From an uncultured Carboxylicivirga sp. (lineage in GTDB: Bacteria > Bacteroidota > Bacteroidia > Bacteroidales > Marinilabiliaceae): a DNA stretch of 64,000 nucleotides. The notes under the pieces were generated by a model. It worked only from the letters and a program-made list of their open reading frames with translations. It had not been told where the DNA came from and searched no databases. Location: NCBI RefSeq assembly GCF_963668385.1, contig NZ_OY764327.1, positions 4,994,501-5,058,500 on the forward strand, given 5' to 3'. Position numbers and translations under genes: made by a program. Positions 1-64,000 of the stretch are shown in pieces (the first letter of the stretch is position 1; each line of letters starts with the position of its first letter).

Positions 1-197
1 TCGGAATCGGTATTCCGATTGGGACTTTTGCGACTCTTAATATTGCACCAACTTTTAACGTGGGTGTAGCTAAACGTACATCAGAACCATTGGGAGATAA
101 CCTGCAACCTCATTGGAATTCAACCTTATCCTCTCATAATGTTGGAAATAAAAGACTCAGCACCTGGTTTGGATTCAGTACAGGTATTCAGTTTTAA
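1..197 (+). CDS. C-terminal end of an outer-membrane beta-barrel-like protein (partial)
   Basis: An open frame runs from the left edge (first whole codon at position 3) to a TAA at 195-197, giving 64 visible residues; the start lies outside the window. The visible part has alternating hydrophobic and polar residues with Gly and Thr, and ends in Phe (GIQF), the terminal aromatic residue typical of proteins inserted by the BAM machinery. This suggests the last strands of an outer-membrane barrel, but no family can be named from so short a piece. A bidirectional hairpin follows directly. Confidence 0.5.
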   Translation, partial: GIGIPIGTFATLNIAPTFNVGVAKRTSEPLGDNLQPHWNSTLSSHNVGNKRLSTWFGFSTGIQF

Positions 198-201
198 TAA
201 T

Positions 202-229
202 TTAAAAGGGAGCTATATGTTCCCTTTTT
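202..229. terminator. bidirectional intrinsic terminator between convergent genes
   Basis: Arms 204-211 (AAAAGGGA) and 221-228 (TCCCTTTT) form an 8-bp stem, with A-rich and T-rich flanks that give a U-tract in both directions. It sits between the convergent ends of the barrel gene and the PhzF-like gene, whose stop codon (228-230) touches the right arm. Confidence 0.7.
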
Positions 230-1016
230 ATATCTGAATACTTCCTTCTAAATACAAACAAGCCTGACCACCAATTAGCACCCTATCTCCTTGATAAATA
301 CACTTTATGACGCCTCCTCGTTGCGAAAGCTGAAGTGCATTTAATTCTTTCTTTTCTAAGGCTTTTGACCAATAGGGAGTTAATGAGGTATGAGCAGAAC
401 CGGTTACCGGATCTTCATCAACACCAATCTGTGGCGCAAAAAAACGAGAAACAAAATCAACACTATCCCCTTTTGAAGTCACGATAACTCCACGTGCATT
501 AACCTTAGCCAGCTTTTGTAAATCAGGCATTGCCTCTTCCACTTGTTTTTGCAAACTATAAACCAATACGTAATCTGTTTTCCCCTTCAAAACAGAATCC
601 GGTCTTAATGGAAAAGCAGCTTTTAACTCATCGGTAATTTCAGCCGTTTGAATATCATCAGCCGGAAAATCCATCCATAACCAATCATCCTCTTTTTGAA
701 CCGTTAAGATTCCACTGTAAAGCGTATTAAACAACACTTTTTCTTTTTGATACTCCAATTTATCGAATAAAATAAAAGCACTTGCCAAAGTTGCATGCCC
801 GCATAATTCCACCTCGGAAACAGGCGTAAACCAACGAATAAAAAACTGATCTTCGTTTACTTTTTTTACAAAAGCTGTTTCTGCCAGATTATTCTCAGTG
901 GCAATCTTCTGCATAATATTATCTTCAGGATATTCATCCACAAAGCAGACACCTGCTGGATTACCTTTAAATAGTTCATTGGTAAAAGCATCAACCTGAT
1001 AAAAGGGAATTCTCAT
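228..1016 (-). CDS. PhzF family epimerase/isomerase-like protein
   Basis: A 262-residue protein of the PhzF (phenazine biosynthesis-like, diaminopimelate-epimerase fold) family. Seen: NLAETAFV near residues 43-50, carrying the Glu that aligns with the catalytic Glu of PhzF; GHATLASA at 73-80; DPVTGSAH near 202-209. The physiological substrate of most such proteins is unknown, and no phenazine genes are near. I chose the ATG at 1016 because the protein then begins MRIPFYQVDAF, as family members do. The longer frame to 1079 would run through an intrinsic terminator at 1042-1069 and is unlikely. Length is normal for the family. Confidence 0.85.
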   Translation of the reverse strand: MRIPFYQVDAFTNELFKGNPAGVCFVDEYPEDNIMQKIATENNLAETAFVKKVNEDQFFIRWFTPVSEVELCGHATLASAFILFDKLEYQKEKVLFNTLYSGILTVQKEDDWLWMDFPADDIQTAEITDELKAAFPLRPDSVLKGKTDYVLVYSLQKQVEEAMPDLQKLAKVNARGVIVTSKGDSVDFVSRFFAPQIGVDEDPVTGSAHTSLTPYWSKALEKKELNALQLSQRGGVIKCIYQGDRVLIGGQACLYLEGSIQI

Positions 1017-1041
1017 AGCATTGTTTTTGATCTTTTGAAGA

Positions 1042-1069
1042 TAAAAAAAATCCGGGACTAGCCCGGATT
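1042..1069 (-). terminator. intrinsic terminator after the amylase gene
   Basis: Arms 1049-1056 (AATCCGGG) and 1062-1069 (CCCGGATT) pair perfectly with a 5-nt loop. On the minus strand the stem is followed by a run of eight T. It separates the amylase gene from the PhzF gene and argues that the latter starts at 1016. Confidence 0.85.
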
Positions 1070-1093
1070 CATAAACCACACAAAAACAATAAT

Positions 1094-2758
1094 CTATCTT
1101 GATAATAACACTATAGAAAATTCTGTATTTAATTCTACTACCCCATTCTTTACTTTTACCTGAGTGCCCGAATACGAATCGGTTAATTGATCACCATCAT
1201 TAAAAACACCCGCTACAGGTACTTCTTTCTTTCCTTTTTGCAAATCAAGCCCAACAATTACCTTATCAGAATAATCTCCTTTTGTGTATTCTCTTTTAAA
1301 ATAATAAGGGGATGACTTAAGTATTGTATGAACACCCGCTCCAATTGATGGATGCTCAGCCCGAAATTTTCCTAATTTTTGATAATGATGCAGAATATCT
1401 TTTACTGGTACTCCATTAACTGATGTGTTGTCTTTAAGATCATCCCAATTCATTAGTGAGCGAAGATTAGCATCTCCTACTGCTCCGTCAACAATCAAAC
1501 TTCGTGCTGATTCATCACCATAATATACTTGTGAAGACCCCGGACAAAGTAAAAGCTTGGTTCCCGCCTCAATGACTTTGGTTCTTTCTTTATCGAAAGG
1601 ATAACCATCATCATGCGAAGTGATGTAATTCAATACACTCAATCCTGCTAATGGTCCATTTAATTTATTGCTGTAATACGAAAATAGTTCTTCGTATGGC
1701 TTATTGGCATCACCTTTAAAATCGAAATTAATCAGGCTTTTCATTCCATAATTGAAATAATCAACCTGCTTATCTCCAAAATTATATATGCGATCGCCGG
1801 AAATACCATAACCATAGACCTCGCCTACCATAAAAAAGTCATTATCATCCAATACTTTATTCGGATTCGCTTCTTTCCATTCAGCAAAAGCTTTGACCGC
1901 TTCCTTCCATAAATCGCCCCAAACACCTTCTTCGGTATGTTTGGTTGTGTCCAAACGGTAACCGTCAATTCCGTATTTTCTGATAAAGTCGGTTAACCAT
2001 TTGATAATATAATAGCGCGGAGTTCGAGGATATCCGGTTGAAGAAAAGAAAGCATCTAATTCGCTAACTTCTTTTTCCAATCGCCCTTCGGCTTCCCATT
2101 TCTCCAATAATTGCTTAGGTAATTCAACTTCCTGATCTGTTCCGGTTAACACATCCGGTAGATTCTCAACCAAAGTACACGAAACTGTTGATTCATAATC
2201 GGCATACTTACACAGAGGTTTTTGACGTACCCATCCTTCGGGCCAAACCGGATCCTGGGCTGTTACCGGACCTGTATGATTGATAACCACATCCATTAAA
2301 ATACGAATTCCTTTTGCATGAGCTGCTTCAACCAATTTGGAGAATTCTTCTTCTGTACCAAAATTGGGCTCAATGGCTGTCCAATCCTTTGCCCAATAAC
2401 CATGGTAGGCATAGGTTAAACCAGTTCCTTCATCAACTGCCCCATGAATTTGCTCCACAACAGGACTAAACCATAAAGCTGTGATTCCTAAATCAGAAAA
2501 ATAGCCATCATTGATTTTTTGTGTGATTCCCTTAAAATCACCACCTTCAAATCCTCTTAACAAGCCACTTTCTTCGGTTCGGTTATAATTGATATCATTA
2601 TCCGCATTTCCGTTTTTAAAACGATCGGTCAATAAAAAGTAAACATTCGCGTTTTCCCAAACAAAGGGTACTTCGGGTTTTTGTGATGCTTTTTCAGGAC
2701 TTTGACAACTGATCAAAAACAAGCTTAATAGCAATCCCGAAACAAGAAGGTTTTTCAT
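1094..2758 (-). CDS. Alpha-amylase family (GH13) lipoprotein
   Basis: A 554-residue glycoside hydrolase of family 13. The N-terminus is a lipoprotein signal with a lipobox ending at Cys18 (LISC), so the enzyme is probably anchored to a membrane, periplasmic or at the surface. All four GH13 regions are visible: DVVINH (about 155-160), GYRLDTTKH (about 265-273, with the nucleophile Asp), VGEVYG (about 311-316, acid/base Glu) and YITSHDDG (about 378-385, transition-state Asp). It should hydrolyse alpha-1,4-glucans such as starch or maltodextrins, in the manner of SusA-like enzymes. No susCD pair is adjacent, so it looks like a single-gene unit ending in its own terminator. Exact specificity (endo-amylase or neopullulanase) cannot be read. 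Confidence 0.9.
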   Translation of the reverse strand: MKNLLVSGLLLSLFLISCQSPEKASQKPEVPFVWENANVYFLLTDRFKNGNADNDINYNRTEESGLLRGFEGGDFKGITQKINDGYFSDLGITALWFSPVVEQIHGAVDEGTGLTYAYHGYWAKDWTAIEPNFGTEEEFSKLVEAAHAKGIRILMDVVINHTGPVTAQDPVWPEGWVRQKPLCKYADYESTVSCTLVENLPDVLTGTDQEVELPKQLLEKWEAEGRLEKEVSELDAFFSSTGYPRTPRYYIIKWLTDFIRKYGIDGYRLDTTKHTEEGVWGDLWKEAVKAFAEWKEANPNKVLDDNDFFMVGEVYGYGISGDRIYNFGDKQVDYFNYGMKSLINFDFKGDANKPYEELFSYYSNKLNGPLAGLSVLNYITSHDDGYPFDKERTKVIEAGTKLLLCPGSSQVYYGDESARSLIVDGAVGDANLRSLMNWDDLKDNTSVNGVPVKDILHHYQKLGKFRAEHPSIGAGVHTILKSSPYYFKREYTKGDYSDKVIVGLDLQKGKKEVPVAGVFNDGDQLTDSYSGTQVKVKNGVVELNTEFSIVLLSR

Positions 2759-2946
2759 TATTAATGTCTTATTAGTTAGTTAGGTAAAGATATAATAATG
2801 AGGATTGAGAATCTAAAAATCAGGTTCACATCTGAGCTTAAAAACAAACTCTAAACACTGATATACTACCACTTATACAAACATCTCTTAATCTAAAATA
2901 ATTAAACAGAGCCTTCCGAAACGGTTTGCGGAAAATGATTATTTCA

Positions 2947-5130
2947 TCATAAAATCAATAAACCTGCTTCTTTTAGTTGTTTACAGGTATAACTATTAAG
3001 GAAAATATCGAAACTACCCAATTGATTTTCTTCAAAAGAGCTTCTTAAATCGGATGTTTTAAAAACTGAATCAGAGCTAAAAACTAATTGAGGTAGCCAA
3101 TTCAAAAGCCACTCAGCTAAATTCTTTTTGATATTGATTGTGAACGTTTCAGTTTTTGTATAGATGTTTAACTCTGCCATTTCAACCAACTTCTTCCCTT
3201 TCTTTTTCTGATAGAATGAACAAGTAGGAAGTACTCCCATCCAAATCCAGCGAGCAGTTTCTTTTATTGGTGTTGCTTCCTTCAAAGATGATTGAAGATA
3301 ATTAGGAGGAAGAAGTGTTTTAGGTGTTTTAAATTCGAACCATTCATCTACCGGCCAATCAAAGCCCACCCCATGCATATAGTTATACAAAGCCTTTTTT
3401 AATCCTTCTCCGAATATTTCGTGCGGAGCACCTTTGGGATCGGCATGAAACAAGTCGTTATTGGCAAAACTTCCATTCTGCCCACCTGTAATTTGAACCT
3501 GGTATTTATCGGGATGTAAACCCACATCGCTATGAGCTGTCATGGCAAATTGATGCCAGAAAGCCGATGTCAACAAATCAAGTTCAAACAACTGACGAAC
3601 CACTTCCAACGAATCAATTGTTTCTTGTGCTGTTTGAGTTGGAAAGCCATACATCAGATAGGCATGAACCATGATACCGGCTTGTTTAAAGTGAGATGTT
3701 ACTTTTGTTACCTGAGCAATATCAACACCTTTATTAATCAGCTTCAGGATACGATCAGAAGCCACTTCCAATCCTCCGGAAACCGCTATACATCCACTCA
3801 TTTTTAATAACATACACAAATCGGACGTGAAACTTTTTTCAAAGCGAATATTGGTCCACCAGGTTACTTTTAGCTTTCTTCTCAGCAGTTCTAAAGCCAC
3901 TTCTCTGAGTAACATTGGCGGTGCTGCTTCATCAACAAAATGGAAACCATTCAAGCCCGTTTGCTTCATCATTTGCTCCATTCGGTCAACAATATCTGCT
4001 GCTTTATTGGGCTCGTATCGTCCGATATAATCCAATGATCCATCGCAAAAAGTGCATTTACCCCAGTAACAACCATGAGCCAATGTGAGTTTAAGCCAAC
4101 GTCCATCGCTCCATAAACGAAACATTGGGTTGGCCACTTCTACCACCGAAATATATTTATCCAAAGGCAAACCAGTATAATCCGGTACTCCTACTTCCTT
4201 TTGAGGAACATCGCTTTGCTTCTCATTATTGATGTAAACAACTTTATCGTTTTGAAGTAAAAAAGTGCGCATCAATTCTTCTAACTCAAACTTTCCATCT
4301 ATATGTTCGGCTAGTAATTGCAGTGGGCGTTCTCCATCATCGAGTGTAATAAAATCAACAAACTCAAAAACACGAGGATCTGATACTGATCGAAGTTCGG
4401 TATTTACAAATCCACCTCCCCAATTGATTTTAATAGTTGGATGATGTTGTTTTAACCATTGCCCTATGCGCAAGGCACCAAAGAGGTTACCCGGGAAAGG
4501 AATGGATATGGAAACCAAATCAAATTCGGCCTGACTTAATTGTTGCCCGAACAACTCCAGCATCATTTTATCAATCAATGATAGAGGTGAATTCAAAGCT
4601 TCGTATAAATCATCAAAAGTAGTGGCCGATCTTCCTAAACGCTCGGCATATCTCGAAAAACCAAAATGAGGGTCTACTACTTCGGTAATAAAATCACCCA
4701 AATCCTCTAAGAACAGAGTACATAAATGCTTGGCCTGATCGATCAATCCCATGGAGCCAAACAGCCAATCCAAATCATCAATCTGAGCAAAGCGACTTCC
4801 TTGTGGTAGAAAATCAGTATTACAAATAAGGTAAGACTGCTCCGTGGTTGGATGCTGTAAAAAGGCAATCACCTCATCAATAACCGATAGATATATATCA
4901 TTTAAAGCCCATAAACGCAGGGCATCTTGTGATGCTTCGTCAATTTCAACATGATCAAAAATGCGTTGCAAACCTGCCTTCGAAAACATTTCGTTTATCA
5001 GCTCAATACCCAAATCGCATTGGCGACTATCAACACCAATGGTATTTAAATATCCTTTTAAATAAGCCGTTGCCGGATAAGGAGTATTCAACTGAGTTAA
5101 AGGAGGCGTTACAAGAAGAATTTTTGACAT
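2947..5130 (-). CDS. B12-binding-domain radical SAM protein
   Basis: A 727-residue protein with an N-terminal cobalamin-binding-like Rossmann domain (starts SKILLVTPP; a GGGFVNTE segment near residue 230) followed by a radical SAM TIM barrel. The iron-sulfur motif near residues 353-361 reads CYWGKCTFC, that is CX4CX2C rather than the usual CX3CX2C. Downstream come EAAPP and GGLEVAS, as in Elp3-like SAM barrels. The product is unknown; related proteins are annotated only as B12-binding radical SAM proteins. The start lies 6 nt after the stop of the EamA transporter gene, so the two form an operon, which hints at export or import of a related metabolite, but this is speculation. Confidence 0.85.
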   Translation of the reverse strand: MSKILLVTPPLTQLNTPYPATAYLKGYLNTIGVDSRQCDLGIELINEMFSKAGLQRIFDHVEIDEASQDALRLWALNDIYLSVIDEVIAFLQHPTTEQSYLICNTDFLPQGSRFAQIDDLDWLFGSMGLIDQAKHLCTLFLEDLGDFITEVVDPHFGFSRYAERLGRSATTFDDLYEALNSPLSLIDKMMLELFGQQLSQAEFDLVSISIPFPGNLFGALRIGQWLKQHHPTIKINWGGGFVNTELRSVSDPRVFEFVDFITLDDGERPLQLLAEHIDGKFELEELMRTFLLQNDKVVYINNEKQSDVPQKEVGVPDYTGLPLDKYISVVEVANPMFRLWSDGRWLKLTLAHGCYWGKCTFCDGSLDYIGRYEPNKAADIVDRMEQMMKQTGLNGFHFVDEAAPPMLLREVALELLRRKLKVTWWTNIRFEKSFTSDLCMLLKMSGCIAVSGGLEVASDRILKLINKGVDIAQVTKVTSHFKQAGIMVHAYLMYGFPTQTAQETIDSLEVVRQLFELDLLTSAFWHQFAMTAHSDVGLHPDKYQVQITGGQNGSFANNDLFHADPKGAPHEIFGEGLKKALYNYMHGVGFDWPVDEWFEFKTPKTLLPPNYLQSSLKEATPIKETARWIWMGVLPTCSFYQKKKGKKLVEMAELNIYTKTETFTINIKKNLAEWLLNWLPQLVFSSDSVFKTSDLRSSFEENQLGSFDIFLNSYTCKQLKEAGLLIL

Positions 5131-5136
5131 ATTGAT

Positions 5137-6006
5137 TTACTGTTTTTTTATATTTAAAAGCATTATTCCCAGGCACGATAGCACGGCCAGCGATGCTCCA
5201 ATAATTTCCAATGCACTAAAGGTTTCGTTAAACACCAATACTCCAATAAGTACATTTACCACAGGGATCAACATATGAAAAGGAGATCCTGTAGCTATGG
5301 AAACATGGCGATAGCCTTCGGTGTTTAATAACTGAGCCATGGCCGAAAATACTCCAATAAGTACCAATATATAACTACCAGTAACTGGTCCGGTAATTTC
5401 AGGCATGTTGGCCGGGATTAAGAATATCCAGAATCCCACAATACTCTGGGCAAAAAAGATGGCGTATGAACTATCGGTACCGTGGAGCTTTTTTACTATT
5501 AAAATAGAAATGGCATTGGTGATGGCACTGCACATTGCCAGCACATCATAGAAACCAAGACTCCAGCCTTCGTTGGTGCCTGAGAATTTTAATGATACCA
5601 ACACAATGCCAACAAAGGCACTTAAAATAAGTATCCATTTTACCGGGCTAACCTTTTCTTTTAGTACAATGGCGCTTAACAAAGTGGCAAATACCGGGTA
5701 CGAATAGGAATAAACCGATCCTTTGCCCATACCTATTTTTACAATGGCCAAATAGAATAAGGTGACAGAAACAGCGCCGGATATACCTCTTAATAGTAAT
5801 AATGGACTTCTAACAAACTTGAGATCTATCTTACGGAATAAGGCCAGAATACTTAAAATACCCACTCCAACAGAAAAGCGAACAAAAACGGTAATTACTG
5901 TATTTACATGCGTCATTGATTTAACCAATGTAGCCATAATGGCAAATGCAATTACCGAAAGCAACATTAAAAAGATACCGTAACTCGCACCTTCTTTTTT
6001 CATCAA
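5137..6006 (-). CDS. EamA/DMT-family transporter
   Basis: A 289-residue very hydrophobic protein with about ten predicted transmembrane helices in two EamA repeats (roughly residues 8-140 and 152-286). It belongs to the drug/metabolite transporter superfamily of the inner membrane; substrates differ (amino acids, metabolites) and cannot be told from the sequence. ATG codons at 6006 and 6003 are both possible starts. It is the first gene of a two-gene unit with the radical SAM gene 6 nt downstream. Confidence 0.85.
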   Translation of the reverse strand: MMKKEGASYGIFLMLLSVIAFAIMATLVKSMTHVNTVITVFVRFSVGVGILSILALFRKIDLKFVRSPLLLLRGISGAVSVTLFYLAIVKIGMGKGSVYSYSYPVFATLLSAIVLKEKVSPVKWILILSAFVGIVLVSLKFSGTNEGWSLGFYDVLAMCSAITNAISILIVKKLHGTDSSYAIFFAQSIVGFWIFLIPANMPEITGPVTGSYILVLIGVFSAMAQLLNTEGYRHVSIATGSPFHMLIPVVNVLIGVLVFNETFSALEIIGASLAVLSCLGIMLLNIKKQ

Positions 6007-6311
6007 ATAAATTTTTGACGAAGGTAGATATAATTAATAAAATAATTCTAGATGGGAACTTGAAACTAGATTCTTTTCGAACCCTCCCAAATCATCATGT
6101 ATCTCCTATAGAACTCAATAAATATTAAAAAAACAAAATATTCAAGTAATTCCATACTTGATTGCAACCTCTGAATTATTTCTTCGTAGTAGAGCATAAC
6201 TTCAGATTACGGGGAATAAATATTAAGATCAATTTAAACTTTTATTTAGAAGGTTTTAATACGAAAGTACGGTTAAACATGCCTTCTAAACTGCAAATTA
6301 CACTAACTAAA
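6007..6311. other. intergenic region between divergent genes
   Basis: AT-rich spacer between the EamA gene and the TonB receptor gene. It must hold both promoters, but I could not identify a clear TTTG/TAnnTTTG pair. I looked for cobalamin or TPP riboswitch consensus boxes before the receptor gene and saw none. Confidence 0.4.
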
Positions 6312-8531
6312 ATGAAAAAAAGAATTGGGATTATTTTATCCTTTGCCATTTTGGGTATGGGGAATCTAATGGCAAATCCAACAGAACAAGACACTATTGA
6401 CTATTTTAACCTATCGCTAGAGGAATTGATGAACATAGAGATTGTTGCTGTTTCTAAAAAAGCAGAAAGCTCATTCGATGCACCCCTATCATCATCCATA
6501 ATTACACGCGATGAAATTATCAATTCAGGAGCCACTACTCTAGAAGAGTTATTTCGGATGGTACCTGGTTTTATCGTACGCGAAGAAAGCAATGGTAATT
6601 ACGATATTCATATCCGTGGTAACGATAATATTCCATCAGGTAACCTGTCATTTTTCTCTGAAAACTCAATGACCTTGGTAATGGTTGATGGCCGTAAAGT
6701 TTTTAATCACATGAACGGTGGAACTTTTTGGGAATCGGTTCCGGTAAGTCTTACTGACGTAGACCGTATTGAAATTATTCGAGGCGCTTCAACTGCTTTA
6801 TACGGCCCCAATGCTGTATCGGGCGTAATCAATTTTATAACAAAAAAATCGCCGGATAAAGCAGTTACCATAGATGGAAATTTTATGTATGGATCGGCTA
6901 ATACCATGGTAACAGATTTAGCTATAAATACATCTTCGACAAATAATAAATTTAAAGCCCGTATAAGTACCAACTACGAACAACGCGATCGGTTTGAATC
7001 TGATTACTATTCATATACTTCCGGTAAATATGAACCATACTCAGCATTAATATATTATCCAAGAAGTACCTCTATTAACGAAGATGACCCTCGCTTTAAG
7101 GATAAAAATCTGGCCAAACAAAAATCGGGGCTTAATGGATGGCTGAATTATGATTTAAACGAAGACGTTAATTTTAGTTTATCAGCTGGGGTGCAGAATT
7201 CACTGGCACAAACAGTAGCTATGGAAAGTAGCTTAACTCCACTTACGTTTCGTGAATCAGAAACCTATTATTTTAATTCTATTAATCAGATACATGGGTT
7301 TAACATTCAATTAACCGGAAATTTCGGAAATCAGGATATTTACAAGAATAGTAGCAATGTTTCGAAAGTAGATATGCAAACAATTGATGCTGTAGTGGAA
7401 TATGATTTAACTTTAGGTGATTTAACACTACGTCCCGGAGTAAGCTATCAGAATATAGTATATGACGACACACCATACGCCACAGGAGATTTGGTTGGTC
7501 AGGGATACTTTAACCAGGCAGCAAAACTAAACAACGTTGCTTATTACCTTCGAGGTGATTACATGGCTACAGAAAAGCTACGTTTAATTGCTGCTTTACG
7601 CATGGATCAGTACAATCATCCGAATGACAATTATTTTACCTACCAGTTTATCGCAACTTATAAACCAAACGATAACAATTTATTGAGAGCATCTGTTTCG
7701 AGGGCAAACCGAGGTCCGGTAATGGTTGATTTTTATGCCGATGCTTCCTACGGATCCATCACCGAAGGTATTCTAACACAGTATTTGGGTGATAAAGATT
7801 TAAAACTTACAACATCGGATGTTATTGAATTGGGATACAGAGGAAAGCTCAGTAACAAACTACAGTTGGACATAGAAGCTTTTTACTCTACAATTACCGA
7901 TTTTCCTACGTTTGATCCAACAATATCTCATATTCCTTCGTTACCTTCTGAGCCTTACCTTCAGGTTATTTATCAGTACCAAAATATGGATGTAAAAGCA
8001 AAACAGTTGGGTACCACCTTCTCTTTTCTCTATGCCCCTTCAACCAAAATACAAGTAAAAGCTTTTGCCACGATTCAGAAAACTACTTTGGAAAATTTCG
8101 AGAAGAAAACAACTCCAATGATTACCTATTTCGGAGCTAACATTCCATCATCGGAATGGGTATTTGCAAACCCAACCTACGAAATGGTTGATCAAACCCA
8201 TAAAAACACACCATCAGTTTATGGTGGATTAACAGCTAACTACCGTCCGGCTGATAAATGGAACATATTTGCCAGTTTGAACTACTATTCGGAGCAAACC
8301 TATGAACACGATTATGCTTACTCGCAATATTATTACTTTAATCAAACCGGTTCGGGTATTACAAATATTCCGGCATCGGTAAACTTAAATGCAAAAGTAT
8401 CGTACAAACTATACAAGAATAATTCCGTATTCTTAAATGCGCGAAACCTATTGGGTTCTTCTGAACCTGAATTTGGTTTTGCCGACCAAAGGGGATTACT
8501 GTTATTGGGAGGGATTAACATCAATCTGTAA
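6312..8531 (+). CDS. TonB-dependent outer-membrane receptor
   Basis: A 739-residue receptor counted from the ATG at 6312, which opens a clear signal peptide (MKKRIGIILSFAIL..., cleavage near MANPTEQ). The segment LSLEELMNIEIVAVSKK and the plug domain (about 45-165: PGFIVREE, VMVDGRKVF, RIEIIRGASTALYGPNAVSGVINFITK) are typical of TonB-dependent receptors of the BtuB/FecA class. The rest is a 22-strand type barrel. No SusD partner follows, so it more likely imports an iron complex, cofactor or small molecule than a glycan. A longer reading to 6162 adds 50 residues ahead of the signal peptide and is rejected. Confidence 0.88.
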   Translation: MKKRIGIILSFAILGMGNLMANPTEQDTIDYFNLSLEELMNIEIVAVSKKAESSFDAPLSSSIITRDEIINSGATTLEELFRMVPGFIVREESNGNYDIHIRGNDNIPSGNLSFFSENSMTLVMVDGRKVFNHMNGGTFWESVPVSLTDVDRIEIIRGASTALYGPNAVSGVINFITKKSPDKAVTIDGNFMYGSANTMVTDLAINTSSTNNKFKARISTNYEQRDRFESDYYSYTSGKYEPYSALIYYPRSTSINEDDPRFKDKNLAKQKSGLNGWLNYDLNEDVNFSLSAGVQNSLAQTVAMESSLTPLTFRESETYYFNSINQIHGFNIQLTGNFGNQDIYKNSSNVSKVDMQTIDAVVEYDLTLGDLTLRPGVSYQNIVYDDTPYATGDLVGQGYFNQAAKLNNVAYYLRGDYMATEKLRLIAALRMDQYNHPNDNYFTYQFIATYKPNDNNLLRASVSRANRGPVMVDFYADASYGSITEGILTQYLGDKDLKLTTSDVIELGYRGKLSNKLQLDIEAFYSTITDFPTFDPTISHIPSLPSEPYLQVIYQYQNMDVKAKQLGTTFSFLYAPSTKIQVKAFATIQKTTLENFEKKTTPMITYFGANIPSSEWVFANPTYEMVDQTHKNTPSVYGGLTANYRPADKWNIFASLNYYSEQTYEHDYAYSQYYYFNQTGSGITNIPASVNLNAKVSYKLYKNNSVFLNARNLLGSSEPEFGFADQRGLLLLGGININL

Positions 8532-8571
8532 GATCGGTATTAATTCGAGTAATAAGTAAAGAACCTGAGAG

Positions 8572-8603
8572 AGGTCGTTGCTAGCCACAACGACCTTTTT
8601 TTT
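8572..8603 (+). terminator. intrinsic terminator after the TonB receptor gene
   Basis: Arms 8572-8580 (AGGTCGTTG) and 8588-8596 (CAACGACCT) are perfectly complementary with a 7-nt loop, followed by a run of T on the plus strand. It lies between convergent genes. Confidence 0.85.
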
Positions 8604-9408
8604 AGAATAAACTTAACTGATCAGCTTGTTCCTTTACGTCTACCCCGGGCTCGATCCTGAATACTTCTGACGGAGCATAACGCGAAGTAGCATAAATCTG
8701 ATATCGATCGCTCACCGTCTGAAAGGTTTTTAAAGCAATATCGGGGCGATTATTATCAGCCGAAATATGCGACAACAGAATGGTTTGAAGAGGACTGTTC
8801 TTTAATTTATCAACCACTTTTACAGCCTGGTCGTTGCTTAAGTGTCCATGATCGGATTTCACCCTGTTTTTCAAATGGGCCGGATAAGGACCTTCGAGCA
8901 GCATTTGCTCATCGTAATTGCTTTCGAGAAAAACAGCATGACACAACTGCAAGTGCTCTTTAACATTGCTGCAAGCCGTACCAATATCAGTCATTACACC
9001 AACGCTTCGTCCATTCAATTCTACCCTGAAACTACACGGATCAACCGCATCGTGCTTTTTAGCAAACGAATGTACTTTAATCGACCCTACCTCTATGGTA
9101 TCGCCGGGTTCAAATACTCTTACCTTTGATGGTTGATGATGAATACGGGTTCTACCCTGTGTTGTTTTAGTCAAGTACGCATCTATCTGATGAAGATCGG
9201 CCAACACACGCAAACCTCTGATATGATCGGAATGCTCGTGTGTAATTAATACGGCTTTTACTTTTTCAATCTTCAATCCCACCTCTTTCATGCGCTTTAG
9301 CACCTGCTTACGACTGATGCCGGCATCAATCAATACCGCCTCTTCTTCATTTCCCACATAGTAGCAGTTACCATTGCTACCCGATGCCAACGCACAATAT
9401 TCAATCAT
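8602..9408 (-). CDS. MBL-fold metallohydrolase, YycJ/WalJ-like
   Basis: A 268-residue metallo-beta-lactamase-fold protein. The opening CALASGSNGNCYYV and the metal motif THEHSDH (56-62), with later HGHLSNDQA and LSHIS elements, match the YycJ/WalJ family of putative 5'-exonucleases. In Firmicutes this gene belongs to the WalRK locus; here there is no two-component system beside it, so the regulatory link does not carry over. Two metal ions and phosphodiester hydrolysis are expected from the family. Confidence 0.85.
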   Translation of the reverse strand: MIEYCALASGSNGNCYYVGNEEEAVLIDAGISRKQVLKRMKEVGLKIEKVKAVLITHEHSDHIRGLRVLADLHQIDAYLTKTTQGRTRIHHQPSKVRVFEPGDTIEVGSIKVHSFAKKHDAVDPCSFRVELNGRSVGVMTDIGTACSNVKEHLQLCHAVFLESNYDEQMLLEGPYPAHLKNRVKSDHGHLSNDQAVKVVDKLKNSPLQTILLSHISADNNRPDIALKTFQTVSDRYQIYATSRYAPSEVFRIEPGVDVKEQADQLSLF

Positions 9409-9536
9409 TCTTAATCAGTTAATCAGTTCATTAGTTTTTAGGCAGTAGTCAGTAGTTCATTTACAGCTTGCCTAAAACAATTTTACACTTCTTTTTTTAA
9501 TACATAACAAGCTAATCTTACTTTTTAGCTATGTAT

Positions 9537-9761
9537 GCGAATCAACAGTTGAACCCACTTTGGGGTTCGTTTATAATACGATCATTTTCCACGGGTTCCA
9601 CCCGTGGCTATTCATATTAAATCCCTTCAGGATTTGAAAATGTCCGAAGGACATTAATAATAATAGCCTCGTGCAGAGCGCGGGGTGTCTATTTGACTAA
9701 TGATACAACCCCGAAAGTGGGTTGAACTTTGCTATAAAAACAAATTGAACTATTGATTCGC
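9537..9761. mobile_element. MITE-like hairpin element, copy 1
   Basis: A 225-bp element bounded by the inverted repeat GCGAATCAA (9537-9545) / TTGATTCGC (9753-9761). Inside the ends, a second long-range inverted repeat pairs GTTGAACCCACTTT-GGGGTT with its near complement before the right end, and four short hairpins follow each other in the middle (for example ACGGGTTCCACCCGT and TGTCCGAAGGACA). TATGTAT occurs just outside both ends (9530-9536, 9764-9770), as a target duplication would. A second copy lies at 15994-16204. It encodes no transposase, so it would move in trans. Its right end supplies the last codons and stop of the next gene. Confidence 0.75.
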
Positions 9762-10421
9762 ATTATGTATAAAAAATCGATCTTTCTCTTCTCCTTTGGC
9801 AAACTTACTGTATAAAGATGATGCCTCATCTAAAGCTGCTTCTATTTTTGCCTGATCATCAAAACCAATAATAATCATCAGAAACTGCTTTGTATCATCA
9901 GTAACCATGGTACGCACCGAATCGCTGGTGGGTGTACCAAAAGCACCCTTCTCATCTCTGAAAACAGGTAAGTTTTCGATATTTAATTCACCACGACCAA
10001 TACCCTCGTATGGTTCGCCTTCCATCCCTTTACCCAATCTTACAGCTCCTTCAACGGTATTGTAATCATACCCACAAATGGAATAACCGGTTTTAACTGA
10101 TATCAAATTCAGAATATCAACCACATTATTAATATTATACAATCCCTTACCATTAGCCACTCGTCGCAATAGTGATTCTGCTGACGGACGATAACGGTTG
10201 GGATCTTTTCCCAATGCTTTATAAGCTTTTTTATTGGCTTTCACCGTTGCCATTTCGCGGATTGATTCGGGTGTTAATACAGGTTCGAGTGCTTTTAATT
10301 CATCACCCATTAAAGTAAGCAGCTCTTCATTGCTTTGTTCCACTTCAACCGAAATTAAAAAACCGCCCAGAATCAACTCTGGTAACGTTTCACTCACCGT
10401 TTTTTCAATGCTTATGGTCAT
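9750..10421 (-). CDS. B3/B4-domain protein (PheRS beta-like editing fold)
   Basis: A 223-residue protein with the B3/B4 domain that phenylalanyl-tRNA synthetase beta subunits use for editing. Seen: KANKKAYKALGKDPNRYRPSAESLLRR (split here: KALGKDPNRYRPS near 70-82), and NINNVVDILNLIS. Stand-alone members may act as tRNA or amino-acid editing factors; the function is unproven. The last three residues and the stop codon (A-N-Q-stop) are read from the right terminal repeat of the MITE-like element at 9537-9761, so the insertion seems to have replaced the original end of the gene. The protein otherwise looks full length. Confidence 0.8.
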   Translation of the reverse strand: MTISIEKTVSETLPELILGGFLISVEVEQSNEELLTLMGDELKALEPVLTPESIREMATVKANKKAYKALGKDPNRYRPSAESLLRRVANGKGLYNINNVVDILNLISVKTGYSICGYDYNTVEGAVRLGKGMEGEPYEGIGRGELNIENLPVFRDEKGAFGTPTSDSVRTMVTDDTKQFLMIIIGFDDQAKIEAALDEASSLYSKFAKGEEKDRFFIHNANQ

Positions 10422-10470
10422 ATTCAGGTAAATTGGTTTTGATTTACAAAGAAAGGAAATAAATGTTTAA

Positions 10471-10690
10471 CTGTGGATTTGTTGAGTTGTTAAGTTGATA
10501 GAAAGTCCGGAGTCCCAAGCACGAAGTCCGGAGAAAAGCTATTAGCTGTTGGTTTTTTGTTTAATTGTTTATTTGCTGAACTGTTGAATTGATATAGAGT
10601 CCGAAAGTCCGAAGTGGATAGTCCGGAAATAGCTAATGACTTTTTTGGTTGAAATGCAGATTTGTTGAACTGTTGAGTTAAAAAACAATT
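10471..10690. repeat. imperfect direct repeats of about 95 bp, intergenic
   Basis: Two and a half imperfect units, each running from a GATTTGTTGA(G/A)-type segment through GTTGA(A/G)TTGAT, AGTCCG(G)A and GAAGT boxes to TTTTTTG. The same AGTCCGAAGT words recur at 16840-16905 between iorB and iorA, and the GTTGAGTTGTT words at 23565-23640. No gene is supported in 10422-10800. Confidence 0.5.
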
Positions 10691-10800
10691 AAACAAATCA
10701 GCGATTCTACAACTCAACCATAGAAAAGAAAAGCCATCAGCTATTTCCTTGCCTCCTTTGCATATTTTCGACACTTTTGCAGCTCAAAACAAAAACCATT

Positions 10801-11463
10801 ATGATACCGGAAACAATCAAGGCTGTTTTTTTTGATATGGATGGAGTACTTTACGACTCAATGCCCAACCACGAATATACATGGCACGAAAGCATGAAAA
10901 CGGTTGGTATTGATTTTCCTGCCGAAGAGGCTTATATGAATGAGGGACGTCCGGGATTTTCAACTATCAAATATGCTTTTGAGAAATTTCTGAATCGCCC
11001 TGCCACAGAGCAAGATATAGACGAGGTATACGGTGTTAAAACCCGCCTGATGAAAGAATGCCCCGAAGCTCCTATCCTACCTGGCATGCAGGATTTAATT
11101 GCATATTTGAAAGCTAATAATATAAACGTATTTGTGGTTACCGGATCAAAACAACCCACTTTGGTTGATAAGCTCGACGCGCATTTTGGCGTTGCTAAAG
11201 AGAATATTGTTTCGGGTCGTGATGTAAAACAAGGTAAACCTCATCCTGAACCATATTTGATTGCTTTAGAGAAATCGGGTTTAGAAAAAGAACAATGTAT
11301 GGTGGTTGAAAATGCTCCGCTGGGAGTTGAATCAGCCAAAGCTGCCGGAATCTATACCATTGCTGTTAACACAGGTAAGTTAAAAGACCAGGTATTGTTG
11401 GATGCAGGTGCCGATCAGCTTTTTGCCAACACACAGCTTTTGTCTGATGAATTGATGAAATAA
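10801..11463 (+). CDS. HAD-family hydrolase, beta-phosphoglucomutase-like
   Basis: A 220-residue haloacid dehalogenase superfamily phosphatase or mutase. Motif I is DMDGVLYDS (12-20; nucleophile Asp12, acid/base Asp14), motif II lies in VVTGSK, motif III/IV in KQGKPHPEPYLIAL and VVENAPLGVESAKAAG. The helical cap inserted after motif I is the C1 type, as in beta-phosphoglucomutase and phosphoglycolate phosphatase. Substrate unknown. I start at the ATG at 10801 because the frame then begins directly before the first beta strand (IKAVFFDMDG); the 8 codons upstream look like leader. A possible promoter (TTG and CACTTTTG) lies just upstream. Confidence 0.85.
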   Translation: MIPETIKAVFFDMDGVLYDSMPNHEYTWHESMKTVGIDFPAEEAYMNEGRPGFSTIKYAFEKFLNRPATEQDIDEVYGVKTRLMKECPEAPILPGMQDLIAYLKANNINVFVVTGSKQPTLVDKLDAHFGVAKENIVSGRDVKQGKPHPEPYLIALEKSGLEKEQCMVVENAPLGVESAKAAGIYTIAVNTGKLKDQVLLDAGADQLFANTQLLSDELMK

Positions 11464-11478
11464 AAACCTCTAAGGCCT

Positions 11479-11785
11479 GCAATATACAAACGCATAATGC
11501 AGTCATTTCAAAGATTACAATATAGGTTTGCAAATTACTCCACTTTTTTGCCGGATGAGCTTTATACGTTTACATATTGCTCCACTTTTTTGTCGAACAA
11601 GCTTTATATGTTTGCATATTGCTCCACTTTTTTAAAAGATGGCTTTTTAGGTTTGCAAATTACTCCACCTATTTATAAGATGAGCTTTATACGTTTGTAT
11701 AATGCTCCACTTTTGCGTCGGGCGAGCTTTATACGTTTGTATATTGCTCAATTTTTTAAAAAGACGACTTTTTAGGTTTAAATAT
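11479..11785. repeat. 42-bp tandem repeat (minisatellite)
   Basis: About six degenerate units start at 11534, 11576, 11618, 11659, 11701 and 11743, so the period is 42, 42, 41, 42, 42. Each unit holds A(T)T(G/A)CTCCACTTTT and GAGCTTTATACGTTTG-like boxes. A 14-bp word GCAATATACAAACG at 11479-11492 is the exact inverse of 11734-11747. Because 42 is a multiple of three the array can be read as a 14-residue peptide repeat, but one unit is 41 bp and no start signal is evident; I regard it as non-coding. There are no unique spacers, so it is not a CRISPR array. Confidence 0.75.
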
Positions 11786-11877
11786 TACCTGACTTTTTTT
11801 GCTGGATAAGGCTTAAAGGTTAGCTGTAGTCTCAATATCGTATACGTTAAATGGATAATTTGAAGCTTAGATATTAA

Positions 11878-12042
11878 TTAACTTCGTCTCTTTCTCTCCA
11901 CTACCTGCCCCAAATAATAGGCTCCTAATATGGGAATCAATATAAAACCCAAATATTTTTCAAGGATGCCGGTATTAACTAATACTGTTAAAATTACGGC
12001 TGATATAAGTACAAAAAGTAAGTCGTAGTAGATCTTTTTCAT
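11878..12042 (-). CDS. small membrane protein, 54 residues
   Basis: ATG at 12042 opens a 54-codon frame ending in TAA at 11878-11880. The product has a short basic start (MKKIYYD), a hydrophobic helix (about 8-25), a short linker (NTGILEKY), a second hydrophobic helix (about 31-46) and a basic tail (VERKRRS), as expected for a two-pass inner-membrane protein with both ends in the cytoplasm. No family recognised. It lies between a minisatellite and an orphan antitoxin-like gene. The regular topology makes a real gene likely despite its small size. Confidence 0.55.
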   Translation of the reverse strand: MKKIYYDLLFVLISAVILTVLVNTGILEKYLGFILIPILGAYYLGQVVERKRRS

Positions 12043-12162
12043 TATTGGGGGTGGTTTTTATTTATGCAATTTATTTTGATTTTACACCTCTAATAGTTTG
12101 TAAGTTTTAAGGCAGAAGGCAGTAGATTATTTATAATCCAAATGAAAAATTAATCACAAATA

Positions 12163-12387
12163 CTATCTATATATTTTATGAGCTTCCTCTTGAGAGTGAG
12201 TTCTTCCTTCTTCAAAATCTTCTAAACCTCTATTAATCGAATCCAGTTCATCTTTCTTTAAAGCGTCCCACCAATCATCTGATTTTGAATAATCATCCTT
12301 GATCTTAGAAAGCTTCTCTATAATTGAGGTATCATTCAGCTTAGATATCCACTCAATTAAACTCAGTTTTTCGGTTTGAATATTCAT
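12163..12387 (-). CDS. type II antitoxin-like protein without a visible toxin
   Basis: A 74-residue acidic protein from the ATG at 12387 (MNIQTEKLSLIEWISKL...). Such small Bacteroidota proteins, with a KLSLIEWISKLND start and a GLEDFEEGRTHSQEEAHKIY tail, are usually found as the first gene of RelE/ParE-type toxin-antitoxin pairs. Here the 120 bp downstream hold no toxin, only the 54-residue membrane protein further on, so it is an orphan. A TAnnTTTG box (TATTTTTG, 12410-12417) about 22 nt upstream of 12387 supports this start over the longer frame to 12441. Function inferred from family resemblance only. Confidence 0.55.
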   Translation of the reverse strand: MNIQTEKLSLIEWISKLNDTSIIEKLSKIKDDYSKSDDWWDALKKDELDSINRGLEDFEEGRTHSQEEAHKIYR

Positions 12388-12478
12388 AACTAAATCATTT
12401 GGTTTGGTACAAAAATAGTTGTCATAAAATTGTATAACCACTATGAATTAACATTAATAACCGATTAAATATATATTC

Positions 12479-12600
12479 AACCTCGCTGAGGTTGATTGGT
12501 CATTTACATTTCACTTATCTATAAATATTTATCTCCGCTGGAGATAATAAAACAACTTCAGGGAAGTTGAATATTTATAGAAATAATAAGTCTACCCTAT
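12479..12600. repeat. hairpin-rich intergenic element
   Basis: A 12-bp perfect inverted repeat, TCTATAAATATT (12518-12529) and its complement (12570-12581), encloses two short hairpins (ATCTCCGCTGGAGAT and CAACTTCAGGGAAGTTG). A further hairpin, CAACCTCGCTGAGGTTG, lies at 12479-12495. The plan (outer stem around several short hairpins) resembles the MITE-like element at 9537-9761 but the sequence differs. It probably belongs to another REP/MITE-type family. Nothing else is visible in 12388-12748. Confidence 0.55.
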
Positions 12601-12748
12601 TAATAACAATCCCAGCGGAATTGCATATCACATAGGCGTTTCTATGTTTTTCTACATTTTTAATCGGACAGTAATGATAAATTAATAATTCTCATCATCT
12701 GGCAAATCATCTAACCGTCTAAAGTCTATTCATCTACCAATCTAGTAT

Positions 12749-13774
12749 CTACACTGCAAACACCCAATAATTAAAGATATAGCCAACAATTACAATTCCG
12801 GTTGCTACCACTCCCACAAAAACGGCAATCAATTGCCACTTCAGTACTTTCTTCAAAATCACTATTTCGGGAAGTGAGAGACCAATAACCGACATCATAA
12901 AAGCCAGAGCAGTACCTAACGAAACTCCTTTTTCGATTAAAACACTAACAATGGGAATGATACCTGCAGCATTGGAATAAAGCGGCACTCCAACCACAAT
13001 TGCCAGAAGAACCGAATACCAGTTATCAGCTCCTAATGCACGCGCCAAAAAATCATCGGGCACATAGCCATGCGCTCCGGCACCAATGGCAATACCTGCT
13101 ATCACATAAATCCAAATCTTGCCTACTATCTCTTTAACTGAGTCAAGACCAGCTTTTATACGATCGTTAAAAGTCAATTGAGGAAGTTCCATGGCTTGCT
13201 GGTTCGATTTTACCTCAAATACCCAATCAGCCACATATTTCTGAAGCTTTAATTTCTCAAGAATATAACCGGCAGTTATGGCTACAATTAAACCGGTAGC
13301 CACATAAATTAATGCCACCTTCCAACCAAATAAACCCACCAACATTACCAAAGCCACCTCGTTAATCATTGGGGCAGCAATCAAAAACGAAAAGGTTACT
13401 CCCACAGGTATTCCTGCTTCCACAAAGCCTAAAAACAATGGTATAGCCGAACAAGAACAAAATGGCGTTACAATCCCCAACAGAGATGCCATAATATTAC
13501 CCACAAAAAGAGGTTTACCTTCCAATGCCTTTCGGGTTTTCTCAGCCGAGAAATACGATCGTACAATCCCCACCAGAAAAATAATCAGAACCAATAACAG
13601 TAGAACTTTAGGTACTTCAAAAATAAAGAAACGTAATGATTCAGTCAGATGTGCACCCGCTTCCATCCCTATCAGGTCATCAATAATAAAATCAGAGATG
13701 GGTGCCAGATACATGTAAACGATCACCCAGGCAACAAGGGCACTTAATAGCGCTATAATTCTTTTTGTATTCAT
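12749..13774 (-). CDS. ArsP/YraQ-type permease
   Basis: A 341-residue membrane protein with about eight helices. The segment TPFCSCSAIPLFLGFVEAGIPVG carries the CSCS motif of the permease family (DUF318) that includes ArsP, an exporter of trivalent organoarsenicals, and SO_0444-type metal exporters. The ATG at 13774 begins a normal charged leader and first helix and lies 2 nt after the ArsG-like stop, so the two are translationally coupled; 25 extra codons upstream would overlap that gene. Last gene of the arsenical-type operon. Exact substrate (organoarsenical or metal) is inferred from neighbours. Confidence 0.8.
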   Translation of the reverse strand: MNTKRIIALLSALVAWVIVYMYLAPISDFIIDDLIGMEAGAHLTESLRFFIFEVPKVLLLLVLIIFLVGIVRSYFSAEKTRKALEGKPLFVGNIMASLLGIVTPFCSCSAIPLFLGFVEAGIPVGVTFSFLIAAPMINEVALVMLVGLFGWKVALIYVATGLIVAITAGYILEKLKLQKYVADWVFEVKSNQQAMELPQLTFNDRIKAGLDSVKEIVGKIWIYVIAGIAIGAGAHGYVPDDFLARALGADNWYSVLLAIVVGVPLYSNAAGIIPIVSVLIEKGVSLGTALAFMMSVIGLSLPEIVILKKVLKWQLIAVFVGVVATGIVIVGYIFNYWVFAV

Positions 13775-13776
13775 TT

Positions 13777-14478
13777 TTAAATCCAGACTGAAATTGTATA
13801 ATATATTCCTATGCCCACAAAGGCTACTGCCACTACGCGACGAAACCACACTTCGAAGGATTTTATCTTATTATATAATGATCCCACGCCCGAAACCGTA
13901 TAGGCCAACAACCATGCAAAAATTACAACAGGAATTCCGGTGGCCATAGCAAAAACAGGAGGCAAAATCATACCTGCAGAACTATCAATGGTTAAAGGAA
14001 TAAGCATTCCAAAAAACAACACTCCGCTATATGGGCAAAAAGTAAGGGCAAATAAAACACCCAGCAAAAAAGCATCTAAATAGCTGTGCTCTTTCTTATT
14101 CTGAAACCGCGAAGTTAGTCCACCCACTCCCCAAAGCTTCAGATTGATAACACCCAACATTACCAAGCCTATGATAATAAGAGCTGGTCCCAGAATTTTT
14201 TCGCCATATTGCTGAAAAACACCTGCAATCTTTATCTGATCGGCTCCTAAAACCAATACAGCAGCCAGCAACGAATAGGAAAAAACGCGCCCTAAAGTAT
14301 AAACCAAACCATTGATAAAAACCTTGTTTCGGTTTTCAATATCCTTACTGATAAAGCCAATGGCTGTAATATTACTTGCCAGAGGACAAGGGCTTATGGC
14401 TGTCATTAAACCCAGCAACAAAGCCGACCAAACAGGTGCAGAACTGTTGCTGTATAAACTATTCAGAAATTCTTCCAT
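13777..14478 (-). CDS. arsG: ArsG-like (CcdA/DsbD-fold) efflux permease
   Basis: A 233-residue protein with six or more membrane helices of the CcdA/DsbD transmembrane fold. MTAISPCPLASNITAIGF near the first helix and TFCPYSGVLFFG near the fourth place the two conserved Cys-Pro pairs. This variety is known as the aromatic aminobenzylarsenical efflux permease ArsG in arsEFG operons, alongside two thioredoxin-like proteins, exactly the neighbours seen here. It could alternatively carry electrons across the membrane like CcdA. A 339-bp gap separates it from arsF. Confidence 0.7.
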   Translation of the reverse strand: MEEFLNSLYSNSSAPVWSALLLGLMTAISPCPLASNITAIGFISKDIENRNKVFINGLVYTLGRVFSYSLLAAVLVLGADQIKIAGVFQQYGEKILGPALIIIGLVMLGVINLKLWGVGGLTSRFQNKKEHSYLDAFLLGVLFALTFCPYSGVLFFGMLIPLTIDSSAGMILPPVFAMATGIPVVIFAWLLAYTVSGVGSLYNKIKSFEVWFRRVVAVAFVGIGIYYTISVWI

Positions 14479-14817
14479 TTTATTAGTTTGTTAGCCCCGA
14501 TAACCATCGGGTGGCAACTCACAATTAATTTTCCTATCTAATCTTCATTTGATTTTGTTTCTTTATCAACACCGCTCAAGCCGCGGAGGCTTTTGGCTTC
14601 ACCGATTTTCAATTCATTTCTTGCCTTGATGCAAGAAACAGAAACAAAGAAAATCAAGGCTGCATAATTAATGACTCTTGTTATTTGTTGAACTTAAGTG
14701 CGGCCAGGTGATCTTCGAACAAGTTCTCAGCTTCCTGGTCTTACTAAATCTCAACTTCACAACAATCATCATTAATTATGAGGCCATACTAAAAAGTTAA
14801 AGTATCTGCCATAATTA
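14479..14817. other. intergenic gap inside the ars-like operon with repeat-like sequence
   Basis: No open frame of note. The part 14560-14670 (CCGCTCAAGCCGCGGAGGC, then CTTGCCTTGATGCAAGAAACAG and AAAATCAAGGCTGC) resembles dispersed repeats that are common between genes of Bacteroidota; it includes the hairpin GCCGCGGAGGC-type and TTGCCTTGATGCAAG. Its presence suggests an insertion that split the operon, so arsG may need its own promoter; I could not identify one. Confidence 0.4.
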
Positions 14818-15228
14818 CTATAACAGTGGATCGATTTTTTCTTTGATCAGTGCTTTGAGTTTATCTGGATTACTGCGGGCATTCATAAAAGCTTCGCTTG
14901 TAAGATTGATTTTAGCATCACCGGCAACAATTAATAAAGTCTGCCCCGAAACACCTAAATCGTTTCCTTTAGTTTTACCAGCCTCTTCATCCAAATTACA
15001 ACTCTCGAAGCTTACTTTTTCGGCATAATTATCGGCAATGGCTTGTTTGGTTACCTCCTCAACAGCATTGCAGGTAGCACAACGGCGGTTAAAATGAAAA
15101 TAATATACTTCTACTTGATCTGCTTTGGCAAGGCTTGCAGTTTCCTTGCTTTTCGAACTTCCTGAAGAACAGCTTACACTTAGTATAAGAAAGGTAAGAG
15201 CTGTAGCGATTAAAGTTAAATTTTTCAT
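14818..15228 (-). CDS. arsF: ArsF-like thioredoxin-fold lipoprotein
   Basis: A 136-residue protein with a lipoprotein signal (lipobox LSVSC, Cys20) and a thioredoxin-like domain with the motif RRCATCNAVE (CXXC) followed by a second Cys in FESCNLDEE. It matches the family called nitrophenyl compound nitroreductase subunit ArsF, thought to work with ArsE in reducing aromatic nitro-arsenicals. It is probably anchored on the periplasmic side. Its start codon and the ArsE stop share position 15228, so the two are coupled. Role in arsenic chemistry is inferred from the family name and context. Confidence 0.7.
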   Translation of the reverse strand: MKNLTLIATALTFLILSVSCSSGSSKSKETASLAKADQVEVYYFHFNRRCATCNAVEEVTKQAIADNYAEKVSFESCNLDEEAGKTKGNDLGVSGQTLLIVAGDAKINLTSEAFMNARSNPDKLKALIKEKIDPLL

Positions 15229-15470
15229 TATTTAGCTTGTTGAGTTAGTATTCCTTTCATTATAGTGATATCAGGTAATTGCCCTGACAAAACAACTTTA
15301 CCATCCACTACCAAACCAGGGGTTTGCATAATGCCATACGACATAATTTTTTGGATATCCTCTACTTTTTCTACGGTAGCCTCTAACTGAAGCTCTTCAA
15401 CAGCTTGTTTGGTAACGGCTTCTAGTGTCTTACACTTTTTACAACCAGTTCCTAAAACTTTAATTTCCAT
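15228..15470 (-). CDS. arsE: ArsE-like small thioredoxin
   Basis: An 80-residue redox-active thioredoxin-like protein: EIKVLGTGCKKCKTLE with CXXC at about 9-12, and cis-Pro segment MQTPGLVVDGKVV near 50-62. This is the glutaredoxin-like family 3 (MTH895-type) fold. It follows arsR and precedes arsF, as in arsEFG operons. A copy of the ArsR-type palindrome lies just upstream (15504-15521). Cytoplasmic location expected because no signal peptide is present. Confidence 0.75.
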   Translation of the reverse strand: MEIKVLGTGCKKCKTLEAVTKQAVEELQLEATVEKVEDIQKIMSYGIMQTPGLVVDGKVVLSGQLPDITIMKGILTQQAK

Positions 15471-15503
15471 AGTATTTTTAATTAAGTGTTTAGTTTGTTC
15501 GCA

Positions 15504-15521
15504 GTTCGTAAAACAACGAAC
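15504..15521 (-). promoter_or_regulatory. second GTTCG-N8-CGAAC palindrome (putative ArsR operator)
   Basis: GTTCG at 15504-15508, eight bases, CGAAC at 15517-15521. It repeats exactly the arms and spacing of the palindrome at the arsR transcription start (15847-15864) and lies between arsR and arsE. Confidence 0.55.
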
Positions 15522-15542
15522 TAATATTTCAAAAAATTTTTC

Positions 15543-15839
15543 TTACAACTTTAAAAACTCGCGAAACAGATTCTGAGCTTCTTCCCAATTCTCCTTATTA
15601 ACGCAATATTTAATCTTAGGAGCTTCTATTTCGCCCTGTATCAAACCTGCATCTTTTAGTTCTTTCAAATGCTGCGAAAGAGTTGATTTAACAATGGGCA
15701 ATTCTTCGGTTAAATCTCCACTGTAACAACAACTTTGTTTCGACAACAATTCAAGAATATACATTCGGATAGGATGCCCCATTGCCTTGGCATAACGGGC
15801 TACCTTCTTTTGCTTTTCTGTCGGAACTTCTTTAAACAT
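15543..15839 (-). CDS. arsR: ArsR-family transcriptional repressor
   Basis: A 98-residue winged-helix repressor. The helix-turn-helix lies at about residues 45-66 (IVKSTLSQHLKELKDAGLI). The pair SCC near residue 38, just before the recognition region, could provide As(III) or metal thiol ligands. First gene of the arsE-arsF-arsG-arsP unit. I start at the ATG at 15839; a GTG two codons earlier would extend into the operator. The promoter (15864-15893) and palindromic operators nearby point to autorepression. Confidence 0.85.
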   Translation of the reverse strand: MFKEVPTEKQKKVARYAKAMGHPIRMYILELLSKQSCCYSGDLTEELPIVKSTLSQHLKELKDAGLIQGEIEAPKIKYCVNKENWEEAQNLFREFLKL

Positions 15840-15846
15840 AGACACT

Positions 15847-15864
15847 GTTCGTTAATTACCGAAC
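15847..15864 (-). promoter_or_regulatory. palindrome at the arsR transcription start (putative operator)
   Basis: GTTCG (15847-15851), eight bases, CGAAC (15860-15864). It abuts the -7 box and covers the predicted start of transcription about 15857, the usual place for an ArsR operator. An identical arm-and-spacing copy lies at 15504-15521. Confidence 0.65.
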
Positions 15865-15893
15865 AAAGGTAAGGATTGATTTTAAAATACAAA
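15864..15893 (-). promoter_or_regulatory. Bacteroidota-type promoter of arsR
   Basis: On the minus strand: TTTG (15890-15893), 18-nt spacer, TACCTTTG (15864-15871), a full match to the TTTG / TAnnTTTG consensus. Confidence 0.7.
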
Positions 15894-15993
15894 TGGTTTT
15901 AATGAATTTTTATGAGAAGAAGCCTCTCCTATAAATTGAAGAAGCCGACCGCAATTGCAGGCCGACTTCAGAAGGAGTATTTTAATAAGACAA

Positions 15994-16204
15994 GCGAATC
16001 AACAGTTGAACCCACTTTGGGGTTCCTATATAATACGTTCATATTCCACGGGTTCCACCCACGGCTATTCATATTAAATTCCTTCAGGATTTATAAATGT
16101 CCGAAGGACATTAACAATAATAGCCTCGTGCGGAGCGCGGGGTGACTATTTGACTAATGATACAACCCCGAAAGTGGGTTGAACTATGATATTTATTGAT
16201 TCGC
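15994..16204. mobile_element. MITE-like hairpin element, copy 2
   Basis: A 211-bp close relative of the element at 9537-9761, with the same ends GCGAATCAA (15994-16002) and TTGATTCGC (16196-16204), same inner inverted repeat and same four hairpins. The 8-bp word ATAAGACA stands on both sides (15985-15992 and 16205-16212), a good candidate for a target-site duplication. It lies in the same orientation as copy 1, between arsR and iorB. No protein is encoded. Confidence 0.8.
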
Positions 16205-16212
16205 ATAAGACA

Positions 16213-16806
16213 TTAATTCATATGAGCTAAGGCTTCTTCGGTAGCCTGTTTCCCAGCCCGAAGTGCTTTCAAATTGACTTCAACCACCTTTTCTCCTTTA
16301 CGATCAAATATTTTTCGTATCCCCTCCTCCAAAGCGTCATAAGCAATATCAATAAAGGGTGATGCAGCACCCAGCATTACAATATTAGAAGCTCGTCGAT
16401 TACCTACTTCTCCGGCTATTTTATCGGCATCGATAGCAATATGATTGGGCTGCTTTTGAATTTCTGCTATCACCTTATCCATATCCGGATACTCTGGAAT
16501 ATTTACAAAAGGAGTTGTATTGGTCACAAGCCATCCTTTCTTTGATAAAAATGGAAGATATCGTAACGATTCCATTGGTTCTACAGACAAAATAATATCC
16601 GCTTTGCCCTTAGGAATTAGGTCCGATGCAATAGGTTGTGAACTCAAGCGCAAATGCGATTGCACATCACCACCTCTCTGGCTCATACCATGCACTTCGG
16701 CTTGTTTGAGGTAAAGGTTATTATCCACAGCAGCCATACCAATTGTTGCGGCTATCGATAATATCCCTTGTCCGCCTACTCCTGCTAAAACTATATCTGA
16801 TTTCAT
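16213..16806 (-). CDS. iorB: indolepyruvate ferredoxin oxidoreductase, beta subunit
   Basis: A 197-residue gamma-domain subunit of the 2-oxoacid:ferredoxin oxidoreductase family: IVLAGVGGQGILSIAATIG at the start and AEVHGMSQRGGDVQSHLR near 36-53 are diagnostic of IorB. With IorA it oxidises aryl pyruvates from aromatic amino acids to aryl-acetyl-CoA, reducing ferredoxin in the cytoplasm. Lies downstream of iorA with a 102-bp spacer containing AGTCCGAAG-type repeats. Confidence 0.9.
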   Translation of the reverse strand: MKSDIVLAGVGGQGILSIAATIGMAAVDNNLYLKQAEVHGMSQRGGDVQSHLRLSSQPIASDLIPKGKADIILSVEPMESLRYLPFLSKKGWLVTNTTPFVNIPEYPDMDKVIAEIQKQPNHIAIDADKIAGEVGNRRASNIVMLGAASPFIDIAYDALEEGIRKIFDRKGEKVVEVNLKALRAGKQATEEALAHMN

Positions 16807-16908
16807 GTTTTAATTATCAATGGTTAGTTGTTAATGATTAATTATAAGTCCGAAGTGGCAAGTCCGGTGTCCGTTTCCTTCGGACTATCTACTAAGGACT
16901 TCGGACTC

Positions 16909-18522
16909 TTATAATCCAAGCTCCTTCACTTTATGCACTAAACTCTTATTTCTTAAGGTTTGAATACACTGACGACGAGGTATAATTACAGATACTCCTT
17001 TATATTCGAGTTCCTCGCGCATAATCTCAACCATTTCATCCAGATTGGCAGCCGTTGGTTTAAAAACTCTGATATGCTCCGGTTCCACACCAATTCCTTT
17101 TATAATATTTTCGAGATGACCTAAAGCCTGAGAATCCTGACCACCTGTCATTCCGGTAGTGAAATTATCAGATATAATAACTGTAATCGATGTCTTTTCA
17201 CTAACTGCATCAAGCAATCCGGTCATGCCGGAGTGCGTAAATGTTGAATCGCCAATCACCGCCACCGAAGGATGCAAACCGGCATCGGCAGCACCTTTGG
17301 CCATGGTAATGGATGCTCCCATATCTACACATGAATTGATGGCATTATATGGAGGCAAAGCACCTAACGTATAACAACCAATGTCGGCAAAAACCCTTCC
17401 CGGACCATATTCTTCCAAGGCTATATTCAAAGCCCTGTACGCATCAATATGTCCACAACCTTTGCACATAGCTGGCGGACGTGATTTAACCAAATCAGGA
17501 ACCGGCGCTCCTTCTTCAACAGGTAAATTAAATGCTGCAGCAACAATATTTGGATTGAGTTCACCATCGCGAGGCAATGTACCATCTAGGCGACCATGAA
17601 TAGGAGTTCCAGCTTCCTGATACCCTTTCAGCAATTCTTCTATAACTGGGTATCCATCTTCCAACACTAATATTTCATCACACTCCTCTATCAGATGATT
17701 GATATCGCGACGTGGCATTGGATATTGCGATAACTTTAAGACAGGATGATTCAAATCTCTATCCTGAAAATTCTCCATCAAATAATTATAAGCAATACCG
17801 CATGCTACAATCCCCAATGATTTATCATGACCATCCATCAACCAATTATAAGGTGATTCTGTTGATAGCATCTCCAAATCAGGACGTGTCGAAAGAAGGT
17901 GTTTATAGTTTCGGCGGGCAAAAGCAGGTAATAAAACAAACTGAGTGGGATCTTTAGGCAGCGAGCTTTTATTTTCATCCAACATTGGCTTACGAATCAC
18001 TCCCGCCCTTGAATGCGCCAGACGTGTTGTTATTCGAATCATTACCGGTAAAGCATACTTCTCTGATAATTCAAAAGCATGATAAGCCATATCGTATGCT
18101 TCCTGCTGATTGTGAGGTTCCAGAATCGAAATCATGGCAAACTTACCATATACTCTACTATCTTGCTCATTCTGGCTCGAGTGCATCGACGGATCATCTG
18201 CCACCACAACCACCAAACCTCCATTCACACCAGTGATTGCGGCATTAATAAAAGCATCGGCAGCTACATTCAATCCCACATGTTTCATGCAGGTCATGGC
18301 TCGTTTACCCGCATAACTCATACCCAAAGCAGTTTCCATGGCCGTTTTTTCATTGGCCGACCATTTGCTATGGATATTTCGTTCGCGGGCAATCTTCGAA
18401 CCTTGTATATATTCAGTAATTTCGGTAGAAGGCGTACCCGGATAAGCGTAAACACCCGATAATCCGGCATCAATCGCACCCTGAGCAATCGCCTCGTCTC
18501 CTAATAACAGTAACTTTTGCAT
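16909..18522 (-). CDS. iorA: indolepyruvate ferredoxin oxidoreductase, alpha subunit (no ferredoxin domain)
   Basis: A 537-residue thiamine-diphosphate enzyme. The first half (LLLGDEAIAQGAIDAGLSGVYAYPGTPSTEI) is the pyrimidine-binding domain; the second half has MCKGCGHIDAYRAL near 353-366 and IGDSTFTHSGMTGLLDA near 422-438, the diphosphate-binding part. The 2x[4Fe-4S] ferredoxin-like domain that ends many archaeal and other IorA proteins is absent: after EYKGVSVIIPRRQC only a short tail remains. Electrons must then leave by another route or partner. Function as for IorB. Confidence 0.88.
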   Translation of the reverse strand: MQKLLLLGDEAIAQGAIDAGLSGVYAYPGTPSTEITEYIQGSKIARERNIHSKWSANEKTAMETALGMSYAGKRAMTCMKHVGLNVAADAFINAAITGVNGGLVVVVADDPSMHSSQNEQDSRVYGKFAMISILEPHNQQEAYDMAYHAFELSEKYALPVMIRITTRLAHSRAGVIRKPMLDENKSSLPKDPTQFVLLPAFARRNYKHLLSTRPDLEMLSTESPYNWLMDGHDKSLGIVACGIAYNYLMENFQDRDLNHPVLKLSQYPMPRRDINHLIEECDEILVLEDGYPVIEELLKGYQEAGTPIHGRLDGTLPRDGELNPNIVAAAFNLPVEEGAPVPDLVKSRPPAMCKGCGHIDAYRALNIALEEYGPGRVFADIGCYTLGALPPYNAINSCVDMGASITMAKGAADAGLHPSVAVIGDSTFTHSGMTGLLDAVSEKTSITVIISDNFTTGMTGGQDSQALGHLENIIKGIGVEPEHIRVFKPTAANLDEMVEIMREELEYKGVSVIIPRRQCIQTLRNKSLVHKVKELGL

Positions 18523-18632
18523 TGCGCTGATTTAAGTTATAATTTATTACCTGATGTAATCCACTTACTAAGTAATAAAGTTACAACATCAATCACTATG
18601 ATAAAAATCAGCGCTTACAAATTAAAACCCAA

Positions 18633-19043
18633 TTACGAATAAATTGTAACAACCAATTTTCTTCGCCCTCCAAGGTTTCGAAATTCGCAAAGATAGATAC
18701 CTTGCCAGGTTCCTAAATTTAATCTATGATTTGTAATTGGAATAGTAATAGTAGCTCCCATTAATGAACTTTTTATGTGAGCAGGCATATCGTCTTCTCC
18801 TTCCAAATCATGCGTATAATCAGGATGTCCTTCAGGAATCAGCTCATCAATTATTGTTTCAAAATCATCGCGAACCGTATAATCAGCATTCTCATTTAAA
18901 GTCAATCCTGCTGATGTATGCTTAATCAAAATATTCATCATTCCTTTTTCAGGAAGTGGGGGTAATTGCTTTAAAATATCCGTAGTTACTAAATGATAAC
19001 CACGTTTGTACTCCCTCATTTCAATTTCATATTGATCTATCAT
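18633..19043 (-). CDS. YjbQ/UPF0047 family protein
   Basis: A 136-residue protein of the YjbQ family: HTSAGLTLNENAD near 42-54, HPDYTHDLEGEDDMPAHIKSSLMG in the middle (kept split: DMPAHIKSSLMG), LGTWQGIYLCEFR near the end. Members show weak thiamine-phosphate synthase activity and are annotated as secondary thiamine-phosphate synthase; the natural role is open. Monocistronic or paired with the dehydrogenase gene upstream (44-bp gap). Confidence 0.88.
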   Translation of the reverse strand: MIDQYEIEMREYKRGYHLVTTDILKQLPPLPEKGMMNILIKHTSAGLTLNENADYTVRDDFETIIDELIPEGHPDYTHDLEGEDDMPAHIKSSLMGATITIPITNHRLNLGTWQGIYLCEFRNLGGRRKLVVTIYS

Positions 19044-19086
19044 GACATAAAGGTTTTATATAGGTTACAATTTATAATCTTTTTAC

Positions 19087-20040
19087 TTAATTCACTCTAT
19101 TTGGTGGCATTTCTCCATTGAAAAATGCTTTTATATTTTCTGCAACCAATGTCGACATTTCCTTTCGGGTTTCGTGAGTGGCTGTTCCTAAATGAGGGAT
19201 CAACACCACATTATCCATTGCCAATAATTCGTCGGGCACTGTTGGTTCATTTTCATACACATCTAATCCTGCACCGGCAATTACATCAGTCTGCAAGGCC
19301 TTGATCAAAGCTGATTGATCAACCACAGGACCTCTTGCTGTATTTATTAAAAACGCAGAGGGCATCATTTGTTTCAATTCTGCTTCCCCAATCATATTTC
19401 TGGTCTCGGGTGTTAATGGCATATTTAACGATACAACATCGGAAGTTTTTAGTAAATCTTCAAGAGACAAATAAGTCGCATTTAAAGCGAATTCACTAGC
19501 TACATCAACCCTATTTCGATTATGATACACAACGTTCATACCCGAAGCAACTGCCCGTCTTGCCAAAGCTTTTCCTATGGCTCCCATCCCAATTATTCCA
19601 ATTGTTTTTCCAACTAAAGTTGTACTCAGGTTACGCATCACGCCCCAGGTTACCTTCTTCTCACGCAGCTTGCGATCCATCTCAGCCATTCTTCGGGCAA
19701 CGGAAATCATTAATCCCAATGCCAGTTCGGCGGTTGGTTCTGTTACCGGATCAGGACTATTAGTAACAACTATGCCTCTTGACGCAATATGTTTCAAATC
19801 AATATTATCGTATCCTGCTCCAAAATTGGCTATCATTTTCAGGTTAGTAGCTGCATCAATCACCTCATTGTCCAGTTTATGTCCATACACCGTAATTACA
19901 GCTTCACAATCCACCACTTTTTCCAGCAATTCTTCTTTACTAAATTTCTCCTTATCGGGATATATTAAGGTCCAATCCGGAAGTACCTTTTGAATTTCTT
20001 CTTTAGGTACAGCCAACATCACCAACACTTTTTTCTTCAT
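19087..20040 (-). CDS. D-2-hydroxyacid dehydrogenase (NAD(P)-dependent)
   Basis: A 317-residue member of the D-isomer-specific 2-hydroxyacid dehydrogenase family. Rossmann motif GIIGMGAIGKALARR lies near 148-162; the catalytic Arg is in NTARGPVVD (about 230), Glu in DVYENEPTVP (about 259) and His in IPHLGTATHETR (about 279). Closest in pattern to glyoxylate/hydroxypyruvate reductases. It would reduce a 2-oxoacid to the D-hydroxyacid in the cytoplasm, a possible NADH sink in fermentation. Confidence 0.88.
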   Translation of the reverse strand: MKKKVLVMLAVPKEEIQKVLPDWTLIYPDKEKFSKEELLEKVVDCEAVITVYGHKLDNEVIDAATNLKMIANFGAGYDNIDLKHIASRGIVVTNSPDPVTEPTAELALGLMISVARRMAEMDRKLREKKVTWGVMRNLSTTLVGKTIGIIGMGAIGKALARRAVASGMNVVYHNRNRVDVASEFALNATYLSLEDLLKTSDVVSLNMPLTPETRNMIGEAELKQMMPSAFLINTARGPVVDQSALIKALQTDVIAGAGLDVYENEPTVPDELLAMDNVVLIPHLGTATHETRKEMSTLVAENIKAFFNGEMPPNRVN

Positions 20041-20230
20041 TATCTTATATTGTTTTGAATAAACTAAAGGTAATAAGTATTCCTGAAAACCAAACAGAAT
20101 ACCCCTTATACCTCATTCTTTTTCTTGTTCTTCAAAGAAGGAAGGTCTAAAAACTAAATCATTATACTTGATATTTTCAAATATTGGATGTAATTTTCAT
20201 ATCCTTTCTAATAGTAACGTTATGGTGGTT

Positions 20231-20824
20231 ATGCATTCGAGATATGATGTACCCGAAGAAAGGAACTCACACGAAGTTCTTCCAAATAAACTGGGCATAA
20301 CCGATCTTAAATCCATGTACAAAGTTGAATTCGAAGGATTCCTGAAAGCCCAGTATTTACTTCTGGAGCAGCTTCAGACTAAAACCCTATTCAACACCAA
20401 ATACATACAAAAAATACATCATTTGGCACTGCATGATGTTTATAGTTTTGCCGGACAATTACGACATGTGAATATGACCAAAGGAGGTTTTCTGTTTCCT
20501 ACAGCAAAATTTCTGCCTTCGATTTTACATGATTTTGAAGAGAAAGTTTTATTGAAACTTCCTCCTATTTATTCCGATAAAGAAGAATTGATATATGATA
20601 TTGCAAAAGTACATGCTGAACTTCTTTTTATTCATCCATTCCGCGAAGCAAATGGTCGTGTAGCAAGGGTTTTAGCCAACCTAATGGCTGTTAAACAAGG
20701 CTATGATTTTTTAGGATTTTATAAAATTACTCAAAGGCAATTTCAACAATATATTTTTGCAGTTCAATCGGCTGCAGAAGAAAATTACGAACCGATGTAC
20801 AAACTAATAAAAGCTATTTTTTAG
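20231..20824 (+). CDS. Fic/DOC family AMPylator-type protein
   Basis: A 197-residue Fic-domain protein. The active-site loop HPFREANGRVAR (135-146) matches HPFx(D/E)(G/A)NGRxxR with catalytic His135, and the flap GQLRHVNMTKGGF (75-87) resembles class I Fic enzymes that need a separate antitoxin. No inhibitory (S/T)xxxE(G/N) helix is seen within the protein itself. Expected activity: transfer of AMP or another nucleotide moiety onto target proteins. I start at 20231 (MHSRYDVPEERN); ATG at 20222 is an alternative. The gene converges on, and overlaps by 11 bp, an antitoxin-like gene on the other strand. Confidence 0.85.
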   Translation: MHSRYDVPEERNSHEVLPNKLGITDLKSMYKVEFEGFLKAQYLLLEQLQTKTLFNTKYIQKIHHLALHDVYSFAGQLRHVNMTKGGFLFPTAKFLPSILHDFEEKVLLKLPPIYSDKEELIYDIAKVHAELLFIHPFREANGRVARVLANLMAVKQGYDFLGFYKITQRQFQQYIFAVQSAAEENYEPMYKLIKAIF

Positions 20825-21011
20825 TTTGTTTAAGGTTTTTCAACTTTAGCTCTTCCTTAACCTTAGAAATCATTTCTTCTAGTTCTTTCTGGCTAAAATC
20901 GATTCCTTCTATCTGGAATGAAGACACAACTGAATCAACTGTTTTATTGAATCTTACATCTTCCTCTTTTAACTCTGGGTGGCTATCCATCACACTCTTC
21001 TTCATATACAT
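20814..21011 (-). CDS. VbhA/FicA-like antitoxin, convergent with fic
   Basis: A 65-residue helical protein. The segment SFQIEG (31-36) fits the inhibitory motif (S/T)xxxE(G/N) of Fic antitoxins, whose Glu reaches into the Fic active site and blocks productive ATP binding. It is flanked by VDSVVS and IDFSQKELEEM, as in VbhA-type helices. Classic FicA genes precede the toxin on the same strand; this one lies on the opposite strand, tail to tail, with 11 bp shared. The identification rests on the motif and on position. Confidence 0.65.
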   Translation of the reverse strand: MYMKKSVMDSHPELKEEDVRFNKTVDSVVSSFQIEGIDFSQKELEEMISKVKEELKLKNLKQTKK

Positions 21012-21110
21012 AAAGTTACGAAAAAGCCTCCTATTTTCCTTACTTTGAGCAATACTTTTTATATCTAAACGTTGTTTTATTATATGGATTAACTTCCTAT
21101 TTTTACACCA

Positions 21111-23561
21111 ATGGAAAAACGTCTATTCTTAGCACTAATAGTTCTTCAACTATTTGTTAGTCATCATATAATTGCCCAGCAAAATCAAATTAAAATCAAA
21201 GGTACTATTACAGATTCCTTTGGTGATCCTGTGGCATTTGCCAATATTGTTATTACCAAAACAAGCGAAGGTATGGTAAGCGATGAAGAAGGAAACTTCT
21301 CTTTCCATACTTATACACAGCCTCCTTTTATTCTTAAATGCACCTCAATAGGATTTGTTGAAAAGGAAATAGAAATTAAAAACATTGATGCTCTTAGCAA
21401 TCTGAAAATTATTCTGGATTCGAAAACCGAAGAAATTGGCCAGGTTGAAGTGGAAGGTAATATTAAAGATCAATCGTTTACCAAAATTGATCACAAATTA
21501 ATTGATCGCTTACCCGATGCTTCGGGAGGTGGTGTTGAAGGATTGGTTAAAAACCAGATGGGTGTTTCGTCTAATAATGAATTGAGTTCGCAATACCGTG
21601 TACGCGGTGGAAACTACGACGAAAACCTGGTTTATGTAAATGACATAGAGATTTATCGTCCTTTCCTGATCAGATCAGGACAACAAGAAGGCTTAAGTTT
21701 TGTGAATCCTAAACTAATTTCTTCCTTAAAATTCTCGCCTGGTGGATTCGAAGCCCAATACGGCGATAAGATGTCATCAGTATTGGATGTTCAGTACAAA
21801 CAACCAAAAGAATTACAGGGAAGTATGTCTGCTAGTTTATTGGGAGCTTCGGGACATATTGAAGGAAGTTCAAAAGACAATAAACTAACAGCAATTGCAG
21901 GAGTTAGATACAAAACCAACAAATATCTATTGGGTACATTAGATGTTAGTGGCGATTATAACCCTACGTTTTTTGATGCGCAAACCTTCTTAACCTATCA
22001 GTTAACAGACAAACTAAAACTGGAAGCTTTGGGATATTACGCGTCTAATGCTTATGATTTTATTCCGGTTGATAGAAACACGGTTTTTGGAACGATCAAT
22101 GAAGCCAAAAGTCTTTATGTTGCATTTGAAGGTCAGGAGCATGATATTTTCCAAACAGGATTAGGTGCTCTTTCATTTAAATTTAACCCTGATATCTACA
22201 ACCAGATAAAGGTTACAGCAATGGGGTATCGAACTTACGAAGAGGAAACCTATGATATTATTGGTCAATACAGATTAGATAAAATAGAAGGCATTGATGG
22301 TTCATCTCCAGGTCCAAATGATCCTGCTGAAAACGTTGGTATAGGCACCAACATTGAGCATGCCCGAAACGATTTATTAGGTATCATTCAGAATGTTGCC
22401 GTACAAGGGAAGCATCAATTAAATAATCACTTATTGTCGTGGGAAGCTAAATATCAGAATGAGCGATTTAAAGACCGAATAAACGAATGGGAAATGCGCG
22501 ATTCGGCAGGTTATTCCATACCGGTTACCGATACTGAGTTGATTTTGAAATATGCATTAAATGCTAATTTGGAAACCAATACAAACAGAGTTACCGGATA
22601 TTTGCAAGATGAATTTAAACTAGAAACAGATATAGGTGTTTTCATCATCAATGCAGGTGTTAGGGCCAGTTATTGGGATTTTAATAATGAGTTTCTGTTT
22701 AGTCCACGATTAAACACATTGTATCATCCTGCTAATAATAGTAAAACACGTTATCGTTTTGCTACAGGTGTTTATTATCAGTCGCCACTTTACCGCGAAT
22801 TACGAACTCCCAAAGGCGAGTTGAATTACGATATCAAATCACAAAAATCGGTACAATTTGTTGCTGGATATGATAAGATTTTCGATGTAAACGATCGAAA
22901 ATTCACCTTTACTTCTGAAGCATATTACAAACATCTTACAGATATTAATCCTTACCAAATTGATAATGTAAGAATACGATATGCGGGCGAAAACAATGCA
23001 AAAGGTTATGCAACCGGTATTGACTTTAAGATAAATGGTGAGTTTGTAAAAGGAATTGAGTCGTGGGCGAATCTTTCCTTTATGAAAACGGAAGAAGATA
23101 TCCTGGATGATTCATATATCACCACAGATGATAATGGTGTTGAGCATGTGGTTTATCCAGGTTATATACCTCGCCCTTCGGACCAACGCGTAAATTTCTC
23201 GTTGTTTTTTCAGGATTATCTCCCCAATAATCCAACTTTTACAGTACATCTGAATGTATTATTCGGAACCGGTTTACCTTTTGGGCCTCCTCAATCGGAG
23301 AGATATAAAGCAATCAATAGAATGCCAAGTTATCGACGTGTTGATATTGGTTTTTCGAAGGATTTAATGAATATCTATCACAACATGACTCGTAGCAAAG
23401 CCATTAAAAATGCATTTTTAAGTCTTGAGATATTCAACCTGTTTAACATAGACAACACCATCTCATATACATGGGTAAACGATGTATACAATCGTCAGTA
23501 TGCGGTTCCTAATTATTTGACGTCACGTAGGATTAATCTGAAGTTGGCCGTGGAGTTTTAG
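21111..23561 (+). CDS. TonB-dependent receptor with CarboxypepD_reg-like domain
   Basis: An 816-residue outer-membrane receptor. Signal peptide (about 1-22, ending IIAQ), then a carboxypeptidase-regulatory-like beta domain (about 27-105: IKGTITDSFGDPVAFANIVI ... SIGFVEKEIEI), a plug domain (about 130-235, with QYRVRGGNYDENLVYVNDIEI) and a long barrel ending in VEF. This build is typical of Bacteroidota. No SusD-like gene is next to it and the ligand is unknown. The start ATG immediately precedes the signal peptide. Confidence 0.88.
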   Translation: MEKRLFLALIVLQLFVSHHIIAQQNQIKIKGTITDSFGDPVAFANIVITKTSEGMVSDEEGNFSFHTYTQPPFILKCTSIGFVEKEIEIKNIDALSNLKIILDSKTEEIGQVEVEGNIKDQSFTKIDHKLIDRLPDASGGGVEGLVKNQMGVSSNNELSSQYRVRGGNYDENLVYVNDIEIYRPFLIRSGQQEGLSFVNPKLISSLKFSPGGFEAQYGDKMSSVLDVQYKQPKELQGSMSASLLGASGHIEGSSKDNKLTAIAGVRYKTNKYLLGTLDVSGDYNPTFFDAQTFLTYQLTDKLKLEALGYYASNAYDFIPVDRNTVFGTINEAKSLYVAFEGQEHDIFQTGLGALSFKFNPDIYNQIKVTAMGYRTYEEETYDIIGQYRLDKIEGIDGSSPGPNDPAENVGIGTNIEHARNDLLGIIQNVAVQGKHQLNNHLLSWEAKYQNERFKDRINEWEMRDSAGYSIPVTDTELILKYALNANLETNTNRVTGYLQDEFKLETDIGVFIINAGVRASYWDFNNEFLFSPRLNTLYHPANNSKTRYRFATGVYYQSPLYRELRTPKGELNYDIKSQKSVQFVAGYDKIFDVNDRKFTFTSEAYYKHLTDINPYQIDNVRIRYAGENNAKGYATGIDFKINGEFVKGIESWANLSFMKTEEDILDDSYITTDDNGVEHVVYPGYIPRPSDQRVNFSLFFQDYLPNNPTFTVHLNVLFGTGLPFGPPQSERYKAINRMPSYRRVDIGFSKDLMNIYHNMTRSKAIKNAFLSLEIFNLFNIDNTISYTWVNDVYNRQYAVPNYLTSRRINLKLAVEF

Positions 23562-23838
23562 AAGATTGTTGAGTTGTTGAGTCGCACATTTGTTAAACTG
23601 TAATTTTTCAATTAAACAACTCCACGAATTAACAATTCAACAGGAATTACAGACAGCCCTTCAGGATTTGATTTACATTTTGCTTAAACCATAGCACTTA
23701 CGTACTATGCTATTACAAACGTACCTACCGGGACTGCCTGTTGCAACATACACACATACAATATCATCAATTGATAATCGGCAGATCGACATAATCGGTA
23801 ATTTACTTCCGTCTTCGGTCTCCTGTCTTCAGACAAGT

Positions 23839-25272
23839 TTAGAAATACAAATCCCTCTCTCCTTTTTTGATTCTGTCCAATCGCTCTATCAGCTTATCTT
23901 TAAAGTTTTCATCTTCGTAGGATGTAAGATTATCTTCTATGAGCTGATACCCCTTTTCTTTGGTTTGAGCTGGTGCATAATCTTCGAGATATTCGGCCAG
24001 AGTAAGCATTGCATTTGGTTGACAAAAACGTTTGATAAAACCAGGTACAGAGAATTCCATAAAATGCTCGCCGGTACGTTTTAAACGATAACAAGCAGTA
24101 CAGAATGAAGGTATATATCCTTTACTCACCAAATCATCCATTATCTCATTCAACGAGCGGCTATCTCCAATTTCAAACTGCTCAAGATCCAGATCCTGTT
24201 GATCTTTTTTGGCGGTATATCCTTTCATCTCTATATTGGTACCGCCATCAATTTGCGACACGCCAAACTCCATTATCTCATCACGAATATGTCCCGGCTC
24301 GCGCGCAGTAAGAATCAACCCCGTATAAGGAACTGCCAATCGTAAAATGGCTACCAAACGCGTAAAATCTTCATCGCTAACATCGTATTTTTTATCTACA
24401 TCAAAACCAGAGGCTGATTTAATACGGGGGAAAGAAATTGTATGAGGACCAACGTTATATACAGCTTCAAAATGATTAACATGACGCAATAAACTCAACA
24501 CTTCAAAACGCCAATCGTACAACCCCAGTAAAGCACCAATACCCACATCATCAATTCCGGCTTCCTGAGCACGGTCTAATCCCGTAACACGCCAATCGTA
24601 ATCGCGTTTCATTCCGGCTTTATGAACTTTAGCATAGGTCTCGCGATGATAAGTCTCCTGAAAAATCTGATACGTTCCAATACCTGCCTCTTTAACGGTT
24701 TTAAAACCTTCAACATCCAGTGGTGCAGCATTAATATTAACCCGCCGAATCTCTCCGTTTTCATGCTTCACACTATAAACAGTACGTACAGTATCAGCAA
24801 TAAACTCCGCATTGTATTTCGGATGCTCTCCATATACCAATATCAAACGTTTATGACCATGATCTTCCAAAGCAACCACCTGATCTATCAAATCCTGATT
24901 AGTCAAAGTCATGCGCTCCTGGTTCTTATTAGAAGTTCGAAAACCACAATAAGTACAATCGTTTATACATAAATTACCGATGTACAACGGCGCAAACAAC
25001 ACAATACGTTTACCGTACACACGCTCTTTTAGTTCGCGCGCTGCCGCTTTTATTCTATCAACCATCTCAGGCTCTTTGGCATTTACCAAAATAGCTGTTT
25101 CTTCGAGCGTTAATCTGTTTTTATTCAGCGATCGTTGAATCACCTTTTCAACCTGCTCAATAGTTGGATTTTCATTTTTATTAATGAAGCTCCAAATCTC
25201 ATCGCTATCGATAAAGTTTTCCATTGCCCTATCGGGTAATGCGTATTGCTGAGGATGGTATATTATAGACAT
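23839..25272 (-). CDS. hydG: [FeFe]-hydrogenase H-cluster maturase HydG
   Basis: A 477-residue radical SAM tyrosine lyase that makes the CO- and CN-bearing iron synthon for the H-cluster. The radical SAM motif CINDCTYC has Cys at 102, 106 and 109. The C-terminal auxiliary cluster motif CTAC ... C (about 390, 393, 416) has the CX2CX22C spacing that separates HydG from its relative ThiH. It lies 2 kb downstream of the hydrogenase cluster on the same strand; HydE and HydF are not in this window. A good promoter stands at 25316-25347. Divergent to larE. Confidence 0.93.
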   Translation of the reverse strand: MSIIYHPQQYALPDRAMENFIDSDEIWSFINKNENPTIEQVEKVIQRSLNKNRLTLEETAILVNAKEPEMVDRIKAAARELKERVYGKRIVLFAPLYIGNLCINDCTYCGFRTSNKNQERMTLTNQDLIDQVVALEDHGHKRLILVYGEHPKYNAEFIADTVRTVYSVKHENGEIRRVNINAAPLDVEGFKTVKEAGIGTYQIFQETYHRETYAKVHKAGMKRDYDWRVTGLDRAQEAGIDDVGIGALLGLYDWRFEVLSLLRHVNHFEAVYNVGPHTISFPRIKSASGFDVDKKYDVSDEDFTRLVAILRLAVPYTGLILTAREPGHIRDEIMEFGVSQIDGGTNIEMKGYTAKKDQQDLDLEQFEIGDSRSLNEIMDDLVSKGYIPSFCTACYRLKRTGEHFMEFSVPGFIKRFCQPNAMLTLAEYLEDYAPAQTKEKGYQLIEDNLTSYEDENFKDKLIERLDRIKKGERDLYF

Positions 25273-25315
25273 GGCGTTGGTTTTATTAAATTGAAGTTGC
25301 TTTTATAAAGCACTA

Positions 25316-25347
25316 CAAAATTAGGATTATTCTACTAATTCAGGCAA
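25316..25347 (-). promoter_or_regulatory. Bacteroidota-type promoter of hydG
   Basis: Minus strand: TTG (25345-25347), 21-nt spacer, TAATTTTG (25316-25323). This leaves a leader of about 37 nt before the hydG start. Confidence 0.5.
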
Positions 25348-25463
25348 TGTAATACTTATTTAATGGGTATTAAGATTGAATCAATTTAAGAATTAAAAAG
25401 ATTAAACCCATCTTTGAACAAACTACTGGAACCAGGCCTTACAGTATCAATAAGAAATATTTT

Positions 25464-26285
25464 ATGATCGACCAATCAATTTCAGATTTACAAAAGTGGT
25501 TTTTGAACCATCAACAAATAATGATTGCCTTATCGGGAGGTGTTGACTCTAGTCTGGTAGCTTATCTGGCACGTTTATTTAAAGCTAAAGACGAAGTATT
25601 GGCTGTTATTTCTGATTCAAGCAGTTTGAAACGGAAAGATTTACAGGAAGCCATTGAGTTTTGTGAATCGTACGATATACCTTACCATATTTTGAAATCG
25701 GATCCGATAGAGGATAGTAATTATGCATCCAACCCTAACAATCGCTGCTACTTCTGTAAAAGCTTTTTGTACGAGGCCATGATAGGACTTCGAAACGTAG
25801 AATATCCACAATTTACCATGGTGAATGGGAATAACGCAGACGACAAAGGTGATTATCGCCCCGGATTGGAAGCTGCCAAAGAAAATAATGCTCTCAGTCC
25901 GTTGATGGATTGTAAAATTAATAAAGAAGCCATCAGAGCCATAGCTCGTCATTATAATCTTAAAATTTGGGATAAACCTGCCTCTCCTTGTTTAAGCAGT
26001 CGTTTCCCATACGGAACAGCTATTACCATAAAAAAGCTGAACATGGTAGAAACTGGCGAAAATCTGCTGAATTCTTATGGCTTCTCCGATTGCAGAGTGC
26101 GCTATTTTAAAGGAGTTGCCAAACTGGAAGTTCGCCCAGAAGAAGTAGATAAGCTAATTTCATTAACCAATCAGATACATCCTGCTTTTATCGAAATAGG
26201 TTTTACCGATATTGAAATTGATAAAGAAGGCTTAATATCGGGAAAGCTCAACAGGGCTTTGGGTTTTAAGGTGGTGAGGGAATAG
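25464..26285 (+). CDS. larE: LarE-type sulfur transferase
   Basis: A 273-residue PP-loop ATPase of the LarE family: SGGVDSS at 24-30, NRCYFCK at 93-99 (Cys95, Cys98) and KPASPCLSSRFPYG with Cys175, equivalent to the sacrificial Cys176 of Lactobacillus plantarum LarE. LarE donates sulfur to pyridine-3,5-biscarboxylate mononucleotide to build the nickel-pincer cofactor of lactate racemase. Three cysteines could instead support the iron-sulfur mode proposed for some LarE proteins. No larA, larB or larC is in the window. Confidence 0.85.
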   Translation: MIDQSISDLQKWFLNHQQIMIALSGGVDSSLVAYLARLFKAKDEVLAVISDSSSLKRKDLQEAIEFCESYDIPYHILKSDPIEDSNYASNPNNRCYFCKSFLYEAMIGLRNVEYPQFTMVNGNNADDKGDYRPGLEAAKENNALSPLMDCKINKEAIRAIARHYNLKIWDKPASPCLSSRFPYGTAITIKKLNMVETGENLLNSYGFSDCRVRYFKGVAKLEVRPEEVDKLISLTNQIHPAFIEIGFTDIEIDKEGLISGKLNRALGFKVVRE

Positions 26286-26315
26286 CTATTAACTATAGAG
26301 TAAATTGATAGTAAT

Positions 26316-26343
26316 CTACCCTTCATTTGGAAACGAAGGGTAG
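26316..26343. terminator. 9-bp inverted repeat between convergent genes, possible terminator
   Basis: CTACCCTTC (26316-26324) and GAAGGGTAG (26335-26343) pair perfectly with a 10-nt loop between larE and the DUF2089 gene. There is no T-run after the stem, so termination is only possible, not clear. Confidence 0.45.
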
Positions 26344-26399
26344 GTATTAAGTTAGTACCTTTCATTGACCATTATGCAAGTATTTCATCTAAAAGTAAA

Positions 26400-26672
26400 C
26401 TATTCTACTTCCTCAAACTTCTTAAGTACCTTATCCAGCATCTTTCGCAAAGGCGGATAACTAATCTGATACACTTCCTGCAGTTTAATAAGGTTACCCC
26501 TATATTTAAAATAATTGACAACCAACTCTTGTTCATCAATAGGCAATTGAAGAAGTATTGGGAATGAAAACTGCCCCTCAACACGGGTTTCGCAAGCGGG
26601 ACAAATCATTTGCCTGACTTGAAGTATTTCTTTACAACTGGGACAATTAATGGGAACTGCATTTTTACTCAT
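26400..26672 (-). CDS. DUF2089-family zinc-ribbon protein
   Basis: A 90-residue protein: zinc-ribbon pair CPSC (10-13) and CPAC (24-27), then a helical part with FKYRGNLIKLQEVYQISYPPLRKMLD, a helix-turn-helix-like element of the DUF2089 family. Probably a small DNA-binding regulator; target unknown. Confidence 0.75.
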   Translation of the reverse strand: MSKNAVPINCPSCKEILQVRQMICPACETRVEGQFSFPILLQLPIDEQELVVNYFKYRGNLIKLQEVYQISYPPLRKMLDKVLKKFEEVE

Positions 26673-26788
26673 AACATTAATAATTTTAAAACATCATTAA
26701 GTTAATTATTAATATTATCTATTTCAACATTAATCATTTTGATATATTAATCATCTGCATTTTACTTAATTGCATCGCTATTTTACTT

Positions 26789-27040
26789 TTGACCATCACT
26801 CATCTACTTTCGACCATCGCTCATCAGCTTTTGACCATCGCTCATTGGGTTGCGATTATCGCTCAATGGGTTTTTATTAATATCAATAATAAAAGAGATA
26901 TCAATAAAATTTACGAAGAAAAGGTATTGCTTACTTCAGAACAAATTGAAATGCTTGTAATGAGTGAAAAGGATATTGCTAATGGTGATATTATTTCAGA
27001 ATCAGAGCTTGATAAAATGGATGATGAATGGCTAGGTTAG
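26789..27040 (+). pseudogene. remnant of a type II antitoxin fused to tandem-repeat sequence
   Basis: The last 45 codons (VLLTSEQIEMLVMSEKDIANG..., ending MDDEWLG) look like the C-terminal half of Bacteroidota type II antitoxins. The first 35 codons come from a tandem repeat of about 21 bp (26775-26875; four units with GACCATCGCTCAT-like cores) and read as low-complexity THLLSTIAHQLLTIAH-type sequence. No toxin gene follows; a terminator stands directly after the stop. I read it as a truncated orphan antitoxin rather than a working gene. Confidence 0.4.
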
Positions 27041-27047
27041 TAAATTA

Positions 27048-27084
27048 AAAAGCCGCTCCCCAAGCAAGAAAGCGGCTTTTCTGT
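27048..27084 (+). terminator. intrinsic terminator
   Basis: AAAAGCCGCT (27048-27057) pairs with AGCGGCTTTT (27071-27080), 13-nt loop, T-rich tail on the plus strand. Follows the antitoxin remnant and insulates it from the hydrogenase cluster end. Confidence 0.8.
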
Positions 27085-27225
27085 TCTATTTTACAAAAGC
27101 TTGATCTAAGCCAAATAATCGATCAATCAACACATTGTCAATTGAATAATCGATATATTGGTAATCGCGTAATCAGCACATCGATAATTGAATCATCTAC
27201 TGACTCCTGACTAAAAACTAACCAA

Positions 27226-27702
27226 CTATAAATATTCTTCAATAATCCCTTTTACATCTTCGGGCGACACACGGCCATAAACACGCTCGCCAACCGTTAC
27301 CACAGGGGCTAAACCACAGGCTCCTACACAACGCAAGCAACTAATCGAGAATTTACCATCGTCGGTAGTCTCTCCTACTTTTACATCCAGGTGCTTTTTA
27401 AACTCATCCAGCACCTTTTCGGCTCCCCGCACATAACAAGCCGTTCCCATACATACAGATATGGGATGCTTTCCTTTGGGAATCATCGAAAAAAATGAAT
27501 AGAAAGTAACCACACCATAAACGTGAGCCACCGAAACATTTAATTCCTGGGCCACCAGTTCCTGCACCTCGGCAGGCAGGTAACCAAACATTTCCTGTGC
27601 TGCATGAAGTACATTAATCAGTTCTCCCCCATCGTTATCGAACTTTTTACACACTTCCTTGAGTTCATCAACTTTTGCAGCGGGTAATTTTATATTAGCC
27701 AT
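27226..27702 (-). CDS. hndA: NAD-linked [FeFe]-hydrogenase, NuoE-like subunit
   Basis: A 158-residue thioredoxin-fold [2Fe-2S] protein of the NuoE/HndA/HydC family. The four ligands are in CMGTAC (about 85-90) and CLRCVGAC (about 121-128, the CXXXC pair). N-terminal helices carry ELNVSVAHVYGVVTFYSFF, typical for NuoE. It passes electrons between the flavin subunit and the hydrogenase. Last gene of the first catalytic module, 73 bp after hndD. Confidence 0.9.
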   Translation of the reverse strand: MANIKLPAAKVDELKEVCKKFDNDGGELINVLHAAQEMFGYLPAEVQELVAQELNVSVAHVYGVVTFYSFFSMIPKGKHPISVCMGTACYVRGAEKVLDEFKKHLDVKVGETTDDGKFSISCLRCVGACGLAPVVTVGERVYGRVSPEDVKGIIEEYL

Positions 27703-27775
27703 GATATTTTTTTAGACATAAGATTAAAGTATCAAGTATCAAGACATTTTTTCATCCTGATACTTTGTACTTATA

Positions 27776-29542
27776 TTAAATTTCAACCTTCTTTTTCTTG
27801 TCGTAATAATGCGTGTGCAGCAATTCATGCGATTTATGTCCGCAAGGCTCACCTAAAAATTCGGCATACAGTTTTTGTATAAACGGATTCTCGTGCGATT
27901 TACGCAAAGCTTTACCCTTATCCTCTTCGTAGATGGCTTTCTGACGTTTTTTCAGAATTTCCATATTACCATGATGATAAGGTTGACCGCCTCCACCAAT
28001 ACATCCACCGGGACAAGCCATTATTTCAATGGCATGAAACTGCGATTTACCAGCTTTGATGTCTTCGAGCAACTTACGCGCATTACCCAAACCGTGTGCA
28101 ATACCAATATTAATTGGAAGACCATCGAAATCAATCGTAGCCGAACGAATGCCTTCCATTCCGCGCAACTCTTCAAAATCGAGTCGTTCCAGAGGCTTTT
28201 TAGTATGCACCTCGTAAGCGGTACGAACGGCCGCTTCGATCACCCCACCGGTTGTACCAAAAATAACTGCAGCTCCGGTCGATTCTCCCAATGGCTTATC
28301 GAAATCATCTTCCTCCAGCGCTTCAAAGTTAAGGTTAGCATTGCGTATCATCTGTGCCAACTCACGGGTTGAAATGGAAATATTCACATCAGGATCACCA
28401 TTCACTGCAAATTCATCCCGCGAACACTCATATTTTTTAGCCAGACAAGGCATCACTGAAACCACCACTACATCTTCACGTTTTTCTTTAAGCTGATCAG
28501 CAAAATATGTTTTAGCAATGGCACCAAACATCTGCTGAGGCGATTTTGCCGTTGATGGTATGTCAATCATTTCAGGAAACTGATGCTCGAAGAAATTAAC
28601 CCATCCCGGACAACAAGAAGTCAGAATTGGCAATTTCACCTCTTTATCTCCAGCCAGGTGTTTGCTTAAACGATCGAGCAATTCGGTGCCTTCTTCCATT
28701 ATGGTAAGGTCGGCAGCAAAGTCGGTATCAAATACATAATCAAAACCCAGCTTTCGCAATGCTGAAACCATTTTACCGGTGACCAAAGTGCCGGGATCCA
28801 TTCCAAATTCTTCACCTAAAGCAGCTCTTACTGCAGGTGCCGTTTGAACAATCACTTTCTTCTTCGGATTTACAATGGCATCCATCACTTTCGATGAACT
28901 GTCGCGCTCGGTTAACGCCCCGGTAGGACAAACCGCCACACATTGCCCGCAGAAAGTACAGATTGAATGATCGAGATCCATCTCGAAGGCCGGTGCTACA
29001 ACCGATTCGAATCCCCGATTGATAGCTGATAACACACCCACAGTCTGAACTTCGTTACAAGCGGTTTCGCATCGGCGACACATAATACACTTATCCATAT
29101 CGCGAATGATAGCCGGAGATTCATCACCTTTGTAGGTACTTTTAGCCCCTTGATATTTTATCTCACGAATACCTAGTTTCTGAGCCAGACTCTGCAACTC
29201 ACAATCTCCCGATTTAGCACATACCAAACAATCGAAAGGGTGATCGGAAAGAATGAGTTCCATTACAGTTCGACGAGCATTTACTACTCTTACTGAGTGT
29301 GTATGTACCGCCATTCCTTCGGTACATTCCGTTTTACAGGCAGGTGCCAGGTTACGACGTCCTTCGACCTCAACAACACAAACACGGCAACCTCCCGGCT
29401 TATTTTCAAAATTGGTGTCTTCCAGCTTCATATAACAAAGCGAAGGAATATCAACCCCAATTGTTTTTGCTGCTTCTAAGAGGGTAGTACCTTTTTCGAC
29501 TACTACCTTTTTATTATCTATGGTTAATTGAACGATATCCAT
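27776..29542 (-). CDS. hndD: NAD-linked [FeFe]-hydrogenase catalytic subunit (canonical H-cluster)
   Basis: A 588-residue group A [FeFe]-hydrogenase. From the N-terminus: [2Fe-2S] domain (Cys36, 52, 55, 69, with a few extra residues between the first two), His-ligated [4Fe-4S] (HPFDCLVCAKSGDC), two [4Fe-4S] (CIMCRRCETAC, CTFCGQCVAVC), then the H-cluster domain: L1 TSCCPGW (Cys310, Cys311), L2 MPCLAKKYE (Cys366), L3 MACPGGCIGGGGQP (Cys510, Cys514), and a C-terminal small-subunit-like part. All ligands and the proton-relay Cys310 are present. With HndA-C it should couple H2 to NAD(P)H and, if bifurcating, ferredoxin. Cytoplasmic. Confidence 0.93.
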   Translation of the reverse strand: MDIVQLTIDNKKVVVEKGTTLLEAAKTIGVDIPSLCYMKLEDTNFENKPGGCRVCVVEVEGRRNLAPACKTECTEGMAVHTHSVRVVNARRTVMELILSDHPFDCLVCAKSGDCELQSLAQKLGIREIKYQGAKSTYKGDESPAIIRDMDKCIMCRRCETACNEVQTVGVLSAINRGFESVVAPAFEMDLDHSICTFCGQCVAVCPTGALTERDSSSKVMDAIVNPKKKVIVQTAPAVRAALGEEFGMDPGTLVTGKMVSALRKLGFDYVFDTDFAADLTIMEEGTELLDRLSKHLAGDKEVKLPILTSCCPGWVNFFEHQFPEMIDIPSTAKSPQQMFGAIAKTYFADQLKEKREDVVVVSVMPCLAKKYECSRDEFAVNGDPDVNISISTRELAQMIRNANLNFEALEEDDFDKPLGESTGAAVIFGTTGGVIEAAVRTAYEVHTKKPLERLDFEELRGMEGIRSATIDFDGLPINIGIAHGLGNARKLLEDIKAGKSQFHAIEIMACPGGCIGGGGQPYHHGNMEILKKRQKAIYEEDKGKALRKSHENPFIQKLYAEFLGEPCGHKSHELLHTHYYDKKKKVEI

Positions 29543-29578
29543 TTCTTATCTTTTTCTGTTCACAAATACTGAAGTAAA

Positions 29579-31372
29579 TTACTGGATGCTGATAGCTCCG
29601 AACTTACATTTTTCATAACACGCTCCACATTTAATACATGTTTGAGGGTTGATAACATGCGGTGCTTTTTTATCACCTGCAATGGCATCAACCGGACAAA
29701 CACGTGAACATAGCGTACAGCCCACACATTTTTCTTCGTCAATAACATATTGCATCAACGATTTACATTGACCAGCCGGACATTTGTCATATTTAACGTG
29801 AGCTTCGTATTCATCCCAGAAATTATCCAGCGTAGATAAAACCGGATTAGGAGAAGTCTGTCCCAAACCACAAAGCGAAGTATCTTTTATTACATTACTC
29901 AAATTACGCAGGTTGGTTAAATCCTCTTCGGTGCCTTTGCCTTCGGTTATTTTATGAAGCATTTCGTACAATCGCTTATTGCCGATACGACAAGGAGCAC
30001 ATTTACCACACGATTCTTCCACCGTAAAGTCGAGATAGAATTTTGCCATGGACACCATACAATCGTCTTCGTCCATTACAATCATACCACCCGAACCCAT
30101 CATCGAACCGCTTGCAATCAGGTTATCGTAATCGATAGGTATATCCAGATGTTTCTCGGTCAAACATCCACCTGACGGCCCACCTGTTTGAACCGCTTTA
30201 AATTTCTTACCATCCTTGATACCTCCGCCAATATCAAAAATAACTTCGCGAAGAGTAGTACCCATCGGTACTTCAATCAACCCAACATTATTAACCTTAC
30301 CTGCCAAAGCAAATACCTTTGTTCCCTTACTTTTATCGGTTCCGATACTACTGAACCATTCAGCACCTTTTAAAAGGATGACAGGAATATTGGCATAAGT
30401 TTCAACGTTATTTACATTAGTAGGCTTGCCTTTATATCCGCTAACCGATGGAAAAGGAGGTTTAACAGTTGGTTCACCTCGTAAGCCTTCCATCGAGTGA
30501 ATCAGTGATGTTTCTTCGCCACACACAAATGCTCCTGCACCGAAACGCAGTTCCACATCGAAATCAAAACCGGTACCAAAAATATCTTTCCCCAGCAATC
30601 CATATTCACGCGCCTGCTCAATAGCTATTTTAAGGCGCGATATGGCCAAGGGATATTCAGCCCGAATATATATCAAACCATGATTGGCACCTGTACAATA
30701 AGCGTTGATGGCCATGGCTTCTATCACCGAATGAGGATCGCCTTCTAAAATAGATCGATCCATAAAAGCCCCTGGGTCACCTTCATCGGCATTACAAACC
30801 ACATATTTCTGATCAGCTTCCACTTTTCGGGTGATATCCCACTTTAATCCGGTTGGGAAACCTCCTCCTCCTCTGCCTCGCAAACCTGAATCCATGATGG
30901 TTTGAATCACTTCTTCGGGTTTCTTTTCGGTAAGAGCCATACCCAAAGCAGCATATCCATCGCGGGCAATGTATTCATCAATATTCTCGGGATTGATAAA
31001 ACCACAGTTACGCAAGGCAATGCGAATCTGCTTTTTATAGAAGCCCATTTTTTTCGATTCGGTAACATGTTTCTTTGTTTCCGGATCGGTGTATAATAAA
31101 CGTTCAACAGGGCGTCCCTTAACCAAATGCTCTTTAACTATTTCTTCTGCATCTTTGGGCGATACATGAACATAGAACGTGTTATCGGGAACCATTTTTA
31201 CCACAGGACCTTTTTCGCAAAAGCCAAAACATCCTGTTCGTACTACCTGAACATCCTGATCCAAACCATTTTCTTCAATGAATCGGTTCAGGCTTTCAAC
31301 TATTTCTTCTCCTTGTGATGCGCGACAACCAGTACCGCCACACACAAGCACATGATTCTTATATTTTGCCAT
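29579..31372 (-). CDS. hndC: NAD-linked [FeFe]-hydrogenase, NuoF-like flavin subunit
   Basis: A 597-residue HndC/HydB protein in three parts: an N-terminal thioredoxin-like [2Fe-2S] domain (CGGTGC about 11-16 and CFGFC about 48-52), the NuoF core with NADH/FMN motifs (GRGGGGFPTGLKW, NADEGDPGAF, GAFVCGEETSL) and [4Fe-4S] ESCGKCAPCRIG, and two C-terminal [4Fe-4S] centres (CVGCTLCSRVCP, CIKCGACYEKC). This full domain set matches bifurcating HydB subunits such as those of Thermotoga. It binds NAD(H) and FMN and is where bifurcation would occur. Confidence 0.92.
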   Translation of the reverse strand: MAKYKNHVLVCGGTGCRASQGEEIVESLNRFIEENGLDQDVQVVRTGCFGFCEKGPVVKMVPDNTFYVHVSPKDAEEIVKEHLVKGRPVERLLYTDPETKKHVTESKKMGFYKKQIRIALRNCGFINPENIDEYIARDGYAALGMALTEKKPEEVIQTIMDSGLRGRGGGGFPTGLKWDITRKVEADQKYVVCNADEGDPGAFMDRSILEGDPHSVIEAMAINAYCTGANHGLIYIRAEYPLAISRLKIAIEQAREYGLLGKDIFGTGFDFDVELRFGAGAFVCGEETSLIHSMEGLRGEPTVKPPFPSVSGYKGKPTNVNNVETYANIPVILLKGAEWFSSIGTDKSKGTKVFALAGKVNNVGLIEVPMGTTLREVIFDIGGGIKDGKKFKAVQTGGPSGGCLTEKHLDIPIDYDNLIASGSMMGSGGMIVMDEDDCMVSMAKFYLDFTVEESCGKCAPCRIGNKRLYEMLHKITEGKGTEEDLTNLRNLSNVIKDTSLCGLGQTSPNPVLSTLDNFWDEYEAHVKYDKCPAGQCKSLMQYVIDEEKCVGCTLCSRVCPVDAIAGDKKAPHVINPQTCIKCGACYEKCKFGAISIQ

Positions 31373-31384
31373 AGTGTACTTTAC

Positions 31385-31792
31385 CTAGTTGTTATCTTTG
31401 TTGTTTACTGTCTCGTAGTTTACGGGTATCACACCATCTACCAACTCACCCCGAATAATATATTTCGAGATTATTTCATTGGCCTTTTTCGTATCAACAT
31501 AACCAAAAACAACAGGATTACTGTTTGGTAATTTAACCTCTATGGTTGGCTCGGCATAGCAATAGCCCATGCAACCCGTTTGAGTCACAACCGCATCAAT
31601 AGCTTGTCGATCCAGTTCATCAATCATATAGCTCATTATTTCTTTGGCACCCGAAGCAATACCACAGGTTGCCATCGAAACTTTCACCTGAACAATTTTA
31701 TCAGGATGATCGCTTTTTTCTCGCAGCTGGACTTTGTTTGCCATCTCTTCTTTCATTTTCCGAAGATCGGCCAGGGATTTTACTTTAGTCAT
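31385..31792 (-). CDS. hndB: HndB-like [2Fe-2S] ferredoxin subunit
   Basis: A 135-residue protein: MTKVKSLADLRKMKEE start, then a thioredoxin-like ferredoxin domain with Cys in SMATCGIASGAK and QTGCMGYCYAEP. It matches HndB of NADP-reducing hydrogenases and HydD of clostridial clusters. First gene of the catalytic module hndB-hndC-hndD-hndA. I use the ATG at 31792; the six extra upstream codons would start at a TTG. Stop is 12 bp before the hndC start. An imperfect palindrome shared with the other hydrogenase module lies 100 bp upstream. Confidence 0.87.
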   Translation of the reverse strand: MTKVKSLADLRKMKEEMANKVQLREKSDHPDKIVQVKVSMATCGIASGAKEIMSYMIDELDRQAIDAVVTQTGCMGYCYAEPTIEVKLPNSNPVVFGYVDTKKANEIISKYIIRGELVDGVIPVNYETVNNKDNN

Positions 31793-31891
31793 AGCAATCG
31801 GATATTTCAATATTAGACTGTTAGATAAATAGATAATTAGAATTTAGACTAATTTACGAAGCGCTTAAAAGTATTCACTTTAAGTCACTCT

Positions 31892-31905
31892 TTTGAGGCT
31901 TAAAA
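31892..31905. promoter_or_regulatory. palindromic motif upstream of hndB, shared with the second hydrogenase module
   Basis: The 14-mer TTTGAGGCTTAAAA on the plus strand is the exact complement of 43162-43175. Both copies form the imperfect palindrome TTTKARGCYTMAAA, and both are centred about 106 bp upstream of the first ATG of a catalytic hydrogenase module. Likely a binding site of a dimeric regulator. Confidence 0.5.
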
Positions 31906-31985
31906 TCTAACCATCACAAAACCTGAACGAATCATTATATTTAGTTAACATGATTTATTTTAGCTCTTTAGCTAAAGGGATTTTA

Positions 31986-32528
31986 TTAATAGCTTGCTTT
32001 TATTTCTTTTAGATTTTCGCCAATCATTTGTTTTAAAAAACTTGTTACCTGTGGCATACGGATATCCATATCACCCAGTATTTCTTTTACTTCTCTACTA
32101 TCCAATTCAAATTTTTCTTCCTCGGTTTGATAGGTGAAGACCATATCTGTTTGAGGATTTCCGGTTATTAGCATTGCAATCGTTGAAGGTAAATCACCCA
32201 TAGGTGGACGATCGATATGATTCAAACCAAAAACGGCTTTTACAACGGTTCCTTTGCCCAATTCTGATGTAACAGTAAGGCTTCCGCCTGTTAACTCAGC
32301 ATTTTGTATAAACAGCGGTATGCCCAGTCCTACCTTGCGGGTGGTGCGAGATGTAAAAAATGGATCGGTTACTTTCTTAACGGTTTCAGCATCCATACCG
32401 GTGCCATTATCCTCAAAAGTAAACGTGAGCCATTCACCTTTCTCTTCAATGGAAAGATGAATCAAATTAGCCTGAGCCCTTACCGAGTTCTGAACAATAT
32501 CGGTGATATGCATCGAAAGATCTCTCAT
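31986..32528 (-). CDS. histidine-kinase-like ATPase (HATPase) of the hydrogenase cluster
   Basis: A 180-residue GHKL ATPase without a phosphoacceptor domain: N box DIVQNSVRA (about 10-18), G1 box EDNGTGM (about 39-45), KVGLGIPL (about 65-72), GKGTVVKAVF. The tail (about 125-180) is not recognisable. Similar stand-alone ATPases stand between HydC- and HydD-type genes in clostridial hydrogenase operons. It may act as a kinase on a cluster partner. ATGA overlap (4 bp) with the PHP gene upstream shows translational coupling. Confidence 0.8.
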   Translation of the reverse strand: MRDLSMHITDIVQNSVRAQANLIHLSIEEKGEWLTFTFEDNGTGMDAETVKKVTDPFFTSRTTRKVGLGIPLFIQNAELTGGSLTVTSELGKGTVVKAVFGLNHIDRPPMGDLPSTIAMLITGNPQTDMVFTYQTEEEKFELDSREVKEILGDMDIRMPQVTSFLKQMIGENLKEIKASY

Positions 32529-33268
32529 ACCAGCTCTTTTACTTTTCGTCCGTTAATGTGATGCAATGCCATTCTAACCTCCTGAAATGTACATTCCTCC
32601 ATTTCCAGTACGGTATAGTGTTCTCCAATTGCCTCAGGAAAATGTGCATCGGAAGAACGAAGAATCGTGACCTCGTTTAATTCGGGATGACTCGCCAGCA
32701 TTTGTTCCAAATTAGCTCTGAATGTCATTCCAACGGCATCAGGTTGTAAATCAAAAGGCATAAAACCCAGCTGACTAAATAAACCGAATCTACTTCTGTC
32801 GACATGTGCCGGAATAAACAAACCATCCAAGCTTCTAACTTTAGCTTCGACCTCATCAATACTTTGATTGATGGCATTTATGAGTAATCGGTTTTCCTCA
32901 CCCAGAATATTCTCTTCTTCATCTACCCATACTTGATGACCAAACATCTCAGTGTCGTTAGAAATATCGGGAAGATGTTGACTTAGATATTGCTGAAAAG
33001 TTTCAAGTTTTTCAAATGTTTCAAAGAACGTAAGGCAGTGTACTTCTTCTTTAGTGGTGACTTCGGCTCCGCACAATACAGCGAGTCCCTTTTTATTGGC
33101 CAGTTTCATAACCTCCTTACACTGCAATGTTGAGTTATGATCGGTAATGCCAATTATATCCAATCCTTTCTCCAAAGCCTTCTCCACAATTACTTTCGGA
33201 CTCATCTCCAAACTTCCGCAAGGAGAAAGAACCGTGTGAATATGCAGATCTGCTTTGAACAGTTTCAT
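32525..33268 (-). CDS. PHP-domain phosphoesterase-like protein
   Basis: A 247-residue PHP-domain protein: ADLHIHTVLSPCG (about 6-18), GITDHNS (about 40-46), CGAEVTTKEEVH, PAHVDRSRFG and RSSDAHFPEAIG supply the metal-binding His and Asp residues of a trinuclear phosphoesterase. Substrate unknown. The same type of PHP protein accompanies DRTGG and hydrogenase-like genes in anaerobes. Starts 1 bp after the DRTGG gene and overlaps the HATPase gene, so it is firmly in the operon. Confidence 0.82.
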   Translation of the reverse strand: MKLFKADLHIHTVLSPCGSLEMSPKVIVEKALEKGLDIIGITDHNSTLQCKEVMKLANKKGLAVLCGAEVTTKEEVHCLTFFETFEKLETFQQYLSQHLPDISNDTEMFGHQVWVDEEENILGEENRLLINAINQSIDEVEAKVRSLDGLFIPAHVDRSRFGLFSQLGFMPFDLQPDAVGMTFRANLEQMLASHPELNEVTILRSSDAHFPEAIGEHYTVLEMEECTFQEVRMALHHINGRKVKELV

Positions 33269-33269
33269 A

Positions 33270-33605
33270 TCATGGATTCAATATTTTATACAATTGCCCC
33301 GATAATTCAAAGGTTTCCAAATCGGAACTTAACAGTGGAATGCCCTCATCGTTGCTTTGACTGATGGTACTTTCTTCGGCTTCCAATCCCTTAACAATAA
33401 CCACAGCAGCCACTTCTTTAAGCGAAGCCACAGCCATTACATTACGATGGGTTTGCAAAGTAATCCATACCTGTCCTTCGTCGGCATTTCCCATCACATC
33501 ACTTAATAAATCAGAAGTATACCCTCCTGTCACTTCGTTTTGCAAACCTTCTTCGCCCGCAATTACTTTCAGATTCAGTTTTTCAATTATATCAGATACC
33601 TTCAT
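33270..33605 (-). CDS. DRTGG-domain protein (first)
   Basis: A 111-residue DRTGG-domain protein: VTGGYTSDLLSDVMGNADEG, then VWITLQTHRNVMAVASLKEVAAVVIV and EGIPLLSSDLETFELSGQLYKI. DRTGG domains occur beside CBS and phosphotransferase domains and probably bind a nucleotide or phosphorylated ligand. The ATG at 33605 overlaps the end of the sensory hydrogenase gene by 14 bp. Its occurrence twice in this cluster ties it to the regulatory part. Confidence 0.8.
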   Translation of the reverse strand: MKVSDIIEKLNLKVIAGEEGLQNEVTGGYTSDLLSDVMGNADEGQVWITLQTHRNVMAVASLKEVAAVVIVKGLEAEESTISQSNDEGIPLLSSDLETFELSGQLYKILNP

Positions 33606-34974
33606 TTTTTGCTCCTTTTTTATAACAATCCTTATCCAGGCGATCTTTGCCCCAGGTTTTTTCAATTATGCGAAGCGAATGTTGCGGATCAAGCTTTTTA
33701 CTTTTCTCCATCATTCGTTGCATGAAAACGCAATTTGAAAGATGAGCATCTTTCAATACAATATCCTGGGCCAGCCCTTCGCAACTCGGCGATCCGCATG
33801 CACCACAATCAATTCCGGGTAAAAAACACATAATACGACGCACACGTTCCATCTTTTTGATAGCTGTAGCCATATCCGAATCCAAGCCCATCATTGGACG
33901 TGGTTCAATTTTACCCACTCCAATTTTTTCTTTTATATAATTCTGATGATCAAAACTAATGTCATCAATCGTTATCTTTTTCTGTTCGACATGTTCAGCT
34001 CTGGTTTTCATGCGCTCCACCGTCAGAAATCGATTCTCACTCATCAAAACACCTCCAGCACAACTCTGATCGCAAGCACGTAATTCAATAAAATCAACAT
34101 TTATAATTTCATCATTCTCAACCTTATTCAGAAATTTAATTACGTTATGAATCTCGTCAATAGCCAAACATCTCCCCTTCATATGAGCCGATTCTCCCTC
34201 GGTTAAACACCAGGTTAAAGCTTTAGGACTTACATGATCAATCACCTCATTATTAATCCGCTCTTCTGTTCGGCTTCTATTATTTAAAATATGAGATACC
34301 TTGTTGTACAAAAAGTCCATATTAATTACGCCATCAACCGAGGATTCGTCTTCGCCAACCGGCGACTTAACTGTAGCAATTTTAGAGGCGCAAGGGGTAA
34401 CGTAGAATATTCCGATATCTTCGGGCAGTTTACCTTCATCAATGAGCTTTTTTCGATAGTAAATAGCTGTAGCATCCATTGGGGGCTTAATAGGTAAAAT
34501 ATTATTTACCAATCCTGGAAATTTCACCTGTATTAATCGAACAATGGACGGACAAAATGTACTAATGAAAGGTTTTTCCAAATCATCAGCATAAGCGTCC
34601 AGCATGGCCTCGTTAATTACATCAACAGTAGCCTCGGCAGGTACAACATGCGTAAATCCCAAACCATGCAGAATTTCAATAATTTCTTCGGCGCTAATTA
34701 CTTTCGAAAACTGCCCAATAAACACCGATGGTAAGATGGCCACACGATATTTATAGCTTAATATGTCATCAAAATCATCCTGCTCGACATAAATCGCATC
34801 AACCGGACACACTTTCATACACTCGCCGCAATCGATACACCAATCTTTTCGGATGGTAGCCAAACCATCTCGTATACGTATAGCATCAGTTGGGCATTCA
34901 TTCATACAATGAACGCAACCGAAGCACTTTTCGTGATCTACTTTTAGAGCATGATAAAACTGTTGTTCGCTCAT
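33592..34974 (-). CDS. hydrogenase-like sensory protein without PAS (group D-like)
   Basis: A 460-residue [FeFe]-hydrogenase-like protein. Order: two [4Fe-4S] (CFGCVHCMNECP, CIDCGECMKVCP), then a hydrogenase domain with L1 STFCPSIV, L2 TPCASK, L3 RACDQSCAGG, so all four H-cluster ligands are kept while the proton-relay Cys position is Phe, then a Fes-type [4Fe-4S] motif (DCGACGSPSCEG ... C) near the C-terminus. No PAS domain follows. This fits the putatively sensory group C/D hydrogenases rather than a catalytic enzyme. It lies between the RsbW-like ATPase and a DRTGG gene. Partner and signal unknown. Confidence 0.78.
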   Translation of the reverse strand: MSEQQFYHALKVDHEKCFGCVHCMNECPTDAIRIRDGLATIRKDWCIDCGECMKVCPVDAIYVEQDDFDDILSYKYRVAILPSVFIGQFSKVISAEEIIEILHGLGFTHVVPAEATVDVINEAMLDAYADDLEKPFISTFCPSIVRLIQVKFPGLVNNILPIKPPMDATAIYYRKKLIDEGKLPEDIGIFYVTPCASKIATVKSPVGEDESSVDGVINMDFLYNKVSHILNNRSRTEERINNEVIDHVSPKALTWCLTEGESAHMKGRCLAIDEIHNVIKFLNKVENDEIINVDFIELRACDQSCAGGVLMSENRFLTVERMKTRAEHVEQKKITIDDISFDHQNYIKEKIGVGKIEPRPMMGLDSDMATAIKKMERVRRIMCFLPGIDCGACGSPSCEGLAQDIVLKDAHLSNCVFMQRMMEKSKKLDPQHSLRIIEKTWGKDRLDKDCYKKGAKNEGI

Positions 34975-34983
34975 ACCAATTAT

Positions 34984-35400
34984 TTATTTAGGCAAATGAG
35001 TAGTTAATTCCACTATCGTTCCTTTACCAACTGTACTTTTTATATTAATAGAGTCAGCGTTTCGTTTCATATTCGGAAGCCCCATACCAGCACCAAATCC
35101 CATCTCACGAACCATTGCCGAAGCGGTTGAATAACCAACCTGCATGGCCAGATCGATATCTGGTATACCAGGACCTTCATCACTTATTTCAATAAATATT
35201 CGCTCGGTATCAATATCCACTTTGATATTTCCTTTATAAGCATGCGCGACTACATTAACCTCTCCCTCGTACAAGGCAACCACTACTCGTTTAATCACCT
35301 TGGGATCAACATTTAATTGTTTCAGCACCTTTTTAACGCTACTTGCTGCATATCCCGCCTTAGCGAAATTTCCTCCTTCTACTTCGTAGTTAAATTCCAT
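34984..35400 (-). CDS. RsbW-type anti-sigma regulatory kinase-like ATPase
   Basis: A 138-residue GHKL ATPase of the anti-sigma regulatory factor type: VVVALYEGEVNVVAHAY as N box (about 43-59), ISDEGPGIPD as G1 box (about 75-84), GFGAGMGLPNMKRNAD as G2 box (about 104-119). RsbW/SpoIIAB relatives phosphorylate STAS antagonists; none is in the cluster, so the substrate is unknown. ATG at 35400 preferred over a start four codons upstream. Follows the second DRTGG gene by 8 bp and precedes the sensory hydrogenase gene by 9 bp. Confidence 0.82.
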   Translation of the reverse strand: MEFNYEVEGGNFAKAGYAASSVKKVLKQLNVDPKVIKRVVVALYEGEVNVVAHAYKGNIKVDIDTERIFIEISDEGPGIPDIDLAMQVGYSTASAMVREMGFGAGMGLPNMKRNADSINIKSTVGKGTIVELTTHLPK

Positions 35401-35408
35401 AACAATAA

Positions 35409-35768
35409 TCAATAGACAGGATTTAAGCCTGCCTGAAATAACCTTCCTATTGCATTAAACATTGAATATTTACACTCGAGCAATACCATATCGTTTTCTT
35501 TCGCCAATTTCATCATGGCTTCGTTCACATGCTTATCGCGCACAAAAACAATACAATTTACATCCGCCATTTCGGCAGTACGGATCACCTGCATATTGGC
35601 TAAACCAGTAATCAACACCAATTGCTCTGAATCCAGGGTCAAAACATCGCTCATCAGGTCGCTGGCAAATGCGCAACGAATATCTTTGTCGATATCATCT
35701 TCGCCACAAACCACTTTAGCGTCTATTATTTCTGCAATCTCTTTTATTTTCATATTTGGATGAGTCAT
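35409..35768 (-). CDS. DRTGG-domain protein (second)
   Basis: A 119-residue protein similar in build to the DRTGG protein at 33270-33605: KIKEIAEIIDAKVVCG, then DIRCAFASDLMSDVLTL and LVLITGLANMQVIRTAEMADVNCIVFV. Ligand unknown. It opens the second half of the regulatory unit after a 274-bp gap. ATG at 35753 is an alternative start. Confidence 0.72.
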   Translation of the reverse strand: MTHPNMKIKEIAEIIDAKVVCGEDDIDKDIRCAFASDLMSDVLTLDSEQLVLITGLANMQVIRTAEMADVNCIVFVRDKHVNEAMMKLAKENDMVLLECKYSMFNAIGRLFQAGLNPVY

Positions 35769-36042
35769 TTTAAATAATACTGAACCAACCTGACAGATTA
35801 ATGAAAATTTTATGATTCATTAACAAATGAATACTTTTAAATTAAGAAAAAAAAGGACGATTCCTTCTTTTATGTTATATATATCAAATCTAAATTAACA
35901 CTTCGTAAGATCATAGATTATTAGATCATTAGATAATAGATTACACTTTATATCGATCTATGATTCTAACTTCAAATTCTAATCTCATACTCCTGTTTAT
36001 TCATCATTTAAAATCGAATATTGATTCATCCAACAATTGAAG
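35769..36042. other. AT-rich intergenic gap in the regulatory cluster
   Basis: No open frame of note and no clear terminator. The gap splits the regulatory genes into two probable transcripts (39349-36043 and 35768-31986). The word TGAATACTTTTAA occurs here on the plus strand and also, inverted, in the hndB upstream region (31860-31880), which may be chance in AT-rich DNA. Confidence 0.35.
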
Positions 36043-37233
36043 CTACATATATTCTATATCTACTTCTTTCAGAAATTTTTCTTCGAGCAATCGTACTATA
36101 CGTTTCACGACTGTTCTACGTATTTCCAGCTCAACCGGAAGGTTTGGATCCTGATGAGCCACATTAATGCGCGTACCATTGATGATATGTATCTTATCAC
36201 TTTCGAAAAGCATTTTTATAATTTGATCAGCGGGTCCCTTTCCCAACCTCGAATCCATGTTGTATTGCTCGAGTAAACGGGCAACTTTTCCAAGAGTAAG
36301 AATACCTTCTGTTACCAGATTAATCTCCTGCATGAACGAAATAGGTGGGAGATCCGGATCATCTGATTCCAAACCAGCATCGAAACGCAAAGCCAACTCG
36401 CGCGAAATAACTTCAGCTGTTGTTCCGCCTGCAATTATTTTCTTGCCTTTAAAATGTTGCACTTTCAATGCAAAATCAAAATCCTTGTTATCCTCAAATG
36501 GAGGGCCGGTAACCAGTAGTAATTTACGCGGTTCTCTAAAATAAATCACTCCGCACGAAGAATCATCCTTGGGTTTATCTCCATCGTGTAAAAGAGCCAT
36601 ATTCAACACTTTTTGAGCCATTTTACCCGATGATGCAAAAGGTGTATAACGCACCAAACTTTTCACATAGTTTTGCATCGATTCTTCGCCCCACCCAAAA
36701 GGATAAGCTTTGGTGCCCATTCCCGATTGCATAATACCATCTGACCAAAAGAAAATACGATCTTCGCGCTTTGCTATAAACCTACAGATTCGGATTTTCT
36801 TGCCTTTGTTTTGCTCACTTTCTAACTCAATAAAATCCCAACCCGGATCAAACAAATCAGCACCTCTGGTAATTGTACATGTTGGATTATCATATTCAAC
36901 GATGGTTGTTGTTCCATCATCCTCAATATCAATAATGGTGAACGTACTATAACTCACTTTTCTGACACTGCAAACCGGAAGCGTATTCATGATGATTTCA
37001 GCTGTTTTCCGAACTTCGCGATGTTCAACCGTAAAATTCAACGCCATTGATGCCGTTAAAGTAGCCAATACATTTGCTTTAACACCACTCCCCATACCAT
37101 CGGATAATACAGCAATGGTGCGCCCTTCTTCCTTAATACGTTTTGATAGAAAGACATCGCCGCAGATTAATTCTCCAACATGGTTATTCTGACGACATTC
37201 AATATCGATGTAGAATTTATTGTCCTGATTCAT
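36043..37233 (-). CDS. SpoIIE-family PP2C-type phosphatase with extra C-terminal domain
   Basis: A 396-residue protein. The first 230 residues are a SpoIIE/PP2C phosphatase: metal motif LSDGMGSGVKAN (about 43-54), FWSDGIMQSGMG and KPKDDSSCGVIYF (about 217-229). The last 165 residues (from LLLVTGPPFEDNKDF) are not part of the phosphatase and I do not recognise them; GKKIIAGGTTAEVISREL suggests a ligand-binding fold. Overlaps the HydS stop by 17 bp, so the two are coupled. In Clostridia HydS genes also neighbour PP2C phosphatases. It probably dephosphorylates a protein in response to HydS. Confidence 0.85.
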   Translation of the reverse strand: MNQDNKFYIDIECRQNNHVGELICGDVFLSKRIKEEGRTIAVLSDGMGSGVKANVLATLTASMALNFTVEHREVRKTAEIIMNTLPVCSVRKVSYSTFTIIDIEDDGTTTIVEYDNPTCTITRGADLFDPGWDFIELESEQNKGKKIRICRFIAKREDRIFFWSDGIMQSGMGTKAYPFGWGEESMQNYVKSLVRYTPFASSGKMAQKVLNMALLHDGDKPKDDSSCGVIYFREPRKLLLVTGPPFEDNKDFDFALKVQHFKGKKIIAGGTTAEVISRELALRFDAGLESDDPDLPPISFMQEINLVTEGILTLGKVARLLEQYNMDSRLGKGPADQIIKMLFESDKIHIINGTRINVAHQDPNLPVELEIRRTVVKRIVRLLEEKFLKEVDIEYM

Positions 37234-39076
37234 CAGTTTCTCCCAGTTGCTGTGCTTGTATAATACTGTTCAGCGTTTTTTCAGTTTTTGATGCGCTTTC
37301 ACCCAATAAAAAAGCAATTTGCTGAACTGTTTGCAAGTTTTCTTTTATAACATCACGAGCCCGTTTTATTACTTCTTCTTTCCGGACTTCGGGTGTAACC
37401 AAATCGCGTATAATACCGCCAACTACCTTATTTTTTTTGATGGTAAAAACCGAAACATTAAAGATTGATTTTCCATACGTCACATCTCTGTCAAGCACAT
37501 CTTGCCCCGATTGTAAGACCGTTGTAAACACACGATGAAAATCAATCAATTTGGTTAATTCAGCTCCTTTTAATCCCGGAATCAACTCAGAAATGGAACG
37601 GGCATCTTCACCGAGCATCTCGATAAAACGACGATTAGCTTCAATCACTTTCAAATTCTCATCAACCATAACAACTCCCGCCCTTAACTTATTAAGCATT
37701 GCTGTGGTAGTTTCAGCCGCTTCGCGAGCTAATTGTTCTTCTTGTCGGGCTTTTTCCTCACTCTTCAGCAAGGCTTCTTGCGACTGCTTATATTTATCGT
37801 TCGAGGCATTTAACTTGCTTACATACGATCGAAGAGACTTTATGGAATAAGTATAGCATTGCTCAAAATTGGTTAATCCTTGCAGATGAGCGATGGCAAA
37901 ATCACGACATGTTGGATAACCGCAAGCACCGCATCCAAGCTGATCTTCAATACGACCTTTCCCCATTTCAACCAAAACCCGATTCACTTCTTCTTCGCTA
38001 GGTTGATTGAGTCGTAAATCAACTCTCTTAAATGTGCGGGATAAGTCTAAAGGTTTAAACTCTTCAATATCTAATCGCCACTGATACACATCGATGGCTT
38101 TCATGCGTTTATCGACATATTCAATCACTTGCGAACGACGCGTGAATTTTTTATCACTTGGAGTCATTCCCGGAGCCATAGTACAACCTTTACAATAAAA
38201 CAAATCAAGATGTTGATTCATTTCTTTTTCATCTCTGAATTCTTTTATTGATTGTAAAAAATTAGCTCTGCCTTCGGTAATCAGTATATTTCCTTCCAGC
38301 AATCCCTGGTTAATATCAACTGCCTGAAATAGTCCATGAGAAATTGGAAACAAACCACCTTTTCGTCCCAGGGGAGGATCAAATTCGCTGTATTCAACCG
38401 TGTTTTCACCAATTCTGTTTTTCCTGAATAACTTTCTTAATTCAACAAAAGTTAAAACCGCATCAATACCGCCATCTGTTCCGTGAAATCGTCGGGTATC
38501 ATCCTTAGCAGCTGTACAAGCTGTTATGTATACAATTTTAGCATCGTCCCCATATCGTTTATGAACCACTTTACTCATGGCAATATACGGAGGAACAATC
38601 GCTGCCAAATTATCGACTAAATCAGGTTCGTGTCGCTCAATATATTTTACCGTAGCTGGGCACTTACTGGAAATAAAGTGCTTACCCTGAAAATGCTCAA
38701 CTAAATCTTTGTATCGATAGGCAATTAAATCAACAGCAAACGACATTTCAGTAACCAAATCGAAGCCTAAAGCCCTAATCATAGCCACAAACTTCCGATA
38801 ATCGGTTACATCACTAAATTCGCCGGATATAGCTGGATCGCAAATGGCAGCCACTTTCTTTTTCGAACCTAATAACTCCTGAACGACCGTTTGTTCATCA
38901 CGATAACTAATAGCTTCCTGAGCACAAACGGTGACACAATGACCACAACCTATACAGCGATCGGCCAATATATGAGCATGTTTATCTGCAATTTTTATTG
39001 CTTTTGAAGGACATACACGAACGCACGTATAGCTTAAATTACATTTATCTTGATCTGCAACAATAAGTTGAGCCAT
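37217..39076 (-). CDS. hydS: HydS-type sensory [FeFe]-hydrogenase with PAS domain (group C)
   Basis: A 619-residue protein: two [4Fe-4S] (CNLSYTCVRVCP, CIGCGHCVTVC), hydrogenase domain with L1 SSKCPAT (Cys139; Lys in place of the proton-relay Cys), L2 TACTAAKDD, L3 YCKGCTMAPGM (the group C form), a Fes-type [4Fe-4S] motif (LGCGACGYPTCRD, about 403-415), a coiled coil (about 440-490) and a PAS domain (about 490-585, MLNKLRAGVVMVDENLKVIEANRRF split as seen). Group C enzymes are thought to sense H2 with slow turnover. Coupled to the SpoIIE phosphatase downstream, the likely output. Confidence 0.88.
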   Translation of the reverse strand: MAQLIVADQDKCNLSYTCVRVCPSKAIKIADKHAHILADRCIGCGHCVTVCAQEAISYRDEQTVVQELLGSKKKVAAICDPAISGEFSDVTDYRKFVAMIRALGFDLVTEMSFAVDLIAYRYKDLVEHFQGKHFISSKCPATVKYIERHEPDLVDNLAAIVPPYIAMSKVVHKRYGDDAKIVYITACTAAKDDTRRFHGTDGGIDAVLTFVELRKLFRKNRIGENTVEYSEFDPPLGRKGGLFPISHGLFQAVDINQGLLEGNILITEGRANFLQSIKEFRDEKEMNQHLDLFYCKGCTMAPGMTPSDKKFTRRSQVIEYVDKRMKAIDVYQWRLDIEEFKPLDLSRTFKRVDLRLNQPSEEEVNRVLVEMGKGRIEDQLGCGACGYPTCRDFAIAHLQGLTNFEQCYTYSIKSLRSYVSKLNASNDKYKQSQEALLKSEEKARQEEQLAREAAETTTAMLNKLRAGVVMVDENLKVIEANRRFIEMLGEDARSISELIPGLKGAELTKLIDFHRVFTTVLQSGQDVLDRDVTYGKSIFNVSVFTIKKNKVVGGIIRDLVTPEVRKEEVIKRARDVIKENLQTVQQIAFLLGESASKTEKTLNSIIQAQQLGETDESGQ

Positions 39077-39088
39077 AAATTAGTGTTT

Positions 39089-39349
39089 CTATACATTGTT
39101 GTTAATATCAAAATAGTTTCTTAAAATCTCGTACACATTATCAACACTAACCTTTGAATAAAATGTATCATCAATTTTAAGAACCGGACCTTCTTCACAT
39201 TTTCCTCCACACAAATCTCCATGAAAAAACACATCTGCTTCTAGCTTATAATCAGCCAAAAACTTTTTTATTACAGGAAGAACTTCTTTATTTCCCCTTG
39301 AGAAGCAAGAACTTCCTAAACAAATTGTTATCTCACTTTTATGCTCCAT
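39089..39349 (-). CDS. small thioredoxin-like [2Fe-2S] ferredoxin
   Basis: An 86-residue protein: ITICLGSSCFSRGNKEV and FFHGDLCGGKCEEGP carry four Cys in the CX4C ... CX3C pattern of NuoE/HndC N-terminal domains. First gene of the HydS transcript, 12 bp before hydS. It may act as redox partner of HydS, or replace the N-terminal ferredoxin domain missing from the second NuoF-like subunit (41387-42565). Confidence 0.82.
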   Translation of the reverse strand: MEHKSEITICLGSSCFSRGNKEVLPVIKKFLADYKLEADVFFHGDLCGGKCEEGPVLKIDDTFYSKVSVDNVYEILRNYFDINNNV

Positions 39350-39464
39350 GAAAAATTCCGTAATGAACTCTTAAATTAGATAATTATTTCTGTAATTCAG
39401 ATGATCTCTCCTTTAATGAATACAATTTATATCAATCCTAAATAATTACAGGTTTCATAAAAGA

Positions 39465-39493
39465 ATAGAAAAACCGGGAACCAGTCCCGGTTT
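39465..39493 (-). terminator. intrinsic terminator after the second hydrogenase module
   Basis: AAACCGGGA (39471-39479) and TCCCGGTTT (39485-39493) pair perfectly with a 5-nt loop; on the minus strand a T-rich tail follows. It separates the catalytic module 43063-39579 from the sensory unit that begins at 39349. Confidence 0.82.
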
Positions 39494-39578
39494 AGGCGTA
39501 ATTGCTTACCAAACAATTACATTTTGAAACGACCGAGGTATTAACCTGAGTTCGATTTAAATTTTGAGATTCAGATTA

Positions 39579-41369
39579 TTAATAGCGATTTCTTTCGGTA
39601 TAATGCGTATGCAATAATTCATGCGATTTTTTGCCCAATGGTTCCTTCAGAAATTCTTCATAAATATGAACTATTTCAGGATTTTCATGCGATTTCCGAA
39701 TTGGCTTCAAACTATCCTCCCTGTAAATTGCTTCGCTACGTTTTTTGCGAATTGCCGGATTGGTTGGAATAGGTTGCCCTCCACCTCCAAGGCATCCTCC
39801 CGGACAAGCCATTATTTCAATAAAATGATATTGGGCAGTTCCTGCTTTCACAGCCTCCATCACTTTTTTAGCGTTACTTAAACCATGCGCCACGCAAGTT
39901 TTCAATTCAACTCCATCGAGAAAACTCCATTCTGGCAGAGGATTCTCAATTACTAAAGAAGCCTCTTTCACGCTTTCCATTCCCCTCACTGGTGTAATAT
40001 TTAAGCCTTCAAAAGGAACTTCACGACCTGTAACAACTTCGTATGCCGTTCGAAGTGCAGCTTCCATAACACCACCAGAAGCGCCAAAAATGACTGCAGC
40101 ACCAGATGACTCTCCCATAATACTATCATATTCATCTTCGGGCAATGACGGAAAATCGATTCCTGCCTGTTTAATCATCAATGCCAATTCGCGTGTTGTT
40201 AGTACAAAGTCAACATCTTTATATCCACTACTGCGCATTTCGGGGCGATCAGCTTCGTACTTTTTAGCTGTACATGGCATTACAGATACACTCACCATAT
40301 CTTCGGGATCGACATTTATTTTTTTAGCGAAAAATGTTTTGGCCAAAGCCCCAAACATCTGCTGTGGTGATTTAGCTGTCGATACATTATCGAGATATTC
40401 AGGAAAAGTATGTTCGATGAACTTAATCCATCCAGGAGAACATGAAGTAGTCATTGGTATTTTTACAGAAGAATCACCATCAACCAACACTTTTTTTAAG
40501 CGCTGGAGCAATTCATTTCCTTCTTCAATAATGGTTAAATCTGCTGTAAAATCGGTATCTAAAACAGAATCAAAACCTAGCCTACGCAAAGCAGAAACCA
40601 ATCGACCAGTAACAATTTCGCCAGCAGGCATTCCCAATGCCTCACCCAATGCGATACGCACAGCCGGTGCAGTTTGAACTACCACATGCTTTTTATCATT
40701 ATTGAGGGCGGTCCATACCTGTTCTACATATGTTTTTTCGGTTAAGGCGCCTGTTGGGCAACGATTAACACATTGTCCACAATTAGTACAAACCACCTCA
40801 TACATAGGCTTTTCATAGAAGGATGAAATCTTCATATCTTTCCCTTTATACGCCACTGTTAAGGCTCCAATATTTTGCAATTGATCACAGGTACGTACAC
40901 ACCGCTGACAACGAATACACTTGCTGTCATCCTTAATGATAGAAGGAGAAAAATTATCAATGGTTAGCACCTTTAATGGCACCAAATCTATAAAACCATC
41001 CTCTCCAATAATGTATTCTGATGACAATTCCTGCAATTCACACTTCCCATTTTTATAGCAACGTGTACAATCTGCACGATGTTCGCTTACCAGTAATTCA
41101 ATAATCTGTTTGCGTGCTGAGCGAACTTTCAGACTATTGGTTTGAATCTCCATACCTTCGGAAACAGGCATGGCACATGATGGCAATAAACGATCAGAAC
41201 CCACCTGTTCTACCATACAAACACGACAATTTCCTGCCACGCATAAATCTTCGTGATGGCATAAAGTTGGAATACGGATATTTACTCTTCGTGCGGCTTC
41301 AAGTATGGTTGTACCTTCCTCAACACTAACGGCTATATTATCTATTCGAAGATTAACTTTTTCAGACAT
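39579..41369 (-). CDS. second NAD-linked [FeFe]-hydrogenase-type catalytic subunit, TSCSPGW variant
   Basis: A 596-residue paralogue of the subunit at 27776-29542. It has the [2Fe-2S] domain (Cys37, 48, 51 and LPSC), His-ligated [4Fe-4S] (HRADCTRCYKNGKC), two [4Fe-4S] (CIRCQRCVRTC, CTNCGQCVNRC), L2 MPCTAKKYE (Cys366) and L3 MACPGGCLGGGGQP (Cys522, Cys526). L1 reads TSCSPGW: Cys310 (proton-relay position) is kept but position 311, a [4Fe-4S] ligand in characterised enzymes (CpI Cys300), is Ser. The nucleotide sequence (40428-40448) confirms this. The enzyme may still bind the cluster through Ser or Cys310, or have altered activity. Last gene of the module, followed by a terminator. Confidence 0.9.
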   Translation of the reverse strand: MSEKVNLRIDNIAVSVEEGTTILEAARRVNIRIPTLCHHEDLCVAGNCRVCMVEQVGSDRLLPSCAMPVSEGMEIQTNSLKVRSARKQIIELLVSEHRADCTRCYKNGKCELQELSSEYIIGEDGFIDLVPLKVLTIDNFSPSIIKDDSKCIRCQRCVRTCDQLQNIGALTVAYKGKDMKISSFYEKPMYEVVCTNCGQCVNRCPTGALTEKTYVEQVWTALNNDKKHVVVQTAPAVRIALGEALGMPAGEIVTGRLVSALRRLGFDSVLDTDFTADLTIIEEGNELLQRLKKVLVDGDSSVKIPMTTSCSPGWIKFIEHTFPEYLDNVSTAKSPQQMFGALAKTFFAKKINVDPEDMVSVSVMPCTAKKYEADRPEMRSSGYKDVDFVLTTRELALMIKQAGIDFPSLPEDEYDSIMGESSGAAVIFGASGGVMEAALRTAYEVVTGREVPFEGLNITPVRGMESVKEASLVIENPLPEWSFLDGVELKTCVAHGLSNAKKVMEAVKAGTAQYHFIEIMACPGGCLGGGGQPIPTNPAIRKKRSEAIYREDSLKPIRKSHENPEIVHIYEEFLKEPLGKKSHELLHTHYTERNRY

Positions 41370-41386
41370 AATAATTGGTTTTAGGG

Positions 41387-42565
41387 TTAGTAGATCATTT
41401 CTTCTTTGAAATTCTCAACGATTGATGAAAACGAGTTACCAACGGATTGTCCTAATCCGCATTTAGCAGTAACTCTCATCGTTTCGGCTAACTCCATTAA
41501 TTTATCGAGATATGACGAAGGTTTTTCACCTCGTTTAACCGCCTCAATGCCTAACAGAAGTTGTTGAGTTCCTACCCTGCATGGAGTACATTGCCCACAC
41601 GACTCTTCCACAAAGAAATCGAGATAGTTATGCAATACATTGTACATCGAGCGTGATGAATTAAAAATCATCATCGACCCTCCGGTTGGTAATGAAGTTC
41701 CTCTTAACTTTCCCTGATAACCAATTACTGTTTTATCAAACTTTTTGCGCGGCACACAAAAACCGGATGCTCCTCCAACCTGAACAGCTTTGGCATCTCC
41801 ATCACCAAAATCGTCTACAAACTTTTGCAACGACATGCCAAATTCCAACTCATAAATTCCGGGTATTGGAGTATCACCAGAAACAGAAAACACCTTGGAT
41901 CCACGCGAATCCTGAACACCTAAATCTTTGAATTTATCCGCTCCGTATTTAAATATTGAATACGTATGAGCTAATGTTTCCACATTATTAATAACGGTTG
42001 GCTTATTCTTATATCCATGCTGGGTTGGAAATGGAGGTTTATTACGAGGTTCACCCCGTTTGCCTTCCATGCTTTCGAACAAAGCACTCTCTTCGCCACA
42101 TATATAGGCACCACTTCCTAAAAATATCTCTACTTTAAAATCAAAATTTATCTTTTTTAATAACTGATGAAATTCGTTGATTACCTCTAACAATTGAGGT
42201 TTTAGAAATACATATTCGCCACGTAGATAGATGAATCCTTGCTTGGCTCCAATAACGCGAGCACAAACAGCCATTCCTGCCAAAACTTTATGTGGAACCC
42301 GCGATAAAATTTCACGATCTTTAAAAGTTCCGGGTTCACCTTCATCGGCATTACAAATAATGTATTTCTCATCGGTTTCCTCTTCTGAAGCCAGTTTCCA
42401 TTTTAATCCTGTAGGAAATCCGGCTCCTCCCCTACCTTTTAAACCTGAACTAATCAGATTATTAATAACTTCATCATTGTTTTTCTTAAATGTCTTAACT
42501 AAGATATCTTCTATATCGTGTTCGTTTTTGAAGATTAGATCTAAACGCTGCAGATGTTTTTTCAT
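41387..42565 (-). CDS. second NuoF-like flavin subunit, core only
   Basis: A 392-residue NuoF core: GRGGAGFPTGLKW (about 44-56), NADEGEPGTFKDRE, GAYICGEESAL, [4Fe-4S] motif ESCGQCTPCRVG near the end. Compared with the subunit at 29579-31372 it lacks both the N-terminal thioredoxin-like ferredoxin domain and the two C-terminal [4Fe-4S] centres, so its electron path must be simpler. It should oxidise or reduce NAD(P)(H) at FMN. 17 bp separate it from the catalytic gene. Confidence 0.9.
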   Translation of the reverse strand: MKKHLQRLDLIFKNEHDIEDILVKTFKKNNDEVINNLISSGLKGRGGAGFPTGLKWKLASEEETDEKYIICNADEGEPGTFKDREILSRVPHKVLAGMAVCARVIGAKQGFIYLRGEYVFLKPQLLEVINEFHQLLKKINFDFKVEIFLGSGAYICGEESALFESMEGKRGEPRNKPPFPTQHGYKNKPTVINNVETLAHTYSIFKYGADKFKDLGVQDSRGSKVFSVSGDTPIPGIYELEFGMSLQKFVDDFGDGDAKAVQVGGASGFCVPRKKFDKTVIGYQGKLRGTSLPTGGSMMIFNSSRSMYNVLHNYLDFFVEESCGQCTPCRVGTQQLLLGIEAVKRGEKPSSYLDKLMELAETMRVTAKCGLGQSVGNSFSSIVENFKEEMIY

Positions 42566-42583
42566 AACTGAAAGAGTAAATGG

Positions 42584-43063
42584 TTAATTAGCACGTGTTT
42601 CTTTATCACGATACATCATTATAATCTCTCTCACCTTTTCAGGAGTAAGCTCGGTGTAGGGTTTATCATTTATAAGCATAGCCGGACCTTTGTGGCACTG
42701 CCCTAAACAGTTTGTTTCCAATAAAGTGAATTTACCATCGTGGGTAGTCTCACCCAAATTTACTTTCAGAACAGTTTCCAGCTCTTTAATTATTTGATTT
42801 TTACCATGCATCATACAGGTGATGGTTTTACAAACACGGATAACATATTTCCCCAAAGGCTGAGTATTTAAGAAAGAGTAGAATGTGGCAGTTCCGTATA
42901 CCTGAGCTGCTGAAATATTCAATTCTCTTGCTACTTCAATCATCGCATCTTCGGAGATGTGTTGCTCTTTGGTGACAATTCCTTGTAGAATCGGTAACAG
43001 ACTTTCGTGGCTTCGTCCGAATTGATCAGCCAAGTCCTGAACCAGTTGTTTTACTTCTGTCAT
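42584..43063 (-). CDS. second NuoE-like subunit
   Basis: A 159-residue [2Fe-2S] thioredoxin-fold subunit: ELNISAAQVYGTATFYSF, CKTITC and NCLGQCHKGP hold the four ligands (CX4C, CX3C). First gene of the module NuoE-NuoF-HydA. I use the ATG at 43063; the longer frame begins with GTG at 43087. Upstream lie a perfect palindrome (43090-43105) and the motif shared with hndB (43162-43175). Confidence 0.88.
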   Translation of the reverse strand: MTEVKQLVQDLADQFGRSHESLLPILQGIVTKEQHISEDAMIEVARELNISAAQVYGTATFYSFLNTQPLGKYVIRVCKTITCMMHGKNQIIKELETVLKVNLGETTHDGKFTLLETNCLGQCHKGPAMLINDKPYTELTPEKVREIIMMYRDKETRAN

Positions 43064-43089
43064 TGTTGCGGATTTAAAGGTGATCACTA

Positions 43090-43105
43090 CTCTAATTTAT
43101 TAGAG
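43090..43105. promoter_or_regulatory. CTCTAAT-TT-ATTAGAG palindrome upstream of the second hydrogenase module
   Basis: Perfect 7-bp arms (43090-43096, 43099-43105) with a 2-bp centre, 27 bp upstream of the start codon. Placed as an operator or start-proximal hairpin would be; no regulator can be assigned. Confidence 0.4.
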
Positions 43106-43161
43106 ATATTTTTCAGTAATTTAATATTTTTTAAGGATTTTATCACCTGATAGATATGACT

Positions 43162-43175
43162 TTTTAAGCCTCAAA
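43162..43175. promoter_or_regulatory. palindromic motif upstream of the second hydrogenase module, shared with hndB
   Basis: TTTTAAGCCTCAAA, the exact complement of 31892-31905, centred about 106 bp upstream of the ATG at 43063. Imperfect palindrome around a central GC. Confidence 0.5.
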
Positions 43176-43326
43176 TCATTATAAAGACTTATTCTTAATA
43201 ACTATTTTTCAACACATTAAACAAACGTCAAACAGATAAATGCAAAATATCAGCCCAAATTCGCTCTTTTAATATTATTTCGTTGATGAGAAGTTTTTTG
43301 CGACCTTTGCGCAAAATAATTTTGAA

Positions 43327-44007
43327 GTGGAAGCGAAGGAACTTTTAAATATGATTGCCGAAGGCGAGCATCAAACGCAGGATTTTAAATTTGCGATTAA
43401 CGATTCTAAAAAAATAGCTCGTTCATTATCGGCTTTTGCCAATACTGATGGTGGTAGACTCTTATTGGGGGTAAAAGACAATGGTAAAATAGCAGGTGTG
43501 GAATCTGATGAAGAATACTACATGATTGAAGCAGCAGCTAAAATTCACTGTAAACCCAACGTTCCCTTCGAAACCAGAAAATGGGAAGTAGAAGGTAAAA
43601 CGGTTTTGGAGATCATCATTCCGAAAAGTAACAAACGTCCGCATTTTGCTCCAGATAAAGATGGTAAGTCAAAAGCCTATATTCGGTTAAAGGATCAGAA
43701 TATTATGGCTAACCATATTATGATTGAGGTATGGAAGAAAGAGAAAGAAGGTGGCGGAGGAATGCTGAAAATTAAATATGCCGAAACCAAACTTCTAAAA
43801 TACCTTGAATTAAATGGATATATTACCTTTTCGAGATTTTGTGGAATGGCACGTATAAGCCCACGAAAAGCAGAAAAGATTCTTATCAACCTGATTCATA
43901 TGAAAGTATTGGTAATGGATATTACAGAGAAACAGATTTTCTATAAAATGAATCCAAATCCGGTTGAGCCTATAATGGGAGAACAGGAATTACCTGAAGG
44001 ATTTTAA
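43327..44007 (+). CDS. AlbA_2 (Schlafen-like) domain protein
   Basis: A 226-residue protein with an AlbA_2/divergent AAA-4 domain: TQDFKFAINDSKKIARSLSAFANTDGG (key residues DFK and AFANTDGG, about 17-43) and LLLGVKDNGKIAGV. The last 70 residues form a winged-helix-like part (FCGMARISPRKAEKILINLIHMKVLV). Likely a nucleic-acid-binding regulator. The start is a GTG at 43327, chosen because residues MEAKELLNMIAEGE precede the domain as in relatives. A GACCTTTG box just upstream resembles the -7 element. Its stop overlaps the stop of the convergent GH3 gene (shared TTAA). Confidence 0.75.
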   Translation: MEAKELLNMIAEGEHQTQDFKFAINDSKKIARSLSAFANTDGGRLLLGVKDNGKIAGVESDEEYYMIEAAAKIHCKPNVPFETRKWEVEGKTVLEIIIPKSNKRPHFAPDKDGKSKAYIRLKDQNIMANHIMIEVWKKEKEGGGGMLKIKYAETKLLKYLELNGYITFSRFCGMARISPRKAEKILINLIHMKVLVMDITEKQIFYKMNPNPVEPIMGEQELPEGF

Positions 44008-46889
44008 TTCACTTGCTTTAAAGCATCGTAAAATACTTGCTGAATAGAAGGTCGAATATTCTTCTGATACAGTAGTCGGTTATCGCGCGTTGGATGTACC
44101 CGGTTTGATAAAAAGATATACAACATATTGTATTTCGGGTCCATCCACACAAACGTGCCGGTAAAACCACTGTGGCCAAAGCTTTCAGCGCTTACTCCCG
44201 GTGCCGGATACGATTGTTCAATTGTTAAAGTATCGTTACCAAACAAAGGCTTATCAAAACCAACTCCCCTCCTGTTTTCGTTCTCTCGAAATTGAACTTT
44301 ACTACATTCTTCAACCACTTCCTCACTTAGATATCTTCGTCCTCCATATTCACCTTTTTGAAGATACATCTGCATTAATTTAGCCAAATCATCAGCCGAG
44401 GCAAATAACCCTGCGTTTCCTGAAACACCACCCATTACAGCTGCAGCTTCATCATGTACCCATCCTTTAATTAGTTTGTGACGATAATTATTATCTATCT
44501 CCGTGGGAACTATTCGCATAGTATCAATTGTTTGTAGCGGTTTATACCCCAAAGATGAAGCACCTAACGGCTTGTAAAACCATTTATTCAAAGATACCTC
44601 ATAATCCTGATGATAAAGATTACTTAAGAGTTCTGGATAAATCATAAACGATAAGCCACTGTATTTATATGTATGCTCATCTAATAAAGGTGATTTACGA
44701 ATTGCTTTATAGATTTTCTTTTTAAACGATGTTTTTAAGTACAGATGATCGTCTATTTGCAACGAATATTTTGCAGAAAAATGATCGTCGAAATACTTCT
44801 TTTTATAGTCTCCATCCTTTAGTGTAATAGGATAATAATTGATGTAAGGTGTTAAAGCTGCCTGATGTGTTAGTACCTCTCTAAAACTCAAATTCTCTTT
44901 GTTGGAGGAATGAAAAAGCTTCTTTTTCCAGTCGGGCCAATAAACAGAAAAAGGCTGATCTAAATCCATCAAACCTTCATCCATTCCTTTCATTATCAGT
45001 GGTAGTGGACCTGATATTTTTGTGACCGATGCTAAATCGTATACATCATCAAGTTGAACAGGTTCAATACTATCATAAGTATGATAACCGTAACATTTAT
45101 TGAAGATTACCTTTCCATCAATGGCTACAAACACCCTGCATCCGGGAAAGGCTTTCATAAGCAATCCTGCATTTACAACTGAATCAACTTTTGCATAAAT
45201 AAAATTTGAATTGAGATGTAACGCTTCCGGTTGAGTATATCTCAAACGCCCCAATGATTGCACATCTATTCCATAACCTACTTTATAAAACTCATTTATT
45301 GAAACAGGTAATTTACCTGTTGCAGAAATAGCTCCAAAAATGAATTGAGATGCCCAATCGCGTGTAATGGTATTATTTTCGTATGTCAGAATAATACTCT
45401 TAGCACGATCAAAATTTTCAATATCGTTTAATTTGTATGGATTTCCCTGAAAAACCAGAACACAATTATCAGACAATAAATATTTGTCAATCTGAATCTG
45501 ATACTTTTTGTATGTTTTAAAATCGGGCAATAATAAAATCTTTGTCGATAAATCTTTATTAATGGAAGATTCCTTGGTTCCATTAACTATTTTAACATCT
45601 AAATACCTGCGAAAGTTTGTATTCCATTCTTCCTGATTATCAAAACAAACCACTGATAAATTGATTTTATCAAGATCATGGAAAGGCAACTCAGCTTCAT
45701 TTTTAATAAGCGTTATAGCTTCTTTATATAATTGCTTTTTTAAGTATTCTGCTTTAGCTAAATCAATATCAGAACTTTTGTCTTCATTGTTATTCAGAAC
45801 ATTTTCATACTTTGCCAGTAAAGCCTTTTTACATTTCTCTTCCAGTAGTTTTCGTGGTAATTTTCCTGACAAGAGTGCTTGCTTTACAACCACAATTGAT
45901 TTTTCAATATTTGGGCTAAACTCAATAATATCATTACCTGCTAAAAGTGCCTGTAACTCATTTTGACCAACACCAGCGTAATTTGAAACACCTTTCATAT
46001 TCATTGCATCAGTAATTACCAATCCTTGAAAACCAAGCTGATCTTTTAGCAGGTTTGTAACAATATTATTTGATAAGCTTGATGGTAAATCACTCTTTTC
46101 TTCCAATGAAGTAACTGCTAAATGAGCAGTCATCACCCCTTTTATTCCTTTATCAATTACATATTGAAAAGGAACCAATTCAATGCTGTCCAATCTCTCT
46201 TTGCTATGAGAGATAACCGGTAAAGTAAGATGTGAATCTTTATTGGTATCACCATGTCCAGGGAAATGTTTTGCTACGGCAATTATTCCAGCATCCTGTA
46301 ATCCATTGGCATAAGCCCACGATTTTTTCGCCACGTTTTGAGGATATTCACCAAAAGAACGCTTCCCGATTACCGGATTATTAGGGTTGTAATTAACATC
46401 TACAACAGGTGCCATATTAACATCAATCCCTAATTTTTTCATCTGGCTACCAATCTCATATCCCATCTTATACAAAAGGCTATCATTCTGGATTGCGCCC
46501 AACGTCATTTGATAAGGAAACGACAGACCATCTTTAATGCGCATGCCCAGTCCCCATTCTCCATCAATAGCCACCATCAATGGAATGGAAGAAACACCCT
46601 GAAATCGATGGATCAGATCACGAACTTCAGCCTGTGTACTTTTAAAAAATAAAACACCTCCGGGTTGAACACGACTAATTAAATCCTCATTGTTAGCCTG
46701 TACTTTTGAATTATCAGTGTTTTCAATAGCAATCCAAAATAGCTGAGCGATTCGCTGATTATCAGACAAACTCTGATAAACACTATCTACCCATAATTGA
46801 GACTGCTTTGAATTATTAAATGGAGAATTGCTTTGCGCCGATGTTCCCAAGGCAAGCATCAACACATAAACCAATAAAATATATTTCAT
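44004..46889 (-). CDS. GH3 beta-N-acetylglucosaminidase (NagZ-like) fused to a beta-lactamase-family domain
   Basis: A 961-residue exported protein (signal peptide ending near ALGTSAQ). Residues 30-370 are a GH3 domain: VAIDGEWGLGMR, KHFPGHGDTNKDSH (the NagZ His/Asp acid-base loop) and TDAMNMKGV with the Asp nucleophile near 294. Residues about 570-955 are a class C beta-lactamase/serine hydrolase domain: ASVTK (SxxK, Ser near 618), YSGLSF and HSGFTG. NagZ-type enzymes remove GlcNAc from peptidoglycan fragments; the hydrolase domain may act on the peptide or lactyl part. Operonic with namZ, 11 bp apart. Confidence 0.88.
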   Translation of the reverse strand: MKYILLVYVLMLALGTSAQSNSPFNNSKQSQLWVDSVYQSLSDNQRIAQLFWIAIENTDNSKVQANNEDLISRVQPGGVLFFKSTQAEVRDLIHRFQGVSSIPLMVAIDGEWGLGMRIKDGLSFPYQMTLGAIQNDSLLYKMGYEIGSQMKKLGIDVNMAPVVDVNYNPNNPVIGKRSFGEYPQNVAKKSWAYANGLQDAGIIAVAKHFPGHGDTNKDSHLTLPVISHSKERLDSIELVPFQYVIDKGIKGVMTAHLAVTSLEEKSDLPSSLSNNIVTNLLKDQLGFQGLVITDAMNMKGVSNYAGVGQNELQALLAGNDIIEFSPNIEKSIVVVKQALLSGKLPRKLLEEKCKKALLAKYENVLNNNEDKSSDIDLAKAEYLKKQLYKEAITLIKNEAELPFHDLDKINLSVVCFDNQEEWNTNFRRYLDVKIVNGTKESSINKDLSTKILLLPDFKTYKKYQIQIDKYLLSDNCVLVFQGNPYKLNDIENFDRAKSIILTYENNTITRDWASQFIFGAISATGKLPVSINEFYKVGYGIDVQSLGRLRYTQPEALHLNSNFIYAKVDSVVNAGLLMKAFPGCRVFVAIDGKVIFNKCYGYHTYDSIEPVQLDDVYDLASVTKISGPLPLIMKGMDEGLMDLDQPFSVYWPDWKKKLFHSSNKENLSFREVLTHQAALTPYINYYPITLKDGDYKKKYFDDHFSAKYSLQIDDHLYLKTSFKKKIYKAIRKSPLLDEHTYKYSGLSFMIYPELLSNLYHQDYEVSLNKWFYKPLGASSLGYKPLQTIDTMRIVPTEIDNNYRHKLIKGWVHDEAAAVMGGVSGNAGLFASADDLAKLMQMYLQKGEYGGRRYLSEEVVEECSKVQFRENENRRGVGFDKPLFGNDTLTIEQSYPAPGVSAESFGHSGFTGTFVWMDPKYNMLYIFLSNRVHPTRDNRLLYQKNIRPSIQQVFYDALKQVN

Positions 46890-46900
46890 AAATTATCTTC

Positions 46901-48067
46901 TTAAGGATATAATAAGTATTTCTGCCTCATCTGGGCATAATCATTCAATTCCTTCTGCCAGCTTTGCTTAATACGATCTTCTGTCCATCCTGCTCTAATT
47001 TTCTTTAGAAGTGTATCATTTCCTGCCAACAGATTAAACCACTTCTCTCTATCAATTAATGACTCTGCAGGAATACACTTATCCATAAAATCGATGAAAT
47101 ACTGCAATGTAAATCGATGTGATAAATCTTCATTTCTTAAATCAACACCATAACAAAGCTGATTTTGCTGCGGGGGATATTTCGACATCCCTTCTATGGA
47201 AACAGGTGTAAAAGTAAAATTACCCATGCAAGAATCGGGATAACCAATTACCTGAAACGGCATGTAAGTTCCACGACCTATACTAATGGTAGTTGCTTCG
47301 AAAAAGCAAAGCGAAGGATACAAACGGATAGAAATATCATTTGGCAAATTAGGTGATGGTTTGACAGGCAAAGAATAGGTAGTTTGATGTGTATAGTGTT
47401 TCATTGGTATCACTGTCAGGTCTACCTTTACACCATCTTTCAACCAATGTTCCTGGTTGATCATCTGAACCAACTCTCCAACTGTACATCCATGCACAAC
47501 CGGGATGGGATGCATTCCAACAAATGATTTAAACTCTTTTTGCAGAACTGGTCCATCGAAATAATCTCCATTCGGATTAGGTCGATCCAGAACAATAAAT
47601 TTTACATTATTCTCGGCACAAGCTTCCATCATATAGTGCATCGATGAGATATATGTATAAAACCGACAACCTACATCCTGAATATCAAAAACAACCACAT
47701 CAATATCTTGCAACGATTCTGCTGAGGGCTTTTTACTTTTTCCATACATCGAAACAATGTGAATACCTGTTTTGATATCTACATTACTTTTTATCAGCTC
47801 TCCCGCATCTGCCTTTCCTCTGAAACCATGCTCAGGAGCAAATACCTTTTGTACATCAATATTAAATGCCAAAAGCGTATCCAGCAAATGTGTTTGACCA
47901 ACCTGTGAAGTATGATTTACCAGTAAAGCAACTTTCTTATCTTTTAAAAGAGGTAGATAAGAATCAAACTGTTCTGCTCCAAGTACAATATCTTCTTTTT
48001 TTGTTTGAGCAGAAGAACATGAAACATTCAGAAGTAAGAAAATCCAGAATAATAATCGAATGGGCAT
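46901..48067 (-). CDS. namZ: Exo-beta-N-acetylmuramidase NamZ (GH171, DUF1343)
   Basis: A 388-residue protein with a lipoprotein-type signal (LLLNVSC, Cys17). The DUF1343 hallmarks PEHGFRGKADAGE (about 79-91), DIQDVGCRFYTY (about 128-139), DRPNPNG and HGCTVGELV are present. NamZ removes MurNAc from the non-reducing end of peptidoglycan fragments; NagZ removes GlcNAc, and the two act together in muropeptide breakdown, as in Bacillus subtilis and Tannerella. The direct neighbour with NagZ domain strengthens the call. Confidence 0.9.
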   Translation of the reverse strand: MPIRLLFWIFLLLNVSCSSAQTKKEDIVLGAEQFDSYLPLLKDKKVALLVNHTSQVGQTHLLDTLLAFNIDVQKVFAPEHGFRGKADAGELIKSNVDIKTGIHIVSMYGKSKKPSAESLQDIDVVVFDIQDVGCRFYTYISSMHYMMEACAENNVKFIVLDRPNPNGDYFDGPVLQKEFKSFVGMHPIPVVHGCTVGELVQMINQEHWLKDGVKVDLTVIPMKHYTHQTTYSLPVKPSPNLPNDISIRLYPSLCFFEATTISIGRGTYMPFQVIGYPDSCMGNFTFTPVSIEGMSKYPPQQNQLCYGVDLRNEDLSHRFTLQYFIDFMDKCIPAESLIDREKWFNLLAGNDTLLKKIRAGWTEDRIKQSWQKELNDYAQMRQKYLLYP

Positions 48068-48084
48068 TTATTTTTTTCATAAAA

Positions 48085-48115
48085 ATAAAAAAAACGGAGC
48101 AAATTGCCCCGTTTT
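48085..48115 (-). terminator. intrinsic terminator after the DUF3467 gene
   Basis: Arms 48091-48100 and 48106-48115 pair over 10 bp; the single mismatch is an A:C on the plus strand but a G:U on the minus-strand RNA, and a run of eight T follows on that strand. Confidence 0.85.
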
Positions 48116-48119
48116 ATCT

Positions 48120-48446
48120 TTATGCTTGTCCGGTTGGACCAAAATTCATTGGCATTACAGGTCCTCCATCGGGGCCTTGTGGTGCAGAATTCTTGATAGG
48201 TCCATGTATAGATTCATATCGTTTGATGTTATCCATCAAAGCATTCATTAAACGTTTAGCATGCTCTGGTGTAATAATAACACGTGATTTAACCTGAGCT
48301 TTAGGTACACCAGGCATTACACGAACAAAGTCTAAAACGAACTCAGAAGGAGAATGAGTAATAACAGCCAGGTTTGAGTAAACACCTTGTGCAACATCTT
48401 CTTTCAGCTCGATATTCAATTGGTTTTGATTTTTCTTGTCTTCCAT
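48120..48446 (-). CDS. DUF3467 family protein
   Basis: A 108-residue protein: YSNLAVITHSPSEFVLDFVRVMPG and ITPEHAKRLMNALMDNIKRYE are the DUF3467 core; the tail is Pro/Gly-rich. In Bacteroidota it commonly follows rpoC, as here. Function unknown. Confidence 0.85.
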   Translation of the reverse strand: MEDKKNQNQLNIELKEDVAQGVYSNLAVITHSPSEFVLDFVRVMPGVPKAQVKSRVIITPEHAKRLMNALMDNIKRYESIHGPIKNSAPQGPDGGPVMPMNFGPTGQA

Positions 48447-48461
48447 TGTTATATTTTTTCG

Positions 48462-48491
48462 AAAAAGGGGAAGTCACTTACGTGCTCCCCC
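48462..48491 (-). terminator. probable terminator after rpoC
   Basis: On the minus strand GGGGAGCAC pairs with GTGACTTCCCC (one bulge) around GTAA, followed by TTTTT. It would separate or attenuate DUF3467 expression from rpoC. Confidence 0.6.
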
Positions 48492-48523
48492 TCATTCCTT
48501 ATCTCAAAATTAATTGTTTTTCA

Positions 48524-51500
48524 TTAATTCTCTTCAACCACTTCTTTACCTACTAAGCGGTCAAATTCTTCTTTGGAACCTACAACTACTTTGTTGAAAG
48601 TACGCACACCTGTACCGGCAGGAATTAGGTGACCACAGATCACATTTTCCTTCAATCCTTCTAATCTATCGATTTTCCCTTGGATTGCAGCTTCATTCAA
48701 CACTTTAGTTGTTTCCTGGAAGGATGCAGCTGACATAAAGCTCTTAGTTTGAAGTGCGGCACGGGTAATACCCTGTAGTACCTGACTTGATGTAGCAGGA
48801 ATTGCTTCACGAGCAGTTACCACTTTCAAGTCACGACGCTTCAACTGAGAGTTTTCATCACGCAAACGACGGGCAGTAATGATCATACCAGGTTTTAATG
48901 ATTGTGAATCGCCGGCATCTTCAACTACTTTTTTGCTCCAGATATTGTCGTTCTCTTCCATGAACTCAATCTTATCAACGATTTGTTTTTCCAGGAATTT
49001 AGTATCTCCCGGATCAGCAATATCAACTTTACGCATCATCTGACGCACAATAATTTCGAAGTGCTTATCGTTAATTTTCACCCCTTGTAGACGGTATACA
49101 TCCTGAACTTCATTCACAATATATTCCTGTACAGCTGTAGGACCTTTAATGCTCAAGATATCGTTTGGTGTAGTAGCACCATCAGAAAGAGGTGTACCCG
49201 CACGTACATAATCATTCTCTTGAACAAGGATCTGTTTAGAAAGTGATACAAGATACTTCTTAACTTCACCAATTTTAGAGGTTACCATAATTTCGCGATT
49301 ACCACGTTTGATTTTACCAAACGTTACCTCTCCATCAACCTCTGAAACTACAGCAGGGTTACTTGGGTTACGTGCCTCAAATAACTCGGTAACACGTGGA
49401 AGACCCCCTGTGATATCACCTGCTTTACCAACTGCACGTGGAATTTTAGCAAGGATCTGACCCATTTTAACAGCCTCACCTTCTTCAACAGCAATGTGAG
49501 CACCTACAGGTAAGTTGTATGTTTTAAGAATTTCTCCATCATCGCTTAATACACGTAATGAAGGATTCTTCGTTTTATCACGAGATTCAGTAATTACTTT
49601 TTCTTTAAAACCAGTTTGTTCATCTGATTCTTCTTTATAAGTAATACCGTCAATCATATTTTCAAAAGAAACCTTACCGGTTTTTTCAGTAATGATCAAA
49701 GCATTATATGGGTCCCATTCACAAATTACATCACCTTTCTTAATATCGGCTCCGTTTTTAATGTGAAGTTTAGCACCATAAGGAATTGGGTGAGTTGTTA
49801 AAGAAATATTAGTATTCTTATCAACGATACGTAACTCAGCCAAACGACCAATTACAACATCTACATCATCACCTTCTTCAGTTGTTGTTGGAACGCTACG
49901 TAATTCATCAATCTCAACAACACCATCATATTTAGCTTTGATACTATTTTCAGAAGTAATGTTACCTGCAGTACCCCCTACGTGGAAGGTACGTAGTGTA
50001 AGCTGTGTTCCCGGCTCACCAATTGACTGAGCAGCAATAACACCAACTGATTCACCCATTTGAACCATGCGTCCTGTTGCAAGGTTACGCCCGTAACATT
50101 TAGCACAAACACCTTGTTTTGACTCACATGTTAATACTGAACGAATCTCTACACGCTCGATTGGTGATTCTTCGATCATTCTAGCTTGATCTTCAACAAT
50201 CTCTTCACCTGCACTTACTAATTTTTCACCAGTACTTGGGTGATAAATATCGTGTACAGATACACGTCCAAGAATACGTTCATAAAGTGAAGCAACTACT
50301 TCTTCATTATTCTTAATATCAGTTGCAGTCAAACCTCTTAAAGTGCCACAATCATCCTCAAGGATAACCACATCCTGAGATACGTCAACCAAACGACGAG
50401 TAAGGTATCCCGCATCCGCAGTTTTAAGAGCGGTATCCGCCAAACCTTTACGAGCACCGTGAGTAGAGATAAAGTACTCTAATACCGACAGTCCTTCTTT
50501 AAAGTTCGAAAGAATTGGGTTTTCAATAATCTGACCACCTTCAGCACCTGATTTCTGAGGTTTAGCCATCAGCCCCCTCATACCTGATAACTGACGAATC
50601 TGTTCTTTAGAACCCCTCGCACCAGAATCAAGCATCATATATACTGAGTTAAAACCTTGTCTGTCTGAACTAATTTGGTTCATCAAAGTTTGAGTCAATC
50701 GAGCGTTAACATGCGTCCAGATATCGATAATCTGGTTGTAACGTTCGTTGTTGGTAATGAAACCCATATTATAGTTATTCATTACTTCCTCAACTTCGTC
50801 ATATCCTTCCTGAACCAAAGTTTCCTTTTCAGCAGGAATAATAACGTCACCTAAGTTAAACGACAGTCCACCTTCGAATGCCATACGGTATCCAAGGTTT
50901 TTAATATCATCAAGGAAAGCTGCTGTACGTGGAGTACCACATACTTTATGTACGTTACCAATAATATCACGCAAAGCTTTTTTGGTCAATACAGTATTGA
51001 TATAACCAGCTTTTGCAGGAACAAATTCGTTAAATAAAATACGTCCTACAGTCGTTTCAATTATTGTTTCGTAAATTTCGCCTTCTTCATTAACATCGTT
51101 AGTTAAAACTTTAACGATTGCATGAAGATCAACACTCTTCTCATTGAAAGCAATCTTAGTTTCCGCTGGTGAATAGAATGTTAATCCTTCACCTTTGGCA
51201 CCTTCACGAGGTTTGGTCATATAGTAAAGACCCAAAACCATATCCTGAGAAGGAACTGTAATAGGAGCACCGTTAGCAGGGTTCAAGATGTTTTGAGAAC
51301 CCAACATTAACATTTGAGCTTCCAAAATTGCAGCATTACCTAATGGTAAGTGAACCGCCATCTGGTCACCGTCAAAGTCGGCGTTAAATGCCGAACATGC
51401 CAATGGGTGTAACTGAATAGCTTTACCTTCAATCATTTTTGGCTGGAAAGCCTGAATACCCAAACGGTGAAGCGTTGGGGCACGGTTTAACAGCACTGGG

Positions 51501-52792
51501 TGTCCCTTCATTACGTTTTCCAGAATATCCCAAACTACAGGATCTTTTCGGTCAACAATTTTTTTAGCAGATTTTACTGTTTTAACCACACCTCGCTCTA
51601 TAAGCTTACGGATTACAAATGGTTTAAACAGCTCAGCAGCCATATCTTTAGGAATACCACACTCATGCATGTTAAGCTCAGGACCTACTACAATTACAGA
51701 ACGAGCAGAGTAGTCAACACGCTTACCTAACAAGTTCTGACGGAAACGTCCTTGCTTACCTTTCAAACTATCACTTAATGATTTTAAAGGACGGTTTGAA
51801 TCAGTTTTAACAGCATTTGATTTACGTGAATTATCGAACAACGAATCAACAGCTTCTTGTAACATACGTTTTTCGTTACGTAAGATTACTTCAGGAGCTT
51901 TAATTTCAATTAATCGCTTCAAACGATTGTTACGGATAATTACACGACGATATAAGTCATTAAGGTCAGAAGTAGCAAAACGACCACCATCCAATGGTAC
52001 CAATGGACGCAATTCTGGTGGAATTACTGGTACTACTTTTACAATCATCCATTCAGGACGGTTGATTCCTTGTGACTCACGGAACGATTCAACAACCTGA
52101 AGACGCTTTAAAGCTTCATTCTTACGTTGTTGAGACGTTTCGGTATTTGCTTTGTGTCTTAAGTCGTATGATAAAGAGTCCAAATCGATACGGTTCAATA
52201 GCATATGTAATGCATCTGCACCCATTTTAGCAATGAACTTGTTTGGATCGTCATCATCCAAGTGTTGATTATCTTTTGGAAGAGTTTCAAGAATATCTAA
52301 ATATTCCTCTTCTGTTAAGAAATCCATTTTGTTAATACCATCTTCAGCTTTTATACCAGCGTTAATAACAACATAACGTTCGTAATAAATGATAGTATCT
52401 AATTTTTTTGTAGGCAACCCAAGTAAATAACCAATTTTGTTAGGTAATGACTTGAAGTACCAGATATGCGCAACTGGAACAACCAATGAAATGTGTCCCA
52501 TTCTCTCGCGACGTACCTTCTTCTCAGTAACTTCCACACCACAACGGTCGCAGACGATACCACGATATCTAATACGCTTATATTTACCACAGTGACATTC
52601 GTAATCCTTTACAGGACCGAAAATTCTTTCACAGAATAATCCGTCGCGTTCCGGTTTATATGTACGGTAGTTGATAGTTTCAGGTTTAAGCACTTCCCCA
52701 CTCGACATTTCCAGAATCTCTTCTGGTGAAGCCAAGCCAATAGTGATTTTATTGAAACTAGTCTTTGTTTTCTGATCTCTTCTAAATGCCAT
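48524..52792 (-). CDS. rpoC: DNA-directed RNA polymerase subunit beta'
   Basis: A 1422-residue beta' subunit. N-terminal zinc motif [20 protein letters not shown] (about 67-86), catalytic [12 protein letters not shown] near 464-475 (three Asp bind the active-site Mg), second zinc site [13 protein letters not shown] near 900, and the trigger-loop region with [15 protein letters not shown]. Length is normal for Bacteroidota. Follows rpoB by 77 bp in the usual order. Confidence 0.97.
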
Positions 52793-52869
52793 ATAGCGTA
52801 GAGTATTTGAAAATTATAAATATGGATATCAAGAGAATGATGCAAACATCATCCTCTTCGATCAGACTT

Positions 52870-55800
52870 TTAATCTAAGTTAACACTTAGCCCAAGACCA
52901 CGCATTTCATGCAGCAATACGTTTAACGATTCTGGAATACCAGCTTGTGGCAGACCATCTCCTTTAACAATTGCTTCGTAAGCCTTAGCACGTCCGATTA
53001 CATCATCCGACTTAACAGTTAAGATCTCTTGCAGGATATTAGCCGCACCGAAGGCTTCTAATGCCCATACTTCCATCTCACCAAAACGCTGACCACCAAA
53101 CTGTGCTTTACCACCTAATGGTTGCTGCGTAATTAATGAGTATGGACCAATCGATCTGGCATGCATCTTATCTTCTACCATATGACCCAGTTTCAGCATG
53201 TAAATAACACCTACTGTTGCTGGCTGGTGGAAGCGCTCACCTGTACCACCATCATACAAATATGTACGACCATAACGTGGTATCTCTGCTTTATCAGTCC
53301 AACTGTTCAAATCTTCCATTTTGGCACCGTCGAAGATAGGAGTAGCAAACTTAACTCCAAGGTTTTTACCGGCCCAACCTAATACAGTTTCATATATCTG
53401 TCCAAGGTTCATCCTTGAAGGTACACCTAATGGGTTCAATACAATATCAACGGGCGTTCCGTCTTCTAAGAAAGGCATATCCTCTGCACGTACAATACGA
53501 GAAACGATACCTTTATTACCGTGACGTCCTGCCATTTTATCACCTACCGTAATCTTACGTTTTTTAGCAATGTAAACTTTTGCTAATTGTATAATACCTG
53601 CAGGAAGCTCATCACCAATGGTCACATTGTATTTCTGACGTTTTTCAACAGCTTCAAGCTCTTTGTATTTCATACGGAAATTATGAATGACCTTAGATAT
53701 AAGTTCATTCTTGTCCTTATCAGTTGTCCAATCGTTAGGATTAACGTTTAGGTAATCAATGTCGTTAAGAATTTTTTGAGTAAATTTTGTTCCTTTTGAA
53801 ATAACATCCACTTCTAAATAATCCCTAACTCCCTGAGAAGTTTTTCCGTTCAATTGAGTGAATAATTTATCAATCAATCTTCCTTTTAATTCCTCAGCTG
53901 ATCTTTCGAAATCCTCATCAATTTTAGCAATCATGCTCTTCTCAGAAGAACGTGATTTACGATCTTTGACGTTACGTGAAAACAACTTTTTGTCAATTAC
54001 AACACCTTTCAATGATGGAGAAGCTTTTAAAGATGCATCTTTTACATCACCCGCTTTTTCACCAAAGATTGCACGTAATAATTTTTCTTCTGGAGTTGGA
54101 TCACTTTCACCTTTAGGGGTAATCTTACCAATTAAGATATCACCAGGTTTAACGTGAGCACCAATACGAATCAAGCCATTTTCATCCAAATCTTTTGTAG
54201 CCTCTTCGCTAACATTTGGAATATCTGATGTTAATTCTTCTAAACCACGTTTTGTATCACGTACTTCCAAAGAGTATTCATCTATATGAACCGATGTAAA
54301 TACATCGTCGCGAACAACTTTTTCGGAAATTACGATTGCATCCTCAAAGTTATACCCTTGCCAAGGCATAAAAGCAACTTTAAGGTTACGTCCTAATCCA
54401 AGTTCACCTTTTTCGGTTGAATAACCATCGGTTAATATCTGACCATTAGTTACTCTTTGACCTTTAACAACTAATGGTTTAATATCTATACTCGTACTTT
54501 GGTTTGTTTTTTGATACTTTAAGATACGGTAACGTTTAGTATCACCTTCGAAACTAACAAAACGCTGATCATCAGTTTGATCATAGCGAATAACTATTTC
54601 GTCAGCATCTACATATTCAACAACACCTTCACCTTCAGCAACAACCTGAGTACGAGAATCCTGAATTAATTTACCTTCTAATCCGGTTCCAACAATTGGT
54701 GATTCAGGACGTAACAATGGTACAGCCTGACGCATCATATTGGATCCCATCAAAGCACGGTTCGCATCATCATGCTCTAAGAAAGGAATTAACGATGCCG
54801 CAACCGAAGCAATTTGGTTAGGAGCAACGTCCATCATGTGAACTTCGTTTGGTTCTACAACCGGGAAGTCACCTTCTTCACGAGCTTTTACTCTTTCATT
54901 AACGAAATTACCGTCATCATCCAAAGGAGCATTTGCCTGAGCAATAATTTTCTCCTCCTCTTCTTCAGCTGTTAGGTAAGAATAACCTGTCGCACTTAGA
55001 TCTACTTTTCCACTCTCAACCTTACGGTAAGGAGTTTCAATAAATCCAAGATCATTAATCTTAGCATATACACATAAAGAAGAAATCAAACCAATGTTTG
55101 GACCTTCTGGTGTTTCAATAGGACACAAACGACCATAGTGAGTATAGTGTACATCTCGAACCTCGAAACCTGCACGCTCACGAGAAAGACCACCAGGACC
55201 TAAAGCTGATAGACGACGTTTGTGAGTGATTTCAGCCAATGGGTTTGTTTGGTCCATAAACTGAGAAAGAGCGTTTGTTCCAAAGAAACTGTTGATAACA
55301 GAAGAAAGAGTCTTACTGTTAATCAAGTCAATTGGAGTAAACACTTCATTATCGCGTACATTCATACGCTCACGGATGGTACGAGCCATACGTGCTAAAC
55401 CAACACCGAATTGATTTGACATTTGTTCACCTACGGTTCTAACACGACGGTTACTTAAGTGGTCAATATCATCCACGTCAGTTTTTGAGTTAATCAACTG
55501 AATTAAATGCTTGATAATCGCAATGATATCTTCGCGAGTAAGCACTTTATTTTCCCAGTCGGTACTCAAATTTAATTTTTTATTTAATCGATAACGTCCA
55601 ACATCCCCTAAGTCATAACGCTTATCAGAGAAGAACAATTTATCAATTACATCACGAGCTGTTGCCTCATCAGGTGGCTCAGCATTTCTTAATTGTCGAT
55701 AGATATGGACTACAGCCTCTTTTTCAGAGTTACAAGGGTCTTTCTGAAGAGTATTGTAGATAATTGCAAAATCGGAAAGGTTTTGGTTTTCCTTGTGCAA

Positions 55801-56679
55801 TAGAATTGTTTTAGTACCAGAGTCAATAATTTCCTCTACGTGCTCTTCTTCAATGACAGTTTCACGATCGATAATAACTTCGTTACGCTCGATTGATACA
55901 ACTTCACCGGTATCTTCATCTACGAAATCCTCAATCCATGATTTAAGAACACGGGCAGCCAATTTTCGGCCAACAACTTTCTTAAGGCTTGATTTATTGA
56001 CTTTAATTTCATCAGCAAGATCGAAAATTTCAAGAATATTCTTGTCACCTTCGTATCCAATTGCTCTTAACAACGTTGTAACCGGAAGTTTTTTCTTACG
56101 GTCGATGTATGCATACATCACGCTGTTTATATCGGTAGCAAATTCAATCCATGAACCTTTGAACGGAATAATACGAGCTGAGTAAAGTTTTGTACCATTA
56201 GCGTGAACACTTTGGCCAAAGAATACACCAGGAGAACGGTGTAACTGACTTACAACAACACGCTCCGCTCCATTAATGATAAAGCTGCCTTTATCGGTCA
56301 TGTAAGGAATTGTGCCCAAATAAACATCTTGTACCACCGTATCAAAATCCTCGTGCTCGGGATCGGTACAGTACAACTTTAATTTGGCTTTTAGAGGCAC
56401 ACTAAATGTTAAACCTCTTTCTATGCACTCTGAGATGCTATATCGTGGTGGATCGATAGAGAAATCAAGAAACTCCAGAACGAAGTTATTTCTTGTATCC
56501 GTAATGGGGAAATTCTCATTGAAAACCTGATATAACCCCTCCAATTTCCGCTCTTCAGGGGTAGAACCCATTTGAAAAAATTCGCGGAAAGATTTTAATT
56601 GCACTTCCAGTAAGTCAGGGTATTCTAACTTATTCTTAATGGAAGCAAAACTAATCCTTTCGGTAGTATTTGGAGTCAT
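52870..56679 (-). CDS. rpoB: DNA-directed RNA polymerase subunit beta
   Basis: A 1269-residue beta subunit. The rifampicin-pocket region [33 protein letters not shown] (about 470-502; key residues [15 protein letters not shown]) is wild-type in appearance. The C-terminal [24 protein letters not shown] region (about 1200) is intact. Preceded by a strong hairpin between rplL and rpoB. Confidence 0.97.
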
Positions 56680-56716
56680 CTATCAACTATTTATTGAACC
56701 TAAAATATTAAAGCAC

Positions 56717-56756
56717 AAAAAGGTTTAGGAGCCCCGCGGCGCGGGATTCCTAAACC
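56717..56756 (-). terminator. rplL-rpoB intergenic attenuator-like terminator
   Basis: A long hairpin: GGTTTAGGA (56722-56730) pairs with TCCTAAACC at 56748-56756, with an inner GC stem CCCGC/GCGGG; a T5 run follows on the minus strand. It would terminate part of the transcripts coming from the ribosomal protein genes and so set the level of rpoBC. Confidence 0.8.
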
Positions 56757-56779
56757 GTAATCCTTATATAGGAATTAAA

Positions 56780-57154
56780 TTACTTAAGTTCAACTTCTGC
56801 TCCTGCCTCTTCTAATTGAGATTTTAATGCTTCAGCTTCTTCTTTAGTTACTTTTTCCTTCAATGGAGCTGGTGCTTTGTCCACTAATTCTTTAGCTTCT
56901 TTCAAACCTACTCCAGTCATTTCTTTAACCAACTTAACGATAGCTAATTTAGAACCACCTGCTGATTTTAAGATTACGTCAAACTCAGTTTGTTCAGCAG
57001 CAGCAGCGTCGCCACCAGCAGCAGGACCAGCTACAGCTACAGCAGCAGCTGCAGGTTCGATACCGTACTCTTCTTTTAATACTTCAGCTAGTTCGTTAAC
57101 TTCTTTAACAGTCAAATTTACTAATTCTTCTGCAAGCTTTTTGATATCAGCCAT
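56780..57154 (-). CDS. rplL: 50S ribosomal protein L7/L12
   Basis: A 124-residue stalk protein with the N-terminal dimerisation helices, an Ala/Gly-rich hinge ([19 protein letters not shown], about 36-54) and the conserved C-terminal domain ([29 protein letters not shown]-type segment [14 protein letters not shown]). 33 bp after rplJ. Confidence 0.97.
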
Positions 57155-57187
57155 TTCTCTATTTATTAAATATTGTTTTTACTTTAA

Positions 57188-57706
57188 TTATTCTTTTTCT
57201 CCTAGTGTTTTTAATAATCCGTGAATAGTCGATCCGCCTGATTGAAGCGCAGAAACAACGTTTTTCATCGGAGACTGTAGTAATCCAATAACATCGCCCA
57301 AAAGCTCGTCTTTAGATTTGATACTACATAATGCTTCAAGTTGATTTTCACCAATATAAAGTGATTGCTCTACGTAAGCACTTTTTAATGTTGGTTTATC
57401 ATTTGCTTTAGCAAATTCTTTGATCAACTTAGCTGGAACATTACCTGTGTTGGAGAATAAAACAGCAGTTGTTCCTTTAAATGTTGCGTACATTTCTTCG
57501 AAATCACCTTCTATTTGTTCCAAAGCTTTTTGCAAAAGAGTGTTTTTAACCAACACCATTTTAACATCATTTTTGAAACACTCGCGACGCAAGTTACTAC
57601 TTTTTTCAGCATTTAAACCTGCAGCCTCAGTTACATAAAAGTGACTATAGTCATTAATATTCGCAACTAAATCATTGACAACCGTATTTTTATCTTCTTT
57701 TCTCAT
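57188..57706 (-). CDS. rplJ: 50S ribosomal protein L10
   Basis: A 172-residue L10 protein: HFYVTEAAGLNAEKSSNLRRECFKNDVKMVLVKNTLLQKALEQ is the RNA-binding part (key stretch VLVKNTLLQKAL), and the C-terminal helix VVSALQSGGSTIHGLLKTL binds L7/L12 dimers. Normal order rplA-rplJ-rplL. Confidence 0.95.
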   Translation of the reverse strand: MRKEDKNTVVNDLVANINDYSHFYVTEAAGLNAEKSSNLRRECFKNDVKMVLVKNTLLQKALEQIEGDFEEMYATFKGTTAVLFSNTGNVPAKLIKEFAKANDKPTLKSAYVEQSLYIGENQLEALCSIKSKDELLGDVIGLLQSPMKNVVSALQSGGSTIHGLLKTLGEKE

Positions 57707-57735
57707 GATTCCTTCTTCTTTTTAAAGATTAAACA

Positions 57736-58431
57736 TTAAGCATCAACCGATTTAGGTTCAATGCGAAGACCAGGACTCATGGTGCTAGAAAGACCAATAC
57801 TTTTAACGTAAGTACCTTTAGCCGCGCTAGGCTTAAGTTTCATGATAGTACTCATGAATTCTTTTACGTTATCAACGATTTTATCTTCACTAAACGAAAC
57901 CTTACCCACAGATGTATGAACGATACCGTAACGATCAACTTTAAAGTCAATTTTACCAGCTTTTACTTCATTTACTGCTTTTGCAATGTCCATAGTTACA
58001 GTACCACTCTTAGGATTCGGCATTAAGCCACGAGGACCTAAAATACGACCTAAAGCACCTACTTTAGCCATTACACTTGGCATGGTTATAATTACGTCTA
58101 CATCAGTCCAACCGCCTTTGATTTTCTCAATGTATTCGTCTAGTCCAACATAATCGGCGCCTGCTGCCTTTGCTTCCTCTTCTTTGTCAGGAGTACATAA
58201 CACTAATACACGTGTTACTTTTCCTGTTCCGTGAGGCAAAGTTACAACACCCCTTACCATCTGATTCGCTTTACGTGGATCAACACCTAAGCGAACATCG
58301 ATATCTACTGAGGCATCGAATTTGGTAGTGGTTACTTCCTTAACCAATTTCGCTGCTTCCTCAACAGTGTAAAGTTTTGAGGCATCGATTTTTTCTAACG
58401 CTAACTTTTTATTTTTTGTTAGTTTTGTCAT
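57736..58431 (-). CDS. rplA: 50S ribosomal protein L1
   Basis: A 231-residue L1 protein: [30 protein letters not shown] and [19 protein letters not shown] (about 127-145) are signature segments. Builds the L1 stalk; in many bacteria it also represses its own operon. Confidence 0.97.
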
Positions 58432-58446
58432 TTTCGCAAAAAGGTG

Positions 58447-58893
58447 TTAATTGTTACTACCAGGGAATTCACCCGATACGGTTACTCCCATACTTCTGGC
58501 GGTACCGGCGATCATCCTCATTGCAGATTCAACTGTAAAACAATTCAAGTCAGCCATTTTATCTTCGGCAATTGCTTTCACCTGTTCCCAGGTTACAGAA
58601 CCAACTTTCTTACGGTTAGGTTCTGGTGAACCTCCCTTAAGTTTTGCCGCCTCCATAATTTGAACAGCTGCCGGTGGTGTTTTAATAACAAATTCAAATG
58701 ATTTGTCTTTATACACCGAGATAACAACAGGTAAAACTTTACCAGCTTTTTCCTGAGTTCTGGCATTGAATTGCTTGCAGAATTCCATAATGTTCACTCC
58801 TTTGGCACCTAATGCGGGACCAACTGGAGGTGAAGGATTAGCTGCACCACCTTTTATCTGAAGTTTGATAAAAGCTTCTACTTCTTTAGCCAT
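58447..58893 (-). CDS. rplK: 50S ribosomal protein L11
   Basis: A 148-residue L11 protein: [21 protein letters not shown] (about 8-28; Pro-rich hinge) and the C-terminal rRNA-binding domain with [25 protein letters not shown]. 15 bp before rplA. Confidence 0.97.
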
Positions 58894-58987
58894 TGTAGCA
58901 ATTCGTGTTTATTAATTAAAATATAAAGATTATTACTTGTAGTATGCAAACAAAATGTTTACATGGAAGCTTGTTTCTACTAAGTAA

Positions 58988-59533
58988 CTATTCTTTTTCT
59001 ACTTGCATGAAACTTAATTCTAATGGTGTTTTTCTTCCAAATATTTTCACCATTACTTTTAGCTTCTTCTTCTCTTCGTTTACCTCTTCAATCAATCCAT
59101 TGAAGCCGCTAAAAGGTCCATCAACTACCTTAACTGTCTCACCAACAAAATATGGTATATTGATTTCTTCTTCAGTTTCATTTAATTCATCTACTTTACC
59201 TAAGATACGATTAACTTCTGACTGACGCAACGGTACAGGATTTGAATCATTATCTCCAAGAAAACCAATTACATTAGGTATGTTTCTTAAGATATGAGGT
59301 ATTTCACCTACCATTGCAGCTTCAACCAAAACATAACCTGGTAAATAAGGTCGTTCCTTACTTACTTTTTTTCCGTTACGTATCTGATATACTTTTTCGG
59401 TAGGTATCAGAACCTGACTAACGTAATCAGTAAGCTTTAAGCCAGCAATCTCGCTCTCCACGTATTCTTTAACCTTTTTTTCTTTTCCTCCGATTGCACG
59501 CAGAACGTACCATTTCTTTTGAACTTCAGCCAT
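58988..59533 (-). CDS. nusG: transcription termination/antitermination factor NusG
   Basis: A 181-residue Nus[19 protein letters not shown] at the start (NGN domain), [12 protein letters not shown] in the middle, and a KOW domain [22 protein letters not shown] (about 125-146). Follows secE by 16 bp. Confidence 0.95.
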
Positions 59534-59549
59534 TTATTAAAGTCCTCTA

Positions 59550-59744
59550 TTAGTAAAGTTGGTTGTAAATTTCAGTAATACCCCAATCAAAAGCTGAGTC
59601 CATTCCGAAGATTACTGCAGCAATGATTAATGAAGCTACCATAACAACAATAGCACTATTTGTTAGTTCCGACCAAGTAGGCCAAGACGTCTTATTAATC
59701 AATTCATTATGAACGTCTTTAAAATATGCTGTTAATTTACTCAT
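59550..59744 (-). CDS. secE: preprotein translocase subunit SecE
   Basis: A 64-residue SecE with one membrane helix (about 29-50), preceded by the conserved amphipathic segment DVHNELINKTSWPTWSEL. Component of SecYEG in the inner membrane. Usual place between tRNA-Trp and nusG. Confidence 0.93.
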   Translation of the reverse strand: MSKLTAYFKDVHNELINKTSWPTWSELTNSAIVVMVASLIIAAVIFGMDSAFDWGITEIYNQLY

Positions 59745-59803
59745 AATTATATTTCATTATTGTTCCGGTTTTATCACTCTTGCTTTAAAACCGGCTTTTT
59801 ATG

Positions 59804-59876
59804 CACGGGAGGAGCGACTCGAACGCCCGACACCTGGTTTTGGAGACCAGTGCTCTACCAACTGAGCTACACCCGT
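59804..59876 (-). tRNA. tRNA-Trp (CCA anticodon)
   Basis: A 73-nt cloverleaf: D arm GCTC...GAGC, anticodon loop CTCCAAA with CCA, T loop TTCGAGT, acceptor ends ACGGGTG and CTCCCGT with one mismatch at pair 6-67, discriminator G, no encoded CCA tail. Lies between tuf and secE, where Bacteroidota carry tRNA-Trp. Confidence 0.95.
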
Positions 59877-59905
59877 AAAAGAACCGGAAACTTTCGCTTC
59901 CGGTT
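59877..59905 (-). terminator. hairpin after tuf
   Basis: AACCGGAA (59882-59889) and TTCCGGTT (59898-59905), loop of 8, followed on the minus strand by CTTTT. It lies just after the tuf stop and before tRNA-Trp; it may terminate part of the tuf transcripts or mark processing. A related hairpin with CCGGTTTTA arms lies at 59765-59794 after the tRNA. Confidence 0.6.
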
Positions 59906-59923
59906 TTATATACTAATCAATGA

Positions 59924-61111
59924 TTAGTCAAGAATTTCAGTTACCTGACCAGCACCAACTGTACGTCCACCTTCGCGAATAGCGAAACGAAGACCTTGGT
60001 TCAATGCTACTGGGTAGATCAAGTCTACAGTGATAGTTACGTTATCACCAGGCATTACCATTTCAGTTCCTTCTGGAAGAGTAATCTCACCAGTTACGTC
60101 TAATGTACGTAAGTAGAATTGAGGACGGTATTTATTGTGGAATGGAGTGTGACGTCCACCTTCTTCTTTTTTCAATACGTAGATCTCACCTTTAAATTTA
60201 GAGTGAGGAGTAATTGATCCTGGCTTAGCCAATACCATACCACGTTTGATTTCTTGTTTGTCAATACCACGCATTAACAAACCAACGTTATCACCAGCTT
60301 CACCTGTATCCAAAATTTTACGGAACATTTCTACACCAGTACAAACAGTCTTTTTACCTTCTGCACCAAGACCAATGATTTGCATTTCTTCACCAGTTTT
60401 GATAACACCAGTTTCAATACGACCAGTTGCTACAGTACCACGACCTGTGATTGAGAATACGTCCTCAACAGGCATCAAGAATGGTTTTTCAACATCACGT
60501 TGAGGAAGTGGAATCCACTCATCAACAGCAGCCATCAAATCCATTACTTTAGCAACCCATTCTGGCTCACCATTTAATGCACCTAATGCAGAACCCATGA
60601 TTACTGGAGAATCATCACCTTCGAACTCATAGAAGCTCAATAGGTCACGTACTTCCATCTCAACAAGCTCTAATAATTCTTCATCGTCAACCATGTCAAC
60701 TTTATTCAAGAAAACAACGATTTTAGGAACGTTTACCTGACGACAAAGTAGGATGTGCTCGCGAGTTTGAGGCATAGGACCATCAGTAGCAGCACATACA
60801 AGAATAGCTCCGTCCATTTGAGCAGCACCAGTAACCATGTTCTTTACGTAGTCGGCGTGACCTGGACAGTCAACGTGAGCGTAGTGACGGTTTTCTGTTT
60901 GGTACTCAACGTGAGCAGTGTTAATAGTAATACCCCTTTCTTTCTCTTCAGGAGCGTTATCAATTTGGTCGAAGTCTTTTGCTTCACTTAAACCTGCATC
61001 AGCTAAAACTTTAGTGATTGCTGCAGTCAAAGTAGTTTTACCGTGGTCAACGTGACCAATGGTACCGATATTAACGTGAGGCTTCGTCCTTTGAAATGTT
61101 TCTTTAGCCAT
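59924..61111 (-). CDS. tuf: elongation factor Tu
   Basis: A 395-residue EF-Tu: GHVDHGKTT (19-27, P loop), [12 protein letters not shown] (G3), NKVD (about 136-139, G4), domains II and III complete, ending [10 protein letters not shown]. Delivers aminoacyl-tRNA to the ribosome. One copy in the window. Confidence 0.98.
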
Positions 61112-61228
61112 AACTCGAAATATTAGACAATTAGATATAAATTGAATCTTAAACTAACTCTATTTTTTTGCATTGTCAATTTTTTAACTTTCAATACAAA
61201 ACGGAATTACATTCTCATCACTATAGTG

Positions 61229-61301
61229 AGCGGAAGACGGGGCTCAAACCCGCGACCCTCAGCTTGGAAGGCTGATGCTCTATCAACTGAGCTACTTCCG
61301 C
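61229..61301 (-). tRNA. tRNA-Gly (TCC anticodon)
   Basis: A 73-nt cloverleaf: acceptor GCGGAAG / CTTCCGC, D arm GCTC...GAGC, anticodon loop CTTCCAA with TCC, T arm GCGGG TTTGAGC CCCGT, discriminator T. Confidence 0.95.
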
Positions 61302-61327
61302 AAAAAAGAAATTAATCCCTTAATTAG

Positions 61328-61410
61328 TGGGGAGAGCAGGATTCGAACCTACGAAGTCGTAAGACAGCGGAGTTACAGTCCGCCCCAGTTGGCCACTTTG
61401 GTATCTCCCC
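61328..61410 (-). tRNA. tRNA-Tyr (GTA anticodon)
   Basis: An 83-nt type II tRNA with long variable arm: acceptor GGGGAGA / TCTCCCC, anticodon loop CTGTAAC with GTA, T loop TTCGAAT, discriminator A. Upstream of tRNA-Gly and tuf, forming one transcript with them. No tRNA-Thr is found beside it. Confidence 0.95.
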
Positions 61411-61552
61411 AACATATATTATCATTATTTTTTCTGTTCCAAAACCACGTTTGGTTTCTTTTTTTCAGTTCAATAGGCCGATCACCTTAGTCAATCAGCC
61501 TATTAAGCTCATTTTCAAGCAGCACAAGATGTACTATCCTAAAAACGGTGTG

Positions 61553-61583
61553 CAAATGTATAATTTATTTTCAACAACACAAA
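61553..61583 (-). promoter_or_regulatory. Bacteroidota-type promoter for tRNA-Tyr/tRNA-Gly/tuf
   Basis: Minus strand: TTTG (61580-61583), 19-nt spacer, TACATTTG (61553-61560), a full match to the consensus. No other gene lies between this and tRNA-Tyr. Confidence 0.7.
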
Positions 61584-61603
61584 AAAAACGCTTTTTTTTT
61601 TGG

Positions 61604-61903
61604 CTATTTAGCACGCACCTTTTCCTTCCATTTTATCAACTGTTTGCGTAAAGCGTCAACACATAAGTCCACACCCTCTTCAAAACTTTTTGTTTGCTTC
61701 TTAGCAAACAAATCTCCACCAGGGACATTTAAACTTATTTCCGATACTTTATTCTCAGTCGAATCTGATTTATCCAATTTCAAAATCACTTCGGCAGATA
61801 CTATACCATCAAAAAACTGATCCAACTTATTTACTTTTTGTTGGATGAACTCTTCCAATTGTTCGGAAGCGGTAAAGCGTACAGATTGAATTGTAACATT
61901 CAT
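61604..61903 (-). CDS. hpf: ribosome hibernation-promoting factor, short form
   Basis: A 99-residue HPF/RaiA-type protein: VTIQSVRFTASEQLEEFIQQKVNKLDQFF and the strand SEISLNVPGGDLFAKKQ. Without the C-terminal dimerisation domain of long HPF. It binds the ribosome in stationary phase. I use the ATG at 61903; two extra codons would start at a TTG. 17 bp after the recombinase gene. Confidence 0.88.
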   Translation of the reverse strand: MNVTIQSVRFTASEQLEEFIQQKVNKLDQFFDGIVSAEVILKLDKSDSTENKVSEISLNVPGGDLFAKKQTKSFEEGVDLCVDALRKQLIKWKEKVRAK

Positions 61904-61920
61904 ATGCAATCCTCCTTCTT

Positions 61921-62808
61921 TTAGGCTCTCGGGTGAGCCTGTTTATAAATCGAATTTAACTTCTCGTAGGAATTGTGAGTATAAACCTCTGTGGCCGCTA
62001 AATTAGCATGCCCCAACAACTCCTTTATCGCATTTAAATCAGCACCATTATTAAGCAAAGCTGTTGCAAATGAATGCCTAATAACATGCGGACTCTTTTT
62101 TGTGACCGTAGACACTTGACTAAGATAGCGATTTACTACTCGATATACCAACTTTTGATACACCGGATTTCCTTTATCTGTAAGAAAAACGACTTTATTT
62201 TTCACTTCTGGAAAACTTTGATTTCGCTTACTAATATAACTAACAAGCGACATCTTTAGTTCTCTGGTAATTGGAACAATTCTCTCTTTATTTCTCTTAC
62301 CCAAAACCTTTATTACACCATTGGAAAAATCGAGTTGCGACATTTTTAATTCAACCAATTCAGATAAACGCATTCCTGTGCAATAAAATAACTCAATTAT
62401 AGTTTTATTCCTCACACCTGAATAGTCTGAACCAAAATCAACATGATCTAACAACAAATCCATTTCGGTTTCTTTAACAAAAACCGGTAATCGTTTTGGT
62501 ATTTTTGGAGTAGTAACTTTATCGGTCGGGTTACTTTCCAACACTTCTTCTCGAATAAGAAATCGAAATAAGACTTTTAGTGTTGAAATTTTTCGAGTAA
62601 CCGTTCTGGCCGTGACGCCCTCATTGAGCATATCAATCATCCACTGGCGAATGATTTTTGAAGTAACTTTTTGCCAATTGTCGATTTCTTGCATTGCAAG
62701 ATAATCACAAAACTGACTTACATCATTTCTGTACGCAGTTAGAGTATGTATCGAACTACGCTTTTCAAATTCCAGATATTTATAAAATGAATTAATATTT
62801 TGCATCAA
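61921..62808 (-). CDS. tyrosine recombinase, XerC/XerD type
   Basis: A 295-residue Xer recombinase. N-terminal SAM-like domain (FYKYLEFEKRSSIHTLTAYRND) and catalytic domain with Arg in TGMRLSELVEL (about 147), HVIRHSFATALL (about 240-251), LGHANLAATEVYTH (about 263-276; His and the Tyr nucleophile). It lies beside hpf and the tuf cluster, a fixed chromosomal place in Bacteroidota, so it serves chromosome dimer resolution rather than a mobile element. XerC and XerD cannot be told apart safely. Confidence 0.92.
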   Translation of the reverse strand: MMQNINSFYKYLEFEKRSSIHTLTAYRNDVSQFCDYLAMQEIDNWQKVTSKIIRQWMIDMLNEGVTARTVTRKISTLKVLFRFLIREEVLESNPTDKVTTPKIPKRLPVFVKETEMDLLLDHVDFGSDYSGVRNKTIIELFYCTGMRLSELVELKMSQLDFSNGVIKVLGKRNKERIVPITRELKMSLVSYISKRNQSFPEVKNKVVFLTDKGNPVYQKLVYRVVNRYLSQVSTVTKKSPHVIRHSFATALLNNGADLNAIKELLGHANLAATEVYTHNSYEKLNSIYKQAHPRA

Positions 62809-62885
62809 CAGAGGGAGCCTTTTTACGCTCTAACGAATATACGAAAAAATCAGCAATAAACCGACACCCTCTTCCGCAAAAATAT

Positions 62886-63077
62886 TTATTCAGCCTCGCG
62901 CTGCAATTGCTCAATATATGCAGCTTTCTTAACCTCTTCTCTTCTAATAACAGAAGGCTTAGTAAATGCTTGACGAGATCTTAACTCACGCATTGTACCT
63001 GTTTTTTCAAATTTTCTTTTGAACTTCTTTAAGGCTCTTTCAATGTTTTCGCCTTCTTTGATTGGAATAACTATCAT
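62886..63077 (-). CDS. rpsU: 30S ribosomal protein S21
   Basis: A 63-residue S21: IPIKEGENIERALKKFKRKFEKTGTMRELRSRQ, key segment ERALKKFKRK (13-22), basic throughout. A consensus promoter lies directly upstream (63109-63139). Confidence 0.95.
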   Translation of the reverse strand: MIVIPIKEGENIERALKKFKRKFEKTGTMRELRSRQAFTKPSVIRREEVKKAAYIEQLQREAE

Positions 63078-63108
63078 AACGCTTTCTTTAATTTTTTATT
63101 TTAGGCTG

Positions 63109-63139
63109 CAAAAGTACCTATTAAATTGCAAAAAATCAA
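63109..63139 (-). promoter_or_regulatory. Bacteroidota-type promoter of rpsU
   Basis: Minus strand: TTG (63137-63139), 20-nt spacer, TACTTTTG (63109-63116). Leader of about 25 nt to the rpsU start. Confidence 0.65.
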
Positions 63140-63251
63140 TCTTCTCGGAAGCATTTACTATACACCTTGAAATTTTGCAGGTGCAAAGAAAAGGAAGTTT
63201 AATGATTACAACAAATTTTACAACCCTTTTTTAGCAGTTTTTAATACACTT

Positions 63252-64000
63252 TTATTCTTTATCGATAAAATACCTTCTAATCCTGTTCATATCAGCATCA
63301 CGGAATGATTCAAATTCAATAATTTCACTTAAACTAACTTCCGACTTCTTCCTGTTTTCATAAATATCTTTAGCCTGATAAAAATTCATATAGGGATGAT
63401 TTTTCATTCGCCTTAAACTAGACCTATTAATATTAATTTTTTGCACCAACAGTGTATCTATAATAATATACGACTTATTATCAGCAAGAACAATAGGCGA
63501 AATACCTTCTACTTCGTTAAGCTGATTAAGATCATAAAATCCACCTAATCGATTTCGATAATACACAATTCGCCTTGACAACACCTTCCCCACTCCTTTC
63601 AACAAAGCCAACTCAGCCGTATCGGCGGAATTCAATTCAATCTGAAATTCATCCGCCACTACCCGATTCGTTTGCTTTTTAAACAACAATGTATCTTTTA
63701 TCCCATTCCATCGCTCCCAATCGCAACCTCGCAACAAATCAACATCTACCCTTTGATTAAAATAGTACGATCTTTTCAAATCTATAATATCTTCAACTAC
63801 TGCTTGATTTATTTTTAACTTCATCAACTGAGCAGAATCCTTCATATTAAGATCAATCCTATACTTAAATCCAGTATTTGTTTCTACTGGTTGATATCTC
63901 TTTTGATTATTTGAAGGATAAACTATATATGGTTTGATCTTTTGAAGATGATTGGAATCCATACCATAAACCTGAGAGAGTTTTTCAAAGCTTCGAATTA
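63252..64000 (-). CDS. helix-hairpin-helix (ComEA-like) protein, cut by the window edge
   Basis: At least 249 residues. The frame is open to position 64000, and the codons before the ATG at 63962 (reading SFEKLSQVYG) continue naturally into MDSNHLQKIKPYI, so that ATG is internal and the true start lies outside. Several helix-hairpin-helix motifs are seen, for example LLKGVGKVLSRRIVYYRNRLGGFYDLNQLNEVEGI (key residues LLKGVGKVLSRRI) and NHPYMNFYQAKDIYENRKK. Proteins of this kind in Bacteroidota bind DNA non-specifically; a role in uptake like ComEA is possible but not shown. Confidence 0.75.
   Translation of the reverse strand, partial: IRSFEKLSQVYGMDSNHLQKIKPYIVYPSNNQKRYQPVETNTGFKYRIDLNMKDSAQLMKLKINQAVVEDIIDLKRSYYFNQRVDVDLLRGCDWERWNGIKDTLLFKKQTNRVVADEFQIELNSADTAELALLKGVGKVLSRRIVYYRNRLGGFYDLNQLNEVEGISPIVLADNKSYIIIDTLLVQKININRSSLRRMKNHPYMNFYQAKDIYENRKKSEVSLSEIIEFESFRDADMNRIRRYFIDKE

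Follow-up and report, generated by a model that had tools for sequence, protein, structure and literature searches.

The 16 co-directional genes at 27226–43087 of the window (a 64,000-nucleotide stretch from a Carboxylicivirga-like genome of the marine Bacteroidales) are best explained as four modules that have been joined: A1, a bifurcating hydrogenase; A2, a hydrogenase that is probably NADH-only; Y, a HydS–SpoIIE pair; and X, a portable control module. The new part is module X, a near-constant set of six genes that may form a phospho-switch responding to redox state and acting on enzymes with a NuoE–Trx–NuoF core. For this reading as a whole—joined modules and switch together—we put the chances at about even.

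ORF checks and Pfam searches confirmed the predicted 16-gene [FeFe]-hydrogenase cluster: all open reading frames exist, all lie on the minus strand, and the domain calls hold. Two NuoE/NuoF/HydA sets, hydrogenase-like proteins with and without PAS, SpoIIE, an RsbW-like protein, a second HATPase, two DRTGG proteins and a PHP protein are present (Table 1). Some details needed correction. Where one small ferredoxin had been counted, we found two small thioredoxin-like ferredoxins, that at 31385–31810 only below the Pfam cut-off; and the overlaps or gaps of less than 20 bp described for nearly all genes do not extend to gaps of 229, 274 and 175 bp (along A2/Y/X/A1) nor to two further ones of 73 and 36 bp. 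The three large gaps lie at the borders of the functional modules, and we count them in support of a modular reading. The right cluster end lies at 43087 if the start codon is GTG. The complete set recurs in the same order in 17 of 80 named loci—several of those without it end at a contig or locus edge—and hence is not a chance arrangement. Likewise, all 13 of 13 same-genus genomes have HydD on one contig with a second, HydS-sized match, the two separated by about 4 kb, so that the linkage of sensory-type and catalytic hydrogenase genes is borne out, close relatives not having them scattered.

Table 1 Features of the hydrogenase cluster and its surroundings, in window coordinates
Feature	Module	Position (strand)	Evidence
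NuoE2, [2Fe-2S] thioredoxin-like subunit	A2	42584..43087 (-)	PF01257 2.1e-47
NuoF2, short FMN/NADH subunit	A2	41387..42565 (-)	PF01512, PF10589 only; no N-terminal Trx, no C-terminal ferredoxin domains
HydA2, catalytic group A [FeFe] hydrogenase	A2	39579..41369 (-)	PF02906 6.7e-95; L1 motif TSCSPGW
Trx2, small [2Fe-2S] ferredoxin	Y	39089..39349 (-)	PF01257 4.2e-9
HydS, group C putative sensory hydrogenase with PAS	Y	37217..39076 (-)	PF02906, PF04060, PF13188
SpoIIE-family phosphatase	Y	36043..37233 (-)	PF07228 5.7e-6; overlaps hydS by 17 bp
Gap between modules Y and X		35769..36042 (-)	274 bp; -7-box-like ATTTAGATTTG 127 bp before DRTGG1
DRTGG1, candidate phosphorylatable partner (Ser40) of RsbW	X	35409..35768 (-)	
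RsbW/SpoIIAB-like ATPase, probable protein kinase	X	34984..35412 (-)	PF13581 1.9e-12; SpoIIAB by profile, 7.6e-11
HydD, group D-type hydrogenase-like Fe-S protein without PAS	X	33592..34974 (-)	PF02906 6.3e-22, PF04060 5.7e-11
DRTGG2	X	33270..33605 (-)	PF02603 2.7e-7; PF07085 2.4e-5 just under cut-off, on longer ORF 33270-33665; alignment
PHP phosphoesterase	X	32525..33268 (-)	PF02811 1.4e-11
180-aa GHKL ATPase/HATPase	X	31986..32528 (-)	PF02518 2.5e-15; AF2 pLDDT 88.6, GHKL fold
Trx1, HndB-like small ferredoxin	A1	31385..31810 (-)	PF01257 8e-4, under cut-off; adjoins NuoF1 in relatives
NuoF1, full-length bifurcating-type HydB/BfuB	A1	29579..31372 (-)	7t2r_B 1-594, E 1.9e-259; 7q4v_B 5.2e-258
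HydA1, catalytic group A [FeFe] hydrogenase	A1	27776..29542 (-)	PF02906 3.2e-95; motif TSCCPGW
NuoE1	A1	27226..27702 (-)	PF01257 3e-51
HydG, H-cluster maturase		23839..25272 (-)	TIGR03955 519.6 bits at G000:C1:5018342-5019727; just outside 27226-43063

The two catalytic sets are unlike each other. NuoF1 (597 aa) carries the N-terminal Trx and C-terminal 2x[4Fe-4S] domains characteristic of HydB in electron-bifurcating HydABC, whereas NuoF2 (392 aa), by Pfam and by alignment to 7t2r_B, has neither; it consists of the core only, aligning to residues 151–523 of that 597-aa bifurcating subunit. Such extra clusters are absent from non-bifurcating HydB homologues (PMC9304861, in part). Judging from these domains, A1 looks bifurcating, and A2 is probably NADH-only because its NuoF is short; the nearest solved chains to HydA2 are 8a6t_A and 7q4v_A. 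Compared with the Bfu family (FeFe-Bfu and NiFe-Bfu; PMC9304861, in part), A1 holds the full NuoE–NuoF–HydA set with the extra NuoF domains, and the [NiFe]/Hdr operons carrying module X (see below) share the NuoE–Trx–NuoF core, whereas NuoF2 lacks the extra domains. On this family, section 5, parts 1 and 2, of the same paper names neither an X-type regulator module nor an Mvh–Hdr–NuoEF operon.

Module Y is the already known group C HydS–phosphatase pair. HydS joins an H-domain to a PAS domain next to a Ser/Thr phosphatase gene, as in group C3, and its four H-cluster cysteines are kept in 24/24 aligned rows. As in the R. albus and Thermoanaerobacterium hfs type (excerpts of PMC6776011, PMC11837493 and PMC5037454), a Trx-like ferredoxin, a PAS-bearing HydS and an overlapping phosphatase gene occur together, in the order of R. 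albus locus L101; the difference is that in the window the pair has a probably NADH-type hydrogenase on one side and module X on the other. A hydrogenase resembling R. albus HydA2 was found in a second locus of the window's own genome (L105).

The original prediction had joined these parts into a complete H2-sensing circuit deciding between the two hydrogenases; in such a circuit, HydS and HydD would both sense H2, and the SpoIIE phosphatase and RsbW kinase would act on the same substrate. In keeping with this, every part recurs in one cluster and one order (the 17 loci above), the sensors are linked in all same-genus genomes, and the genome has both HydG, adjoining the cluster, and HydE, elsewhere. 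A choice between A1 and A2 would also make thermodynamic sense, one looking bifurcating and the other NADH-only, if it were made by H2 pressure; and the hydrogenases of R. albus are regulated, H2 sensing having been proposed (PMC6776011, in part). However, Y and X are separable: SpoIIE accompanies HydS without RsbW in L101 and L105, is inverted together with HydS in L046 and L059, and is absent from 37 of 56 HydD loci with good flanks, and some genomes in which no HydG exceeds the cut-off have X next to enzymes of non-FeFe type. Thus, while the linkage of sensory and catalytic genes stands, the sensor set falls into two separable modules, SpoIIE travelling with HydS, and RsbW with DRTGG, HydD and PHP, and a single integrated circuit appears rather unlikely.

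Module X was complete in 66 of 71 HydD loci with enough flank, and DRTGG1 and RsbW were present in all 71; the loci were located through HydD itself, which places any X without HydD outside the reach of these counts. Classical partner switching employs a SpoIIAB/RsbW kinase, a STAS antagonist and a PP2C phosphatase. The RsbW of module X resembles SpoIIAB (its best solved match), has ATP-site residues invariant in 19/19 rows and intact N, G1 and G2 boxes, and in the window a SpoIIE-family phosphatase is encoded next to the module. In contrast to the classical system, none of the 16 cluster proteins matched STAS at E 0.001, no sigma factor was found in the cluster, and a Pfam scan of the X proteins found no DNA-binding domain; instead, a DRTGG protein is the constant neighbour of the kinase and is fused to it in two loci (L155 and L156). 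Ser40 of DRTGG1, in the first turn of a helix, is invariant (19/19 rows). Among 33 non-redundant rows, conservation of the PHP residues HxH, E, H and DxH is 97% or higher. As a point against our reading, two loci (L143 and L145) retain HydD and the HATPase and lack DRTGG1, RsbW and PHP; the kinase pair is therefore not always needed.

By sequence criteria, HydD is a group D (M2e) 'sensory' hydrogenase. The window protein has both N-terminal [4Fe-4S] sites and all four H-cluster cysteines, the latter kept in 84/84 aligned rows and the N-terminal cysteines in 81 to 84 of 84. The C-terminal Cx2Cx4Cx16C motif (C390, C393, C398 and C415) is present in 83/84 rows, one row being gapped, a Pfam scan found no PAS domain, and the proton-relay cysteine (C299; criterion from PMC8163306, in part) is replaced by Tyr, Phe or Ala in 84/84 rows. 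All these features are shared with TamHydS of Thermoanaerobacter mathranii and clostridial M2e proteins, whose genes are likewise linked to a bifurcating hydrogenase and an ATPase or kinase gene, as already published (parts of PMC8163306, PMC13104023 and PMC3561251). At the two methionine positions, which are Ser and Leu in TamHydS, HydD carries Thr/Ser and, in most cases, Arg or His. What sets the Bacteroidota protein apart from those described there is its nearly fixed six-gene module, which also occurs alone or with [NiFe]-Hdr or molybdopterin-type NuoEF complexes in genomes that lack HydG above the cut-off.

This partner range emerged from another Bacteroidota class, in which 20 of 294 genomes contain HydD. 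In 15 of the 20 loci, the X genes lie inside a co-directional [NiFe]-Mvh/Hdr/NuoEF operon, between the pieces of a split HdrA (HdrC-HdrB-HdrA(N), X genes, NuoE-Trx-NuoF-NuoG/HdrA(C)-MvhD-MvhG(-MvhA)); in three more (L144, L146 and L148), the contig breaks off after the Hdr side and X. L152 comes from a single-contig genome. In the remaining two of the 20, X adjoins a NuoE-NuoF-NuoG/molybdopterin complex, DRTGG1 and RsbW form one protein, and HydD has His for Cys301, one H-cluster cysteine being lost. None of the 20 genomes contained HydG above the cut-off in a search for which the window's own genome served as positive control. Module X hence follows the NuoEF core rather than the hydrogenase, which suggests that it senses the redox state of the cell rather than H2 alone. 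The H2 sensing of the original prediction is questionable for HydD as a whole, since orthologues are found in genomes lacking HydG above the cut-off and next to enzymes that are not of the FeFe type; in the window's genome, HydG and HydE make an assembled H-cluster and H2 activation in HydD possible. Cys20 of HydD, found in 81/81 rows outside the [NiFe]/Hdr type and in 2/20 rows of the [NiFe]/Hdr-bearing class, follows the partner enzyme and not HydG, since it is kept in several genomes that gave no HydG match (loci L046, L059, L061, L072 and L117). Counting against our explanation, HydD has lost none of its four H-cluster cysteines in 18 of the 20 genomes that lack HydG above the cut-off, which would be odd if the diiron site were never built. 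Moreover, six genomes (G239, G396, G453, G454, G455 and G463) have group A HydA and gave no HydG or HydF match above the cut-off, nor a HydE match at 1e-20; the absence of maturases may therefore mean that the genes were missed, that they are missing, or that maturation takes another route.

On the firm observations of this analysis—the genes present, their modularity and range of partners, the lack of HydG above the cut-off in 20 genomes, the DRTGG1–RsbW fusion and the conserved residues—we infer signal, phosphotransfer and output of module X as follows. HydD would report the state of its own Fe-S clusters, responding to H2 where a full H-cluster can form and otherwise to the ferredoxin/NADH redox state, and would hand the signal to the SpoIIAB-like kinase. 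RsbW would bind and probably phosphorylate DRTGG1, perhaps at Ser40, an action backed by the fusion and the invariance of that residue, so that DRTGG would take the role held by the STAS antagonist in the classical switch. PHP would probably serve as the standing phosphatase, with the 180-aa GHKL ATPase as a putative second effector. The output is probably exerted on the enzyme complex itself, since X has no detected DNA-binding domain or sigma factor. More tentatively, and with the odds somewhat against it, the group D 'sensory hydrogenase' may over much of its range be no hydrogenase but an Fe-S redox sensor, serving a general module that controls NuoEF-type bifurcating complexes ([FeFe], [NiFe]-Hdr and molybdopterin) and signals by a new partner switch with DRTGG for the STAS antagonist, H2 sensing via a complete H-cluster being a special case.

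The position of X inside structural operons and its lack of a detected DNA-binding domain would also suit a role in assembling or repairing NuoEF-type complexes rather than signalling, with the GHKL ATPases acting as chaperones and HydD providing an Fe-S scaffold; indeed, the model of the 180-aa ATPase is about as close to MutL-type as to histidine-kinase GHKL folds. Yet RsbW is closest to the SpoIIAB kinase, 14 of 56 loci hold X without NuoF, HydA, HydS or SpoIIE, and bifurcating complexes have already been produced without X-type genes, all of which makes this role improbable. That HydD is an extra electron-carrying subunit of bifurcating complexes, regulated as an enzyme part by the kinase-like genes, is most unlikely: its four [4Fe-4S]-type sites are conserved in nearly all rows and NuoEF complexes lie in cis in most loci, but to our knowledge the solved bifurcating hydrogenases (7t2r, 7q4v, 7p5h and 8a6t) have no such subunit, the best 60 of 126 PDB matches cover ferredoxin-like or hydrogenase stretches only and none the whole length, and RsbW and DRTGG1 are linked to HydD in every locus counted, hydrogenase genes only in part.

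The suggestion that the cluster was acquired from Firmicutes found no backing: Bacteroidales HydD forms one clade in a midpoint-rooted tree (80 rows, support 100/100), in a comparison that included a single Firmicute HydD locus (L099). How group D sensory hydrogenases relay their signal is posed as an open question in parts of PMC8163306 and PMC13104023. Returning to the proposed phospho-switch, module X names constant HydD partners—an RsbW-like kinase, two DRTGG proteins, PHP and a GHKL ATPase—and a testable DRTGG1–RsbW contact, supported by gene fusion, while genomes in which X has [NiFe]-Hdr or molybdopterin partners and HydG is lacking above the cut-off amount to a natural experiment on the need for the diiron site. 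Finally, rumen Bacteroidales, P. distasonis and others carry X on its own, and its presence in rumen Bacteroidales and Parabacteroides gives it a bearing on hydrogen and NADH balance in gut and rumen.

The sixteen genes of the cluster are encoded throughout on one strand of a single-contig host genome (6.27 Mb), and each product has a Pfam match (for Trx1 below cut-off only). Neighboring genes overlap or lie at most 36 bp apart, with the exception of gaps of 229, 274, 175, and 73 bp, the last of which precedes NuoE1. The three largest gaps split the cluster into A2 (NuoE2-NuoF2-HydA2), Y (Trx2-HydS-SpoIIE), X (DRTGG1-RsbW-HydD-DRTGG2-PHP-HATPase), and A1 (Trx1-NuoF1-HydA1-NuoE1), where HydD is a group D-type hydrogenase-like Fe-S protein without PAS domain. 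In the 17 loci that share the full sixteen-gene set and its order, the Y-X gap was no shorter than 222 bp and the other two borders were variable, sometimes short (lengths in relatives being estimates from profile alignments). The maturase HydE is encoded elsewhere in the same genome. No riboswitch or other known RNA was found at gathering scores between positions 23000 and 44000.

Coordinates of the cluster, its flanks, and individual features of related loci (window positions unless a locus is named)
Feature	Position	Strand	Remark
Hydrogenase cluster (16 genes)	43087-27226	minus	
HydG	23839-25272	minus	directly downstream of cluster
DUF2089 zinc-ribbon/HTH protein	26400-26672		cluster flank
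Schlafen AlbA_2 protein	43327-44007		cluster flank
Y-X gap	35769-36042		equivalent holds palindrome in relatives
Second sensory locus	L105 10584-14999		at 2.07 Mb of own genome
HydD and HATPase	L143 8626-11534		DRTGG1, RsbW, PHP absent
HydD and HATPase	L145 8376-11516		DRTGG1, RsbW, PHP absent
STAS-like and second RsbW-like protein	L115 1535-2331		~6 kb upstream of X; named by eye

Module Y is already known: the annotated Ruminococcus albus locus L101 carries Trx, HydS, and SpoIIE in the same order, this R. albus cluster is reported to be 111-fold down in co-culture, with H2 sensing proposed (PMC6776011), the hfs operon has been described (PMC11837493), and HydDB lists group C3 as phosphatase-linked. 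Y moves as a unit, since SpoIIE, HydS, and Trx2 jointly occupy the strand opposite X in two loci (L046, L059). The second sensory locus of the own genome combines HydS2, SpoIIE, and a 489-aa hydrogenase. Judged by eye, the latter resembles R. albus HydA2. Beside the set, and likewise named by eye, are a PAS-AAA-HTH-like regulator and a paired kinase and response regulator.

As to module X, clostridial group D genes are known to lie near genes for kinases and for bifurcating hydrogenases (PMC3561251 and PMC8163306). Among the matches listed from the open-licence literature, none described the six-gene module, its [NiFe]-Hdr or molybdopterin partners, or a DRTGG1-RsbW fusion. The one listed match on the DRTGG domain together with hydrogenase concerned Desulfovibrio vulgaris genetics, and of 119 further matches none of the 20 listed contained the term DRTGG.

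We surveyed 86 HydD loci (80 named loci plus L099, L102, and L114-L117), 71 of which had enough flank. DRTGG1 and RsbW accompanied HydD in all 71, DRTGG2 in 69, PHP in 68, and HATPase in 66, and the complete six-gene module was present in 66; in L099, HATPase is present, but within a divergent hydrogenase operon. Because loci were found through HydD, the survey is blind to X without it. Among the 56 wide-flank loci, HydA lay near HydD in 38 (a count omitting L114-L116, where the protein scored as HydA by profile is NuoG/HdrA, as seen for L114) and SpoIIE in 19, while NuoF, HydA, HydS, and SpoIIE were all absent from 14. From 20 genomes picked for an X without hydrogenase neighbors or on a short contig, 15 encode a group A HydA elsewhere (one partial), and in three (G049, G051, G059) HydD alone was found. 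In Parabacteroides distasonis, X stands by itself near gyrA, whose presence suggests that this record, filed as a plasmid, is chromosomal DNA.

In a draw of 392 genomes across the phylum, 12 passed 1e-40; five of these hold a true HydD (over 340 bits), and seven were excluded as larger proteins scoring 143-154 bits. A larger draw from a second Bacteroidota class, that of genome G231, yielded HydD in 20 of 294 genomes, one of which (G562) is a single contig. In 15 of these 20 loci, the X genes are flanked upstream by HdrC, HdrB, and an N-terminal HdrA portion. Downstream, on the same strand, come NuoE, Trx, NuoF, a NuoG/HdrA C-terminal fusion, MvhD, and MvhG, plus MvhA in the 13 of 15 loci that extend far enough to show it. 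Names of the [NiFe] hydrogenase subunits are given by similarity: the NCBI Vhu models scored below cut-off and PF00374 above its own (L116). Three proteins of the operon match consecutive pieces of a single HdrA2 (NCBIfam; positions 1-256 and 262-641 in L114, 647-775 in L115), so that X and NuoEF sit between the first and second piece. In three further loci (L144, L146, L148), the Hdr side and X are visible up to the point where the contig stops; HdrB was not seen in L148. The remaining two (L155, L156) pair NuoE-NuoF with a NuoG-like protein bearing a molybdopterin domain; they have no PHP or HATPase nearby, and their DRTGG1 and RsbW form a single protein (269 and 288 aa stop to stop). All six X genes were found in 14 of the 20 loci, L144 and L146 being cut. 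L143 also lacks DRTGG2; the reduced loci L143 and L145 belong to genus g241, as does L144, which retains DRTGG1, RsbW, and PHP.

X thus accompanies the NuoE-NuoF core across three kinds of catalytic partner, also in genomes without HydG over cut-off. HydG exceeded the cut-off (TIGR03955) in 42 of 49 locus-derived genomes of unstated completeness, leaving seven without, and was missing from four of the five true-HydD genomes of the phylum draw. None of the 20 HydD genomes of G231's class had HydG over cut-off, with weak matches in two (G593, 190 bits; G567, 44 bits); the own genome, as positive control, scored 519.6 bits plus a separate sub-cut-off match of 202 bits. Searches for HydE, HydF, and PF02906 covered three of the 20 (G231, G389, G239): none had HydF over cut-off or HydE at 1e-20, and in G231 and G389 HydD was the only PF02906 protein found. 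The HydG-less genome of L115 is also the one with the STAS-like and second RsbW-like proteins.

Since X follows the NuoE-NuoF core and occurs in genomes without HydG over cut-off, HydD is unlikely to sense in every host by way of H2 at a complete H-cluster. As a signal that all X modules could share, the simplest would be redox state, either that of NADH and ferredoxin or that of the clusters within HydD itself. Two observations, however, speak against this reading: the four H-cluster cysteines are retained in 18 of 20 HydD rows of the second class, and six genomes with a group A HydA (G239, G396, G453, G454, G455, G463) likewise have no HydG or HydF over cut-off and no HydE at 1e-20, making maturase absence an imperfect sign. 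These six may reflect sequence missing from the assembly, maturases that have diverged, or maturation by a different route. Residue 299 of HydD in window numbering, which corresponds to a diiron-framing methionine, is Arg in 81 of 84 rows. In the second class it is mostly His (with four rows of Asn or Thr and one of Arg); TamHydS, the group D protein of Thermoanaerobacter mathranii, differs in having Leu (PMC8163306).

The fusion in L155 and L156 marks DRTGG1 as the direct partner of RsbW, with putative phosphotransfer between the two. PHP is the likelier standing phosphatase, as SpoIIE is absent from most X loci. In Foldseek and VIA-align comparisons, DRTGG1 matched DRTGG domains and the N-terminal domains of HPr kinase and Mur ligase, with no STAS-type match among those listed. 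Generic DRTGG inheritance of the SD-L-SDV motif was rejected, as a profile alignment to AF1212 did not share it.

The original prediction had the circuit perhaps acquired from Firmicutes; a recent gain found no support. G+C is 0.397 in the cluster versus 0.376 and 0.372 on its two sides. HydD identity falls with kinship, from 71-85% within the genus to 56-70% within the family and 42-51% within the order where a true HydD was found, and down to 40% in other named Bacteroidales. The closest named relatives by HydD are a Marinilabiliaceae bacterium (85%) and Carboxylicivirga linearis (83%), which makes the host most likely a Carboxylicivirga-like member of the Bacteroidales. In the midpoint-rooted HydD tree, the 80 Bacteroidales rows group in one clade (100/100). 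The [NiFe]-type rows make up a second (100/97), to which the only Firmicute row attaches at a meeting of long branches; with that one row, the tree bears on recent, not old, transfer.

Hydrogen must be very scarce for an NADH-only hydrogenase, and a bifurcating one copes with higher levels, which would make H2-governed switching between A1 and A2 sensible. NuoF1 aligns over its full length with the bifurcating subunit (7t2r_B 1-594; 7q4v_B), and NuoF2 to the core alone, the N-terminal thioredoxin and C-terminal ferredoxin domains being absent. By the criterion in PMC9304861, where non-bifurcating homologues (S. wolfei is named) are without extra clusters, A2 is probably NADH-dependent and ferredoxin-independent. 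The HydA2 motif TSCSPGW occurs in 22/22 relatives and the HydA1 motif TSCCP[AG]W in 46/47; the idea that HydA2 has lost a ligand of its H-cluster was rejected as special, since A. woodii HydA1 (7q4v) shares the Ser form.

Two simple patterns revealed no Rex-like site in three of the window's gaps. X is preceded in the window by the -7-box-like ATTTAGATTTG, some form of which occurs in 16 of 21 relatives. In the equivalent gap of the relatives (L019-L039, L087), a TGATN4ATCA palindrome of FNR type lies 225-246 bp before DRTGG1 in 14 of the 21, against 73 occurrences in 1.52 Mb over all loci. The window keeps the box and lacks the palindrome, which elsewhere precedes the box by about 109 bp (121 in L032).
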